A stretch of DNA of 46,589 nucleotides from Bacteriovoracaceae bacterium (GTDB lineage: Bacteria; Bdellovibrionota; Bacteriovoracia; Bacteriovoracales; Bacteriovoracaceae). The notes beneath the pieces were generated by a model, which was not told where the DNA came from, searched no databases, and worked only from the letters and a program-made list of their open reading frames with translations. The position numbers were made by a program, and so were the translations under genes. Position 1 is the first letter of the stretch. Each line of letters begins with the position of its first letter. The DNA is taken from NCBI GenBank assembly GCA_019752535.1, contig JAIEMA010000025.1, positions 1 through 46,589 of the forward strand, in the 5' to 3' direction. Positions 1-46,589 of the stretch are shown here, one piece after another.

Positions 1-516
1 ATACTTCTGATCTTTGGTTTCTTATATATGTCAATGAAGTCTACTGCCAAGAGCTTCATAACGATGTCTTCCATTCCGTTAGCGGCGATAGGAGCAATCT
101 TATTTATCTGGATCATGGGCTACAACATGAGTGTCGCCATCTGGGTGGGTGTCATCGCTCTTCTAGGTGTCGCAGTTCAAGACACAATGGTTATGGTTGT
201 ATTCTTAGACGAAGCCTGGGGTGATAGACGGAAAGATGGAAAACTCAACAATCTGGAAGACTGCTTCGCCGCCACAAAGGAAGGCGCTCAGAAAAGTTTG
301 AGATCTATCCTCATGGATCTTTTCACTGACTTCATTGGGTTCATTCCTGTCATGATGGCAACTGGACTTGGGGCCGATGTGATGAAAAGGCTTTCTGCTC
401 CAATGTTTGGAGGACTCTTCTTTTTGATGTTTTTCATCTTGCTCGTTATTCCTGTCATTTATTTTTTATGGGAGGGAAGAATGGTGATCAAGGGGACATA
501 TAGTGAAAGAAGTTAA
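1..516 (+). CDS. Heavy-metal RND efflux pump (CusA/CzcA family), C-terminal fragment
   Basis: The reading frame is open from base 1, so the gene starts upstream of the window; about 171 C-terminal residues are visible. They cover the last transmembrane helices of an inner-membrane RND pump and align end to end with the C-terminus of the complete CusA-like protein at 42044-45301, sharing NMS-A-WVG-IALLG and GADVMKR--APM-GG. Two positions important in this family differ. Where the other copy has Glu (DAETG) this one has Gln (codon 178-180), and where it has the Lys of RPKLMT this one has Ile (codon 307-309). In CusA these correspond to proton-relay residues, so activity may be altered. Its end overlaps the next gene by 14 nt. 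The family call is firm; substrate unknown. Confidence 0.9.
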   Translation: MLLIFGFLYMSMKSTAKSFITMSSIPLAAIGAILFIWIMGYNMSVAIWVGVIALLGVAVQDTMVMVVFLDEAWGDRRKDGKLNNLEDCFAATKEGAQKSLRSILMDLFTDFIGFIPVMMATGLGADVMKRLSAPMFGGLFFLMFFILLVIPVIYFLWEGRMVIKGTYSERS

Positions 517-3097
517 AGAACCTTGGGCGATGTCAGTAGATGAAGTCATTCGCTTACTAGATACAAATGCCGTTTCTGGACTTACTGAAGAGGATGTCTC
601 TGTAAGGTATACAACACATGGCCTGAATACATTAATGGCGCAGAAGAAGGTTTCCAGTTTTAAAAGAATGATTCAGCAATTTAAGAGTCCGGTGGTTATT
701 ATCCTTATCGTAGCTTCAATCGTTTCAGGTGCCTTAGGCGAAGTTACTGATGCCATGGCGATCCTCATCATCGTGATTATCAATGCGATTATAAGCTTCA
801 TTCAGGAGTCTAAGGCCGAAGCGGCCATTGAAGCTTTGAAAAACCTATCGTCCCCCAGAGCACGTGTCATGAGAGCAGGGCAGATCAAGGAGTGCGAAGC
901 TTCAGAGGTCACAATGGGTGATATTCTAATATTAGAATCAGGTGACTATGTTGCAGCAGATTCGCGATTAATTTTGGCCAATCAACTTTCCATAGATGAG
1001 TCTGTATTAACCGGGGAATCCCTTCCGGTTAATAAAACGCTTAAGACACTGGAGAAAAGTTCAGTACTAGCAGAAAGAAAAAACATGCTTTTTGCTAGTA
1101 CCGCTGTCGCCACTGGGTCTGCCAAGGCCATAGTCACATCAATCGGTATGCAAACTGAAATTGGAAAAATTGCGGGACTTTTAGAATCCGCTCAAATGAC
1201 TAAGACCCCCCTTCAATCCAAGCTGGAACTGGTGAGTAAGAAGCTTCTCTATCTCTGTTCAGGGGTTGTGATTTTGGTTGCGATTTTAGGAAAGATTCAC
1301 GGGGAAAAATGGGTTGATATTTTAATGAATGCAATCAGTCTGGCAGTTGCCGCTGTTCCTGAAGGATTGCCCGCAGTCGTGACAGTTGCATTGGCCTTGG
1401 CCGTAAGAAGGATGTCAAAAAAGAATGCCATTGTTAGACACCTCCCCGCAGTTGAGACTTTAGGCTCTACATCTGTGATTTGTACGGATAAGACTGGCAC
1501 TTTAACTACAGGAAAGATGCGGGTTAAAGACATTTATCCGTTTGAGGGAAAGGAAAGAGAGCTGATTGAGTCAGGCATGCTTTGTTCTAATGCTTCACTA
1601 TCCGAAAATGGACAAAGTACAGGTGATCCGACTGAAGTGGCACTTCTTTATCTCGCCAAAGATCATCAGGTTGAGTCTGTTTCGTTGACATCGAAATACC
1701 CTAGGCTCTTTGAGTGGAGCTTTGATAGCAACCGTAAACGCATGAGTGTGGCCGTTAAGGATGGGGAAGCTACACGGATACATTGCAAAGGAGCCCCTGA
1801 ATCTATTCTGGAAATTTGTAATTTAGGTGAAGAGCAAAAAAGTAAAATAAGAAGTCAGGTTCTTGAACTATCTTCAAAAGGCTACAGACTTTTGGGTGTT
1901 GGAGATAGAAGCATTACAGGGTTTAATGCGGAAGATTTTAAGGATTCAAACTTGGTTGAACGGGATCTGAACTTTCTGGGAATTATAGCGATTTCGGACC
2001 CGCCAAGGAGTGAGACTATCCCTGCTATTAAAACTTGTAAGGAGTCTGGGATAAAAATCGTAATGATCACAGGTGATCATCCGGTTACCGCAAAGGCCAT
2101 AGCCAAAGAGCTCGGGATTGTTGAGGAAGGAATATTTGACGGCGTTTTGACAGGTCCTGAACTTGATAAATTATCTTCAGACCAATTGGCAGAGTGTGTT
2201 GAGAAAATTGCTGTTTATGCTCGAGTTACTCCCGAGCATAAATTAAAAATAATAGAAGCATGGCAATCAAGAGGAAATGTTGTTGCCATGACAGGGGATG
2301 GAGTTAACGATGCTCCGGCCCTAAAAAAGGCATCCATCGGGGTTGCGATGGGAAAAGGGGGGACGGAAGTAGCCAAACAAGCATCCTCAATGATTTTAAC
2401 AGATGATAATTTTGCTACTATCGTTTCAGCAGTCGAAGAAGGACGGGCGATTTTCGGTAACATCCGCCGGACTATACAGTACCTTCTTTCTGGGAATCTT
2501 TCAGAGATTCTTATTATGTTGGGTGCCGCACTTATGGGCTGGCCAGCACCTTTAGCTGCAATACATCTATTGTGGATTAACTTAGTGACGGATGGTTTTC
2601 CCTCCCTGGCCTTAGCAGCTGAGCCGGTTCCTAAAGATGTTTTGAAAGGAAAGGCACCTTCGTCAAAAACATTCTTTGATAAATTATTTTATCGGGAAAT
2701 GATTTTGATTGGTTCAATTTCTGCTTTCATGGCACTGGCCCTATATGGCTATATGCTAAGAACTACTGATGAGTTAACTGCCAGGACCTACGTGTTCAGC
2801 TTTCTGGTATTCGTTGAATTATTTCGTTCTTTTGCCAGCAGGAGTGAAACAAGAACTTTCTTTGAAATGGGAGTAACATCAAACGTCTATCACTTGATCG
2901 CTGTGGCAATCCCCATTTCTTTCCAGATTTTCTTACACCATTCCGGCTATTTCCTTGAAGTCTTCAAGGTTACACATTTAGATTGGACGTCTTGTCTATT
3001 TATGATTGGGATTACTCTTGTTCCCGTTTCATTTTTAGAAATGAAAAAAATTTTCAAAAAAAAAGCAAACTTAAAACATGGGAAAGCATATGTCTGA
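503..3097 (+). CDS. P-type cation-transporting ATPase, Ca2+-ATPase-like (P2A type)
   Basis: An 864-residue inner-membrane ATPase expected to export Ca2+ or a similar cation. Visible landmarks in order are an N-terminal cation-ATPase domain, the actuator motif TGES, the M4 motif PEGLPA, the phosphorylation motif DKTGTLT with Asp329, the hinge TGDGVNDAPALK, and an M5-M6 region with SGNLSEI and NLVTDGFPS. The Asn/Glu of M5, the Asn/Thr/Asp of M6 and the Glu of PEGLP are the calcium ligands of SERCA-type pumps and are all present. Start is GTG at 503, overlapping the RND gene by 14 nt, and the 3' end overlaps the next gene by 20 nt, so the three are probably co-transcribed. Ion choice is inferred from ligands. 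Confidence 0.92.
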   Translation: MKEVKEPWAMSVDEVIRLLDTNAVSGLTEEDVSVRYTTHGLNTLMAQKKVSSFKRMIQQFKSPVVIILIVASIVSGALGEVTDAMAILIIVIINAIISFIQESKAEAAIEALKNLSSPRARVMRAGQIKECEASEVTMGDILILESGDYVAADSRLILANQLSIDESVLTGESLPVNKTLKTLEKSSVLAERKNMLFASTAVATGSAKAIVTSIGMQTEIGKIAGLLESAQMTKTPLQSKLELVSKKLLYLCSGVVILVAILGKIHGEKWVDILMNAISLAVAAVPEGLPAVVTVALALAVRRMSKKNAIVRHLPAVETLGSTSVICTDKTGTLTTGKMRVKDIYPFEGKERELIESGMLCSNASLSENGQSTGDPTEVALLYLAKDHQVESVSLTSKYPRLFEWSFDSNRKRMSVAVKDGEATRIHCKGAPESILEICNLGEEQKSKIRSQVLELSSKGYRLLGVGDRSITGFNAEDFKDSNLVERDLNFLGIIAISDPPRSETIPAIKTCKESGIKIVMITGDHPVTAKAIAKELGIVEEGIFDGVLTGPELDKLSSDQLAECVEKIAVYARVTPEHKLKIIEAWQSRGNVVAMTGDGVNDAPALKKASIGVAMGKGGTEVAKQASSMILTDDNFATIVSAVEEGRAIFGNIRRTIQYLLSGNLSEILIMLGAALMGWPAPLAAIHLLWINLVTDGFPSLALAAEPVPKDVLKGKAPSSKTFFDKLFYREMILIGSISAFMALALYGYMLRTTDELTARTYVFSFLVFVELFRSFASRSETRTFFEMGVTSNVYHLIAVAIPISFQIFLHHSGYFLEVFKVTHLDWTSCLFMIGITLVPVSFLEMKKIFKKKANLKHGKAYV

Positions 3098-3752
3098 TAT
3101 CTGTAAAGCTCATTTGCATTGCGCTTGCAAAAATGTTGAACATGAAACTCGTAGGATTGTAATCACTGGCGGTCCGGGTGCAGGTAAAACAGCAGTGCTT
3201 GAGATAGCCAGGAAAAACTTTTGTGAGCATATTGCGATCCTACCCGAGGCCGCGAGTATTCTCTTCGGAGGGGGATTCCCTAGAGGGGAAAGCTTTCCCA
3301 TGAAGAAGGCTTCTCAGAGGGCCATCTTTCATATTCAGCGCGAACTCGAACAGATTATCGAAGATGAAAAAAAATCGGCCATTACTTTATGCGATCGTGG
3401 GACCATCGATGGGTTGGCCTACTGGCCCGATTCCGAGGCACAATTCTGGAAAGATGTCGGAACTTCAAAAGAGAAAGAACTGGCCAGGTATGCGGCCGTC
3501 ATTCATATGCGTTCTCCATCACTGGATAAAGGGTACAACCATCAAAATCCAATTCGGACTGAGACGGCCTTAGAGGCAACCGCAGCGGACCTTAAAATCG
3601 AGCATGCCTGGGACGGGCATCCTCATCGTTATTTTGTAGCGAGTGAAAATGATTTTCTGTCAAAAGTGGCTTTGGCCATAAAATTAATCAAGAAGCATTT
3701 ACCTGAGTGTTGTCAGAGTCATGAAATAGAAGAACTTAAAAAGCAGGAGTGA
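3078..3752 (+). CDS. AAA_28-type P-loop ATPase/kinase-like protein
   Basis: A 224-residue cytosolic protein with a Walker A motif GGPGAGKT at residues 31-38, followed by ILPEAASILFGGGFPR and later TLCDRGTIDGLAYW, which holds a DRG Walker-B-like element. This layout fits the AAA_28 family (related to the kinase domain of NadR and to TTD14 proteins); the substrate is not known. The N-terminus is Cys/His-rich (CKAHLHCACKN), which might bind metal. The ATG at 3078 overlaps the P-ATPase gene; a second in-frame ATG at 3090 would reduce the overlap and is equally possible. It lies between two membrane-transport genes, so a link to cation homeostasis is plausible but unproven. Confidence 0.75.
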   Translation: MGKHMSDICKAHLHCACKNVEHETRRIVITGGPGAGKTAVLEIARKNFCEHIAILPEAASILFGGGFPRGESFPMKKASQRAIFHIQRELEQIIEDEKKSAITLCDRGTIDGLAYWPDSEAQFWKDVGTSKEKELARYAAVIHMRSPSLDKGYNHQNPIRTETALEATAADLKIEHAWDGHPHRYFVASENDFLSKVALAIKLIKKHLPECCQSHEIEELKKQE

Positions 3753-3755
3753 TAC

Positions 3756-5009
3756 GTGCATTTTAACTCGGACAATTTGCATATCTATCATCAACTTTTT
3801 ATTTCTTTTGGACTAGGTCTTATTGTTGGACTTCAAAGAGAATGGTCAAAGTCTCCCATCGCGGGCATTCGTTCGTATGCTTTAATAACCATCCTTGGCA
3901 CGGTGTCAGCAATATTGGCCAGCAGCTTTGGCCCGTGGGTGATTGGCGGAGGTTTTATTTCCGTGATTGCTTTTCTCGTGATTAATCACCCTAAAGATTC
4001 GGGTGGGGATCATCGCGAACTTGTTTCTGAAATAGGATTAGTGCTTATGTTTTGCACGGGTATCATCGTCGCAAATGGACCCATATTGTTCGCCTCTGCA
4101 TTGGCCGGCGTGATTGCTATTCTTTTTCATCTCAAAATGGAAATTCACCAACTGGTGAGGAAATTTTCAGAATCTGAAATTAAATCCATCCTTCAATTCG
4201 TTCTCATCACACTGGTTATCTTTCCCGTTATTCCGAATCAGGCCTATGGGCCATACGATTTTTTCAATCCTTACAATGTCTGGTTAATGGTGAGTCTGAT
4301 AGTCGGTATCGGTCTGACTGGTTATCTGACTTCAAAATTCCTGGGCGAAAAGTCTGGTGTCATTTTAAGTGGCTTACTTGGAGGTCTGATCTCTAGTACA
4401 GCAACCACTTTTTCTTATGCAAGAATGAAGGTCTCCGAAGAGACTGAGTTGAAATTCTCTTCAGGGGTGATTTTAATTGCATGGGCAACACTCTATGGCA
4501 GAGTGTTTTTGGAACTCTTCATTACTGCGCCAAGCTTCGATTCCATTCGCCTGCCACTACTTATTCTTGTTGTTTCTTCCATCGCCCCATTTTTGTGGTT
4601 AAAGAGATATTCTCAGAGACCTGTAAATGAAGTGCTACCTAATAAAAATCCTACCGATTTAAAACAGGCACTGGCCTTTGCAATGATGTATTCCCTGGTT
4701 CTGTTAGCCTCTTCATATCTAAAAGAAATGCTGGGAACTACTGGTTTAAGTCTCCTGGCTATTGCTTCAGGCATAACGGACGTTGATGCGATCACTTTAT
4801 CCACTGGCAGGCAGTTTCAATTAGGAACAATTCTTGAAAGTGAGGCACACTTAAGTATTTTGATCGCTATCGTTTCCAATGTTTCAGCGAAGGGCTTGAT
4901 TGTATTTGTATTGGGTCATAGAAATTTGAAAAGACTTATTTTGTGGCCTTGGTTGATAACATTAATGACCGGTTTGATCCTAATTTTAAGTTCAATGATT
5001 AAGTACTAA
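3756..5009 (+). CDS. MgtC/SapB-type membrane protein with DUF4010 C-terminus
   Basis: A 417-residue, very hydrophobic integral membrane protein. The N-terminus has the MgtC/SapB signature GLGLIVGLQREW followed by AGIRSYALITILGTVSA. The C-terminal half (from about residue 190) with GLLGGLISSTATTFSYARM and the late GITDVDAITLSTG resembles DUF4010. Proteins of this layout are widespread and mostly uncharacterised; MgtC relatives are linked to low-Mg2+ survival and ATP-synthase control. Start is GTG at 3756, just 3 nt after the previous stop, so it belongs to the same operon as the P-ATPase. A role in divalent-cation physiology is inferred from family and neighbours. Confidence 0.85.
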   Translation: MHFNSDNLHIYHQLFISFGLGLIVGLQREWSKSPIAGIRSYALITILGTVSAILASSFGPWVIGGGFISVIAFLVINHPKDSGGDHRELVSEIGLVLMFCTGIIVANGPILFASALAGVIAILFHLKMEIHQLVRKFSESEIKSILQFVLITLVIFPVIPNQAYGPYDFFNPYNVWLMVSLIVGIGLTGYLTSKFLGEKSGVILSGLLGGLISSTATTFSYARMKVSEETELKFSSGVILIAWATLYGRVFLELFITAPSFDSIRLPLLILVVSSIAPFLWLKRYSQRPVNEVLPNKNPTDLKQALAFAMMYSLVLLASSYLKEMLGTTGLSLLAIASGITDVDAITLSTGRQFQLGTILESEAHLSILIAIVSNVSAKGLIVFVLGHRNLKRLILWPWLITLMTGLILILSSMIKY

Positions 5010-5085
5010 GTTTAGAAAACTTGTCAATCTACCAAAAACTCTTTCTTTTTCGGCAACATTAAAAACGAATAACTTCTTACTCGCA

Positions 5086-5103
5086 TAGATACCAAAGTAT
5101 CTA
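5086..5103. repeat. Short perfect inverted repeat in the gap before fbaB's 3' end
   Basis: TAGATAC - CAAA - GTATCTA forms a 7-bp perfect stem with a 4-nt loop between the converging mgtC-like and fbaB genes. On the plus strand it is followed by A rather than T residues, and on the minus strand the T run precedes it, so it is not a canonical intrinsic terminator for either gene. It could still form a 3'-end-stabilising hairpin. Confidence 0.4.
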
Positions 5104-5109
5104 AAAAAA

Positions 5110-6162
5110 TTATGCAATAGTTATATTTTTATCCAAATAAATATCTTGGATGTCATTCAATAGTAGAATGCCTTCTTTGAGGGGACGCTGAAAAGCTTTT
5201 CTTCCTAAAATGAGGCCAGTCCCTCCAGCACGTTTATTGATGATCGCACTTGTGATTGCTTCAGGGAAATCGTTTATTCCTGTTGCCTCACCGCCAGAAT
5301 TGATAAGGCCTGCTCTTCCCATATAGCAATTCGCCACTTGATATCTTGTAATGTCAATGGGGTGACTCGAGCTGAGTTTGGTATACATTCTCTCGTCGCT
5401 CTTAGAATATTTAAGATCGGTGAAGCCGCCATTATGGGTGGGCATTTTTTGTTTAATGAAATCGGCCTGTATGGTTACGCCCAAATAGTTGGCCTGCCCA
5501 GTGATGTCTGCGGACGTGTGATGATCTCTAGCATTTGTTTTGAAAGCGGAATTACGAGTATAGCACCAAAGAATAGTGGCCATCCCTAATTCATGGGCCT
5601 TAGAAAAAGCTTCACTAACTTCTGTAATTTGTCGTCTTGATTGCTCAGAGCCAAAGTAAATTGTGGCCCCTATTGCTACTGCTCCCATGTCCCATGCCTG
5701 TTTTACATTTGCAAAAATTGTCTGATCATATCCATTGGGAAAGGAAAGCAATTCATTATGATTGATTTTTACAATGAATGGTATTTTGTGGGCATATTTC
5801 CTCGCAACTGATCCTAAAACTCCCAGAGTCGAAGCGACAGCGTTGCATCCTCCTTCTATGGCAAGTTGCACGATTTTTTCTCCATCAAAGTATTGAGGAT
5901 TTGTGGCAAAAGCTGATCCTGCTGAATGCTCTACACCTTGGTCCACAGGAAGAATTGAAAGATAGCCACTGCCTTGGAGTCGCCCATGGTTGTAGATGGT
6001 CTGGATACTTCTCAAAACTTGCGGAGTACGATCACTGATACTCCAAATACGGTCAACGAAATCCTTACCTGGAAGATGAAGTTCATCTTTGCTTATTGTC
6101 TTGCACTCATGCCGTAGTAAGTATGATGCCTTTTCTTTCAATAGTTCTTCTAATCTGCTCAT
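5110..6162 (-). CDS. fbaB: Class I fructose-bisphosphate aldolase (DhnA/FbaB type)
   Basis: This cytosolic enzyme cleaves or forms fructose 1,6-bisphosphate through a Schiff base. With the start chosen here it has 350 residues, the same length as Escherichia coli FbaB. Visible motifs are LPVDQGVEH near residue 71, KINHNELLS near 132 and the lysine-bearing strand [10 protein letters not shown] with the expected Schiff-base Lys237, then GGRATG-type phosphate-binding segments ([26 protein letters not shown]). The ATG at 6162 is preceded by AAGGCGAG; an upstream in-frame ATG at 6306 would add 48 residues that look unlike the family and lack a good ribosome site. A CRP/FNR-like palindrome lies 125 nt upstream. 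It forms a gluconeogenic set with ppsA, gapdh and the PfkB kinase. Confidence 0.93.
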
Positions 6163-6286
6163 TGCTCGCCTTATAAAAATAACTCTAAAAACAGTAGTAC
6201 TTGTTTCACATGAATGAACGGTGCTTCGCCGTGGCCGGACGATATTTGCGTTCATCGCATTATCCCAGGAAAACCAGTTTAAATTA

Positions 6287-6298
6287 TGATCTAGATCA
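6287..6298. promoter_or_regulatory. CRP/FNR-like palindrome TGAT-CTAG-ATCA
   Basis: TGATCTAGATCA is a perfect 12-bp palindrome with the core TGAT-N4-ATCA expected for an FNR-type site (family consensus TTGAT-N4-ATCAA). It sits between divergent genes, 50 nt before the lipoprotein gene at 6348 and 125 nt before fbaB. The flanking A and G do not match the outer T/A of the consensus. No regulator of this family is encoded in the window. Confidence 0.45.
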
Positions 6299-6347
6299 GT
6301 TTTCATGCCTGTCTTAACTGTTAGGATGTTTCAAAAAGGGGAACCCT

Positions 6348-6680
6348 ATGAAGTTTTTCTATATCACCTTATTTTCCATGTTAATCATGTATGGCTGTGC
6401 CCATCACTCTACGATGAGGGGAACCGTCGCCATGAAAGTTAGTGAGCATGAGGCCCATGTTTGTCTGAACAAAGATGAAGTGAGGGTAGGTGATAGAGTC
6501 GTGGCGTTTTACAATGACTGCCAAAGTAAAAATTTAGGTGACTCAAGAGGAGCTGGCACTCCTTGTATAAAAACGAAGCTTGGTCATGGAACAGTCGCCA
6601 AAATTTTGAATGAACATTATTCTCTCGTAAAATTCGATGAAGGTGTCAAATTTTCTGAATCAACTTTCGTTGAAAAATAA
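6348..6680 (+). CDS. Small lipoprotein, copy A of a three-member paralogous family
   Basis: A 110-residue protein with a lipoprotein signal ending in MYGC (Cys17), so it is probably membrane-anchored in the periplasm or outer membrane. The mature part shares a clear pattern with the proteins at 15902-16231 and 33442-33804: M-G-(S/T)-(V/I)-AMK, a Cys, K/R-x-GD, a second Cys, an RG, a third Cys, then (I/L)N-HY. I do not recognise the family and no function is known to me. The three conserved cysteines suggest a disulphide plus a free Cys, or metal binding. It lies 29 nt before ppsA and may be co-transcribed with it. A CRP/FNR-like site precedes it. Confidence 0.8.
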   Translation: MKFFYITLFSMLIMYGCAHHSTMRGTVAMKVSEHEAHVCLNKDEVRVGDRVVAFYNDCQSKNLGDSRGAGTPCIKTKLGHGTVAKILNEHYSLVKFDEGVKFSESTFVEK

Positions 6681-6708
6681 TATTTATCTATTCAATAGGA
6701 GTTTAACT

Positions 6709-9108
6709 GTGGAATTACATCGAAAATATATAATGTGGTTTGAAGAGCTTTCATTGAAAGATGTCCCGCGGGTAGGCGGGAAAAACGCCTCTCTGGGAGA
6801 GATGGTTCGGGAGCTTGGTAAGAAGGGTGTCAATGTTCCAAATGGATTTGCGATAACTGCGGATGCCTATAGGTATTTCATTAAGGCCAATAAGCTGGAT
6901 GACTTTATTCAGGATACTCTTAATGCCTTGGAAAAAGGTAATATCGAAAGCTTAAGACTACGGGCCGGTCAGGTTCGGAGCGCCATCTTAAATGCAGAGA
7001 TCCCGCAAGATTTACAAAAGGCCATCTTTGAAGCTTATAAGAAGTTAGGGGAGATGTATGGAGATAATCCAGACGTGGCAGCAAGAAGTAGTGCTACCGC
7101 TGAGGATCTTCCTGATGCCAGCTTTGCCGGTCAACAGGAAACGTATCTTAATGTTGAGGGACATGCGGCTCTTCTTGAGTCATGTCGAAAGTGTTTTGCC
7201 TCCCTTTTTACTGACAGGGCCATTTCTTATCGTCAGCATAAAGGTTTTGATCATATAAAAATTGCACTTTCAATCGGTATACAAAAGATGGTGCGATCTG
7301 ATCTTGCTTCATCTGGAGTTATGTTTTCTATTGATACAGAAAGCGGATTTAAAAATGCTGTTTTAATAAATTCTTCTTATGGATTAGGCGAAAACATCGT
7401 GCAGGGTTTTGTTAATCCCGATGAGTTTTATATTTTTAAGCCTACTTTGAAATCTGGTTGTCGTCCGATTCTGCAAAAGAATCTTGGCGGGAAAGAATTC
7501 AAAATGATCTACGATATTGGAGGGAGCAAAGCGGTTAAAAATGTCCCCGTTCCAATAGAAGACCGCAACCGCTATTCTATTTCTGACGATGATCTGATCT
7601 CGCTTGCAAAGTGGGCTTGCATCATTGAAGAACACTATTCTTCTCAATATGGGAAACCTACTCCCATGGATATGGAGTGGGCGAAAGATGGTAAAACAGG
7701 CCAGCTTTTCATAGTCCAGGCAAGGCCAGAGACGGTGCGCTCACAGTTGAACCTTGATGTCCTTCAAACTTATCGAATGAAAAAACGCGGCAGAGTTTTG
7801 GTCACTGGCAGAAGTGTAGGAGAGAAAATAACAAGTGGAAAGGTTCGGGTCATACGTGATGTTCAGGATCTGCAACTTCTGGAGCAAGGTGAAATTCTTG
7901 TAACCGAAAAAACTGATCCGGACTGGGAACCTGCAATGAAAAAAGCCGCCGCGATCGTCACCAACAGGGGCGGACGTACTTGCCACGCAGCGATTGTCAG
8001 CAGAGAGCTTGGATTACCAGCTATCGTGGGAACTCTTAATGGAACGGATATTCTGACCAATGGGCAAAGTGTGACAGTTAGTTGCGCCGAAGGTGATGCC
8101 GGGTTTGTGTATGAAGGAGAACTTCCTTTTGAAGTTGAGAAGGTAGAACTAAAAACACTTCCGCAACTCCAGACTCGCATCATGATGAACGTGGCAAATC
8201 CGGGAGAGGCTTTTCATTTATCACAGATCCCGAATGATGGTGTAGGGCTGGCACGTCTGGAATTCATTATTAACGACTATATTAAAATCCATCCTCTCGC
8301 CCTCCTTCATTTCGACAAAATAACTGATAGTAGCACCCTAGCCGAAATTGAAATCCTTACCCGGGGCTATGAGAGTAAGGCTCAGTTTTTTGTTGATAGG
8401 CTGGCGGAAGGAGTGGGAATGATCGCCGCTGCGTTTTATCCCAAAGAGGTTATTGTCCGGATGAGTGACTTCAAATCCAATGAGTATGCCCAACTGATAG
8501 GAGGTTCTCAGTTTGAACCTAAAGAAGAAAACCCAATGATCGGTTTCCGAGGGGCATCTCGCTACTACGATCATCGGTATCAAGATGGCTTTGCCCTTGA
8601 GTGCAAGGCCATGTTAAAAGTTCGTAAAGTAATGGGGCTCTCCAATATAAAATTGATGGTTCCTTTCTGTAGGACGATAGAAGAAGCAAAAAAAGTACTT
8701 CGTGAGTTCGAAAAAAATGGTTTAAAGCGTGGTGAATCAGGTCTTGAATTCTATATGATGTGTGAGATTCCAAGTAACGTTATACTCGCAGATGAGTTTT
8801 CTAAGTATTTTGATGGTTTTTCTATTGGATCTAATGACCTCACCCAACTCGTTCTAGGGGTGGATAGGGATTCAGAAATTCTTTCCCATTTATTCGATGA
8901 ACGGGATGAAGCAGTTAAGACAATGATTTCGAGCGTGATACGTGTTTGTAAGAAAAATAATGTGAAAATAGGAATCTGTGGGCAAGCACCTAGTGACTAT
9001 CCGGAGTTTGCTAGCTTTCTAGTAAAAGAAGGTATTGATAGCATTTCTCTAAATCCAGATTCCGTCCTTAAAACAAGGCTGAAACTTTCAGAAGAAAAAA
9101 AAGGATAA
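6709..9108 (+). CDS. ppsA: Phosphoenolpyruvate synthase (pyruvate, water dikinase)
   Basis: Converts pyruvate and ATP to phosphoenolpyruvate, AMP and phosphate, the entry step of gluconeogenesis. The 799-residue product matches the E. coli enzyme (792). In order are the N-terminal ATP-binding domain (VGGKNASLGEM, then VAARSSATAEDLPDASFAGQQETYLN), the swivelling domain with the catalytic His of GGRTCHAAIVSREL (His426), and the C-terminal PEP-binding barrel ending in GICGQAPSDYPEF with the catalytic Cys, then GIDSISLNPDSV. GTG at 6709 is chosen because AGGAG lies 7 nt upstream; an earlier ATG at 6637 would overlap the lipoprotein gene and add unrelated residues, and an ATG at 6733 is also possible. 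The next gene follows after 4 nt. Confidence 0.95.
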   Translation: MELHRKYIMWFEELSLKDVPRVGGKNASLGEMVRELGKKGVNVPNGFAITADAYRYFIKANKLDDFIQDTLNALEKGNIESLRLRAGQVRSAILNAEIPQDLQKAIFEAYKKLGEMYGDNPDVAARSSATAEDLPDASFAGQQETYLNVEGHAALLESCRKCFASLFTDRAISYRQHKGFDHIKIALSIGIQKMVRSDLASSGVMFSIDTESGFKNAVLINSSYGLGENIVQGFVNPDEFYIFKPTLKSGCRPILQKNLGGKEFKMIYDIGGSKAVKNVPVPIEDRNRYSISDDDLISLAKWACIIEEHYSSQYGKPTPMDMEWAKDGKTGQLFIVQARPETVRSQLNLDVLQTYRMKKRGRVLVTGRSVGEKITSGKVRVIRDVQDLQLLEQGEILVTEKTDPDWEPAMKKAAAIVTNRGGRTCHAAIVSRELGLPAIVGTLNGTDILTNGQSVTVSCAEGDAGFVYEGELPFEVEKVELKTLPQLQTRIMMNVANPGEAFHLSQIPNDGVGLARLEFIINDYIKIHPLALLHFDKITDSSTLAEIEILTRGYESKAQFFVDRLAEGVGMIAAAFYPKEVIVRMSDFKSNEYAQLIGGSQFEPKEENPMIGFRGASRYYDHRYQDGFALECKAMLKVRKVMGLSNIKLMVPFCRTIEEAKKVLREFEKNGLKRGESGLEFYMMCEIPSNVILADEFSKYFDGFSIGSNDLTQLVLGVDRDSEILSHLFDERDEAVKTMISSVIRVCKKNNVKIGICGQAPSDYPEFASFLVKEGIDSISLNPDSVLKTRLKLSEEKKG

Positions 9109-9112
9109 TGAT

Positions 9113-10186
9113 ATGAATGCAACAGAGAAAAAGAATGAATCCAATATGTGGGCCCTTGAATACCAAGGGCCTGGCCTAAAAGGTTACGTCAGAAAAAAGA
9201 GGCCTGAAATAAGTTCTCCTACCGATGCAGTTGTCAGGATTACGAAGACTACCATTTGCGGTACTGATCTTCATATTTTGAAGGGGGATGTTCCTTCTGT
9301 TAAACCCGGGACGACTCTCGGACACGAAGGGATTGGAGTCATCGAATCAGTTGGATCTTCTGTAACTAAATTCGAGACCGGAGACAGAGTGCTCATTTCC
9401 TGCATCACTTCCTGCGGTTCATGTGATTACTGCAAGAAGGCAATGTACTCACATTGTGTGAATGGCGGTTGGATCCTCGGCAATAAAATTGATGGTACTC
9501 AGGCAGAGTACGTCCGGATCCCATTTGCGGATACCAGCTTGTATGCTATCCCGGATGGAGTTGATGAAGAGGCCGTGGTGATGTTAAGCGATATTCTACC
9601 AACAGGCTTTGAGTGTGGAGTATTGAACGGGAAGATCGGACCGGGAGATGTTGTTGCCATTGTGGGATCTGGACCGATAGGCCTTGCCTCACTACTTACA
9701 GCACAGTTTTATGCTCCGTCAGAACTTATTATGATTGATATGAATGAAGATAGGTTAAAGAGGGCTTCCGAGTTTGGTGCTACTACTATTATTAATAGCG
9801 GAAAAGAAAACGTCATCGATAAGGTTATGGAAATGACTCAAGGTCGGGGCGTTGACGTGGCCATTGAGGCAGTCGGGGTTCCCGATTCTTTTGACGTTTG
9901 TCAGAACATCATTGCACCCGGTGGTCGCATCGCTAACGTTGGTGTGCACGGTAAAGGCGTTGAACTTCGGCTTGAAAAGCTCTGGGATAGAAATATTACC
10001 ATCACGACCCGGCTGGTTGATACGGCATCAACTTCGATGCTCCTTAAGACAATCGTCTCTGGAAAACTGAAGCCACAGAAGTTGGTAAGTCACAGGTTTG
10101 CACTTTCGGATGTCCTGAAGGCTTACGACACGTTTGGGAATGCTCAGAAGGAAAAGACCTTGAAAGTTATTATTTCTAATGAATAA
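9113..10186 (+). CDS. Zinc-dependent alcohol dehydrogenase (medium-chain family)
   Basis: A 357-residue NAD(P)-dependent, zinc-containing dehydrogenase. The catalytic-zinc residues appear as Cys49 (TTICGTD), His71 and Glu72 (LGHEGIG). The structural-zinc set is Cys101, Cys104, Cys107 and Cys115. The Rossmann motif is GSGPIGLASL. Close relatives act on primary or secondary alcohols, but the substrate cannot be fixed from sequence. It starts 4 nt after ppsA, with AGG overlapping the ppsA end, so the two genes form an operon. Pairing of PEP synthase with an alcohol dehydrogenase suggests redox balancing under low oxygen; that is inference, mildly supported by the FNR-like palindrome upstream of the operon. 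Confidence 0.9.
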   Translation: MNATEKKNESNMWALEYQGPGLKGYVRKKRPEISSPTDAVVRITKTTICGTDLHILKGDVPSVKPGTTLGHEGIGVIESVGSSVTKFETGDRVLISCITSCGSCDYCKKAMYSHCVNGGWILGNKIDGTQAEYVRIPFADTSLYAIPDGVDEEAVVMLSDILPTGFECGVLNGKIGPGDVVAIVGSGPIGLASLLTAQFYAPSELIMIDMNEDRLKRASEFGATTIINSGKENVIDKVMEMTQGRGVDVAIEAVGVPDSFDVCQNIIAPGGRIANVGVHGKGVELRLEKLWDRNITITTRLVDTASTSMLLKTIVSGKLKPQKLVSHRFALSDVLKAYDTFGNAQKEKTLKVIISNE

Positions 10187-10221
10187 AGAGTAGATAAGTT
10201 GAAAATTGGAATAAAGCAGAA

Positions 10222-10980
10222 TTAAACCGCATCATCGGCCGGATTTAATCTATGAACAACTCCGTTATCTTCAATATAAACAAGTTCCTCATACTTAGTA
10301 GCACGTGTATCCGATAAAATATAAGGTTCTACCGCCCAAAGGTTGTCCAATGTAGAAGACCACCTGCCATTTAAAAAAGCGGCTCCAGGATAACCCAGAA
10401 GGTAAGCAAAACGGGCCTCAGGAAGGCTTCCCACCCACTTTGGAACCTTCAACAATCTATGCCCCAACCTAATAAAAGGCACATCTCCCAATAGATACTT
10501 TTCTGTCTTTAAGACAGAAATTCTTGTAGCTTCGAAAATTTGCTTATTGGTCAACCCTTGCTCCACTAACTGGAGGACGTTCATGGCGATTTTTTTTGTA
10601 TAGGCGACTTGAGATGCATATTCGGCATTCACGCCTACGACTTTAGAAATAGTATAATCTGACGGGTATCCTTCTATTATTGGGGCTATATCTATCATGA
10701 TCAGATCATTGGCATTCAACTTTCTCTTCATGTGGAAAACACTCTTACACAGAGCAAAGGTGGACTTTAACTTGTTCGTTCCTGATCCAAGTCCAATATA
10801 AGGTAAATGCCAATGCTGAGTGATTCCATATTTATGAAAAACTTCTTTGGCCAGGGAGTGCACATCCCATTCATTCATCCCTGGACCTACACCTTCCGCA
10901 ATTTCAAAAGCTATTCGTTTTGCCTCCTTTTGTGAGGCACGAAGTTTATCAAGTTCGGAGATGGAAAAGTTCTTACTCAT
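10222..10980 (-). CDS. M24-family metallopeptidase (Xaa-Pro aminopeptidase-like)
   Basis: A 252-residue cytosolic protein with the pita-bread peptidase fold. All five expected metal ligands can be placed: Asp97 and Asp108 (MIDIAPIIEGYPSDYT), His174 (RLGHRL), Glu218 (WAVEPYI) and Glu237 (YIEDNG). There is no N-terminal creatinase-type domain, so it resembles the catalytic core of methionine aminopeptidase or Xaa-Pro peptidase. The substrate is unknown. The ribosome site is weak. It follows the GAPDH gene by 69 nt on the same strand and may be the last gene of a histidine kinase-GAPDH-peptidase unit. Confidence 0.85.
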   Translation of the reverse strand: MSKNFSISELDKLRASQKEAKRIAFEIAEGVGPGMNEWDVHSLAKEVFHKYGITQHWHLPYIGLGSGTNKLKSTFALCKSVFHMKRKLNANDLIMIDIAPIIEGYPSDYTISKVVGVNAEYASQVAYTKKIAMNVLQLVEQGLTNKQIFEATRISVLKTEKYLLGDVPFIRLGHRLLKVPKWVGSLPEARFAYLLGYPGAAFLNGRWSSTLDNLWAVEPYILSDTRATKYEELVYIEDNGVVHRLNPADDAV

Positions 10981-11049
10981 ATTTTGCTCGCTAGTATACT
11001 ATCGCAGGCACTCGCACCCGAGTATCTTCATTAGCTATCACTTTATATT

Positions 11050-12087
11050 TTAAAAGAAGTTGTTTCTGATCCCAAGTGAGTTGTTTGTTTTCTGTATGGA
11101 TTCCAGGGCAGTACTGGCAGTCCCTGTGAGTGCTCTGATCGCATCAATGGTTTCAGGGATCACAATCGCCTGGTTGTCTACCATATATGAGAAAAAGACC
11201 TCGTTCCCTCTAACTTCAAGCAGGTCATCCCAGAGGGCCACCTCGTAGAGATTTCCTCTCGGTCGGCCTATATCGGCCATCAATTCTTTAACGGTATTTA
11301 TTCCTGTAAGACCGTCTTTCATTTTTATGAAGCCAATCCTCGTCGACTCTCTTAAGGCTTCCAAAACTTCTTCTCTGTCTGTATTCCGGATTAGTTCGAC
11401 ATTCCAGAAGTGCACATGGCCGATATTCTCAGGAACCTGTACCGCCATGGTCACAACGTCCAGAGACGCGTCGACAGTCTGGGCATCGGGCCCCTGATGG
11501 CTTGGGATATGTGGTTCTGGAAGAAGAGTATTGATTATACCGGATAAGTGACTATCGATGGGATCAGTGGAGCGTCTCAATAGTGTCCCTCGGGCCCGTT
11601 TTAAAAGTTTCTTACGGTTTAAGGTCCCCAAAGTCCTTACAATGGAGGTCGTATTGCATGAAACGACTCGCGTACATTGCCTTCCGCGGGCAGACTCGAA
11701 ATTTGATTCTGCGACAAAGGAGTGACCGGTGGCCTCGTGCTTTTCTCCGCCCTGGAGAATATATTTTACATTCTTACTTTGATATTTTTTTACATTCGCT
11801 GCTCCCATTTTTTTGGGAGCACAATCGATGACCACGTCAACTTGATTCAGTAGACTATCAAGAGTCCCTTGAACATCAAGTTCTGCCTCTTTCATTTTAA
11901 TTAAAAAATCATCATTGGAACTATAAAGGGCATAGCCCTTAATCTGGGCAGTTTTGATTCTCCAGTCATAGGCAACATCAGACACACCTATGAGTTCCAT
12001 GTCGTCCTGGAGTACAATGGCGTCAGCTACTCGTCGCCCTATAACTCCAAATCCGTTGACCGCAACTCTAATCTTTTTATTCGACAT
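11050..12087 (-). CDS. Type II (archaeal-type) glyceraldehyde-3-phosphate dehydrogenase
   Basis: A 345-residue enzyme of the archaeal GAPDH class, distinct from the usual bacterial GapA. It has the Rossmann start VNGFGVIGRRVADA, the type II hallmark DVVIDCAPKK, GGEKH, and the catalytic Cys144 in VVSCNTTSIVRTL, followed by RRSTDP and GPDAQTV. It interconverts glyceraldehyde 3-phosphate and 1,3-bisphosphoglycerate; archaeal forms usually accept NADP and often work in gluconeogenesis. The ATG at 12087 has an AGGAGG site. Only 18 nt separate it from the upstream histidine kinase, so they are likely co-transcribed. Together with the DhnA-type aldolase it gives this block an archaeal-like glycolytic character. 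Confidence 0.92.
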   Translation of the reverse strand: MSNKKIRVAVNGFGVIGRRVADAIVLQDDMELIGVSDVAYDWRIKTAQIKGYALYSSNDDFLIKMKEAELDVQGTLDSLLNQVDVVIDCAPKKMGAANVKKYQSKNVKYILQGGEKHEATGHSFVAESNFESARGRQCTRVVSCNTTSIVRTLGTLNRKKLLKRARGTLLRRSTDPIDSHLSGIINTLLPEPHIPSHQGPDAQTVDASLDVVTMAVQVPENIGHVHFWNVELIRNTDREEVLEALRESTRIGFIKMKDGLTGINTVKELMADIGRPRGNLYEVALWDDLLEVRGNEVFFSYMVDNQAIVIPETIDAIRALTGTASTALESIQKTNNSLGIRNNFF

Positions 12088-12105
12088 GCTTCCTCCTGGT
12101 TCTTG

Positions 12106-13212
12106 TCATGTATTAGTTTTTAGTTCGTCTAAGGGTAACTCTACAATAAAGGATGATCCGTCACCGGGAGTGCTGTTAACAAAGATTTTTCCGCCGTGAG
12201 CTTCCACGATGTTTTTACTTATGTAAAGACCTAAACCGAGACCGCTTACTTCACGCCTATCGACCGCCCTGACAAAGCGGTTGAATATTGACTGCTGGTG
12301 TTCTTCCGGAATACCAAGACCATGATCCTGAACGATTACTCTGACGGACGCTTTTAACCTCTCGAGTTTAACTTCAACAGGTTTCCCTTGCCCATACTGG
12401 ATGGCATTCGATAAGAGATTATAAAGAACTTGTTTTATACGGGTCGCGTCCCAATTTCCCTGAGCGCTCTCACCGGAAAGTGTAGGAATGGAATAACCTA
12501 CGCGTAAAAATTGTGGAATCATTCTTTCTAAAACATCTTCCACCAGTGGCTTGATATCTGTTTGTTCCCTGGAAAGCTCCAGCTGTCCGGAGCGGATTCT
12601 TGATATGTCCAGCATGTTCTCAACAATCGCTTTCAGATGAATGGCCAGCTCTTCATTCTGCTTGCTCATGCCATTGATTCGATCCTTATCATAAGCTTTT
12701 GGACTTTGTTTTTCGACGTAATTTCTTTGCATCTGGGCCTGCAATAATAAGCTTGATATTGGAGTTTTCAACTCATGGCTTGCCATAGTGATAAATTCAT
12801 CCCTCGCTTCAAGCGCTTTCTGCAAATCGTCCGTCCTCTGTGCGACTCTGTCTTCCAGCTCTGTTTTAAGTACTTCGAGTTCACTGCGTCTTCGTTCGGC
12901 AAGTCTGAAGGTTTGTATTGCACGGAGAATTTGAGGCGTGAGCTTAAAAAGATAAATCGAGGTACCAACTGCGGTTAGTGCAGTGATCGTGTTTACAAAT
13001 AAAATTAGCAAGTAATTGATTCCAGTGTGTCTTGCGGCAGCTAGGAAATGTGCTGATGCACAAGCAGCAATAAATATTCCAAACGAGAGGAGGATCTTCC
13101 TGAATGGTAGTTTTGCCTCTTTAAAGAGCACACAAAGGGTGCCAGAGATGGAAATGTAAGCGATGCCGATTAAAGAATCCATCAGAGTAAGAAGCTGTCC
13201 GTCTTGCTGCAT
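12106..13212 (-). CDS. Membrane histidine kinase with ETR1-like (copper/ethylene-binding) sensor domain
   Basis: A 368-residue sensor kinase. The N-terminus has about three transmembrane helices resembling the plant ethylene receptor ETR1. Asp12, Tyr19, Ile22, Ile48, Cys51 and His55 match ETR1 Asp25, Tyr32, Ile35, Ile62, Cys65 and His69 with near-identical spacing; the Cys and His carry Cu(I) there. ETR1 Pro36 is Ser here. A coiled segment follows (residues about 100-135), then the dimerisation His146 (ASHELKTPISS), N box (NLLSNAIQYG), G1 (DHGLGIP) and G2 (GLGLGLYI). The ATG at 13212 is chosen because GGAGGGG sits just upstream; an ATG at 13227 has no such site. No response regulator is adjacent. 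The signal could be ethylene, copper or another ligand. Confidence 0.88.
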   Translation of the reverse strand: MQQDGQLLTLMDSLIGIAYISISGTLCVLFKEAKLPFRKILLSFGIFIAACASAHFLAAARHTGINYLLILFVNTITALTAVGTSIYLFKLTPQILRAIQTFRLAERRRSELEVLKTELEDRVAQRTDDLQKALEARDEFITMASHELKTPISSLLLQAQMQRNYVEKQSPKAYDKDRINGMSKQNEELAIHLKAIVENMLDISRIRSGQLELSREQTDIKPLVEDVLERMIPQFLRVGYSIPTLSGESAQGNWDATRIKQVLYNLLSNAIQYGQGKPVEVKLERLKASVRVIVQDHGLGIPEEHQQSIFNRFVRAVDRREVSGLGLGLYISKNIVEAHGGKIFVNSTPGDGSSFIVELPLDELKTNT

Positions 13213-13283
13213 TATCCCCTCCGGCATGTTTTATCAAATTAACTTGTAACTTTTTTCCTGGCAAGGCGCTGGAAGCAACAAAA

Positions 13284-13305
13284 GGTACTGGTACTTTCCA
13301 GTACC
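13284..13305. repeat. Inverted repeat GGTACTGG-TACTTT-CCAGTACC
   Basis: A perfect 8-bp inverted repeat with a 6-nt spacer lies in the 138-bp gap between the divergent histidine kinase and GH15 genes. It is 46 nt upstream of the GH15 start and 72 nt upstream of the kinase start. It could be an operator for a dimeric regulator or a hairpin in either leader. It is not followed directly by a T run. Confidence 0.5.
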
Positions 13306-13350
13306 GGCGAGCAGCTTTCTTTTTTTAGGTTATCAAAATATTATCTTTGA

Positions 13351-15201
13351 ATGGAGAAGTGTACCTTCAACCGCCAACCCCTTTTCCTGGAAAATTACTC
13401 GCTGATTGGTAACTGTTCTTCCGCAGCATTAGTCGGAAGTAATGGCTCTATAGATTGGCTTTGTCTTCCTGACTTTGATAGCCCTTCTGTCTTCGCTCGT
13501 CTGCTCGATGAAGGGAAAGGCGGAAGTTTTCGATTGTCTCCTGTCAGCGAGTACACGAGTAAGCAGTCCTACCTTCCTTCTTCGAACATTCTGCAGACTA
13601 TCTTTAATCTTCCTGATGGAAGCGTATTCGAAATAATTGATTTTATGCCGATCTCTCCTGAAGGCAGGGAGTCTATCGTTCGTATCGTGACTCTACTTGA
13701 AGGCGATTCTTTAGATGTCAGCTTCGAATGCAGTCCCAAGTTTAGCTATGCCCGGCTTTTGCCTAAAGTTAAAGCAGGCCATCCCTACGAGGTATCTTTC
13801 ATCTCTTCTCAGGGGAACTTGCGACTCAGATGGGATTCTATTTTAAAGTGGAGTGAAAGGAACGGTGAGCTTTCAGGAACTTTCAGGGTTCACCGTGAAG
13901 AAAAACTGTCTTTCATTCTGGAGTTTTCTGAGACTCCAGAAAATGAAATCGGCTTCAGAGAATCTTCTTTAAAACTCTTTCAGAAGACCAAAGAATTCTG
14001 GGAAAACTGGTCCCGCACAGTGCCGGCAATTGTAGACTTTCAGGAACCACTTTTGAGAAGTGCACTTGCTTTGAAGCTTCTAACCCATAATCCCACTGGA
14101 AGTGTAATTGCCGCTCCTACAACTTCCTTGCCAGAAGAGATCGGAGGAACACGTAACTGGGATTACAGATACGTCTGGTTACGGGATGCCACTTTCGTAG
14201 TCGATGCATTTTATCAGATTGGCCATCCGGAAGAAGGACGAGCCTTTACTAAATGGGTCCGTGACAAAGCAAAAGTCGGAGTTGGGCCACTGCAGATTGC
14301 TTATACGATCAAAGGAGGGAAGGATGCACCCGAAATCATCCTGGAACACCTATGCGGATATGAAGGATCAGTACCGGTTCGTATAGGTAATGCCGCCTTT
14401 GAACAGATACAACTTGATGTTTACGGCGAGATTATAAATTGTATCTATCTTTGTGGCGTCCATCAGGATGAAAGCGCTCTGAAACTTTGGAAAAAAATTG
14501 AACATCTCATTCATTGGGTGTGCGACCATTGGAGTGAACCGGATTACGGGATCTGGGAAGTCCGAGGGGTGCCGAAGCATTTTGTGCATTCAAAAGTAAT
14601 GGCCTGGGTTGCACTTGACCGGGCGATTTTGAAGTCTGCTGAACTTGGGATGACAGACGAGGTTTTAACCAAGTGGAAGCATAACAGGGATTCTATCCGC
14701 ACCGAAATTCTGACCAGGGGTTGGAACGAGGAACTACAGAGTTTCGTTCAGGCCTATGATTCAAAAGAACTCGACGCTGCAAACTTGCGCATGTCACTTG
14801 TTGGCTTTCTGCCTGCAGATCACCCTAAAATGAAGGGGACTATAAACGCAGTGAAAAAACATTTAACTGAGAATGGATTGGTTTTCCGTTATAAAAATAC
14901 CAATGAAGATGGTGTGGAAGGAAGTGAAGCCAGTTTTGCGATTTGTACTTTTTGGCTTATTCAAAATTTAATCCTGATTGGTGAACTGGAGGAAGCTGAA
15001 AATTTACTTAAACACATTTTGGCAATGGGGAGTGAGACAGGACTTTTTTCTGAAGAAATTGACCCCAAGACTGGTAGGCTTCTAGGTAATTTTCCTCAAT
15101 CGTTCACTCACGTAGGCATTATCAATTCAATCGTACTTCTCGATCGCGCGAGGAAAGGCCTGGATCTCGGGAGTATTGGTCACTGTCATTTCATTCCCTG
15201 A
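13351..15201 (+). CDS. GH15 family glycoside hydrolase (glucoamylase/trehalase-like)
   Basis: A 616-residue cytosolic protein with no signal peptide. The N-terminal beta-sandwich domain begins LENYSLIGNCSSAALVGSNGSIDWLCLPDFDSPSVF, typical of GH15 proteins. The catalytic (alpha/alpha)6 barrel shows GGTRNWDYRYVWLRDA, GYEGSVPVRIGNAA, YGIWEVRG, SKVMAWVALDRA and EGSEASF; the Glu residues of the WEVRG and GSEASF segments are the likely acid/base pair. Members hydrolyse alpha-glucosidic bonds in glycogen-like glucans or trehalose, and the exact substrate is open. It would feed glucose into the pathway served by the neighbouring PfkB kinase, aldolase and GAPDH. The start lacks a strong ribosome site. 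Confidence 0.88.
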   Translation: MEKCTFNRQPLFLENYSLIGNCSSAALVGSNGSIDWLCLPDFDSPSVFARLLDEGKGGSFRLSPVSEYTSKQSYLPSSNILQTIFNLPDGSVFEIIDFMPISPEGRESIVRIVTLLEGDSLDVSFECSPKFSYARLLPKVKAGHPYEVSFISSQGNLRLRWDSILKWSERNGELSGTFRVHREEKLSFILEFSETPENEIGFRESSLKLFQKTKEFWENWSRTVPAIVDFQEPLLRSALALKLLTHNPTGSVIAAPTTSLPEEIGGTRNWDYRYVWLRDATFVVDAFYQIGHPEEGRAFTKWVRDKAKVGVGPLQIAYTIKGGKDAPEIILEHLCGYEGSVPVRIGNAAFEQIQLDVYGEIINCIYLCGVHQDESALKLWKKIEHLIHWVCDHWSEPDYGIWEVRGVPKHFVHSKVMAWVALDRAILKSAELGMTDEVLTKWKHNRDSIRTEILTRGWNEELQSFVQAYDSKELDAANLRMSLVGFLPADHPKMKGTINAVKKHLTENGLVFRYKNTNEDGVEGSEASFAICTFWLIQNLILIGELEEAENLLKHILAMGSETGLFSEEIDPKTGRLLGNFPQSFTHVGIINSIVLLDRARKGLDLGSIGHCHFIP

Positions 15202-15283
15202 ATTGGCGCCCCGAAGAAAACAACCTTTGATTGTGACTATACCTGATCATTGTTGCTATGCTGTTTTAATTTTTCAACCGAAT

Positions 15284-15299
15284 CATGACCTCCGTCATG
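15284..15299. promoter_or_regulatory. CRP/FNR-like palindrome CATGAC-CTCC-GTCATG
   Basis: A perfect 16-bp palindrome with the TGAC-N4-GTCA core typical of CRP/FNR-family sites lies 176 nt before the chosen start of the copper-storage-like gene at 15475. It is the second such palindrome in the carbon block (the other is at 6287-6298). Binding is inferred from symmetry only. Confidence 0.45.
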
Positions 15300-15474
15300 T
15301 TCTCAAAATACTTCTCCTGTATATTCAAATACAAAGGTGATCGCCGTTTTCGGTTAAAGTGAGCAACATGTAGTGTCTTTTACTTAAAAAGATATAAGTG
15401 TGACACTTCTGATAATGCACCAGGCGCTCCCAATGGAAAATCTCTCCGTTACCATAGTTTCAATGGAGGTTTTT

Positions 15475-15837
15475 ATGGAAACTCAAGTAGATCAAATTTC
15501 GTCACCAAACTGGGACAACTGTGCACGTGACTGTCTGGCGTGCTTCGAAGCCTGTATGCGATGTCTTTCCCACTGCCTTGAGTATGGTGGGAAACATGCT
15601 AATAAATCCCATCTCAATCTCTTGCTTGAATGTCAGAGTATTTGTCACCTGACGGCAAACGTTCTCTACATGAGGTCTGAAGAGGCCCGCTACTTCTGCG
15701 AACTCTGCGCTAAGATCTGCGATGCTTGTGCAGATGCGTGCAAAGAAATTGGGGATACTTCTGAATTACAGGGATGTGCTTACCATTGCAAGGGATGTGC
15801 AGATTCGTGCAGATCCTTCATCAACAATGCCGGTTAG
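15475..15837 (+). CDS. Four-helix Cys-rich copper-binding/storage protein (DUF326, Csp-like)
   Basis: A 120-residue cytosolic protein without signal peptide and with about 17 cysteines in helical repeats: CARDCLACFEACMRC-LSHC, CQSICH, CELCAKICDACADAC and CAYHCKGCADSC. This is the pattern of the DUF326 four-helix-bundle family that includes the Csp copper-storage proteins, where cysteines facing the bundle core hold many Cu(I) ions. The ATG at 15475 follows GGAGG closely; an earlier in-frame start at 15400 would add residues without the repeat pattern. Lack of a signal peptide points to the Csp3-like cytosolic type. It sits among carbon genes rather than with the efflux genes and lies downstream of a CRP/FNR-like palindrome. 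Confidence 0.9.
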   Translation: METQVDQISSPNWDNCARDCLACFEACMRCLSHCLEYGGKHANKSHLNLLLECQSICHLTANVLYMRSEEARYFCELCAKICDACADACKEIGDTSELQGCAYHCKGCADSCRSFINNAG

Positions 15838-15901
15838 CTTAACATGTTCCCGTTAATCAGGTTGGACTCTAAGTGGAACGTCTGGAAGATTTGGAGAGTG
15901 C

Positions 15902-16231
15902 ATGAAAAATATTACATACCTTTTAATTCTACTATCACTGGCCTCTTGTGCTAGTCAAAGGCATCGCTTTATGCGCGGATCGATAGCAATGAAGATCGAT
16001 GATCGTAAAGGGATTGTCTGCATTGAGCCTGGGGCGGTTAAGAAAGGAGATAAGTTAAAGTTTATGAATAACAATTGCTCTCGTCCCACTTTCCCGGATG
16101 CTAGGGGTTCTTGCGAACTTGTGGAAGCAGGTGAAGTAGAGATTACTAAAATTTTAAATCCTCACTATGCCGAATTTGTGAAAATCAGTGGGCCTGACTT
16201 TTTTGAAGGAAGTATTATCGGAAATAAATAA
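15902..16231 (+). CDS. Small lipoprotein, copy B of the three-member paralogous family
   Basis: A 109-residue lipoprotein (lipobox SLASC, Cys16) preceded by a GGAGAG site. It shares with copies at 6348 and 33442 the pattern FMRGSIAMK, VC, KKGD, NNC, DARG, C and ILNPHYAEF. I cannot assign a function. It stands alone between the copper-storage-like gene and the PfkB kinase, and no ECF-type promoter motif precedes it, unlike copy C. Confidence 0.8.
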   Translation: MKNITYLLILLSLASCASQRHRFMRGSIAMKIDDRKGIVCIEPGAVKKGDKLKFMNNNCSRPTFPDARGSCELVEAGEVEITKILNPHYAEFVKISGPDFFEGSIIGNK

Positions 16232-16342
16232 TTTACTCCTCTGTATTTAGTTATTGAACTTGAATCTGAACTGCTGTCAAAAATTGAAGGATAAGTTCTG
16301 GGTTAGCTATACTTAGCTTTTAAAATTTTTGTGAGGTTTATA

Positions 16343-17272
16343 TTGATCTATACTGTTACATTTAACCCTGCCTTAGACGTCAGCGGAGTCGTTGATAACT
16401 TAATCCCCGATGAGAAAAATTATGTGAGAGACGAAATGCATCTTCCTGGCGGGAATGGACTCAATGCAGGTGTCATTGCCCATCGCTTGAAGCGTGAAGT
16501 AATTCTTACCGGATTTATAGGTGGTAGCAATGGGGAAGAAATTAAGAGACTACTTAATAGAGGTAAAATTCCTCACAACTTTGTCGAAATAGCTGGCATG
16601 ACAAGGATGAACCTCACTATTGCTAACAAAAATGATCATCGCCAGACAAGATTGAGTTTCCCTGGACCATTGGTAAAAGCATCAGAGGCGAGAAATCTTG
16701 CAGCGTTTTTACATAAAGTCAGTCCCGAAGATATTATCCTCTTAGGGGGAAGTCTTCCATTAGGCTTGAATACGACTTATGTAGTGAAACTCATCAAGAA
16801 TTTTCGATCCAATGGAATACGATGTTTGGTGGATATGCCTGGTCATTTACTCAAGAATATAATCACTGCAAAACCAAGTTTTATTAAACCAAACCTTTCT
16901 GAATTCCAGATTCTTATTGGGAAAAAAGTTACCTCTCTCAATGGAGTTGTTCAGTCCGCAAGAAGACTCTTAGATTATGTCCCTATAATTTGCATATCCT
17001 CGGTTGAGGGTGGGGCAATACTCATGAGTGAACATGAGGTTTGGTATGGAAAAATTCCTTCAGTGAGAATACGCTCGACCGTAGGTGCTGGAGATTCTAT
17101 GGTGGGTGCTATGACCAGTCTGTGGGACAGAAATCCTTCTGCATCCATTGAAGAACTACTTCGATTAGGATTATCGGCATCTTGTGCCACACTCACTGAA
17201 CCAGGTTTAACACTTGGTTCACAAAGGTCCATACTGAAATATCAATCTCAAATAAAGTTAAAAAAATTATGA
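16343..17272 (+). CDS. PfkB-family sugar kinase (1-/6-phosphofructokinase type)
   Basis: A 309-residue kinase of the PfkB (ribokinase) family, the same length as E. coli PfkB. The N-terminus reads MIYTVTFNPALD, the usual start of phosphofructokinases of this family, when TTG at 16343 is used. GAGG sits 6-10 nt upstream, which supports TTG over the GTG at 16331. It has the substrate motif LPGGNGLNAGVIAHRL, GGSLPLG, the KPN segment KPNLSEF and the catalytic STVGAGDSMVGAM with Asp. It should phosphorylate fructose 6-phosphate, fructose 1-phosphate or tagatose 6-phosphate; context with aldolase and GAPDH favours glycolysis. It lies downstream of lipoprotein copy B but with a 111-nt gap. Confidence 0.88.
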   Translation: MIYTVTFNPALDVSGVVDNLIPDEKNYVRDEMHLPGGNGLNAGVIAHRLKREVILTGFIGGSNGEEIKRLLNRGKIPHNFVEIAGMTRMNLTIANKNDHRQTRLSFPGPLVKASEARNLAAFLHKVSPEDIILLGGSLPLGLNTTYVVKLIKNFRSNGIRCLVDMPGHLLKNIITAKPSFIKPNLSEFQILIGKKVTSLNGVVQSARRLLDYVPIICISSVEGGAILMSEHEVWYGKIPSVRIRSTVGAGDSMVGAMTSLWDRNPSASIEELLRLGLSASCATLTEPGLTLGSQRSILKYQSQIKLKKL

Positions 17273-17284
17273 AGAAATTGTCGA

Positions 17285-17455
17285 TTAGCCTTGAATGATG
17301 AAGACAGGTGCGAAACCTTCGCCACTGGTTCTGAAGTTAGTTGTCTGACCTGAATAGAGCAAAGCGAGTGATTTTTTCAACTCGTTATCTGGCTTTACGT
17401 CCATACCCTCAGAGAGGCTTGGTGAATAACCCACGTCTTCTCTCCCAAAGATCAT
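17285..17455 (-). pseudogene. Short minus-strand reading frame, possible gene remnant
   Basis: From an ATG at 17455 the minus strand encodes 56 residues (QMIFGREDVGYSPSLSEG-type sequence ending PVFIIQG). The frame stays open upstream of the ATG for a few more codons, to a stop near 17475. There is no Shine-Dalgarno sequence before the ATG. The residue composition looks coding, so this may be the C-terminal remnant of a lost gene. I do not recognise the family and chance cannot be excluded. Confidence 0.25.
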
Positions 17456-17620
17456 CTGTATTGCCAGCAGGTCACTAATGAAGTTTTAATCGGTAAACTT
17501 TATCTTAAAAAAACGATGCTCCAATACTTCAGGAGACAGACAGAAAAGCTCCTGAAATCGAGGTTACTTGACCCATTAGGGCTACTACTCCAAATCTAAA
17601 AGACTGGAAAATTATTCTCT

Positions 17621-17649
17621 TGTCACAAATGACTGTTCACAAACGTTAA
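17621..17649 (+). promoter_or_regulatory. ECF-type promoter motif, site 1 (DUF411 operon)
   Basis: TGTCACA at 17621-17627, 15 nt, then ACGTTAA at 17643-17649. The element ends 55 nt before the DUF411 start. Its spacing and both boxes match eight other sites in the window (see the first finding), which is the main evidence that it is a real promoter. Confidence 0.75.
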
Positions 17650-17704
17650 ACGTGTCAAAGTAATTCCTCGTTTAAACTTTTTCGAGCATATCCAGGGAGC
17701 CCAT

Positions 17705-18139
17705 TTGAAATTTTACATTATAGGTTTCTTATTGTTTTTCAATTTACTAAGTTGCAATAAAGCTGAATCGGCCTTAAAAACGATCACAGTTTATAGATCG
17801 CCCCATTGTGGTTGTTGTAAGAAATGGGAATCACATTTAGAAGCGAACGGCTTTAAAGTTAGATCGGAAGTTGTAAATGATCTATCTTCAGTTAAGGAAA
17901 TTCAAGCCGTTCCTCCCAAGTTGAAATCATGTCATACGGCAGTTATAAATGGCTATTTGATCGAAGGACATGTTCCAGCAGATGCGATCGAGAAACTATT
18001 GAAGGAAGCGCCTAAAGATATTTTAGGTCTGTCAGTGCCAGGGATGCCAATGGGATCACCTGGGATGGAGGGAGCCGTGAATGAAAAATTCGACGTCATT
18101 TCATTTGATGCTTCAGGAAAAGACCGTGTGTTTCAGTAA
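17705..18139 (+). CDS. DUF411 metal-associated lipoprotein
   Basis: A 144-residue envelope protein of the DUF411 family, found in copper and silver tolerance loci. It has a lipoprotein signal (FNLLSC, Cys17), then the metal-binding CGCC motif (Cys35, Cys37, Cys38) in YRSPHCGCCKKWESHL, followed by the family features SCHTAVINGYLIEGHVPADAI and GLSVPGMPMGSPGME, rich in Met. The start is TTG at 17705 with AGGGAG 5 nt upstream. The ECF-type promoter motif precedes it, and the His/Met-rich peptide gene follows after 48 nt, probably in one transcript. A role in periplasmic copper binding is inferred from the family. Confidence 0.88.
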   Translation: MKFYIIGFLLFFNLLSCNKAESALKTITVYRSPHCGCCKKWESHLEANGFKVRSEVVNDLSSVKEIQAVPPKLKSCHTAVINGYLIEGHVPADAIEKLLKEAPKDILGLSVPGMPMGSPGMEGAVNEKFDVISFDASGKDRVFQ

Positions 18140-18187
18140 AGGTAGAATGTTAAAATTGTCAGTCATGTCAACATAAGGAGAACTTTT

Positions 18188-18424
18188 ATGAAAGCATTTA
18201 TTATGGTCACCATTACATGTCTTTTTACCTCTTTAGTTTTTGCTCATACTCATGAGGAAACAAAGAAAAAAACTTCGACCTCAAGCTCTTCGGAAATAAA
18301 AGAAGATCATATGGACCATATGAATAATATGGAGGATATGAATCACGAAGAACATGAGCATACGGATAAAAATACAGAATCTCAGAAACCCAAAAAAACT
18401 AAGAAACAAGCTCCTAATTTGTGA
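18188..18424 (+). CDS. Small secreted His/Met-rich protein, probable metal binder
   Basis: A 78-residue protein with a signal peptide (cleavage near SLVFAHT) and a mature part that is low-complexity and charged: DHMDHMNNMEDMNHEEHEH followed by a Lys-rich tail. The repeated HM and HE pairs are typical of copper- or silver-binding segments. It has a good AAGGAG site and lies 48 nt after the DUF411 gene, so it is likely co-expressed. No named family is recognised. Metal binding is inferred from composition. Confidence 0.75.
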   Translation: MKAFIMVTITCLFTSLVFAHTHEETKKKTSTSSSSEIKEDHMDHMNNMEDMNHEEHEHTDKNTESQKPKKTKKQAPNL

Positions 18425-18522
18425 AGCCGCTTAATTGAATTTAAATTAAAGAAAATCTTCGGGGAGTTGCAATCTGTATTTGTAGCAGGCACTTCCCGTG
18501 AATGCAACTAGAACAATCTTTC

Positions 18523-19275
18523 TTATACCTTCACTCTCTTCATGCTATTTAGCAGCCGGAGCTTTTTCCCAAAGACAAATGAGGGTGTAATCCCAAATAT
18601 CTCTCTAAAGGATTTGGTGAAATGCGACTGGTCGCTGAATCCTGCCTGCAACGATGCCTCTGTTAAGGTGCAGCCGTTCTGGAGAAAATAATTAATTGCA
18701 ATTTTGAGTCGCTTCCAGATAAGTAATCTTCTTAATGGAATGCCCACTTCTTTTGAGAACAAATGGCTGAACGTACTTTCAGAAAGTCCTGCTTTTTTGC
18801 AAATGTCTTCCATATTTATTTCATTACCAATCTGAGATTCGATATATTTAAGACATTTGCGTATCCTAGGGTCTTGAGGACCAGAAGAAAAAGCATAGAT
18901 GCCAAGATCTGTTAACACTGAGTTGTATAATATTTCTGCATCTCCTAATGACACCGGGGAATTACAGCAGGAGTTTAAGCGATTTAAAGTTTCACTTGAG
19001 ACAAATGCATTTGGAGAATTGGGTGTGAAGTGAAATCGAGAGTCTTCCGCATCAACATAGAGAAGAGCTACCCTTCCCAAAAAGGTTGTTCTGTGTTTGG
19101 TGTTTGGTAGCAACACAAAAACTGAATCCTTTCTCCATTCACCCTCAATTTGAATCTCAGTTTCACCATCCAGTGCTATCACTACTTGAATTGCATTATG
19201 CGAATGCTCTCCAGTATTAAAACTGGCCCCGAGGTACATAGCCTTAGAACTCCATAAATAAAGCACTGGTAACAT
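18523..19275 (-). CDS. AraC-family transcriptional regulator
   Basis: A 250-residue regulator with an N-terminal cupin-like sensor domain (HSHNAIQVVIALDGETEIQIEG) and a C-terminal double helix-turn-helix of the AraC type: INMEDICKKAGLSESTFSHLFSKEVGIPLRRLLIWKRLK and then LTEASLQAGFSDQSHFTKSFREIFGITPSFV. It is transcribed divergently from the sterol-desaturase-family gene, with 69 nt between starts, so it may control that operon and itself. Its ligand is unknown. Confidence 0.9.
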   Translation of the reverse strand: MLPVLYLWSSKAMYLGASFNTGEHSHNAIQVVIALDGETEIQIEGEWRKDSVFVLLPNTKHRTTFLGRVALLYVDAEDSRFHFTPNSPNAFVSSETLNRLNSCCNSPVSLGDAEILYNSVLTDLGIYAFSSGPQDPRIRKCLKYIESQIGNEINMEDICKKAGLSESTFSHLFSKEVGIPLRRLLIWKRLKIAINYFLQNGCTLTEASLQAGFSDQSHFTKSFREIFGITPSFVFGKKLRLLNSMKRVKV

Positions 19276-19344
19276 ACTGAAACCCCATGAAACTTTTGCC
19301 AGATCTTACAATTTTTAATTGATGATCAGAATTATTATGAGTGC

Positions 19345-20169
19345 ATGTTAAAATATATAACTTATCCAATTTTTCTATTTATCAGCATACTCGGAGTTTC
19401 TCTCATTGAACATGACAAAGGGTTTGCAGCTTCGGCTCTCTTGATAGGGGCAATCGTACTCATGTTCTGGTTTGAGTTAAAACATTCGTACAGGCTTTCC
19501 TGGTCATGGACTTACAGCACTCTCAAGCGAGACGTTTTGCATTTCTTCACGAATCATTCATTGCTTACCCTAAGTCTTGTATCAATTTCAGTCTTAGATT
19601 TTAAGCGCTTTGGATTTCAGTTATGGCCTCATGAGATTAATTTTCATCTTCAGACCTTGATAGCGATTTTCATATTGGATTTTGGGATAACTATCACTCA
19701 CTACTTCAGTCATAAGGTAGAGTTACTTTGGAAGTTCCATGAGGCCCATCACAGCTTGAGGGGATTATATGGTTTTAACGGACTGATGAAGCATCCGATA
19801 CATCAACTGATCGAATCCACCATGGGAGTTCTTCCCTTGTTGGTGATGGGGGTTAATTCCGAAGTTTTGCAAGCGGTGACATTCTGTGTGTCCATCCAAC
19901 TACTTCTTCAACATTCTAATGTCGATTACACAGTAGGTCCCCTGAGGTTTTTACTCGCCGTCGCAGAAAATCATAGATTTCATCACGCCAAAGGTCCGGA
20001 AGGTAATGTGAACTTCGGCTTGTTCTTCACTGTTTGGGACTACTTTCTGGGTACTCTAAAATTTGGAAAGGATGATAAAACACTTGAAGTAGGGCTGATC
20101 GAAGAATACCCACAACAGTATATAGCGCAACTCATAGAACCATATATACGAATTAGGAGAAAAAAATGA
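19345..20169 (+). CDS. Sterol desaturase/fatty acid hydroxylase family membrane protein
   Basis: A 274-residue polytopic membrane protein with the di-iron histidine boxes of the fatty acid hydroxylase superfamily: HYFSH (His119, His123), KFHEAHH (His132, His135, His136), KHPIHQ and HRFHH (His210, His213, His214). It probably hydroxylates or desaturates a membrane lipid; the substrate cannot be read from the sequence. It overlaps the next gene by 4 nt (ATGA), indicating translational coupling with the lipoprotein that follows. The divergent AraC gene is the likely regulator. Confidence 0.87.
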   Translation: MLKYITYPIFLFISILGVSLIEHDKGFAASALLIGAIVLMFWFELKHSYRLSWSWTYSTLKRDVLHFFTNHSLLTLSLVSISVLDFKRFGFQLWPHEINFHLQTLIAIFILDFGITITHYFSHKVELLWKFHEAHHSLRGLYGFNGLMKHPIHQLIESTMGVLPLLVMGVNSEVLQAVTFCVSIQLLLQHSNVDYTVGPLRFLLAVAENHRFHHAKGPEGNVNFGLFFTVWDYFLGTLKFGKDDKTLEVGLIEEYPQQYIAQLIEPYIRIRRKK

Positions 20170-21092
20170 AAAGTAAAAGTCTGTCGTTAATCATTCTTCT
20201 ACCTCTTTTAGGAGGTTGCTTTGCTCAAAAGGTTGGTCTAGAAGATCCTTCCCGTCCTGGAAGCATAACCCTTAAAATGGGTCCAATGGAAATCAAAAAA
20301 GAGGCGGGCGGAGATGGACATAACGATCATGCAGACATGATAGAGAAATCAAAACTTTTCAAATTCAAGCAAGATGGCTGGATAACTTCTTTTAAGCCAG
20401 CTATGAAGAATGATAAAGGTGAGAGTCTTCCTGCCGGAATTCTTCACCACACTGCAGTTGCAGACCATGGTGAAGACGATTATTTGTGTAAGGATCTTCC
20501 TCACAAGGCCAGGTTGATGCTTGCTGCTGGCTCAGAGCTGACCTCTTTCCAAATGCCTGAAGGTTTCGGAATCCCTATCAATAAGAAAATGGAAATTGCT
20601 CTCGCGGGTATGTTCAACAGCAAATCTACTGTAAAAGAAGATAAGGCATATTTCTTGGGAGAGGTGGAATTCACCCCTTCTGCGAAAGGAACCAAATTGA
20701 AGGATATCATACCTATTTGGATAGACGTTGTAGAAAATTGTGATCCCATGGGATACAAGGTTTATTCGAGCAGCAACGGTCTTCAAATAAAAGACAGGGT
20801 CTTTAAGTTTCCATTTACTGGAAAGCTCATGTTGGCCGGTGGACATATGCACTCCGGGGGAAAAAAACTGTCTCTTCTGGAAGAAAAGTCTGGCAAAGTA
20901 CTCGTTAGCTTTACTCCTGAATATGATGACGATGGCAATATCGAAAGCATACCTTTAAGGAATTTTAAGGAAGGGATAAATGTTACCAACGGAGTAAATT
21001 ACATTATAAGAAGTGAATACCAACCAAGTACACATCACGATATCGATGCTATGGGGATCATCATAGGTTTTGTGGTGTCTGAAGAGATATAG
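20166..21092 (+). CDS. Lipoprotein resembling copper type II monooxygenases / SURNod19
   Basis: A 308-residue lipoprotein (lipobox LLGGC, Cys18) with a His/Asp-rich N-terminus (GDGHNDHADM). It carries GILHHTAV (His94, His95), AGGHMHSGG (His227, His229) and STHHDIDAMG (His290, His291, Met296). The order HH, HxH, then Met is that of the two copper sites of peptidylglycine/dopamine monooxygenases, and the wording around them also recalls the SURNod19 family. I infer copper binding; monooxygenase activity is only a possibility. Its start overlaps the upstream hydroxylase-family gene (ATGA), so both may work on one pathway. Confidence 0.6.
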   Translation: MKSKSLSLIILLPLLGGCFAQKVGLEDPSRPGSITLKMGPMEIKKEAGGDGHNDHADMIEKSKLFKFKQDGWITSFKPAMKNDKGESLPAGILHHTAVADHGEDDYLCKDLPHKARLMLAAGSELTSFQMPEGFGIPINKKMEIALAGMFNSKSTVKEDKAYFLGEVEFTPSAKGTKLKDIIPIWIDVVENCDPMGYKVYSSSNGLQIKDRVFKFPFTGKLMLAGGHMHSGGKKLSLLEEKSGKVLVSFTPEYDDDGNIESIPLRNFKEGINVTNGVNYIIRSEYQPSTHHDIDAMGIIIGFVVSEEI

Positions 21093-21130
21093 AAAACACT
21101 GTATTCTCCTGGAGAAGGATTAGCATCATG

Positions 21131-21146
21131 AGCATTTTAAAATGCT
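21131..21146. repeat. 16-bp perfect palindrome AGCATTTTAAAATGCT
   Basis: The palindrome lies 38 nt after the stop of the copper-monooxygenase-like lipoprotein gene. It could form a weak AT-rich hairpin at the 3' end of that transcript. No T run follows, so a terminator call is not supported. Confidence 0.35.
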
Positions 21147-21279
21147 GTCCTTCTTCAAGAGTTCAGTATTCTACCGTTAGAATATTTCAGGGCGAATGTA
21201 AGCCACACTAAGTTCACACTTTGTAATATTAGTTTCATTCACTGACCATACTTATATATAGCCAGTGAATCCAGTTGAT

Positions 21280-21537
21280 CTATTGTGGTGTACTGTTGTG
21301 CTGATGGTCCTGATGATCTTTGCTTGGTCCATCAACATTAGATAACTCTTTTTTATCTCGAGAAGTGTCATTCCCTTTAGTATCCTTGCAGGCTTCCTTG
21401 TGACCGCACTTTAGACAGGGCTCATCGCAATTATGCTCTTTTTGTCCCGTAGTGTGATCTACATTTTTGCTTGATACTTTCGTTTGACCAAAGACATGAA
21501 ATGATGAAATCAAAATACACAAAATGAAGAGTTTCAT
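21280..21537 (-). CDS. Small secreted Cys/His-rich protein
   Basis: An 85-residue protein with a clear signal peptide (ILISSFHVFGQ), a cysteine cluster CDEPCLKCGHKEAC that could bind a metal, and a His-rich tail (DHQDHQHNS). I know no named family. AAAGG precedes the ATG at 21537 and an ECF-type promoter motif lies 43 nt further upstream in the correct orientation, which together support a real gene. Function in envelope metal handling is inferred from composition and shared regulation. Confidence 0.75.
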   Translation of the reverse strand: MKLFILCILISSFHVFGQTKVSSKNVDHTTGQKEHNCDEPCLKCGHKEACKDTKGNDTSRDKKELSNVDGPSKDHQDHQHNSTPQ

Positions 21538-21580
21538 GTAATACCTTTTGTTTGATAAATATATAACAGTCGATGACTAT

Positions 21581-21609
21581 ACTACGTTTGAGAAGGTCGA
21601 TTTGTGACA
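21581..21609 (-). promoter_or_regulatory. ECF-type promoter motif, site 2 (Cys/His-rich gene)
   Basis: On the minus strand: TGTCACA (21609-21603), 15 nt, ACGTAGT (21587-21581), ending 43 nt before the ATG at 21537. The upstream box is perfect and the downstream box keeps the ACGT core. Confidence 0.72.
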
Positions 21610-21816
21610 GTTTTTAAATAAATTGTATCAGTATGGATATTTATCTATGAAAGATCGGGAGTTTAAGGCTGAGCTTTAATGGTCCATATTTGTTAAATTC
21701 TACATGATCGCCTTATCTCGTTCAAGCTTAGCTAATACAACTCATAGAAGAAAATAAGTCGCTGAGTGGGATAGAAGAGAATCTTGGAGAATGGAAATAT
21801 CATGATCCAATTAGTA

Positions 21817-21845
21817 TTAACGTATGGAACGGGGAAAATGTGACA
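21817..21845 (-). promoter_or_regulatory. ECF-type promoter motif, site 3, without an assigned gene
   Basis: On the minus strand: TGTCACA (21845-21839), 15 nt, ACGTTAA (21823-21817), a full match. It points into the gap and lies 280 nt upstream of the Cys/His-rich gene, which already has its own motif. It may drive a small RNA, a very short ORF, or a longer transcript of the same gene. Confidence 0.65.
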
Positions 21846-21907
21846 TCCTGGAAAAAAATATTTTTTCATTTGTAAAACTGTCAATCAAAATCTATGAGAG
21901 GAGTGTA

Positions 21908-21970
21908 ATGTTTACAAGGCTCCTGATTAGGCTCCTTCTACATGTTATCTTTGTCAAAAACCAACCATAG
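21908..21970 (+). CDS. Putative 20-residue leader peptide before the multicopper oxidase
   Basis: ATG at 21908 is preceded by GAGAGGAG with 4 nt spacing, a stronger ribosome site than that of the following large gene. The peptide is basic and hydrophobic (MFTRLLIRLLLHVIF-type) and ends 13 nt before the multicopper oxidase start. It may be a small membrane peptide or a translated leader that affects the downstream gene. No homologue is known to me. Confidence 0.35.
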   Translation: MFTRLLIRLLLHVIFVKNQP

Positions 21971-21983
21971 GTGAGCAAGCAAT

Positions 21984-24686
21984 ATGAAGAATTACCTTAT
22001 CAGCTTATTTTTTCTTTCATTCGCAACATCAGCTTTTGCAACTGTCTATATAGACCCTTCCATCCGGCCTTGTGACTCTGAAATCGAATCGAGATGGCTA
22101 TATACTCCAACCGTAGTGGAAGCGCCCGGTTCGCCTAAGATGCCCTTCAGATGTGAGGGAAATGTAAAGGTCTATGAGGTAACTGCTGGAATAGTGATGA
22201 GTACCTTTGATCGCAGCTACGAACCTGGTCCTATTTATACTTGGGGCTACAACGGCAGTAATCCTGGGCCAGTTATGGAGTTCCTTGAAGGTGAAAAGAT
22301 AAAAATTATTTTCAAGAACAATCTGCCTGAACCCACTGTTTTACACTATCACGGCCTTGAAGTTCCCTTTAACCAAGATGGAGCAGAGGGACACTCTCAG
22401 ATTTCAGTCAATACAGGTGAAACTTATATATATGAGTTCCAGGTCAACCAAAATGGAACTTTCATGTACCATTCAGGCCAGAACTTGGCCAAGCAGCTTT
22501 CGTTAGGCTTGGTTGGGTTTATGATCGTCCACCCTAAAAAGATACCTGAAACACTAGTTGATCATGACTTTCTTTATTTCTTGCAGATGTATTCTGTTCC
22601 TCCTCACAGTATTTTCCCAGATATAATGGAAATGGTTGCATTCAACTACTTCACCTTTAACGGTAAGGTTTCACCTTATACACCGTCTCCATTGACCTAT
22701 GTGGGTCAGAAGGCCCGTATTCGATTTGCTAATATGTCTATGATGGAACACCCTGTTCACTTACATGGGCACACCTGGCGGGTTGTAGCCACCGGAGCGG
22801 GAGATAATCCTCGTAGCACACACACTTATGGTAATACTATTTTAGTCCCAACTTCACAGACCATGGATGTAATCATTGATGAAATCGATGAGCCAGGTGA
22901 GTGGATGTTCCATTGTCACCTTCCACACCACGTAACAAACAATATGGACGTCGATACGATACCCGGTGAACCAATGTATATGGGTAACGGAGGGATGCAT
23001 GCAGTCTTCAAGGTTTTTAGAGGGCCAAATGATCCGGGTTATGTGAATCCGAATGAAACTCAAGATGGCGGTATGGATGGCATGCCGGGCATGGGACAAG
23101 CCGGAGGAACTCAAGGTGGCGGTCATGGCGGTGGACACGGTGGCATGAATGCTCCGAAAATGACAACTTATGATGGTCAAATCAAGCTATCAAATGGCAC
23201 TCGTCTTGAGATGTCGCTAGAGCTCTATAAAGCGCAGGAAGGGAAAGAATGGAGAAAGGCCATGGCCTTTATCAAGCTCTACCTTAATAAAGATGAGTTT
23301 ATGGTCTTTCATTATGACCAAGTTAAGTACAATTTTGAAACTGGAATCATGAGCATTGAATCTGATAACCGGTCGGTAACATTATCTAACCTGACATACA
23401 TGGAAATGGATGATGGAGGAATGTTATCAGGAGATGCTTCAGTTGATTTCGGTGCGTTTAAAGGAGAGGTCTCTCTGAATGCCCGTGACCCGGAATTAAG
23501 AGAGATGAGACTCAGAAATGATCTAAGTGTCAGCGGTGAATATGAAGCATCTTGCAACAACAAGAAAGAAAATCTCCAGTTAATAACGGCCAGAAGCCTT
23601 GTAGGTATCGATGGTGATACTAATAATCCTTTGGCCAGTTTTGGGATATATGGGACTCTGGGCACAGTTGAAAGAATGGGAGTTCAGGTAAACTCTTCAG
23701 TCACTGAAGGTTTCTATAATCCATTCAAGGGATCATTGAGGCTACAGACAGATACGGCCGGTAACAGGAGTACTCTGGTCTGTGATACGCTTCTGAAAGT
23801 GAATAAAGTGACCGGATTGAAATGCGACAACGGTTGTGAGTATGTTCGTAAATCAACAATTTCATCTGGAAGCTTGCCCGTTGAAGACGCCCCAGAGTTT
23901 ATCAAAGATAATTCGAGTATCATCACTGAACTTACCGATTCAATTGATGTTGGTGGAGATTTTAAAGGTGCTCTGAAACTGAGTAAAAACAATTCTCTGA
24001 TTCCGATGAATTTAAAAATTGTTTCTAAGAGATATGCAACGAACTCCATGGTCATCACGAAAAATATGATTTCTGGTGTCGTGGAGCTAGATGTCTCTGA
24101 CAAAGGTTCAATGTCTTACAAATTGAAAGAACGGTCATTTCTTGACTCTTCTTCGGTTATCAATAATGGAAAAAACCTTTTATTGTTCGAAACGACTAAG
24201 AAGCTTTCATTGATAGTAACTAAGTGGTCAACAGGGATGATTTATGGAGAAGTTTACCATGAAGACTTCGGCCTATTAGGTGAATTTGCAACGAAGAGAA
24301 ACGCAAAATCTTTTAAAGAAGTACTTGTCCAAAAAGAGACTGCTAAAGTGCTGAGCAAGCTAGATGGTTCTTTTTCAAATAATGACTGGAAGCTTGAACT
24401 AAGTGCTGTAGAAATTGAAGATGGAGAAGGCCCCGGCATTTTTTCTCCACTCCATCTGAAGGGAAGACTAGTAAGTAAAAGCGGAGCGATGACAGTGAAT
24501 TTCATCACAGGCTCATATGACTATGTACTTGGTACGTTTTACTTGAAATCAGATGACGACAGGATACTGAAAGGCACCATCAATGGGGATAAAGTTGAGC
24601 TATATTTGATATCAAAACCCGTTAGAAGATCGAGTTATATGAATCTTTCAACTTCGAAAATTCAACTGATGAGGAATCTAAAATGA
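21984..24686 (+). CDS. Two-domain multicopper oxidase with Gly/His/Met linker and large novel C-terminus
   Basis: A 900-residue exported protein (signal peptide to about residue 19). Residues about 60-345 form a two-cupredoxin multicopper oxidase like small laccases: HYHG (His121, His123), HPVHLHGH (His256, His259, His261), and HCH-H-M (His310, Cys311, His312, His316, Met321), which supplies the type 1 copper ligands. The second HxH motif is incomplete: MYHSGQ keeps His163 but has Gly165 where His is expected. Residues about 362-392 are a Gly/His/Met-rich linker. The remaining 500 residues look beta-rich and repetitive and match no family I know. The ATGA overlap with the next gene shows an operon with a TolC-like protein. 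Copper oxidation or export assistance is inferred. Confidence 0.85.
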   Translation: MKNYLISLFFLSFATSAFATVYIDPSIRPCDSEIESRWLYTPTVVEAPGSPKMPFRCEGNVKVYEVTAGIVMSTFDRSYEPGPIYTWGYNGSNPGPVMEFLEGEKIKIIFKNNLPEPTVLHYHGLEVPFNQDGAEGHSQISVNTGETYIYEFQVNQNGTFMYHSGQNLAKQLSLGLVGFMIVHPKKIPETLVDHDFLYFLQMYSVPPHSIFPDIMEMVAFNYFTFNGKVSPYTPSPLTYVGQKARIRFANMSMMEHPVHLHGHTWRVVATGAGDNPRSTHTYGNTILVPTSQTMDVIIDEIDEPGEWMFHCHLPHHVTNNMDVDTIPGEPMYMGNGGMHAVFKVFRGPNDPGYVNPNETQDGGMDGMPGMGQAGGTQGGGHGGGHGGMNAPKMTTYDGQIKLSNGTRLEMSLELYKAQEGKEWRKAMAFIKLYLNKDEFMVFHYDQVKYNFETGIMSIESDNRSVTLSNLTYMEMDDGGMLSGDASVDFGAFKGEVSLNARDPELREMRLRNDLSVSGEYEASCNNKKENLQLITARSLVGIDGDTNNPLASFGIYGTLGTVERMGVQVNSSVTEGFYNPFKGSLRLQTDTAGNRSTLVCDTLLKVNKVTGLKCDNGCEYVRKSTISSGSLPVEDAPEFIKDNSSIITELTDSIDVGGDFKGALKLSKNNSLIPMNLKIVSKRYATNSMVITKNMISGVVELDVSDKGSMSYKLKERSFLDSSSVINNGKNLLLFETTKKLSLIVTKWSTGMIYGEVYHEDFGLLGEFATKRNAKSFKEVLVQKETAKVLSKLDGSFSNNDWKLELSAVEIEDGEGPGIFSPLHLKGRLVSKSGAMTVNFITGSYDYVLGTFYLKSDDDRILKGTINGDKVELYLISKPVRRSSYMNLSTSKIQLMRNLK

Positions 24687-26047
24687 AAACGTTACTAATC
24701 TTCTTATCATTATCAATAAGTACGCTTGGATTTTCGCAGGTGATTGATACTTCAGTTCTGCAAAGAACGAATATTCCCGGCACGTGCAATTTTGAAAAAT
24801 GCTATAATCTCCCTGAGGTTGTTGAGCGTGCAGGGAAGTTCTCATTTGAATCTCAGGATGGGCTTCTCGAACTATTCAGTGCCCGTCAAATGATTAAGGT
24901 AAGAACTGGACAGCTCCTTCCATCTTTTAATTTGAGAATCTCGAGTCCGATTGATATCTTTGATTATATTCCTAACCTGATCGGTTTTATTTTCCCCAGC
25001 AACTGGTTTCGCCTAAAAGAATCTAAGCTCCATGCTAAGGCACAAGAACATAGCTATGTTTCATTGGTGGCCAATCAGAAAAGCATGGGAAGGGATATGT
25101 TCTATGCTTCACACCAAGAATCGTCAAATTTATCCATTCTGGTTAATCACGTTGAGTTCTCAGACCAATTAGCGGCCCTGATGAAGAAAAAGTATGAACT
25201 TGGAGAAGCTGCGGGAGAGGATCTCGAGGAAATCAATGCGTTTTCTGAGATGTTGAAATCAGAAGCAGTCATCCAGTCAAACCTTGTTTCCATCTCTTCA
25301 TCAGAACTTTCATTTTTAATTAATAGCATCGAAACTGGGGAGTATCCTGGTCCCCTACAGCTGAACCTTCCTGACCTCGCAAAGGAAAATAAGATAGATC
25401 CAAAGAAAATTATTGCTCCAGTGCTCGTAGCTTCGCCTGAATTAAAAAGTTTAACTTATTTGATTGAAGCCGCAAGGTTTAGCAAAAAAGCACGCTCGTT
25501 TGAATTTCTTACACCTGATTCTGGAACGGAAAACGCATTCGGTTTTGGTTACCTGGCCAATAGACGAATCGGTCAGGCAGAAACAGAAGCTCTTAAGATT
25601 GATAAGAAAGCCTTTGAATCAAACCTAAAAAAAGCCGTTTCAATTGTGGCAACGAAGTATAATTCATCTTTAGAAATTTACCAGCATGCAATTTCTATTG
25701 AAAAATCTTTGAGTTATGTTTTAGAAAGTCTCATTTCTGATTTTCAGACGAGTTCAAAAATCGACATTAACAGAGTTGCGTCGATCATTAAAGAAAGCTT
25801 GTCAGTTCAGCAGATGAAGAATAATTCGATACATGGTTTTTTGATTGCAAAGGGGCAACTTGACAGACTTTTATTTGAGTCAACAATCTATTCTGACATA
25901 TATGCCACGTTGCCCACTAATAGCAAGAATTTGGATTGTTACCTTAGAAAAGAAAACAAGCAGATCAGGGCCGCTCAGAACAGTGGAGAGTTAAAACTAC
26001 CAGAAGAAGTTAGTTTTGATCCTGAAGATACAAAATTTTGCATTTAA
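24683..26047 (+). CDS. TolC-like outer-membrane/periplasmic helical protein, divergent
   Basis: A 454-residue protein with signal peptide (LSISTLGFSQ), long helical stretches (residues about 110-200 and 290-400) and a SPELKSLTYLIEAARFSKKA segment, as in outer-membrane efflux proteins of the TolC/OEP group. Similarity is distant, and Cys residues near both ends (CNFEKC, DTKFC) are unusual for the family. Its start overlaps the multicopper oxidase stop, so the two products are probably made together. It may be a channel or a structural partner of the oxidase. Moderate confidence in the fold, low in function. Confidence 0.65.
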   Translation: MKTLLIFLSLSISTLGFSQVIDTSVLQRTNIPGTCNFEKCYNLPEVVERAGKFSFESQDGLLELFSARQMIKVRTGQLLPSFNLRISSPIDIFDYIPNLIGFIFPSNWFRLKESKLHAKAQEHSYVSLVANQKSMGRDMFYASHQESSNLSILVNHVEFSDQLAALMKKKYELGEAAGEDLEEINAFSEMLKSEAVIQSNLVSISSSELSFLINSIETGEYPGPLQLNLPDLAKENKIDPKKIIAPVLVASPELKSLTYLIEAARFSKKARSFEFLTPDSGTENAFGFGYLANRRIGQAETEALKIDKKAFESNLKKAVSIVATKYNSSLEIYQHAISIEKSLSYVLESLISDFQTSSKIDINRVASIIKESLSVQQMKNNSIHGFLIAKGQLDRLLFESTIYSDIYATLPTNSKNLDCYLRKENKQIRAAQNSGELKLPEEVSFDPEDTKFCI

Positions 26048-26277
26048 GATGAAATATTATTGAAATGGAGGTTTGCTTCTTAGTGAACTTCCGTTTTAAT
26101 TTTTTGCTTCATTTGGATGCCTTGTCACTTGTCTTTCGACGTGATTTTAAGTGTTTAACAATCTGTCTAAAAAATGGACAGAGCAAGTAATCTCTTCCCA
26201 AACAAATTCTGCTTTCTTCATTGAGATACAATAGTTTCTAGGATGAAGGATTCAAATTAATTTACAGAGGCTTATCT

Positions 26278-27270
26278 GTGTTCCAAAAAATGAGATTTAT
26301 TTTTTTGGCGTTGAGCTTATCCAGCTCTTTGAGTATGGCTACTGATACTAGCAACTCCAAGCAAGAAACATTATATTCTGCTTATCCGATCTCATTTCCT
26401 TCCATGAATTTGCAAATCACTGGTCCAGTGATGGATTGTCCGGTTTTAAGAAAACTCCCGGCTATTTGCCCCGGTGGGACAATTCTTCTAGATCCGGGAC
26501 ATGACGATCAATTGGATTCAAAACGAAACTCCACGAAAAATTTCAATGAAGGCCGATCCAACATGGCCGTCGCATTGCTCCTGCGAGATCTAATCTCGCG
26601 GTGTGGAGGCGTGGCTACAGAAAATATCCGTTTGGTTAGATGGCCCGGAGAAAAATTTTATGGAGAATATGAAAACCCAGACAGCTACAGTATTCCCATT
26701 CATCAGCCAGGTGCAAGACTTGATGGCATCTTATCCCGAGTACAAGAAATGAGCGCTTCATCAGCTGAATCAAGGCCTGTTTTAAACATTTCATTGCATG
26801 CAAATTCAAGTGGAGATCCAGCTATTAAGCCAGATCGAGTTGAGGTTTATTTTCCCGTCGGGTCAAGTAAGGATTGGGAAAGAGATAGTGGATTGCTAAA
26901 GGATGCGATGGTATCTGAAACCCTTGCGGCATATAGAGGTAATTCACCAGCAGAAGAAAAAAGGATTCGGGAAAATGTCCGTAGGAAGTCATTCGCTCGT
27001 CCGATGGATTTTGCCGTACTGACTGAGCTTACTGGACCGAGTAGCATCATGAAGCTAGTAGTTGAGATGTTTTATATGGATAGTTCACAAAAGCGCTATC
27101 TAGATAAAGAGTCTAATTTTGCCTTGCCTGAGACAGTGAAGCTTGTTGTTGAAAGAAATGATTCCTCAGGGAAATCAAATGTGATTGAGAGCTATCCCAT
27201 TACACGCTTGCAAAGGTTTTCCGCCTATGGACTATATCGCGGGTTGTCGGAGATATTTCCTTGTCAGTAG
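26278..27270 (+). CDS. N-acetylmuramoyl-L-alanine amidase-like protein (Amidase_3)
   Basis: A 330-residue exported protein with zinc-amidase features: LLDPGHDDQ with His75, NEGRSNMAVALLL with Glu91, ISLHANSS with a His near 176, and a late VVEMFYMD with a Glu. In Amidase_3 enzymes these bind zinc and cleave the bond between muramic acid and the stem peptide. The insertion around residues 110-165 and the acidic C-terminus differ from the E. coli amidases. GTG at 26278 has AGAGG upstream; an in-frame ATG at 26290 is an alternative. The gene stands alone, with 230 bp of featureless sequence before it. Confidence 0.82.
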   Translation: MFQKMRFIFLALSLSSSLSMATDTSNSKQETLYSAYPISFPSMNLQITGPVMDCPVLRKLPAICPGGTILLDPGHDDQLDSKRNSTKNFNEGRSNMAVALLLRDLISRCGGVATENIRLVRWPGEKFYGEYENPDSYSIPIHQPGARLDGILSRVQEMSASSAESRPVLNISLHANSSGDPAIKPDRVEVYFPVGSSKDWERDSGLLKDAMVSETLAAYRGNSPAEEKRIRENVRRKSFARPMDFAVLTELTGPSSIMKLVVEMFYMDSSQKRYLDKESNFALPETVKLVVERNDSSGKSNVIESYPITRLQRFSAYGLYRGLSEIFPCQ

Positions 27271-27314
27271 CATAACCACAAAAAGTATTGTGAAGTTTTC
27301 ATTGCACACTATTA

Positions 27315-28562
27315 TTGAGTGATATGCAAAATCTCAAGCCTTTAATCCGTAATTACAAATCTGACCCATTATCTGCCTACAATAACTGGTTTTTGGCAAG
27401 TGAGGATCGTCTAAAAGCTTTTCGAAGTATTCGTCGGGGAGTGCTGGAGGTCATCAAGGACATCAAAGATCATCGTTTTGGAAATGATTTCAAAGGCTCC
27501 TCTCTAGAGGTCGTTCTAACCGCAATTACCGAGCAAAAGGAAATTTTTGAAGGAGCTGCACATCCATTTTACTGGAAGCCGAAACTGAGAATTCCGGATA
27601 TTTATGAAAACGAAGGACACAAGAAATCTTTCGGGGCGTTTTTAGAAAAATGCTTGTTTGCTTCGTCGGAAAAGGAATTACTGGATGCCATAATTTCCCT
27701 TGATAAATTAGAAATTAAAGGACTTGGGCCATCCGTTGCCAACATTTTGTACTTTCTTCATCCCACTCTTATCCCTCCGTTTAATACGGCAATGCTAAAG
27801 GGGTTTAATGCCATTTTTGGTGAAAAGAAGAAACTAGGATCATGGAAAGATTTTCTTTATATCCGTGAAGTGATGATTGGGGCCAATAATGATCATAAAG
27901 CTGAGCTGTCGAATGATTTGGGAGCAATATCTGGTTTGCTGTTTGATATTGGTACAGGAATGTCTCTGGGAACATCAGAATTGAATCCTGAAGAAAAAAA
28001 TCGTTTTGAGAAAATCGTCAAGAAGCGCATGGAAGATCATGAAAACGAAGTCGATCAGGATAACCTGCACCAAGAGCTTCAGTATCATCTTCTTAAAATC
28101 GGTGCATCGCTTGGGTATGACGTGATGGTTGCTCAGAATGACCAGAAAAAATCATACAATGGAATGAATTTCTCTCAAATCTGTAATGGAGTCCTTCCAG
28201 ATCTTGGCCTTGATAAACAGACTGAGCAGACGATTAAGCTCATTGACGTGCTTTGGCTTGAACGTAAAACAAAGTTAATCAAAGCAGCATTTGAGGTTGA
28301 GAAAAGTACTAGTATATACTCTGGCATCCTACGGCTGATAGATTTGTCTGAGGCTTACCCATGTGATCAGCAGCTGTTCTACATCATAATTCCAGACAAA
28401 AGAGAAAAAGACGTCATAAATCAATTCAAAAGACCCTCTTTTAAATCAATTGAGGGCAAAGTTAAGTATATTCTCTCATCAACCCTTCAAAAAGAATGCG
28501 ATGCCATTTGTAAGTATGGATCAGGCCATCTTGTCTTGGAAAAAATTGCTAAGTTCGTATAA
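27315..28562 (+). CDS. Nuclease-like protein (HhH-like N-terminal region, PD-(D/E)xK-like C-terminal region)
   Basis: A 415-residue cytosolic protein. Residues 130-170 contain [24 protein letters not shown], resembling helix-hairpin-helix DNA-binding segments. Residues 308-345 contain IDVLWL followed by [17 protein letters not shown], which looks like the core strand pair of a PD-(D/E)xK nuclease (Asp311, then Glu327 and Glu329-Lys330), though the spacing is not a textbook D-ExK. No methyltransferase or other defence gene is adjacent, so a restriction role is not supported by context; repair is equally possible. The start is uncertain: TTG at 27315 or ATG at 27324, neither with a strong ribosome site. 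Confidence 0.6.
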
Positions 28563-29090
28563 CTAATTCCATGAGAAATTAGTACTTTTAACCTTTAGTG
28601 CAATTTTGCAAAACAGGATAGAGGTTGAAGCCGCTGAGATGAACCAAGAGACATAGTAATAGGTTGATGAATAATGAGGATCAGCGGAGTTGCCACTTAA
28701 GAACATTAATCCCCACATTGTAAGCGCAGCGAATGGTAGAAACAAGCGAAGTCGGTATCTATGAATCCACCAAACCTCATCTCGTCTTAAAACAACGGAG
28801 GTTGCAAGTGATCCTCCTGCAAAAAAGACTGCCCCACAATAGGCCCCACAGACTGTAGGGCCAAGCTCCATAATGAAATGGGAAAATGACTGATGATCAC
28901 TGCTGAGTGAAATACCAAATTGCGGACATAAGAACAGAGTGATCAATAAACCAACGACCATGGAGATGAAAAATTTAATGAGAGTCACCTTGGGATTTAT
29001 GGCAGTCGTTATTAGTTCTCTGGTTGACATGTCAAGTTGAGGTGGGACTTCTTCTTCATTACTAATGAAGTCAAATAAATCATCATTCAT
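28563..29090 (-). CDS. Membrane protein beside an ECF sigma gene, probable anti-sigma factor (paralogue 1)
   Basis: A 175-residue protein with a short cytosolic N-terminus (DLFDFISNEEEVPPQ) and about four to five transmembrane helices. It shares with the proteins at 29618-30182 and 30331-30873 the block TL--CPQFGIS, then H-x-F, and V-C---CG--F. This set of conserved Cys and His residues in or near the membrane could sense metal or redox state. Its start overlaps the ECF sigma stop by 4 nt, the usual arrangement of sigma and anti-sigma. I infer that the N-terminus binds the sigma factor, similar in layout to NrsF (DUF1109) proteins. No direct evidence of function. Confidence 0.7.
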   Translation of the reverse strand: MNDDLFDFISNEEEVPPQLDMSTRELITTAINPKVTLIKFFISMVVGLLITLFLCPQFGISLSSDHQSFSHFIMELGPTVCGAYCGAVFFAGGSLATSVVLRRDEVWWIHRYRLRLFLPFAALTMWGLMFLSGNSADPHYSSTYYYVSWFISAASTSILFCKIALKVKSTNFSWN

Positions 29091-29590
29091 TTTTTAACTC
29101 CTTTTAACATTGAGATTGCCCTGCTTAATCGTTTTCGCAAGGACGCCTCAGTAACAGAGTGTCTTTCTGACAACTCTTTAGAACTTAAACCTTCGTAAAA
29201 ATATTCTTTAAGCAATTTTGCTTTTTCATTTGGTAGGGTACTGAGCATATCATCGATATTAAATTCAGGTTCATTTTCTTGGTGGCCAGACAGGCGAAGC
29301 TTTTCATTTAGTTTAATGCTGATATTATTTTTCCTGTAATCATCGATGACAATATTACGTAATATGACATACAGCCATAGTTGAAAAGGCTGTCCATTCC
29401 ACGCAGACTTATTTTCAATGATTTTAATGAAACAATCCTGGAATAGGTCTTCAGCGATCGGTCTTGAATTTCTTCTTATAAGATAGGCGTAAACTTTTTT
29501 GGAATGCCGATTATACAGCTCGAGTATGGCCTGCCCCTCATCTCCATTTTTTAGAAGAGTCATTAACTCTTCATCTGTCTTCTCTTTCAT
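29087..29590 (-). CDS. ECF RNA polymerase sigma factor 1
   Basis: A 167-residue sigma-70-family ECF factor. Region 2 reads YNRHSKKVYAYLIRRNSRPIAEDLFQDCFIKI and continues with PFQLWLYVILRNIVIDDYR; region 4 reads LLKEYFYEGLSSKELSERHSVTEASLRKRLSRAISML. It directs polymerase to a small regulon, probably the TGTCACA-N15-ACGTTA promoters in this window. It lies between two membrane anti-sigma-like genes, 27 nt after the frameshifted one and overlapping the intact one by 4 nt. The ECF-type motif at 30189-30217 precedes the operon, suggesting autoregulation. Confidence 0.92.
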   Translation of the reverse strand: MKEKTDEELMTLLKNGDEGQAILELYNRHSKKVYAYLIRRNSRPIAEDLFQDCFIKIIENKSAWNGQPFQLWLYVILRNIVIDDYRKNNISIKLNEKLRLSGHQENEPEFNIDDMLSTLPNEKAKLLKEYFYEGLSSKELSERHSVTEASLRKRLSRAISMLKGVKK

Positions 29591-29617
29591 TAATCTCGTT
29601 TCCCTTAAACATTAAAG

Positions 29618-30182
29618 TCATGCATATCGAAGAATGTTTATTTTTATCTTTGAACTAATTTCGAATAATAGTGATCCTCCAGCAAACGCGCCAAATACCC
29701 AGTTTAATATTTCCTGAGTTGGAGGAAGGTTGGGAGATTTTAAGATCAAGAATACTGATAAGGAGAAAAAGCAAAGCAGGAAGGTGATCAGAGATTTGTA
29801 CTCGTTAAATTTATGAATTTCTTCGCGTGATAAAATGGATGCACTAATGGATAAAGTCGTACCAAGAAAAAATACACCGCATAGAATCGTACAAACTTCA
29901 TGGCCAAAGATCATGAAATAGCGGGTTATACCAATCTCTTCTCCGAATATTGAAATGCCGAATTGCGGGCATATGACTAACGTTAAAGAGCCCACAACCA
30001 AATGAACAATTAATATCTTTAATAAAATGTGTGAGAGCCTGGGATTCAGCAACTCCTTTATTTTCAATAAGATTTTCTGGGTGAGTCTTTCTGGAGGGGG
30101 GGGATCCACAGGTTAGGATAAAATCTAAATAATCAGCTTGTGCTGACTCTTTACTATCTATAATTTCTTTTTTTGGTCTCAT
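29618..30182 (-). pseudogene. Frameshifted membrane anti-sigma-like protein (paralogue 2), possibly phase-variable
   Basis: Reading from ATG 30182, the first 30 or so codons (ADYLDFILTCGSPP) match the N-termini of the two intact paralogues. In a run of eight C (G8 on the plus strand, 30096-30103) the frame is lost. The rest of the family sequence (ERLTQKILLKIKELL, then CPQFGISIFG, VCTILCG) continues in another frame to 29618. Seven C would restore one 187-residue protein reading SPPPERL. This may be a slippage switch, a recent mutation or a sequencing error. No start codon lies between 30182 and the tract in the N-terminal frame. The promoter motif ends only 6 nt before the ATG, so the mRNA may be leaderless. 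Confidence 0.7.
30096..30103. repeat. G8 homopolymer at the frameshift
   Basis: Eight consecutive G on the plus strand (C8 in the coding sense) coincide with the point where the two halves of paralogue 2 change frame. Loss of one base restores the frame. Long G/C runs are typical slipped-strand sites. Confidence 0.85.
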
Positions 30183-30188
30183 GCCTAT

Positions 30189-30217
30189 ATAACGCTTGGC
30201 ATGTGTGAAATGTGACT
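30189..30217 (-). promoter_or_regulatory. ECF-type promoter motif, site 4 (sigma/anti-sigma operon)
   Basis: On the minus strand: AGTCACA (30217-30211), 15 nt, GCGTTAT (30195-30189). It differs from the consensus at the first base of each box. It precedes the operon of paralogue 2, ECF sigma 1 and paralogue 1, so the sigma factor may activate its own gene. With a typical start 6-8 nt below the box, transcription would begin at or next to the ATG at 30182. Confidence 0.65.
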
Positions 30218-30330
30218 TTGCCTATTAAAATTTCAAAATGATGAGATCTATAAGTGCATGTTGAAGGTGGTTTCATTAAGAAACTTTGTAAGAATTACAT
30301 ATTTTTGAAAATGGGGAGCCTGCCTATTTT

Positions 30331-30873
30331 TTACCCATTACGAATATCTCTTACTAGTTTTAATTGATAAGTCTTGCTTCTAAGTGTTAGCCAAAAGGCT
30401 TGTGATAATAAAGCAGATAGTATCCATGCTAGGTGATACAAAACTGATTCACCTTCAAGATTCAGGGATAAGTTTGTAAGCATTAAAATGAACCACAAGG
30501 CCGGAGGAAAAAGTACAAGGGAATATTTGTAGTGTCTCCATACCCACCATAACTCATCTCCTTTCATGCCAATGTAAGCAACCAACATCCCTGAGGATAG
30601 AAATAGTGACCCACAAAATGAGGCGCAGACCCAGTCTCCAAAAAGTCTAAAAAAATGCGTGATACCATGCCCATCTACTAGTCCTATCCCAAATTGTGGA
30701 CAAAAGGATAAAGTAAAAGCTGCTCCTAACATCTGAAACAAAATAAATTTTGTAAGGATGGCTTTTTTATGAAATGAGAGCAAAATATCTTTTTGGACAG
30801 ATAGGCTCAAACTTTTTGGTGGGATTTCACTCTGAGTGATAAATTCTAAAAAATCATTTTTATCATCTTTCAT
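30331..30873 (-). CDS. Membrane protein beside an ECF sigma gene, probable anti-sigma factor (paralogue 3)
   Basis: A 180-residue intact member of the same family as paralogues 1 and 2: cytosolic N-terminus NDFLEFITQSEIPPKS, then FTLSFCPQFGIGLVDGHGITHFF, then WVCASFCGSLFL and further transmembrane helices. It starts 1 nt after the stop of ECF sigma 2, so the two are translationally linked. The conserved Cys of CPQFGI and the paired Cys of the next helix again suggest a metal- or redox-responsive sensor. Function is inferred from position and paralogy. Confidence 0.7.
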   Translation of the reverse strand: MKDDKNDFLEFITQSEIPPKSLSLSVQKDILLSFHKKAILTKFILFQMLGAAFTLSFCPQFGIGLVDGHGITHFFRLFGDWVCASFCGSLFLSSGMLVAYIGMKGDELWWVWRHYKYSLVLFPPALWFILMLTNLSLNLEGESVLYHLAWILSALLSQAFWLTLRSKTYQLKLVRDIRNG

Positions 30874-30874
30874 G

Positions 30875-31375
30875 TTAAACCTCGAATTTGTCTTTCAATC
30901 CTTGCAAGGCTCTTGATAAACGTTTACGCAAGCTGTTTTGTGACATTCCGGTCTGTATTTCTAAATCTTCGTAGCTAAACCCTTCTAAATAGTACTTGCG
31001 AACCAGGATAGCGGTTTCGTCGGGTAATTTGTTAAGGATTTCGTTAATCTCCTCGATGCATTGAGTATCTTCATTAATCTCTGAAGGAAGAGAATGCTCA
31101 AGGAGTTTCTTTTTTCTGCTGGAACTTCTGTATTCATCCACTAAAAGATTTTTTATTAACACAAACAACCATGGGGCAAACGGCTGATTCTGGTAACAAT
31201 CGCGTTTTTCGTGTAAATGTCTCCAAACGGACTGATAGAAGTCCTCCGTCTCTGATGGGTGAAGGCGCTTTCTAATATAGCCATATACCATTGGCGAATA
31301 TTTATCATAGAGTTTATTGAATGCCCCTTCGTTGCCGGCCTTATAGGCATTCATTAATTGTTCATCTGAAATCAT
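30875..31375 (-). CDS. ECF RNA polymerase sigma factor 2
   Basis: A 166-residue ECF sigma factor with region 2 (YDKYSPMVYGYIRKRLHPSETEDFYQSVW, PFAPWLFVLIKNLLVDEYR) and region 4 (LVRKYYLEGFSYEDLEIQTGMSQNSLRKRLSRALQGL). It is clearly paralogous to sigma 1. Its own upstream region shares the 31376-31460 gap with the divergent ECF-type promoter at 31424-31452 but shows no such motif on its own strand. It may therefore be expressed constitutively and act as the entry point of the regulon. No good ribosome site precedes the ATG at 31375. Confidence 0.92.
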   Translation of the reverse strand: MISDEQLMNAYKAGNEGAFNKLYDKYSPMVYGYIRKRLHPSETEDFYQSVWRHLHEKRDCYQNQPFAPWLFVLIKNLLVDEYRSSSRKKKLLEHSLPSEINEDTQCIEEINEILNKLPDETAILVRKYYLEGFSYEDLEIQTGMSQNSLRKRLSRALQGLKDKFEV

Positions 31376-31423
31376 TTGGAAATTCTCTCACAAAGCATAG
31401 ACTAATCAAAAAAATAAATACTT

Positions 31424-31452
31424 TGTCACAAATGACCTTGGAATTACGTTAT
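31424..31452 (+). promoter_or_regulatory. ECF-type promoter motif, site 5
   Basis: TGTCACA (31424-31430), 15 nt, ACGTTAT (31446-31452). The first 13 bases (TGTCACAAATGAC) are identical to site 1. It drives the gene starting at 31479 and lies opposite the ECF sigma 2 gene. Confidence 0.75.
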
Positions 31453-31478
31453 AGATTATAATGTCAAAAAGAGGGTGT

Positions 31479-32117
31479 ATGTTGATCAAAGTGGTCTGTT
31501 TGTTAGCATTAATTTTTTCACTTCCTTCGTTCTCTCATCCGGTTATCTATAAAGAGGGGACTGTTGTGAGTTCCTCAAATATGAAGTCTTATAGTGACAA
31601 TCAATTGATGTACTCTTGGTCTAATAGGTGGGCTTCAGGTCTTAACCACTGGCGCTTCACTAAGGATGAAAGTAACACTGATCTAGCTTTCTTAAAAACC
31701 AATTATCTGCTTTACCGGTACAACGGAGAATTTTCACAGGGAAATATCTATGTCCATGGCGGATTCGGGGTCGCAGATTCTGAAATCGAAAAACGGCAGA
31801 CTAATGAAGCCTATATGACTGGCGTAGAGATGGACTGGGAGACCAGGACCCTTTATACATCCTGGAAATATTATTATTTTACATCACCAAAAGTCACCGA
31901 CATCTCCATGACTCAGGCAAGAATAGGATTTTCACCCTATGAAGCTGGTTTTGACCAACTTCAGTCTTGGTTCATGGTCCAGGTGATGTATATGCCTGAT
32001 GTAGAAAAAGAGGCCATCATCACCCCTTTGCTTAGATTCTTCTATAAGAATGTCCTCTGGGAGATTGGGTCAAGCACCAGAGCAGAATGGATGCTCAATA
32101 TCATGGTTCATTACTAG
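31479..32117 (+). CDS. Secreted protein of unknown function, probably outer-membrane associated
   Basis: A 212-residue protein with signal peptide (LALIFSLPSFSH) and a mature part rich in Tyr, Trp and alternating residues (YSWSNRWASGLNHWRF, LYTSWKYYYF, WFMVQVMYMPD), as in beta-barrel or beta-sandwich envelope proteins. I know no named family. ATG at 31479 is preferred over 31461 because AGAGGG precedes it and because the promoter motif ends only 8 nt before 31461. It is followed by an independent promoter for the MerP-like gene, and shared regulation suggests a metal-stress role. Confidence 0.65.
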   Translation: MLIKVVCLLALIFSLPSFSHPVIYKEGTVVSSSNMKSYSDNQLMYSWSNRWASGLNHWRFTKDESNTDLAFLKTNYLLYRYNGEFSQGNIYVHGGFGVADSEIEKRQTNEAYMTGVEMDWETRTLYTSWKYYYFTSPKVTDISMTQARIGFSPYEAGFDQLQSWFMVQVMYMPDVEKEAIITPLLRFFYKNVLWEIGSSTRAEWMLNIMVHY

Positions 32118-32119
32118 TA

Positions 32120-32148
32120 TGTCACAAAAAGCGAATCCCAAACGTCTT
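32120..32148 (+). promoter_or_regulatory. ECF-type promoter motif, site 6 (MerP-like operon)
   Basis: TGTCACA (32120-32126), 15 nt, ACGTCTT (32142-32148). It begins 2 nt after the preceding stop codon and ends 20 nt before the ATG at 32169. Confidence 0.72.
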
Positions 32149-32168
32149 AGAGTCTAAGGAGAAATAAT

Positions 32169-32444
32169 ATGAAAAAAATAATCATGCTGAGTCTTTGTCT
32201 TTTAAGCCCAACTTTATATGCCAAAGAAATTACAGTAAAAGTCAACGGGATGGTTTGTTCGATGTGTGCACAAGGAATTCAAAAGAAATTTTCTAAAATT
32301 TCTGAAGTAAAAGATATTAAGGTTGATCTTGATACGAAGGTCGTTTCAATCGTTACGAAAGACGACAAAGACCTTAAAGATTCAAAAATCAAAGAAATTA
32401 TAACAGAGGCTGGATACAATGTTGCAACAATTGAAAGAAAGTAG
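32169..32444 (+). CDS. Periplasmic heavy-metal-associated (HMA) protein, MerP-like
   Basis: A 91-residue exported protein: signal peptide to about residue 18 (SPTLYAKE), then a single HMA domain with the metal motif GMVCSMC (Cys30, Cys33) and the usual beta-alpha-beta pattern ending EAGYNVATIE. It should bind a soft metal ion (Hg2+, Cu+, Zn2+) in the periplasm and pass it to a partner. Its 3' end overlaps the next gene, a MerT-like membrane protein, by 26 nt. No mercuric reductase is present here, so copper or another metal is at least as likely as mercury. Confidence 0.88.
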   Translation: MKKIIMLSLCLLSPTLYAKEITVKVNGMVCSMCAQGIQKKFSKISEVKDIKVDLDTKVVSIVTKDDKDLKDSKIKEIITEAGYNVATIERK

Positions 32445-32808
32445 TGCATTGAAAAAGTTCTTTAGCTGGTTTGGACTTTTTAGCTCATTCGGTACACTTT
32501 TTTGTTGTGCTATTCCATCGACACTCGTTTTGCTGGGGTTTGGAGCGACGATGGCTTCATTCCTTGGAAACTTTCCTCAACTTATCTGGTTATCAGAGAA
32601 TAAGGGATATGTCTTCGGGTTAAGTTTTGTCATGCTAGGGATTTCATTTGCAGGTCAAAAATATGCACAGTCACAAGTTTGTCCAATTGATAAACGAGAG
32701 GATTGTGAAAAGACAAAAGATTGGTCAAAGCCTCTTTTTTGGATGTCTTTAGGAATAAATGTCGTGGGTTCATTTTATGCATTTGTGCTACCTAAAGTTT
32801 TGGAATGA
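32419..32808 (+). CDS. MerT/MerC-like inner-membrane metal transport protein
   Basis: A 129-residue membrane protein with about three hydrophobic segments and a Cys pair in the first (GTLFCCAIPSTLVLLG, Cys29-Cys30), plus a loop with CPIDKREDC. The paired Cys in a membrane helix followed by a cytosolic Cys pair is the layout of mercury-type importers that accept metal from an HMA protein, which is exactly what the overlapping upstream gene encodes. The metal is not determined. The start at 32419 lies inside the HMA gene; a later start cannot be excluded. The haem-binding gene follows after 1 nt. Confidence 0.72.
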   Translation: MLQQLKESSALKKFFSWFGLFSSFGTLFCCAIPSTLVLLGFGATMASFLGNFPQLIWLSENKGYVFGLSFVMLGISFAGQKYAQSQVCPIDKREDCEKTKDWSKPLFWMSLGINVVGSFYAFVLPKVLE

Positions 32809-32809
32809 A

Positions 32810-33298
32810 ATGAAGGCAATTATTTTATTAATGATTCCCCTTACAGTGTTCGGTCATGGAAACATCAAGCACTCTGAGAAAAAAGAATCGCATCAAACTC
32901 CTGTGAAGGTGGACGATTCCTTTGTGGCAATTTATAAAAATATTAATGCCGAGTATAAGATAAAAGTAGAAGCAATCTTCAAGGGGAAATGCTTCGACTG
33001 CCACTCAGGCCAAACAGTATATCCTTGGTATTACAAAATACCGGGAGTGAACTTATTGATTGATTCGGACATTAAAGAAGCGAGGTCTCATTTAGATATG
33101 AGCGATGGCTTTCCATTCAAAGGACATGGGACACCTTTACAAGATCTAGGCGAGTTAGAAAAAACGGTGAAGTCGAATTCTATGCCACCGTTATATTATA
33201 AGTTGTTTCATGATAAATCTTCACTTACAGAAATTGAAAAAGAGACAATTTTAAACTGGGTAAGAAAGTCAAAGGTGCGGCTAGAAGAGGGGCAATGA
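32810..33298 (+). CDS. Periplasmic haem-binding protein (Haem_bd type, CxxCH)
   Basis: A 162-residue exported protein with signal peptide (MIPLTVFGHG) and one haem c motif CFDCH (Cys61-His65) in KGKCFDCHSGQTVYPWYYKIPGVNLLIDSDIKEAR. That is followed by the MPP motif (NSMPPLYYKL) whose Met may be the second haem ligand, and by LTEIEKETILNWV. This matches the short Haem_bd family. ATG at 32810 is chosen since a signal peptide follows directly; an earlier in-frame ATG at 32759 lies inside the MerT-like gene. It may accept electrons in metal or respiratory redox chemistry. Confidence 0.85.
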   Translation: MKAIILLMIPLTVFGHGNIKHSEKKESHQTPVKVDDSFVAIYKNINAEYKIKVEAIFKGKCFDCHSGQTVYPWYYKIPGVNLLIDSDIKEARSHLDMSDGFPFKGHGTPLQDLGELEKTVKSNSMPPLYYKLFHDKSSLTEIEKETILNWVRKSKVRLEEGQ

Positions 33299-33397
33299 TT
33301 GCTAAATTTTATGTACCTGGTAAAACCTTTTGGGCTGTATAATTAACGCTTGGACGCGAGGTTTGCTGCTGCGGATTAAAAAATATTATTAAACTGA

Positions 33398-33426
33398 TGT
33401 CACATATTAGTATGCTCAACCGTTAT
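33398..33426 (+). promoter_or_regulatory. ECF-type promoter motif, site 7 (lipoprotein/haem/YceI operon)
   Basis: TGTCACA (33398-33404), 15 nt, CCGTTAT (33420-33426). It ends 15 nt before the ATG at 33442. The run of four tightly spaced genes to 36159 should all be expressed from it. Confidence 0.72.
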
Positions 33427-33441
33427 AAACCAGAGGTAAAA

Positions 33442-33804
33442 ATGTTGAATTTAAAAAGTTTCTCGATCCTGACTCTCGTAACCTTTATTTCCGTAGGCTG
33501 TGCCAGCAACAAGCATTCACGCATGAGTGGTTCCGTCGCCATGAAAATTAGCGAATCAAAAGGTGTGGCCTGTCTGTTTGGAGAGAGTCCAAAAGTTGGT
33601 GATGATCTAACTATTTTTGAAAATGTTTGCTCAGAAGAAAGAGGTGGCGCTAGAGGTAAAGAAGGCGCTGGTCCATCAAGCTGTAAGATGGTTAAGACAG
33701 GGAGCGCCACGATTTCCAGAATGATAAATGATCACTACGCCGAGTTTGAAACAAAATCGAATGTGTCCTTTGATGAAGGTTATATAATCGAGCTATCAAA
33801 GTAA
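33442..33804 (+). CDS. Small lipoprotein, copy C of the three-member paralogous family
   Basis: A 120-residue lipoprotein (lipobox ISVGC, Cys20). It repeats the family pattern seen at 6348 and 15902: MSGSVAMKI, a Cys, KVGD, a Cys, ARG, a Cys and MINDHYAEF, ending with FDEGYII. ATG at 33442 has AGAGG nearby and follows the ECF-type promoter; an upstream ATG at 33397 overlaps that promoter and is rejected. It heads an operon with a dihaem lipoprotein, YceI and a haem-barrel fusion, so this copy probably serves an envelope redox or metal function. Confidence 0.82.
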   Translation: MLNLKSFSILTLVTFISVGCASNKHSRMSGSVAMKISESKGVACLFGESPKVGDDLTIFENVCSEERGGARGKEGAGPSSCKMVKTGSATISRMINDHYAEFETKSNVSFDEGYIIELSK

Positions 33805-33813
33805 GGAATAAAA

Positions 33814-34512
33814 GTGATGAAATTAAACAAAGGTTCTAATCTTTTTATCTTAGGATTAGTCACTTTGCTGATTTCATCGTGCAATTACAAGATAGAAAAA
33901 GAAATAAACAGTGATCCTATCTCTGTAACTGATCAGTTGAGACGGTCAGTGTCTTATAATCAAGTTAAGACGGAAGTCTTTCAAAGTAAGTGCATTTCTT
34001 GCCATGGAAATTCAGGTGGGGTGAATCTAGAATCATATTCATCAACTCTGCAAAATCTAAATGGCATCAAAAAGTCGGTTCTCAAGAGTAAGACAATGCC
34101 AAAAGCTCCTTTTTCGGCACTGGATAGGAGACAGCTTGAAGTTTTAACGGCTTGGATTGAAGCTGGAGGGCCTGAAAAACCAATCGGTGGTGGGGATGGG
34201 GAACCTGAGCCTGAACCAACTGTGATAGAGCCTAATTTCCCCTCCATTAAGAAGCATGTGTTGGAGATGAAGTGCATATCTTGTCACCAGGTAGGTCAAT
34301 CTGCTGGAAGGATTCCACTCGTGACAAAGGAAGATCTCCTTGAGTCACCCATGGACATAGTAGTCCCAGGTGACCCAGATGAAAGCGGTATTATGATTGT
34401 GATTCAACCCGGAGCAAGAAAATTCATGCCCCCGGCTGACTCTGGTATATCTCCACTAACTGAGGAAGAAAAAAATGCAATTAGAGTATGGATTCAAAAT
34501 GGCGCTCCTTAA
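33814..34512 (+). CDS. Dihaem c-type cytochrome-like lipoprotein (copy 1)
   Basis: A 232-residue lipoprotein (lipobox LISSC, Cys23) with two similar haem modules. The first has KCISCHGN (Cys60-His64) followed by MPKAP and LTAWIEAGGP. After an acidic Pro-rich linker (GEPEPEPT) comes the second with KCISCHQVG (Cys154-His158), MPPADSG and IRVWIQNGAP. This resembles planctomycete-type cytochrome modules in which the Met of MPP may be the axial ligand. It is paralogous to 37245-37913. It probably carries electrons at a membrane surface. Its 3' end overlaps the YceI gene by 14 nt. Confidence 0.85.
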   Translation: MMKLNKGSNLFILGLVTLLISSCNYKIEKEINSDPISVTDQLRRSVSYNQVKTEVFQSKCISCHGNSGGVNLESYSSTLQNLNGIKKSVLKSKTMPKAPFSALDRRQLEVLTAWIEAGGPEKPIGGGDGEPEPEPTVIEPNFPSIKKHVLEMKCISCHQVGQSAGRIPLVTKEDLLESPMDIVVPGDPDESGIMIVIQPGARKFMPPADSGISPLTEEEKNAIRVWIQNGAP

Positions 34513-35071
34513 AATTCTCTCTGTTCTCCTTGTCGTGGGGTCAGTCGTGGCCCATGCTCAAAAAATTGATTTATCAACGGGTGCAAAAGTTGAGTTTGAT
34601 GCCGTAGGAAAGCCTGCGATGATCAATATCAAAGGGACCGGTGGAAAAGCGACTGGTGTGCTTTCTTTGTTGGAAAGCAAGCTGTCTGGAGATCTGGTAG
34701 TGAATTTGAAAGAATTCACTACAGACATGGACTTGCGGGATGAACACATGAAGGAAAAATATCTTGAAGTGAACAAATCAGGATTTGATAAAGCCATTCT
34801 TAAAATCGATCAAAAATTGGAAATGGCAAGTTTCCCATCTTCTGGTGCATGGGAACCCAAGCTTCTCAAAGGGATGCTAACCTTACATGGCGTTACCAAA
34901 GAAGTCCCTCTCAACTGCAAAATATCAATTAAAGACTCAGGGGCCGCCGGAACTGTGTCGTTTAAAATTAAAGTTAAGGATTATAACATTGATATCCCTG
35001 AGTTCGCGGGAATTACTATGACCAATGAAGTTGATGTGAAAGTCTTCTTGAATAATAAAGTTGTCCCTTGA
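34499..35071 (+). CDS. YceI family periplasmic protein
   Basis: A 190-residue exported protein (signal peptide LLVVGSVVAHAQ). The mature part shows the lipocalin-like YceI pattern: KVEFDAVGKPAMINIKG, FTTDMDLRDEHMKEKYLEV, GMLTLHGVTKEVPL and VKDYNIDIPEFAGITMTNEVDVKV. YceI proteins bind isoprenoid-like lipids, and their genes often sit near cytochromes and redox genes, as here. ATG at 34499 overlaps the dihaem lipoprotein end and gives a signal peptide directly; a start at 34475 is less likely. Confidence 0.9.
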   Translation: MALLKILSVLLVVGSVVAHAQKIDLSTGAKVEFDAVGKPAMINIKGTGGKATGVLSLLESKLSGDLVVNLKEFTTDMDLRDEHMKEKYLEVNKSGFDKAILKIDQKLEMASFPSSGAWEPKLLKGMLTLHGVTKEVPLNCKISIKDSGAAGTVSFKIKVKDYNIDIPEFAGITMTNEVDVKVFLNNKVVP

Positions 35072-36159
35072 TTTTAATTCTACTTTTTTTACCTGTTTTC
35101 TCGGCTTGGTCGTTTCCTGAACTCGTTCGCTACGGTTATCCTAATTGCGTTGCTTGTCACGTGAGTCCTTCTGGTGGGGGCGTATTAAATCAATATGGAC
35201 GTGAACTCTCGAAAGAAATTCTTAGTACATGGGGAGCGAAAGGGGAGCAATACTTTGCTTATGGATTGGTCAAGACCCCTCAGAATGTTAACCTTCAAGC
35301 TTATGTAAGATTACTTCAACTTCATAGAGAAACTCCAAGCATAAAAGAAGGACGTGCCATACTGATGCAGGCCGACCTGGAAGGGTCCTACAGATATAAA
35401 AACGTGACAGCAGTGGCAACGCTTGGAAGGCAGGAAAAGCAAGTCAAGGGAGAAAAGGTTGTTCAACCAATTTCCAGAAGACATTATCTGTTATGGCAAG
35501 CGACTGACAAGGCTACTTTACGAGGTGGAAAGTTTGCTCGCAACTTCGGTCTCAATACGCCCTACCATACAAGCTTTGTGTATCGGGATCTTGGATTTGG
35601 GCAAGATACAGAAACATACAATCTAGAGTTATCTTATATTAAAGATAACATGACCTTTTTTTACACAGCGGTTTTGGGAGCATACCAAGACAAAACGACA
35701 TATGCTTCCGAGAAAGCGAATACTATTTCCTTTCAATACTCATTTTTAAAAAGTCAGAAGGTGGGTGCGACATATTACAAAGGAAAGGATGATAATCAGG
35801 AGAGGGATATCATTGGACCTTGGTTAATATTAAATTATAATAAAAATTTATTTTTGATGTCTGAACTCTTCTTTCAGGATAAAGAAAACTTAAGTTCTAA
35901 GGAAACCTCAAAAGGTTATGTAAATACTAATAGGTTTAATTATCAAATTTTCAAAGGTGTCATTCCCTTCCTGACCTTCGAAGCTTCTCAATTAGATTGG
36001 ACTACAGATTTTTCTAAACGACAGTCTTATGGAGCTGGCCTACAATTCTTTCCTAGGCCCCATATTGAACTCATGGCGAGCTATCAAAAAGATAGGTATT
36101 ACATAGATGATGGTTATTTTTCTGATCTCTATTGGTTCATGTTCAATTACTATTTGTAA
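35068..36159 (+). CDS. Haem-motif protein fused to an outer-membrane beta-barrel
   Basis: A 363-residue exported protein. Right after the signal peptide is one haem c motif, NCVACH (Cys27-His31), in YGYPNCVACHVSPSGGGVLNQYGREL. The rest alternates polar and aromatic residues in short strands (YVRLLQLHRE, GSYRYKNVTAVATLGRQE, WLILNYNKN and others) and ends in aromatic-rich YWFMFNYYL, as expected for a porin-like barrel with a C-terminal aromatic residue. The TTG start at 35068 overlaps the YceI stop (TTGA), implying coupling. It could move electrons across the outer membrane with the dihaem lipoprotein; that is inference. Confidence 0.8.
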   Translation: MILILLFLPVFSAWSFPELVRYGYPNCVACHVSPSGGGVLNQYGRELSKEILSTWGAKGEQYFAYGLVKTPQNVNLQAYVRLLQLHRETPSIKEGRAILMQADLEGSYRYKNVTAVATLGRQEKQVKGEKVVQPISRRHYLLWQATDKATLRGGKFARNFGLNTPYHTSFVYRDLGFGQDTETYNLELSYIKDNMTFFYTAVLGAYQDKTTYASEKANTISFQYSFLKSQKVGATYYKGKDDNQERDIIGPWLILNYNKNLFLMSELFFQDKENLSSKETSKGYVNTNRFNYQIFKGVIPFLTFEASQLDWTTDFSKRQSYGAGLQFFPRPHIELMASYQKDRYYIDDGYFSDLYWFMFNYYL

Positions 36160-36385
36160 GCAAGCTACTTTTCAGCATTAGCTCATACTTTCGATAATCA
36201 GAATGGTGCCAACTTGTCTCATTTGCAAATTTGAAATATTGCTTTAGCTAAAATCTTCTCACACTTAATTTCCTTCCCGGAAATCCCATGATAGCACTTA
36301 TAGGTATGCTAATTTGTGTTTGGTCATAATGGCGGAGGGCACAATAGTGGATACTAACTATTGAGCCGTGTATTTTTTACATATA

Positions 36386-36414
36386 TGTCACGAACAGGCA
36401 GCCATAAACGTTAT
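36386..36414 (+). promoter_or_regulatory. ECF-type promoter motif, site 8
   Basis: TGTCACG (36386-36392), 15 nt, ACGTTAT (36408-36414). It ends 96 nt before the ATG at 36511, the longest leader among the sites. An inverted repeat lies in that leader. Confidence 0.7.
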
Positions 36415-36471
36415 GTTAACAAGAACAAACAAGTTCAACGAATGGCTTCGTTTAAATAATAACTATGTCTG

Positions 36472-36490
36472 CTGTTTCAACAGGAAACAG
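36472..36490. repeat. Inverted repeat CTGTTTC-N5-GAAACAG in the leader of the 36511 gene
   Basis: A perfect 7-bp stem with a 5-nt loop lies between the ECF-type promoter and the ribosome site AGGAG (36501-36505). As RNA it could form a hairpin just upstream of the ribosome site and affect translation or stability; as DNA it could be an operator. Confidence 0.5.
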
Positions 36491-36510
36491 CCTTTCAATT
36501 AGGAGTTCTC

Positions 36511-37086
36511 ATGATGAAGGTCTTATGTTTTCTGCTTACTCTTACAACGGTCAACTTTGCTTTTGCACAACATGGAGAACATACTTTAACCAATGCTAAA
36601 ATTGCTCACGATGCCTCTCATCGAGTAGGAAAGCTTGTTGATACGGGCAAAATTGATGAATTTTTCATCAAAGACATGAGATCTATTGAAATAAAAAATT
36701 TGCCACATAACTTACCAACGGACCCGGCTTATTCAGTTCTCGTATCAGCAGGGGCCACAGCTCAAACTCTTTTGACATTCGACATGAAAGGTAAATTCCT
36801 TTCAAACAAGATCATCAATCAAGATCCTTCAGAGGAAACTCAATGGGAAACGTATGCTTCTGAACTTTTAGAAGCAGCATTACACTTTGTAACAGAAGTT
36901 TCAAATCCGAACATTGATATGAGTCCATTCGTTAAGACTCTTGGTGTTGCTACCTTGAAACAGCAAAAGAGTGAAGATGGGGCAGTACAACCTGTTGTCA
37001 TCCTTTCTTCAACTTCATCTGAAAAATTGCTACAGGTCGTGTTATCTCAGAAAGGCGAAATCGTTAGTTATTCTTTGGTTGAATAA
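36511..37086 (+). CDS. Secreted protein of unknown function
   Basis: A 191-residue protein with a signal peptide ending near VNFAFAQH and a mature part beginning HGEHTLTNAKIAHDASHRVGKLVDTGKID. The predicted fold is mixed helix and strand, without Cys in the mature protein. I know no family for it. AGGAG precedes the ATG at 36511; ATG at 36514 would also serve. It has its own ECF-type promoter and is followed by a strong hairpin, so it appears to be a single-gene unit of the regulon. Confidence 0.75.
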   Translation: MMKVLCFLLTLTTVNFAFAQHGEHTLTNAKIAHDASHRVGKLVDTGKIDEFFIKDMRSIEIKNLPHNLPTDPAYSVLVSAGATAQTLLTFDMKGKFLSNKIINQDPSEETQWETYASELLEAALHFVTEVSNPNIDMSPFVKTLGVATLKQQKSEDGAVQPVVILSSTSSEKLLQVVLSQKGEIVSYSLVE

Positions 37087-37096
37087 TAATGGTTAG

Positions 37097-37137
37097 TTCT
37101 TGGGGCAAGCATCTCTCCTTTTTGCTTGCCCCAAGAA
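37097..37137. terminator. Strong stem-loop after the 36511 gene
   Basis: TTCTTGGGGCAAGC and its exact reverse complement GCTTGCCCCAAGAA form a 14-bp perfect stem around a 13-nt loop that ends in TTTTT. It starts 10 nt after the stop codon. There is no T run after the stem, so it may act as a terminator with Rho or as a 3'-end protector. Confidence 0.75.
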
Positions 37138-37244
37138 TGATCCATACCTCATAAACACCCTTGTATTCTTCAGTTTAAATTAAAGCTCTTTTCTTAGGAT
37201 AATTCAGTAGAGTTTCATCGGGACAAACCAAGGAAAGGTGTCAC

Positions 37245-37913
37245 ATGAAAAGTCTATTTGTTCTTTTGCTTGCTATCTCTTGCAACTACAAAATTGAAAA
37301 AAATAACCTTCCTCAACTAGAAAACTCCGGAGATATGGCCGAAACGGTTTCATTTCAACAAGTGAAGACAGAGGTTTTCTCCCAAAAATGTCTGGCCTGT
37401 CACGGGAATGCGGGAGGAGTGAATCTGGAATCTCATGCCTCAGCTCACGAGCATCTCGATTCTATAAGAAGAACAGCTTTGCAGAGCAAGTCCATGCCTA
37501 AAGCGCCAGTTGAGGGCCTGAATCACAGGCAATACGAGGTTCTTAGTGCATGGATAGATGCTGGAGGGCCAAAAGATCCTATTGGTCATGATGAGCACGA
37601 TGAAGAAACTCCTGCACCTTCTCCAGAGGAGACTTCAGCAGAGTTTTTAAAAATAAGAAAAAAAATTCTGACAGCTAAGTGCTTGTCTTGTCACACGGCT
37701 GGTGAGCATGCCGGGCATATTCCACTAGACACTAGAAGTGACTTATTATCATCACCTTTAAAATTGGTAGTACCTGGTAATCCAGATACAAGCTTGATCT
37801 ACACAATAACTGCTCCCGGTGCGCGAAACATGATGCCACCTATGGGGGTCAAGCCACTTTCAAAAGCCCAAAGAGAAATGATTAGAGCATGGATTATTAA
37901 AGGCGCTCCATAA
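37245..37913 (+). CDS. Dihaem c-type cytochrome-like lipoprotein (copy 2)
   Basis: A 222-residue lipoprotein (LLAISC, Cys13) clearly paralogous to 33814-34512: both begin CNYKIEK after the lipobox, then F-QVKTEVF-(Q/S)-KC--CHGN-GGVNLES. Haem motifs are CLACH (Cys49-His53) and CLSCH (Cys146-His150), each followed later by MPKAP or MMPPMG and ending W(I/M)-GAP. The linker is His/Glu-rich (GHDEHDEETP), unlike the Glu/Pro linker of copy 1. No ECF-type motif precedes it, so regulation seems to differ from copy 1. It is followed by two small secreted proteins. Confidence 0.85.
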   Translation: MKSLFVLLLAISCNYKIEKNNLPQLENSGDMAETVSFQQVKTEVFSQKCLACHGNAGGVNLESHASAHEHLDSIRRTALQSKSMPKAPVEGLNHRQYEVLSAWIDAGGPKDPIGHDEHDEETPAPSPEETSAEFLKIRKKILTAKCLSCHTAGEHAGHIPLDTRSDLLSSPLKLVVPGNPDTSLIYTITAPGARNMMPPMGVKPLSKAQREMIRAWIIKGAP

Positions 37914-37961
37914 GCAGCAGTTTTTGGCCGCAAGTATTAGCAAAAACCAAAGGAGGTTTAT

Positions 37962-38390
37962 GTGTTAAAGCAGCTCATTTTAGGTTTATTACTAATTTCG
38001 CAAGGAGCTTTTGCTCACATCATTCTTAGCAAGCATGTGACAAGTGGCCTTGTTGGGCCAGAGGACAGTTTTGTAAAAGATTGTACTTATACGGATGATG
38101 CTCACGTAAAAATTACGATTAAAAAAGGCAATGGATCACCAGTCTCACACATACATCATATTTCAAGTTTTCGAGCTACAGAGATTAAAACCTTAGTGAA
38201 TAGAGCTCATCGTGGCCGCGTAGTTGAGGTTGGTGCGAGTTGTGATGGTGGGGATGATCTCTTGTATGGTTTTATAAATGGTCATCGAGTGATACTTGAC
38301 GAAAGTTTTGATTGTGGGAGGCACCGTCTAAATCAAAGCTCCGCAACACCCAAACTTAAGACCATCGCTCGTCAAGATTGTGGATTTTAA
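37962..38390 (+). CDS. Small secreted protein of unknown function
   Basis: A 142-residue protein with signal peptide (LLISQGAFAH). The mature part has a His cluster (SHIHHISS) and four Cys (DCTYTD, GASCDGGDD, SFDCGRH, RQDCGF) that could form two disulphides in the periplasm. GTG at 37962 follows AGGAGG at the expected distance; an ATG two bases upstream is immediately stopped. I know no family. It lies 48 nt after the dihaem lipoprotein and probably shares its transcript. Confidence 0.7.
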   Translation: MLKQLILGLLLISQGAFAHIILSKHVTSGLVGPEDSFVKDCTYTDDAHVKITIKKGNGSPVSHIHHISSFRATEIKTLVNRAHRGRVVEVGASCDGGDDLLYGFINGHRVILDESFDCGRHRLNQSSATPKLKTIARQDCGF

Positions 38391-38446
38391 TAATGTTTTT
38401 AGATTGAAACCATTCAGGGTACTAATATTTTCCAAAGGAGATTTTT

Positions 38447-38704
38447 ATGAGAGTTCTTTTTCTAGGTCTACTTTTAACCACTTTTTCTTCTGCCGTGTTT
38501 TCGATGGAGGAAACCGTTTCTTCTTATGTTTCTGGTTCTGAAGAAGAGAGTATTTTGCATGAAATGTTTATTGGTTGTGCTGGAACAAAAGCTGAATGTC
38601 GTCAGATGGCCCATCATGAAGGTTTCAGTACTTCTAAAACAATTCGAGATAGAGCGAGATGTCCTCAACGTAGTAAGTCTTTGGCCTGCATAGTTGAGCA
38701 TTAA
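38447..38704 (+). CDS. Small secreted Cys-containing protein of unknown function
   Basis: An 85-residue protein with signal peptide (LLTTFSSAVFSM) and four Cys in the mature part (IGCAGTKAEC, ARCPQ, LACIVEH), likely two disulphides. AAGGAG precedes the ATG at 38447. It follows the 37962 gene and is followed by a terminator-like hairpin, so it appears to end the operon begun at 37245. No family recognised. Confidence 0.68.
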   Translation: MRVLFLGLLLTTFSSAVFSMEETVSSYVSGSEEESILHEMFIGCAGTKAECRQMAHHEGFSTSKTIRDRARCPQRSKSLACIVEH

Positions 38705-38711
38705 AAAATTC

Positions 38712-38738
38712 GGGTCGGGAATCATCCATTCCTGACCC
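38712..38738. terminator. Terminator-like hairpin after the 38447 gene
   Basis: GGGTCGGGAAT pairs with ATTCCTGACCC across a 5-nt loop, with one G-T wobble, 8 nt after the stop codon. It is GC-rich and stable; the A run lies before and not a T run after, so on the plus strand it is an imperfect intrinsic terminator. Confidence 0.6.
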
Positions 38739-38987
38739 CGATTCTAGCAATACGATTTCAAATTGAAATTTTAAAGAAAAGACTTGTCCTAAGTGCGTGT
38801 GTGCGTGGTTATTCACAACACCCTGACTTAAATATTTTCGAAATCTTCTTTAGAATAGCCCAAATTTTCATATGAAATTTCATGATCATAGAGTGTTTCT
38901 TTTTTTTGCGCAGCACATTATGGAATTATTTACTTCGAATGAACAAATACCAATCCCTGTTATAATAAGTCAAAAGTGGGGTTTGAA

Positions 38988-39815
38988 ATGAGATATGTTT
39001 TATTTCTAAGCTTTATATTCTTTGGGATATCATCTGCTACTTTTGGCAAAGAATCCTTAAGTATTGGCAAGCTCATCATTGGTTGCACGACGAAGTGTTC
39101 TTTTTTTTACGAACGGGCCTTGAAGAGAATTTCAAAGTTAAATCGCATACCAATCACCATTATAGATCTTTCAAAAAATCCAGAACTGGAGTTAAGCGAG
39201 GTTGACGGTATTGTCATCCCGGGTGGAGCCGATATTAACCCACAATACTATCTTCCTTATGTAGAGGATGAACTTCAAAGATATACGCGTGGTCTTGATC
39301 ACTTGGTCAACTATAGTTCAGAGGGTGAAAGAAGAGACCCCTTTGAGTATGGTCTTTTGAAAAAATATTTCAATGATCAAAGTTTATATGACTTACCTGT
39401 ATTGGGCATTTGTCGTGGAATGCAGATGCTTGCAGTCTCACAGGGGATACCACTCTATGTTGATATAAAGACTGAATTGGGAATCAGGAACAGAAGATAT
39501 TTATATGATCGGATCAATGTAAAAGATCATGATTCCCTGATGAAAGAACTGTTTCCTGCATTAACTTTTTTGGGTTTTGAACAACACCATCAAGGCATTA
39601 GAGTTGATTATTACAAAAAGCATCACACCCGGTGGCCTAATGTGAAAGTGACTTCATATTCAAATAAGGACCTTATTGCTGAAAGCATGGAATTTACTGA
39701 TAGGCCCGTGCTTGGAGTTCAATTTCACCCTGAAAAAGATTTCGGAAATGAGCGACGTTCTATTTTTGGTTGGTTTTTGAATAAAGCCAAATCCAGAAAA
39801 TCGGGCAAGTTTTAA
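38988..39815 (+). CDS. Exported class I glutamine amidotransferase-like peptidase (C26, gamma-Glu hydrolase type)
   Basis: A 275-residue protein with a signal peptide (FIFFGISSATFGK) and the C26 hydrolase signature: VIPGGADINPQYY, the nucleophile Cys in LGICRGMQMLAVSQG, QHHQGIRV, and the His-Glu pair in VLGVQFHPEKD. Family members cleave gamma-glutamyl amide bonds, for example gamma-glutamyl-GABA in putrescine breakdown. An exported version is uncommon, so the substrate may be a cell-wall or periplasmic gamma-glutamyl compound. ATG at 38988 with GGGG upstream is chosen over GTG at 38976. A good terminator follows. Confidence 0.85.
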   Translation: MRYVLFLSFIFFGISSATFGKESLSIGKLIIGCTTKCSFFYERALKRISKLNRIPITIIDLSKNPELELSEVDGIVIPGGADINPQYYLPYVEDELQRYTRGLDHLVNYSSEGERRDPFEYGLLKKYFNDQSLYDLPVLGICRGMQMLAVSQGIPLYVDIKTELGIRNRRYLYDRINVKDHDSLMKELFPALTFLGFEQHHQGIRVDYYKKHHTRWPNVKVTSYSNKDLIAESMEFTDRPVLGVQFHPEKDFGNERRSIFGWFLNKAKSRKSGKF

Positions 39816-39819
39816 GGCC

Positions 39820-39853
39820 GGAGAGCTATCCATTCTTCCCAGCTCTCCTTTTT
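39820..39853 (+). terminator. Intrinsic terminator after the C26 peptidase gene
   Basis: GGAGAGCT (39820-39827) pairs with AGCTCTCC (39841-39848) and is followed directly by TTTTT (39849-39853). It begins 4 nt after the stop codon. This is a canonical plus-strand terminator and separates this gene from the CusCBA-like operon. Confidence 0.88.
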
Positions 39854-39971
39854 CGTCTTTGTCACCAAAAAGCCAGTCATTAACAAATGTGAGGTAATCC
39901 ACAGCCTCACAAGGTATGAAAGCCTATATCTTTTCTGGATTCTTTTGGTCGGCTTTTTTATTTTGTTTCCA

Positions 39972-39999
39972 TGTCACAAATATGCTTTTTAAACGTTAT
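39972..39999 (+). promoter_or_regulatory. ECF-type promoter motif, site 9 (CusCBA-like operon)
   Basis: TGTCACA (39972-39978), 14 nt, ACGTTAT (39993-39999). Spacing is one base shorter than in the other eight sites. It ends 37 nt before the ATG at 40037. Confidence 0.68.
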
Positions 40000-40036
40000 T
40001 CTAAGTGTAAATCCTTTTATTTTCAGGGGCCTATTA

Positions 40037-41227
40037 ATGAGAACTCCTATTACCCTTGTCTTATGCTTTTTTGTGATCTTTCCACACAAGGCATTTGCAG
40101 ATTCCATTGAGTCTTTCATAACCAAAGTGCAAACTAAAAACCTCGAAATTGCATCTCAAAGTTCGATCATTTCGGCTGCGGAGGCCAGAAGCAAGGGCCT
40201 TTCCCTAAAGGCTCCCATGGTAGGTGTGGCCCAAATGAGAAATCTGGAGGGAGTTTCTTATGCTTTTGAGGTTCAACAGGAAGTTCCTCTGTCGTCTCGG
40301 TTGAGTGACGACAAAAAATCACGTGAGCATGCTTATGATCTACAGAAAAAAGAGAGTGATTTTTTCTCTCGTGAAAAACTCTTTGAGGCCAGGCTCGCTT
40401 TCGTTAGCTATTGGAAAAATTTTGAGAAAATAAAATACACGAAGGAAGTGAGAGACTGGTTAAAACAGCATGCAAGCTATGCACGATCTGTTGTACGGTC
40501 GGATTCCAGTGCAAATATTTATGCCCTTGAAATAGAAAGTTACATCGGAATTCTGGAAAATGAGGTGAGCACTATTCAGAGCATACTTGAAACTGAAAAA
40601 GCAAAGCTCAAGGAATTGTGTTTTGATGAATCTTATGATCCGGGTGATCCGGTCTTAGATGAGGCAAAAACACTTCCAGAAATTTCTTTAACGTCCAGAA
40701 TTACTTCAATAAACCTGAGCAGATTAAAAGTTGCAAATTCTAACCTCGATGTTGCTAAATCTTCTTATCTACCAAATCTTTTTTTCAAGGCCCGTAAGCT
40801 TGATCGCCCGATGGAAGGTATGGCGAATCAGGAAATCATGGTTGGGATTGACCTTCCTTTTGCATATTTCTGGCAACCCCGGGCCGACAATGCAGAAGCA
40901 GTCGCAAACAAATATATGGCAGAAGCAAACTTCAGGAAGTCCGAAGTTGAAAGCGAGTCCCTTAAGCAATCTTTGAAGTCAAAGGCTTCAATCTTAAAAA
41001 ATCAGATGAAAACGTTAAAAGAAGTCTCAATCCCAGCCGCTGAAAAAGCTTTGAAGTACGCTAAGAACCTTGCACAACGAGACATGTCTGGATTAGAAAC
41101 TCATCGTAGAATTTTTCAGGACTACATTGAGCTAAGGTCCCAACTGCTGGAGATACGTATGAACTATGAAGAAATCTATTCAAACTGGAGCCTCGTATTT
41201 GCCGAAGGAAAATCCAATGAACTTTAA
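40037..41227 (+). CDS. Outer-membrane efflux protein (CusC/TolC family)
   Basis: A 396-residue exported protein with signal peptide (CFFVIFPHKAFAD) and the two long helical hairpins of TolC-family channels. Typical passages are EIASQSSIISAAEARSKGL, YAFEVQQEVPLSSRL, ANSNLDVAKSSYLPNLFFKARKLD and GIDLPFAYFWQPRADNAEA. It should form the outer-membrane duct of the tripartite pump with the next two genes. ATG at 40037 has AGGGG upstream; an earlier ATG at 39971 overlaps the ECF-type promoter and is rejected. Its end overlaps the adaptor gene by 11 nt. Confidence 0.88.
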   Translation: MRTPITLVLCFFVIFPHKAFADSIESFITKVQTKNLEIASQSSIISAAEARSKGLSLKAPMVGVAQMRNLEGVSYAFEVQQEVPLSSRLSDDKKSREHAYDLQKKESDFFSREKLFEARLAFVSYWKNFEKIKYTKEVRDWLKQHASYARSVVRSDSSANIYALEIESYIGILENEVSTIQSILETEKAKLKELCFDESYDPGDPVLDEAKTLPEISLTSRITSINLSRLKVANSNLDVAKSSYLPNLFFKARKLDRPMEGMANQEIMVGIDLPFAYFWQPRADNAEAVANKYMAEANFRKSEVESESLKQSLKSKASILKNQMKTLKEVSIPAAEKALKYAKNLAQRDMSGLETHRRIFQDYIELRSQLLEIRMNYEEIYSNWSLVFAEGKSNEL

Positions 41228-42044
41228 ATTTTTGTTCTTGATCATCTTTTCTTTAACTTTATTCGGATGCAATAAAGGTTCAAGAGAAAAGATTGTTGAA
41301 TCGAAAGAGGCTGCACATGGAGAAGTGGGGCATTCGTATTATACCTGTACAATGCATCCTCAAATTCATGAGCACAAACAAGGTAATTGCCCAATCTGTG
41401 GGATGCCTTTAGTTAAGGTCTCTGGCATGCCGGAGACAAAGTCTCAATCGAATTCAATTCTACCCACGGATTATCAAAAAAATGTAATGCAGCTGACTCA
41501 AGGAAGGGTTGAGAGCCATGAAGTCTCTTTCGATATTCAAAGTGGTGGGAGGCTCCTCAGTTCATCTCAAGTAGCTTTTTATATTTATGAGTCAGATCTT
41601 ATGCGCGTAAAAGTAGGACAGCAATTTGAAGGTGAGTGTTCATCAATGCCTGGAGTGACTCTCAAGGGAAAAATTGTTCAAATTGATACGGTTGCAGATC
41701 CATCAAGCAGGGCCGTAAGGGTCATCGGAAATATATCTTCAACTCACAATATGAAATTAATAGAGGGAAGTTTTTTTGGAAAGATCAAAACAACTCCAAT
41801 TAATGCCCTGATGATTCCTTATGATGCAGTTTTAAGGACGGGTGAAAAAAATATCGTATATAAGATTGAAAGCGACGGAAAGCTGGTGCCTGTTACAGTA
41901 ACTTTGGGGCAAACCAGTGATGACAAAATAGAAATTCTGGGTGGTTTAGAAGAAGGTGATCTCATTTCCTTTGGACCTAATTTCCTTATCGATTCAGAAT
42001 CCCGGTTGAAGGGAACTGGCATGAGCAACATGGAAGGCATGTAA
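41217..42044 (+). CDS. Short CusB-type periplasmic adaptor lipoprotein with heavy-metal-binding domain
   Basis: A 275-residue lipoprotein (lipobox LTLFGC) of the membrane-fusion family. Residues about 40-70 form a heavy-metal-binding domain: YYTCTMHPQIHEHKQGNCPICGMPLVKV. Then come a short linker, the beta-barrel (YIYESDLMRVKVGQQFEGECSSMPG, IVQIDTVADPSSRAVRVIG) and the membrane-proximal domain (LMIPYDAVLRTGEKNIVYKI, LGQTSDDKIEILGGLEEGDLIS). The lipoyl half-motifs and the long alpha-hairpin of normal CusB (about 380-500 residues) are absent or greatly reduced. ATG at 41217 lies in the end of the channel gene. It should link the RND pump to the channel. Confidence 0.85.
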   Translation: MNFKFLFLIIFSLTLFGCNKGSREKIVESKEAAHGEVGHSYYTCTMHPQIHEHKQGNCPICGMPLVKVSGMPETKSQSNSILPTDYQKNVMQLTQGRVESHEVSFDIQSGGRLLSSSQVAFYIYESDLMRVKVGQQFEGECSSMPGVTLKGKIVQIDTVADPSSRAVRVIGNISSTHNMKLIEGSFFGKIKTTPINALMIPYDAVLRTGEKNIVYKIESDGKLVPVTVTLGQTSDDKIEILGGLEEGDLISFGPNFLIDSESRLKGTGMSNMEGM

Positions 42045-45000
42045 TGATTCGGAAAATCATCTATTACTCAGCTCATAACAAGTTTATTGTACTCGCAGTA
42101 ACTTTCATCATTTGCGTTTTGGGATACATTTCGCTTAAGAATATTCCTCTTGATGCGATTCCTGATCTCTCCGACACTCAGGTCATTATTTACACGAAAT
42201 GGGATCAATCTCCCGACATTGTTGAAAACCAAGTGACCTATCCAATCGTCACGGCATTGTTAGGGGCACCTAAAGTTAAAACGGTGAGGGGTCTCTCCGA
42301 TTACGGATTTTCTTATGTCTATGTGATATTTGAAGATGGAACAGATCTTTACTGGGCCCGAAGCAGGGTTCTCGAATATGTAAACCGTATAAGTGCCAGC
42401 TTACCTGTTGAAGCAAAAATGCAGATCGGTCCAGATGCAACCAGCGTCGGATGGATTTATCAGTATGTCTTAGTGGATGAAAGTGGAAAACTCAATACAT
42501 CTCAGCTTCGAAGTATTCAGGATTGGAAACTTAAGTTTCAGCTTAATTCCGTTTCAGGAGTGGCAGAAGTCGCTTCCGTGGGTGGTTTTGTAAAACAATT
42601 CCAAATCAGAGTCGATCCAAGAAAACTCCAACTTTTTCAGGTTACGATGATGGATGTTATGGAAGCAGTTAAAAAATCCAATAAAGAAAGCGGTGGACGA
42701 GTCATTGAGTTTTCCGGTACCGAAGCCATGGTCAGAAGCCGGGCCCTGGCAGACAGTGTGGATGATTTTAAAAATATTCCAGTTAAGTTTGGTATGAACG
42801 CTCCTGTTCCAGTTTTACTCCACCAGGTTGCTGACATTGTCATCGGCCCCGAGATGCGTAGAGGTATTACCGATTATAATGGATTAGGCGATGTGGTCGG
42901 CGGAATTATAGTCATGAGGCAAGGTGAAGATGCTCCTTCAGTCATTGCCAGAGTGAAAGAAAAAATTCATACCCTTTCAAAGACATTACCAGACGGTGTC
43001 AAAATCAAGTCTGTGTATGACCGATCGGATCTGATCGAAAGGGCCCTTCATACTCTCAAGGGAACTCTGGTTGAAGAACTGATCGTGGTAAGTCTGGTCA
43101 TTCTTATATTTCTTTGGCATGTGCCTTCGGCACTTGTACCGATCATCACAATACCAATCTCTGTCCTTTTTGCATTTATCCCACTTTACTTCATGGGACA
43201 GTCATCAAACATCATGTCTCTTGCGGGAATCGCTATCTCTATCGGCGTTCTCGTAGATGGGGCGATCATTGAAGTGGAAAATGCTTATCGAAAGATAGAG
43301 CACTGGCATGCGGGAGGTAAAAAAGAAGATTTTCATCATGTAAGACTTGAAGCTTTGATGGAAGTTGGACCATCCGTTTTCTTTTCTCTGCTGGTTATTG
43401 CCGTCTCATTTCTGCCTATTTTTACACTCGTAGATCAAGAGGGACGATTGTTCAGACCTCTCGCAATTTCCAAAACTCTCACAATGACCATCGCGGGAAT
43501 ACTTGCTGTGACCCTTGATCCTGCTGTTCGGATGATGTTCGCGCGGGCCGAGTTTTTCAATGGAAAATCGAAAATCCTTAACAAATTAGGAAATGCTTTT
43601 ATTGTTGGTACCTATTACCCGGAAGAAAAGCATCCGATAAGTAAAAGACTTTTTTCAATTTATAAGCCAGTCCTTGATTTTTTTCTTTTACATCGTAAAC
43701 TAGTTCTTGTTTCGGCATTCGTACTTACACTTACAGTGATTCCCGGAATGATGCTTCTTGGCCGGGAGTTTATGCCTAAACTCCATGAGGGCAGTCTTCT
43801 TTACATGCCCACGGCCTTGCCTGGTCTCTCTGTAACCGAAGCCCAGCGTGTCCTAACGTTACAGGATAAAATTTTAAAGTCGTTCCCAGAGGTTGAATCG
43901 GTGTTCGGAAAGGCGGGCAGGGCAGAAACGTCAACTGACACAGCTCCTCTTTCAATGATTGAAACGACGATAGTTTTGAAAGACAAGCAAGAGTGGAGGA
44001 AGATTGACCGCTGGTATTCATCATTTCCCGAAATCCTCCAAAAGCCTTTTCGTTTCTTTGCTTCTGACAGAATCGATGAAGAAACTCTTATCTCCGAGAT
44101 GAATGAAAAGTTGAATTTCCTCGGAATGCCTAACATTTGGACCATGCCGATTAAGAACAGGATCGACATGCTTTCAACTGGAATCAGAAGTTCTGTCGGG
44201 GTTAAGATTTACGGGGATGACGTTAAAACAATTCAGGCCATTGGTGTAGAGGTAGAGCGTGCGCTTAAAGATGCTCCTGCTACCAGGACCGTTGTGGCAG
44301 AACGAATTTCTGGGGGCTATTTTCTTGATATTGATTTTAAGAGAGAACGCCTGGCCCATTATGGCCTGACTGTCGAAGAAGCACACACCCAAGCTATGTC
44401 AGCAATTGGCGGAGAAAACATTTCCCTAGCTCTTGAAGGGCGGGAGAGATATCCAATTCAAGTACGATATGCTCCTGCTTTCAGACAAACGAAAGAATCC
44501 ATTGAGAAAGTTTTCATAACTTCTATGAACGGTGCCCAAATTCCTTTAAAGGAACTTGCAACAGTGAAGTTCACTGAAGGGGCATCCATGATTCGTGATG
44601 AGAATGCCTCCCTTGTAGGATATGTGTATGTTGACGTGGATCTTTCGAAAACGGACATAGGCTCCTATGTGGATCTGGCCAAAGAAACTGTAGATAAAAA
44701 GGTGATGTTGCCTGAAGGTTACACTCTGGAATGGAGTGGTCAGTATGAGAATATGCAGAACGTTGAAAAGAGATTAAAACTGGTTGTTCCATTGACACTT
44801 TTTCTGATTCTTCTCCTTCTTCATATGAATACGAAGTCATGGGCCAAGACAGGACTTGTTCTTCTAGCGATTCCGTTTTCTCTAATCGGCGCAGTGTGGT
44901 TTCTTTATTTCCTTGATTACAATATGTCGATAGCAACTTGGGTTGGTATCATTGCCTTACTCGGGCTTGATGCTGAAACAGGTGTTTTCATGCTTCTCTA

Positions 45001-45301
45001 TCTCGACATCGCTTATGAGGATAGGGTTAAAAAAGGACTAATGAGAAATGAATCAGACTTAAGAGAAGCTATTATCGAAGGAGCTGTTCACAGAATAAGA
45101 CCCAAACTTATGACCGTCCTATGTCTATTTATAGGACTTATCCCTATTATGTGGTCTTCCGGTACTGGTGCTGACGTAATGAAGCGTATTGCAGCTCCTA
45201 TGGTGGGCGGGATCGTCACATCTTTTATTCTTGAATTACTTATTTACCCGGTTATCTATGACATCTGGAAATCCAGATCTTTTAAAAAGCAAGGAGCTTA
45301 A
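42044..45301 (+). CDS. cusA: Heavy-metal RND efflux pump (CusA/CzcA family)
   Basis: A complete 1085-residue inner-membrane proton-driven pump. The N-terminus (LKNIPLDAIPDLSDTQVII) and the periplasmic and transmembrane domains follow the HME-RND order. The proton-relay residues are present: Asp405 in GVLVDGAIIEVEN, Glu978 in LGLDAETGVFML and Lys1021 in RIRPKLMTV. The stop of the adaptor gene overlaps its ATG (TAATG). Together with the channel and adaptor it forms a CusCBA-like system exporting copper, silver or another metal. I cannot decide between Cu/Ag and Zn/Co/Cd from sequence alone; the copper-type neighbours favour Cu/Ag. The symbol is by family only. Confidence 0.92.
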   Translation: MIRKIIYYSAHNKFIVLAVTFIICVLGYISLKNIPLDAIPDLSDTQVIIYTKWDQSPDIVENQVTYPIVTALLGAPKVKTVRGLSDYGFSYVYVIFEDGTDLYWARSRVLEYVNRISASLPVEAKMQIGPDATSVGWIYQYVLVDESGKLNTSQLRSIQDWKLKFQLNSVSGVAEVASVGGFVKQFQIRVDPRKLQLFQVTMMDVMEAVKKSNKESGGRVIEFSGTEAMVRSRALADSVDDFKNIPVKFGMNAPVPVLLHQVADIVIGPEMRRGITDYNGLGDVVGGIIVMRQGEDAPSVIARVKEKIHTLSKTLPDGVKIKSVYDRSDLIERALHTLKGTLVEELIVVSLVILIFLWHVPSALVPIITIPISVLFAFIPLYFMGQSSNIMSLAGIAISIGVLVDGAIIEVENAYRKIEHWHAGGKKEDFHHVRLEALMEVGPSVFFSLLVIAVSFLPIFTLVDQEGRLFRPLAISKTLTMTIAGILAVTLDPAVRMMFARAEFFNGKSKILNKLGNAFIVGTYYPEEKHPISKRLFSIYKPVLDFFLLHRKLVLVSAFVLTLTVIPGMMLLGREFMPKLHEGSLLYMPTALPGLSVTEAQRVLTLQDKILKSFPEVESVFGKAGRAETSTDTAPLSMIETTIVLKDKQEWRKIDRWYSSFPEILQKPFRFFASDRIDEETLISEMNEKLNFLGMPNIWTMPIKNRIDMLSTGIRSSVGVKIYGDDVKTIQAIGVEVERALKDAPATRTVVAERISGGYFLDIDFKRERLAHYGLTVEEAHTQAMSAIGGENISLALEGRERYPIQVRYAPAFRQTKESIEKVFITSMNGAQIPLKELATVKFTEGASMIRDENASLVGYVYVDVDLSKTDIGSYVDLAKETVDKKVMLPEGYTLEWSGQYENMQNVEKRLKLVVPLTLFLILLLLHMNTKSWAKTGLVLLAIPFSLIGAVWFLYFLDYNMSIATWVGIIALLGLDAETGVFMLLYLDIAYEDRVKKGLMRNESDLREAIIEGAVHRIRPKLMTVLCLFIGLIPIMWSSGTGADVMKRIAAPMVGGIVTSFILELLIYPVIYDIWKSRSFKKQGA

Positions 45302-45302
45302 T

Positions 45303-45695
45303 ATGAAGTTGTTTTTATTTTTTCTGACATTTATCTCTTACTCAAGCTTCGCTGGAGATTTGAACCTGAAAAACTATTTAAAGATGCAGGATTCTCTGGC
45401 GAACGATGATTTTACGGCTGCTCTCGAGAGCCAGAAAGTAATGTGTGCAAAAGAACTTTCTCATTATAAAGAATCTTATAAAGATTGTGGCAAGAAATTT
45501 AAAGACATCGAAGAATTGAGAGAATCTTTTAAGAAACTTTCGAGTGTTTATATTGCAAATAGTGATAAGAAAGAGATGAAAGATTTGATTGTTGCAGAAT
45601 GTCCGATGGCGAAGGCCAAATGGATACAAACGAAAGGTGGAATCAGAAACCCTTATTATGGAAAATCAATGCTCGAATGTGGCCAAAAGATATAG
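45303..45695 (+). CDS. Periplasmic DUF3347-like protein at the end of the efflux operon
   Basis: A 130-residue exported protein (signal peptide FISYSSFAGD). It has a helical middle and a C-terminal MAKAKWIQTKGGIRNPYYGKSMLECG, which matches the DUF3347 ending (short segment with NPY-G--M--CG) often found fused to or near CusB-type adaptors. It begins 1 nt after the pump gene stop, with AAGGAG overlapping, so it belongs to the operon. It probably assists metal transfer in the periplasm. Confidence 0.78.
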   Translation: MKLFLFFLTFISYSSFAGDLNLKNYLKMQDSLANDDFTAALESQKVMCAKELSHYKESYKDCGKKFKDIEELRESFKKLSSVYIANSDKKEMKDLIVAECPMAKAKWIQTKGGIRNPYYGKSMLECGQKI

Positions 45696-45823
45696 ATGGA
45701 ATAAAATTTTGCAGCACATGATTTGATTCTGTTGAGATGGCTTAATACATTCTTAAGAGTCATTTTGAAGTTGCTCATTTATTGGTCTTAGATGTAAGGA
45801 TGTTCAATCTTAAAGGAGATCGC

Positions 45824-46589
45824 ATGCTTAGCATTCTAAAAGAAAATTCCTTAGTTTTGCCAATAAGAAAAAAGATCTATGAGAAGAGGTTTGCGAACCA
45901 CGAAAACGTAAATTATTTCAGAGGAGTGTTTGAGTCCTTCTCAGAAGCGGCAGCCTCGGCTCCCAGGACTAAACCATCGGGTTACGATAATTCAGACGCA
46001 GCCAAAATGTATAAAGAGCGCATTCATAAACCGTATTCAACGGATTATCCCGTTCTTTTTTGGATGGAAAAATTCAAAAATGAGTTTACAACTATTTTTG
46101 ATTTTGGCGGCCATATAGGAGTCCATTATTACTCCTATCCTAAAGTTTTAGAGCTTTCTCGTTTATCCAAATGGACAGTGTGTGATGTCGAGAGTGTTTG
46201 TAAGGAAGGAGAAAAATTTGCCCAAGACAATGATGCTGGAAGGAAACTGAATTTTGTAACTGATATTGTTCATTGTGAAGGTTATGATCTATTCATAGCT
46301 AATGGGTCACTCCAATATTTGGAATGGGAATTGCACAGCAAGTTGAAAGAAATTTCCGACAAACCAAAGTTTTTAATAATAAATATGACTCCACTTCATC
46401 CAACAGCAAAGACCATCACTTTAAATAGTATTGGAACTGCTTTCTGTCCTTACCATCTTCGAAAGGAAGTTGATTTCTTTAATGGGTTGAGCAACGCCGG
46501 GTATGAAATTATCGATATTTGGAATAACGAAGAGAAAGCATGTTCAATCGCATTTGAGTCGGAGCGTTCAATTAATTATTATCGTGGAG
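45824..46589 (+). CDS. TIGR04325-family methyltransferase, partial (runs off the window)
   Basis: From ATG 45824 with AAGGAG upstream the frame stays open to the last base, so only the first 255 residues are visible. The sequence has FRGVFESFSEAAASAPRTKPSGYDN, FWMEKFKNEFTTIFDFGGHIGVHYYSYPK (the S-adenosylmethionine-binding glycine motif), WTVCDVE and FIANGSLQYLEW. These are features of the TIGR04325 (LIC12133-type) methyltransferases found in surface-polysaccharide clusters. The substrate is unknown. It marks the end of the metal island and perhaps the start of a glycan region. Confidence 0.82.
   Translation, partial: MLSILKENSLVLPIRKKIYEKRFANHENVNYFRGVFESFSEAAASAPRTKPSGYDNSDAAKMYKERIHKPYSTDYPVLFWMEKFKNEFTTIFDFGGHIGVHYYSYPKVLELSRLSKWTVCDVESVCKEGEKFAQDNDAGRKLNFVTDIVHCEGYDLFIANGSLQYLEWELHSKLKEISDKPKFLIINMTPLHPTAKTITLNSIGTAFCPYHLRKEVDFFNGLSNAGYEIIDIWNNEEKACSIAFESERSINYYRG

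Follow-up and report, generated by a model that had tools for sequence, protein, structure and literature searches.

A conserved two-box motif marks a probable copper-released ECF sigma regulon, with a putative membrane anti-sigma, in the Bdellovibrio/Bacteriovorax phylum

Several bacteria are known to place copper genes under ECF sigma factors. SigF of Caulobacter crescentus, the partner of NrsF, is copper-induced; its regulon comprises DUF692 (bufferin-type) clusters together with a methionine sulfoxide reductase system, and cells with disrupted SigF are copper-sensitive (PMC8224329). CorE of Myxococcus xanthus is a copper-dependent ECF sigma factor controlling copper-homeostasis genes (PMC3107203), and SigAb–AabA/AabB of Acinetobacter baumannii couples a copper-responsive ECF sigma factor to anti-sigmas encoded alongside it and to a small RNA that depends on the sigma (PMC12153292). 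On the promoter side, ECF41 uses TGTCACA-n16-CGTC (PMC3426412). For the Bdellovibrio/Bacteriovorax phylum, no description of a copper regulon was found in the literature searched. The regulon described here is kin to known copper-responsive ECF regulons such as SigF–NrsF.

The DNA analysed is a 46,589-nt contig of a Bacteriovoracaceae bacterium (the window), which makes up 1.3% of the 3.49-Mb genome. An original prediction had listed nine copies of (T/A)GTCAC(A/G), followed after 15 nt (14 once) by (A/G/C)CGT, on both strands. All nine were re-found by pattern search where they had been placed, and the spacing holds: eight consist of TGTCAC or AGTCAC, 16 nt and (A/G/C)CGT, and the ninth, at 39972, is one base shorter. 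A tenth, at 30920–30945 on the reverse strand, had been overlooked. The extended consensus is approximately TGTCACAAAT-N10-AAACGTTATA, and the two-box spacing is fixed at 16, twice 15. The sites outside the sigma operons and the genes behind them are as follows, with scores from a matrix built from 17 promoter sites.

17621–17646, forward: predicted promoter site TGTCACAAATGACTGTTCACAAACGT(TAAAC), 5' of the DUF411 gene; matrix 34.1
17705–18139, forward: DUF411 secreted protein with a CGCC motif, copper-associated family (Pfam PF04214, 4.1e-27)
21280–21537, reverse: 85-aa exported Cys/His-rich peptide, candidate periplasmic metal binder, no family match
21584–21609, reverse: predicted promoter site 5' of the Cys/His-rich secreted peptide gene 21280–21537; matrix 32.3
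21820–21845, reverse: 'orphan' site, facing away from the multicopper oxidase gene; matrix 24.9
21984–24686, forward: multicopper oxidase beside the divergent site 21820–21845 (Cu-oxidase_3, 7.6e-27; TIGR01480, 1e-34, below the model cut-off)
31424–31449, forward: predicted promoter site 5' of 31461–32117; matrix 28.2
31461–32117, forward: exported ~218-aa protein of unknown function, kept beside sigma in relatives
32120–32145, forward: predicted promoter site 5' of the MerP-like/MerT-like/Haem_bd operon; matrix 29.7
32169–33298, forward: MerP-like/MerT-like/Haem_bd operon, three genes
32169–32444, forward: MerP-like HMA protein
32419–32808, forward: MerT-like membrane protein
32759–33298, forward: Haem_bd c-type haem protein (PF14376, 6.4e-28)
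33398–33423, forward: predicted promoter site 5' of the lipoprotein/cytochrome/YceI/barrel operon; matrix 33.1
33442–36159, forward: lipoprotein/cytochrome/YceI/barrel operon, lipoprotein gene first
33814–34512, forward: CXXCH cytochrome
34475–35071, forward: YceI-like protein
35068–36159, forward: outer-membrane barrel-like protein with CXXCH
36386–36411, forward: predicted promoter site 5' of 36511–37086; matrix 26.3
36511–37086, forward: exported protein with weak DUF6488 similarity, below cut-off
39972–39996, forward: predicted promoter site 5' of cusCBA, spacing one base less
40037–45301, forward: CusC/CusB/CusA-type copper/silver efflux system (ACR_tran in 42044–45301, PF00873, 3.8e-209)

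With at most one mismatch, the motif occurs 14 times in the window, against a mean of 2.93 (s.d. 1.60, maximum 8) in 100 dinucleotide shuffles. Genome-wide counts, drawn from pattern searches and sampled stretches, gave 23 exact matches to TGTCAC-N16-MCGT and 6 to the reversed-pattern control; eight of the 23 lie in the window, where an even spread would place 0.31 (binomial P = 4e-10). The 26-base promoter sites of the window score 24.9–34.1, whereas six random windows each held at most two matches scoring above 9. The carbon block (5–17 kb), from which the motif had been said to be absent, indeed has no exact site, and its single one-mismatch match, at 10088, falls within a coding region. 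The promoter is nearly the same as that of ECF41, with an identical −35 and equal spacing, but the −10 is CGTTATA here and CGTC in ECF41; a second ECF family would then be using a −35 box described as ECF41-specific.

Between the multicopper oxidase and the MerP/MerT-like genes lie two sigma genes and three genes for a type of membrane protein that we call CPQ:

28563–29090, reverse: CPQ-type membrane protein paired with sigma-2, putative anti-sigma
29087–29590, reverse: ECF sigma-2, 167 aa, regions 2 and 4 only (Sigma70_r2, 4.1e-11; r4_2, 2e-8)
29618–30109, reverse: third CPQ-type membrane protein, 163 aa, without its own sigma (alignment and profile match)
30192–30217, reverse: predicted promoter site, AGTCAC variant, 5' of the 29618–30109/sigma-2/28563–29090 operon; matrix 27.6
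30331–30873, reverse: CPQ-type membrane protein paired with sigma-1, putative anti-sigma-1
30875–31375, reverse: ECF sigma-1, 166 aa (Pfam Sigma70_r2, 1e-10; r4_2, 1.4e-9)
30920–30945, reverse: tenth site, inside the sigma-1 region 4.2 codons (M-S-Q-N-S-L-R-K-R); matrix 21.8

In both sigmas PF04542 and PF08281 match above cut-off over 166–167 aa, which indicates an ECF (group IV) architecture without regions 1 and 3. ECF41 factors lack an anti-sigma and carry a large regulatory extension at the C-terminus, whereas the sigmas of this family (166–169 aa) end after region 4 and have a co-encoded membrane partner. As with CorE, an ECF sigma would here preside over copper-homeostasis genes; CorE, however, senses copper through a Cys-rich domain at its own C-terminus and works without an anti-sigma, and sigma-1 and sigma-2 show no C-terminal extension or Cys cluster of that type. 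ECF sigma 1 had been listed among the genes behind the sites; this is corrected in that site 30217 stands 5' of the operon that contains sigma-2. The sigma-2 operon thus has the target motif upstream, unlike sigma-1, which both here and in a paralogous island has no motif 5' of its start on its own strand; simple autoregulation is therefore not seen for sigma-1.

CPQ proteins, of about 175 aa, are co-encoded with sigma, and in nearly all relatives examined the gene adjoins or overlaps the sigma gene on its downstream side. Among 291 genomes sampled from the phylum, 164 encode a CPQ protein, usually in one copy, and this genome has six; the profile found none in 10 sampled genomes from outside, a sample too small to establish restriction to the phylum. 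There was no Pfam or NCBIfam family match, no match in a profile search of PDB sequences and no relative in a fold search against the PDB (best E 1.5). Across 36 CPQ sequences, Cys58, Cys83, Cys87, Gln60 and Trp150 are invariant. The structure is predicted with confidence and shows two helices at the N-terminus and four long ones, and this model, together with the positive-inside rule, suggests that the Cys site faces the periplasm. The co-encoded CPQ protein is likely an anti-sigma that would bind and inhibit its sigma, and the 29618–30109 protein is possibly an extra one. SigF–NrsF has the same layout of an ECF sigma with a membrane anti-sigma (putative here); yet it belongs to a different phylum, and the window CPQ proteins give no match to NrsF (PF06532), whereas the Caulobacter protein does, as positive control. 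The one true NrsF of this genome is on another contig (C4). Identity of the CPQ pair with Bd0881–Bd0882 of B. bacteriovorus was considered and rejected: the neighbour of bd0881, which was placed in one genome (L174) via a published primer sequence, is a small protein, not CPQ.

We consider it likely that a single ECF sigma family with a CPQ partner uses the sites as its promoters and that together the sites form a copper-released regulon. At rest, the CPQ protein, with its invariant CPQ...C-x3-C cysteine set, would hold the sigma, probably via short N-terminal cytoplasmic helices. Periplasmic copper, probably Cu(I) and perhaps Ag too, would bind the three-Cys site at the outer TM1/TM2 face, shift the CPQ fold and free the sigma, which with RNA polymerase would start at TGTCACAAA-N16-CGTTATA promoters. 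The products would be CusCBA, multicopper oxidases, DUF411, MerP/MerT-like and haem/YceI proteins, a bufferin-type copper peptide and MsrA, with feedback through extra sigma-2 and anti-sigma, while the promoter within sigma-1 would feed anti-sigma-1 separately. Most relatives would have a small regulon, consisting of a sigma/CPQ pair and a few copper operons, which in this lineage may have grown to about 20 promoters, partly via duplication of the whole island. We infer sigma–promoter recognition, anti-sigma activity, the copper signal and the release step, and we incline only slightly to the fuller view that CPQ is a new structural class of anti-sigma, phylum-wide (Bdellovibrio/Bacteriovorax), sensing periplasmic copper directly via the invariant three-Cys site, with an anti-sigma promoter placed in one branch within the sigma's DNA-recognition codons. 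Such a circuit would give this phylum of predatory and environmental bacteria a defined, testable copper response and tie a widespread unannotated membrane-protein family to a function; the pairing of a sigma with a three-Cys membrane protein suggests a copper alarm of a new kind, and the promoter could find use as a metal-inducible tool in bacteria of the Bdellovibrio type.

That the island is a metal regulon, as originally proposed, is supported by the gene content of this genome and its relatives, and specifically for copper. About 20 motif copies lie ahead of this genome's copper-defence genes; relatives carry the motif upstream of cusCBA, CopA/CopZ, CsoR, DUF411, cupredoxin and multicopper oxidase genes. 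Off the island, sites precede two more multicopper oxidases, msrA and a bufferin-type operon (L009) that encodes MNIO (DUF692; PF05114, 2.4e-88), DUF2063 (PF09836, 2.1e-9) and an exported Cys-rich precursor with a weak BufA2 model match (E 0.03, below cut-off). DUF692/MNIO clusters and a methionine sulfoxide reductase system are shared with SigF–NrsF, but the regulon here takes in CusCBA, DUF411 and multicopper oxidases directly. Copper-responsive SigAb likewise has a co-encoded partner (putative anti-sigma here), but its direct regulon is tiny (sigAb, relA, sabS) and reaches metal genes indirectly, whereas here the metal genes themselves carry the motif. The same sigma/CPQ promoters might instead answer to envelope or oxidative damage that copper also causes, e.g. 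misfolded or oxidised periplasmic proteins, with the Cys set as a redox switch. The msrA, YceI-like and c-type cytochrome genes of the regulon would fit this, three cysteines could pair as disulfides, and the Caulobacter SigF regulon was first tied to chromate and cadmium (PMC8224329); phylum-wide, however, the motif precedes dedicated copper genes far more often than general envelope-stress genes, and we regard a damage signal as unlikely.

The link between motif and sigma was followed across 44 sigma/CPQ pairs from different genera of the phylum (Bacteriovoracaceae relatives, Bdellovibrio included). In 26 of them, TGTCACAAA-N16-CGT lies within 200 nt 5' of the sigma gene, against 0 in the control, which supports the original reading of the motif as an ECF promoter. 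The accompanying claim that one or both sigmas of the window read it is supported as regards a co-encoded sigma; any of the five family sigmas of this genome may be the reader of a given promoter. For a genome scan, an alignment of sigmas in the broad sense proved too diverse. Sigma-positive relatives have 47 sites (control 11; 24 genomes) and sigma-negative ones 41 (control 13; 54 genomes), with more in the former (Mann-Whitney p = 7e-6); some 'sigma-negative' relatives have the motif because diverged pairs missed the E-value limit. In Bdellovibrio-type members (L160–L163), the full motif was not found 5' of sigma, and L160 and L161 retain only a TGTCACAA −35-like element facing a divergent operon. 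The exported protein 31461–32117 has counterparts of 29–76% identity adjoining sigma in relatives, Bdellovibrio-type genomes included. Binding of a metal regulator of the CueR, CusR or AraC type to TGTCAC would have as candidates an AraC-like gene beside the cluster (18523–19275) and another AraC-family gene in the paralogous island, TGTCAC could be a half site, and one relative (L164) has a palindromic motif pair. Against this stand the fixed two-box spacing, the −10-like CGTTATA just 5' of starts, the tie to the sigma gene itself in distant genera and the tested ECF41 promoter of the same type (PMC3426412), so that we hold a regulator site to be highly improbable.

The ECF-promoter reading extends beyond the window. 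The regulon is wider than the island of the original prediction: besides at least four further loci, it takes in a second, paralogous island that lies on another contig. The paralogous island retains the motif at equivalent promoters: its cusC promoter (L044 5845, reverse) has the same short spacing as 39972, and promoter 36386 has its counterpart at L007 11992 (reverse). The islands being paralogous, their sites are not independent, and about 7 of the 23 exact genome matches fall within unrelated coding regions, but it is hardly credible that the enrichment simply reflects island duplication and local composition, with only a few sites active as promoters: sites persisted between the islands while the surrounding non-coding sequence diverged, independent genera retain the motif at their sigma genes and copper genes, and off-island sites precede copper genes.

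Some details of single sites are added. The tenth site sits just 5' of the putative anti-sigma-1 gene, and its codons, TCA-CAA...CGT, are preserved in five sigma-1 genes from four lineages. Mechanically called ORF starts at 33397 and 39971 fall within promoters; the true starts are probably at about 33442 and 40037, respectively. The orphan site 21820–21845 is a candidate for either a distal promoter of 21280–21537 or the promoter of an RNA. Its role as a conserved small-RNA promoter was demoted to a candidate, as only a terminator hairpin recurs elsewhere: the transcript predicted for the window has no strong structure (z +0.4), and the one expected from the paralogous-island counterpart (L007 4061, reverse) would fold strongly (z −5.7) and end in a terminator hairpin.

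The original prediction had placed nine copies of a two-box promoter, with a TGTCAC-type -35 and a CGT-type -10 element, in the window, and a pattern search found all nine at their positions. Allowing up to one mismatch raises the count in the window to 14, against 2.9 in shuffles. The enrichment holds genome-wide: the exact pattern TGTCAC-N16-MCGT occurs 23 times in the 3.49-Mb genome versus 6 for a reversed control, and eight of the 23 fall inside the 46.6-kb window (P = 4e-10). About seven exact matches sit within unrelated coding regions and appear to be chance occurrences, in agreement with the reversed-control count. A longer consensus, TGTCACR-N15-MCGTTAWA, gives 13 genome sites at up to one mismatch, of which the window has five and contig C24 four; these genome-wide positions derive from pattern searches and sampled stretches. 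The window sites score 24.9–34.1 on a matrix built from 17 promoter sites, with no more than two matches above 9 in each of six random windows; since the matrix scores in part its own building sites, the genome-wide control carries more weight.

The two ECF sigma genes of the window lie among these features:
31461–32117 (+), exported protein of about 218 aa (the 31461 protein)
30875–31375 (-), sigma-1
30920–30945 (-), tenth motif site, within sigma-1
30331–30873 (-), anti-1 (putative anti-sigma), membrane protein of about 175 aa
29618–30109 (-), third membrane protein of the same type, first gene of the sigma-2 operon
29087–29590 (-), sigma-2
28563–29090 (-), anti-2 (putative anti-sigma), membrane protein of about 175 aa

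Both sigmas are plain ECF factors of 166–167 aa. This genome and its relatives make up a set of 79, of which 25 have a close sigma homologue. At almost every locus examined, the gene directly after sigma encodes a protein with the pattern C-P-Q-F...C-x3-C (CPQ protein), as it does after each sigma of the window. The third CPQ-type protein has no adjacent sigma of its own; it might bind a sigma from another locus or form heteromers. The family is present in 164 of 291 genomes of the phylum, mostly as a single copy, and the six copies here are the maximum seen among those searched. An alignment of 36 CPQ proteins leaves only Met1, Cys58, Gln60, Cys83, Cys87 and Trp150 invariant. The AlphaFold model is confident (pLDDT 90.7), showing two N-terminal and four long helices; Cys58 ends the first long helix and Cys83/Cys87 begin the second. 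The loop joining long helices two and three is basic, which suggests that this end is cytoplasmic, in which case the cysteine set would be exposed to the periplasm. The family matched nothing in Pfam or NCBIfam, and a PDB search returned no similar structure. Two CPQ matches (G001:C51:2950-3408 and G003:C153:3536-3994) each contain one in-frame stop codon, possibly reflecting decay or wrong boundaries.

Sigma and motif are linked by position. In 26 of 44 sigma/CPQ pairs, (N)GTCAC(A/G)-N15-17-CGT lies upstream of sigma at a distance of up to 200 nt and on its strand, and the reversed pattern does so in none; a second, divergent copy often accompanies it. The -10 box extends to CGTATT or CGTAAT in most relatives and to CGTTATA in this lineage. 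Motif sites are more numerous in sigma-positive than in sigma-negative genomes, a split that underestimates the link because diverged sigma/CPQ pairs in G006, G017 and G037 missed the E-value cut-off used to find sigma homologues and were recovered by the CPQ profile. The motif-linked genes in relatives, assigned from reading the sequences and not in every case from a Pfam match, are:
cusCBA operons: L140, L141, L149, L150, L151, L152, L156, L157
CopA/CopZ-type genes: L145, L147, L155
CsoR-like gene: L147
cupredoxin-like gene: L144
multicopper oxidase gene: L153
DUF411 and Haem_bd proteins: L143, L149, L158

The close relative UBA4097 (L063/G298) has an orthologous island holding four of its five genome matches, at sites that precede an oxidase gene, the 31461/MerP/MerT operon, the cytochrome/YceI operon and a CusC-like gene. 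The full motif was not found upstream of sigma in the Bdellovibrio-related members L160–L163; in L160 and L161 only the TGTCACAA element is present, facing the divergent operon of a 31461-like protein. The L160 sigma/CPQ pair (7385–9262) is divergent from homologues of the 31461, MerP-like and MerT-like genes, and there the -35 half TGTCACAA alone is visible, with CCTAAT instead of CGT. Separately, a divergent promoter region of L164 (about 8151–8249) carries a palindromic pair, CGTCACACATTTCAAATTTGTGACGTAT, that forms a motif site both ways with overlapping boxes.

In this genome the regulon extends beyond the window. Nearly the entire metal island has a paralogous counterpart on contig C24:
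multicopper oxidase, outer-membrane protein, peptidase C26-like protein, DUF6488-like protein
lipoprotein/cytochrome/YceI/barrel operon; haem protein with sigma-2/anti-2; sigma-1/anti-1; cusCBA

The motif is retained at its equivalent promoters (L007 4061, 10777, 11992, 14871, 16474 and 18208; L044 5845), and the one-base-shorter spacing before cusC is common to both islands. Elsewhere the motif stands upstream of:
multicopper oxidase, C42 (L010)
multicopper oxidase, C4 (L046)
exported MsrA, C69 (L012)
bufferin-type operon, C35 (L009 2222–4089, -): Cys-rich exported peptide, MNIO enzyme (PF05114, 2.4e-88), DUF2063 protein

This last operon is divergent from another sigma-like gene, whose small partner is zinc-finger-like. 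Behind the orphan site beside the C24 multicopper oxidase (L007 3830–4036, -), a stretch of about 170 nt folds much more stably than its shuffles (-67.9 kcal/mol, z -5.7), terminates in a textbook terminator hairpin and is a candidate sigma-dependent small RNA; its window counterpart showed no structure, and its body was not found in relatives. The window protein at 15400–15837 (+), with many CxxxC/CxxC repeats, resembles the four-helix copper storage proteins (Csp type), and its gene has no motif upstream.

The most likely explanation is a copper-response circuit. Periplasmic copper would bind the CPQ protein, the copper-bound form would free sigma, the copper regulon would be transcribed, and additional anti-sigma would close the feedback loop. 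We infer the binding, the signal, the release and the pairing of sigma with promoter from what is observed directly, namely sequence, position, conservation and gene content. The proposed circuit works like Caulobacter SigF-NrsF, which is copper-induced and has DUF692 clusters as well as a methionine sulfoxide reductase system under its control (PMC8224329), but the putative anti-sigma sets it apart from that pair: CPQ proteins did not match the NrsF family, though one true NrsF was found in this genome (contig C4), and, as judged by sequence, the CPQ protein is not NrsF. The promoter is nearly identical to that of ECF41, TGTCACA-n16-CGTC, whose -35 was described as group-specific (PMC3426412), yet the sigmas here are without the ECF41 extension. 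The copper-linked ECF factors CorE (PMC3107203) and SigAb (PMC12153292) differ in their sensing parts. No description of the sigma/CPQ pair or its regulon was found in the literature searched, which is weak evidence of absence given its poor coverage of subscription journals.

The tenth site overlaps region 4.2 of sigma-1 (M-S-Q-N-S-L-R-K-R) and is absent from sigma-2 genes. Its codons TCA, CAA and CGT are fixed in five sigma-1 genes of four lineages while adjacent synonymous positions vary. Codon usage predicts about 0.16–0.57 for each, and the product across the four lineages, about 1e-7, is only suggestive, being post hoc and ignoring shared ancestry. Most simply, the site would be an additional promoter serving the putative anti-sigma. 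Sigma-1 of the relatives L060 and L061 has an upstream site too.

Follow-up and report, generated by a model that had tools for sequence, protein, structure and literature searches.

NrsF, the anti-sigma factor of Caulobacter SigF, is a multi-transmembrane (TM) protein with conserved cysteines that is encoded after its ECF sigma gene, and the SigF-NrsF pair governs a metal-stress regulon from promoters of the form GTAACC-N16-CGAA (PMC3511200). In Pseudomonas aeruginosa, the anti-sigma gene mucA undergoes single-base slips in a run of five G; in mucA22 one such slip in the G:C run, which is absent from related species, breaks the gene (PMC2781719). Simple-sequence contingency loci carry a homopolymer, often poly-G/C, within a reading frame, such that changes in its length toggle the frame. 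Here we compare with these systems a locus in which an anti-sigma-like gene is interrupted at a homopolymer.

The window, by which we mean the whole 46,589-nt stretch of DNA that was analysed, is part of a contig (C30) of a 3.49 Mb draft genome in 76 contigs that is 97.5% complete. The named records closest to this genome are Bdellovibrionota MAGs, for example Bacteriovoracaceae bacterium UBA7695, and a search of a plasmid collection returned no match. On the minus strand the genes follow one another in the order sigA, anti3, anti2 (broken), sigB and anti1:

31425..31451, plus strand: promoter motif of the same type as that of anti2, ahead of a divergent gene (31461-32117)
30875..31375, minus strand: sigA, ECF sigma factor (Pfam Sigma70_r2, 1e-10; Sigma70_r4_2, 1.4e-09)
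30331..30873, minus strand: anti3, intact anti-sigma-like partner of sigA
30190..30216, minus strand: ECF-type promoter motif GTCACA-N16-CGTTA ahead of anti2
29618..30182, minus strand: anti2, frameshifted anti-sigma-like gene, from ATG 30182 to the stop at 29618 (from ORFs, alignment and an N-terminal HMM)
29898..30182, minus strand: upstream ORF of anti2, 94 aa, of which the first 29 residues are the family N-terminus and the remainder is out of frame
30096..30103, minus strand: C8 tract on the coding strand (G8 on the plus strand), the site of the frame break in the sequence
29618..30109, minus strand: downstream ORF of anti2 from GTG 30109, 163 aa, a predicted complete 4-TM module
29087..29590, minus strand: sigB, ECF sigma factor directly downstream of anti2 (Pfam Sigma70_r2, 4.1e-11; Sigma70_r4_2, 2e-08)
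28563..29090, minus strand: anti1, intact anti-sigma-like partner of sigB, which it overlaps by 4 nt

Both sigA and sigB have the make-up of ECF sigma factors, with sigma-70 regions 2 and 4 only, a length of about 170 aa, and matches to Sigma70_r2 and Sigma70_r4_2 above cut-off. Only 27 nt separate anti2 from sigB, in agreement with the initial annotation, which had placed the broken gene at the head of an operon with an ECF sigma factor.

A single long-form anti2 gene really is split in the assembly. The upstream and downstream frames are offset by one base at 30096-30103, the sole G/C run longer than 6 in the window, and a 7-base tract would therefore yield a single frame of 187 residues; that the gene is broken exactly at the G8, and that removing one base restores a 187-residue protein, had both been correctly read beforehand. 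On the coding strand the upstream frame runs ATG AGA CCA ... TGT GGA TCC CCC CCC TCC, and past the tract the family body resumes in the frame that begins one base later. Ahead of the tract, the peptide MRPKKEIIDSKESAQADYLDFILTCGSPP scored 8.6 bits against an HMM built from 69 N-termini of the family, a score equalled or bettered by 1 of 5000 shuffles, and anti2 is therefore a frameshifted long form. Its body aligns with the neighbouring anti genes (CPQFGI and C..CG), keeps 19 of the 21 family-conserved residues, which is the family median, and is otherwise free of stops and breaks; either the event is thus recent or the body is still under selection. The frame break separates helix 1 from helix 2. 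Judging by a model of the intact copy anti3 (pLDDT 91.6), in which these helices comprise residues 4-13 and 20-34, the break is predicted to remove helix 1 only. A compensating slip in the A7 run at 30168 was ruled out, as one A fewer leads to an immediate TAG.

The products of anti1, anti2 and anti3 are members of a single family, about 155-190 residues long and marked by a CPQFG motif and a C...CG pair. Neither Pfam nor NCBIfam holds a model that matches them, no match to the Pfam model NrsF / DUF1109 was obtained for any of 38 family members with E allowed up to 1, and comparison with the PDB using Foldseek and VIA-align gave nothing significant (best Z 4.9, to a heme exporter, which is within the range of common helical arrangements). 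The family was found in 66 of the 115 family-level genomes searched and in 162 of 291 across the phylum, usually as a single copy right behind an ECF sigma gene; among the matches listed, only two contain in-frame stops (G113 and G289). Pairs of an ECF sigma factor and a 4-TM CPQFG protein (loci L049-L173 in relatives; 28563-31375 in the window) are widespread in Bdellovibrionota and also occur in Desulfobulbaceae MAGs. A sigma gene lies directly upstream in nearly all sampled loci, and the anti3 model has four TM segments with N-terminal helices on what is probably the cytoplasmic side. The association with sigma genes, the membrane topology and the cysteine conservation, as in Caulobacter SigF-NrsF, make an anti-sigma function likely for the family, whose members would bind sigma.

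Within this family anti2 is unusual. This genome carries six copies (three in the window, two on contig C24 and one on contig C26), and anti2 has no sigma gene directly upstream, while nearly all of the 85 sampled family genes have one; the sample contains just one further internal orphan, L132, and it sits behind an apparent sigma remnant. Both halves of anti2 had been said to align with the intact paralogues, and homology does hold for both, but anti2 is no close paralogue of the other two: it sits on a different old branch, the main branch of the family tree that does not contain anti1 and anti3, and a recent duplication of either of these is rejected (p-AU 1.8e-5). No other end branch of the tree is as long as that of anti2 (1.83; median 0.46), a length consistent with relaxed constraint. 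The related cluster on C24 has, ahead of its sigB-type sigma gene, a gene for a haem-binding protein and not an anti gene. Together with the missing upstream sigma gene, this makes anti2 look like a regulon target added ahead of sigB-anti1. On contig C199 of genome G129 (L176, ~2171-2803, reverse strand), an orphan anti gene stands behind an apparent sigma region 4 remnant, and that locus looks like a second sigma/anti pair in decay.

The motif ahead of anti2 recurs through the genome. GTCACA-N15-17-CGTTA was found 17 times, against 6 for the reversed control, with six sites in the window and six on C24. The genes behind these sites encode, among others, a multicopper oxidase-like protein, a DUF411 protein, a haem-binding protein, an outer membrane efflux protein, and a Cys-rich peptide followed by an MNIO enzyme of the bufferin/oxazolin type; their identity suggests a copper regulon. 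In relatives, GTCACA-N15-17-CGT[ACT] lies upstream of 50 of 79 family sigma genes (shuffled mean 0.14, maximum 2), which points to autoregulation, and the anti2 promoter is probably driven by sigA or sigB. The genome displays two related copper-type clusters, on C30 (window 17622-39998) and C24 (L078, L108-L113), with six motif sites each and their own ECF-anti pairs; in both, a conserved protein of ~410 aa without a Pfam match adjoins the sigma-anti genes (window 27315-28562; L112 1539-2753). On contig C35 (L120, 347-1448) the motif precedes the gene for the Cys-rich peptide, of 95 aa, then that for the MNIO enzyme (PF05114, E 2.4e-88) and a probable partner gene, beside a divergent sigma-like gene with a weak match; this locus looks like a bufferin/oxazolin-type copper RiPP cluster.

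The promoter motif of anti2 had been placed 6 nt before the ATG. The motif itself is real, and its CGTTA ends 7 nt before the start codon. With the motif so close, an anti2 mRNA that is leaderless or nearly so is plausible, and the spacing is compatible with one. Most other credible regulon genes here start at least 16 nt from the motif, often with a purine-rich, Shine-Dalgarno-like stretch in between; at one site, on contig C37, the start is 4 nt away, in a gene that is a doubtful member of the regulon. In relatives, several sigma genes start 3-9 nt from the motif, by mechanically assigned starts.

We consider it most probable, with a probability of roughly 0.47, that anti2 is a redundant orphan anti-sigma-like copy disrupted by a recent one-base slip, amounting to a fixed loss or truncation and not to a switch. 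As an extra orphan 4-TM member of the family at the head of an ECF-controlled operon (motif, anti2, sigB, anti1), it would have served as a negative-feedback output of the ECF regulon. A recent slip from 7 to 8 C in a chance tract may then have uncoupled the reading frame of the N-terminal cytoplasmic helix from that of the body, leaving full-length protein absent or at trace level. The loss would be tolerated because sigB keeps its own intact partner, anti1, just as sigA keeps anti3. Both the recency of the event and its character as a fixed loss, as opposed to a regulated switch, are what we infer from these features. Against slip and loss stand the conserved residues of the body, which are all kept, unlike those of a long-dead gene, and the 163-residue ORF, which is possibly still translated. 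Moreover, the evidence comes from a single assembly, in which an error would give an identical picture.

That the true tract is C7 and anti2 is intact, the eighth base being an error of assembly or sequencing, is the first alternative to weigh, and we judge it unlikely. Homopolymers are the usual site of such errors, the genome is a draft of 76 contigs at 97.5% completeness, and the anti2 body appears fully constrained. In the same assembly, however, 21 of 30 other G/C tracts of at least 7 lie inside long open ORFs, and no obviously broken gene turned up among the 30 (13 further tracts of 7 were left out of this control); about 29 A/T runs of at least 7 in the window lie inside long ORFs as well. 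The assembly is therefore generally right at homopolymers; this control argues against a generally error-prone assembly, and a single error at anti2 is possible.

A further alternative, which we regard as rather improbable, is that anti2 still works as a 163-residue short form, initiated at GTG 30109 and reading across the tract, that lacks only helix 1. The initial annotation had recognised no start other than the ATG ahead of the tract, yet GTG 30109 lies there too, in frame with the body. Short forms of 154-162 aa occur naturally in this genus and on another contig of the genome, C26 (L079, L087-L090), the entire genus g14 group is ~156 aa long, and a grouping of anti2 with the g14 short forms was not rejected (p-AU 0.465). 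AlphaFold2 models the 163-residue ORF as a complete 4-TM module (pLDDT 94), and the conserved residues are retained. Nevertheless, no Shine-Dalgarno sequence was seen before GTG 30109. Two codons upstream of this GTG there is a stop in its frame, and the upstream ORF terminates elsewhere, which leaves no stop-start coupling of the kind found in the sigma-anti pairs. The peptide before the tract, too, still resembles the long-form N-terminus, at odds with a gene that begins at the GTG.

The phase-variable switch that was originally proposed fares worse. Reversible slippage of the C tract would, in a subpopulation, switch anti2 on at C7 and off at C8, and, the switch being located in an extra anti-sigma gene that is itself an ECF regulon target, cells would split into braked and unbraked states of metal stress; we find the slippage doubtful, and equally doubtful the division of cells that would follow. 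Speaking for it, an 8-base tract sits in the reading frame early in a regulatory gene, a single base away from an open frame whose body is otherwise intact, and the slips in the G5 run of mucA are a precedent for such hits to an anti-sigma gene (PMC2781719). The tract, however, is not conserved: among the 85 sampled family genes no other G/C run reaches 8, the next in length being one of 7, in a doubtful ORF, and the longest credible ones being of 6, and this comparison of relatives at the tract thus went against a switch. A DNA search of the same genus and family returned no orthologous tract and no close ortholog for a strain-level comparison. Nor are G/C tracts of at least 8 enriched genome-wide; in fetched stretches of the genome, 16 were observed against 16-37 expected from composition, and of the 15 others, 11 are within apparently intact ORFs and four between genes. 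The genes for MutS and MutL are open and above cut-off, arguing against a mutator background, and anti1 would still restrain sigB whatever the state of anti2. A frameshift in a homopolymer is what ordinary slippage or sequencing error is expected to produce. Phase switching is mechanically possible, is not supported beyond that, and is the least supported of the main four readings. A true switch would be an example of a sigma-factor brake under phase variation, in a phylum of bacteria with many predators.

It is very improbable that +1 ribosomal frameshifting on CCC-CCC-U yields a little full-length protein from the C8 allele. The upstream frame reads TCC CCC CCC TCC, a +1 shift would enter the body frame, and CC[C/U]-[C/U] is prone to such shifts (CCC-C right after a start codon, ~1% in E. 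coli; PMC4519876). Against this reading, non-programmed frequencies are typically <0.003% and higher rates adjoin the start codon (PMC4519876), while the anti2 tract is 26 codons in, is absent from all sampled relatives and has no known stimulatory element.

As a plain frameshift the break in anti2 matters little, but it leads to a widespread family of ECF sigma factors and 4-TM anti-sigma-like proteins without a Pfam or NCBIfam model, and we regard this sigma/anti-sigma family as a more interesting by-product than the frameshift itself. With simple-sequence contingency loci anti2 shares an 8-base poly-C tract and a frame that is off by one, and it differs from them in the absence of both conservation of the tract and enrichment of such tracts in the genome. 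The likeness to mucA lies in a one-base slip in a G:C run, missing from related species, that breaks an anti-sigma gene. The mucA change is a -1 event in the part encoding the periplasmic portion and is selected in infection, whereas the apparent change in anti2 is +1 and near the N-terminus; mucA is accompanied by its cognate sigma gene, and anti2 is an orphan copy. MucA is a single-pass anti-sigma factor unrelated to the anti2 family. NrsF, which is covered by a Pfam model, has six TM segments against four in the family described here. The family nevertheless resembles NrsF in being multi-TM, in its position after an ECF sigma gene and in its conserved cysteines, and the promoter motif GTCACA-N16-CGT[A/T], though different in sequence from that of the SigF regulon, has the same layout.
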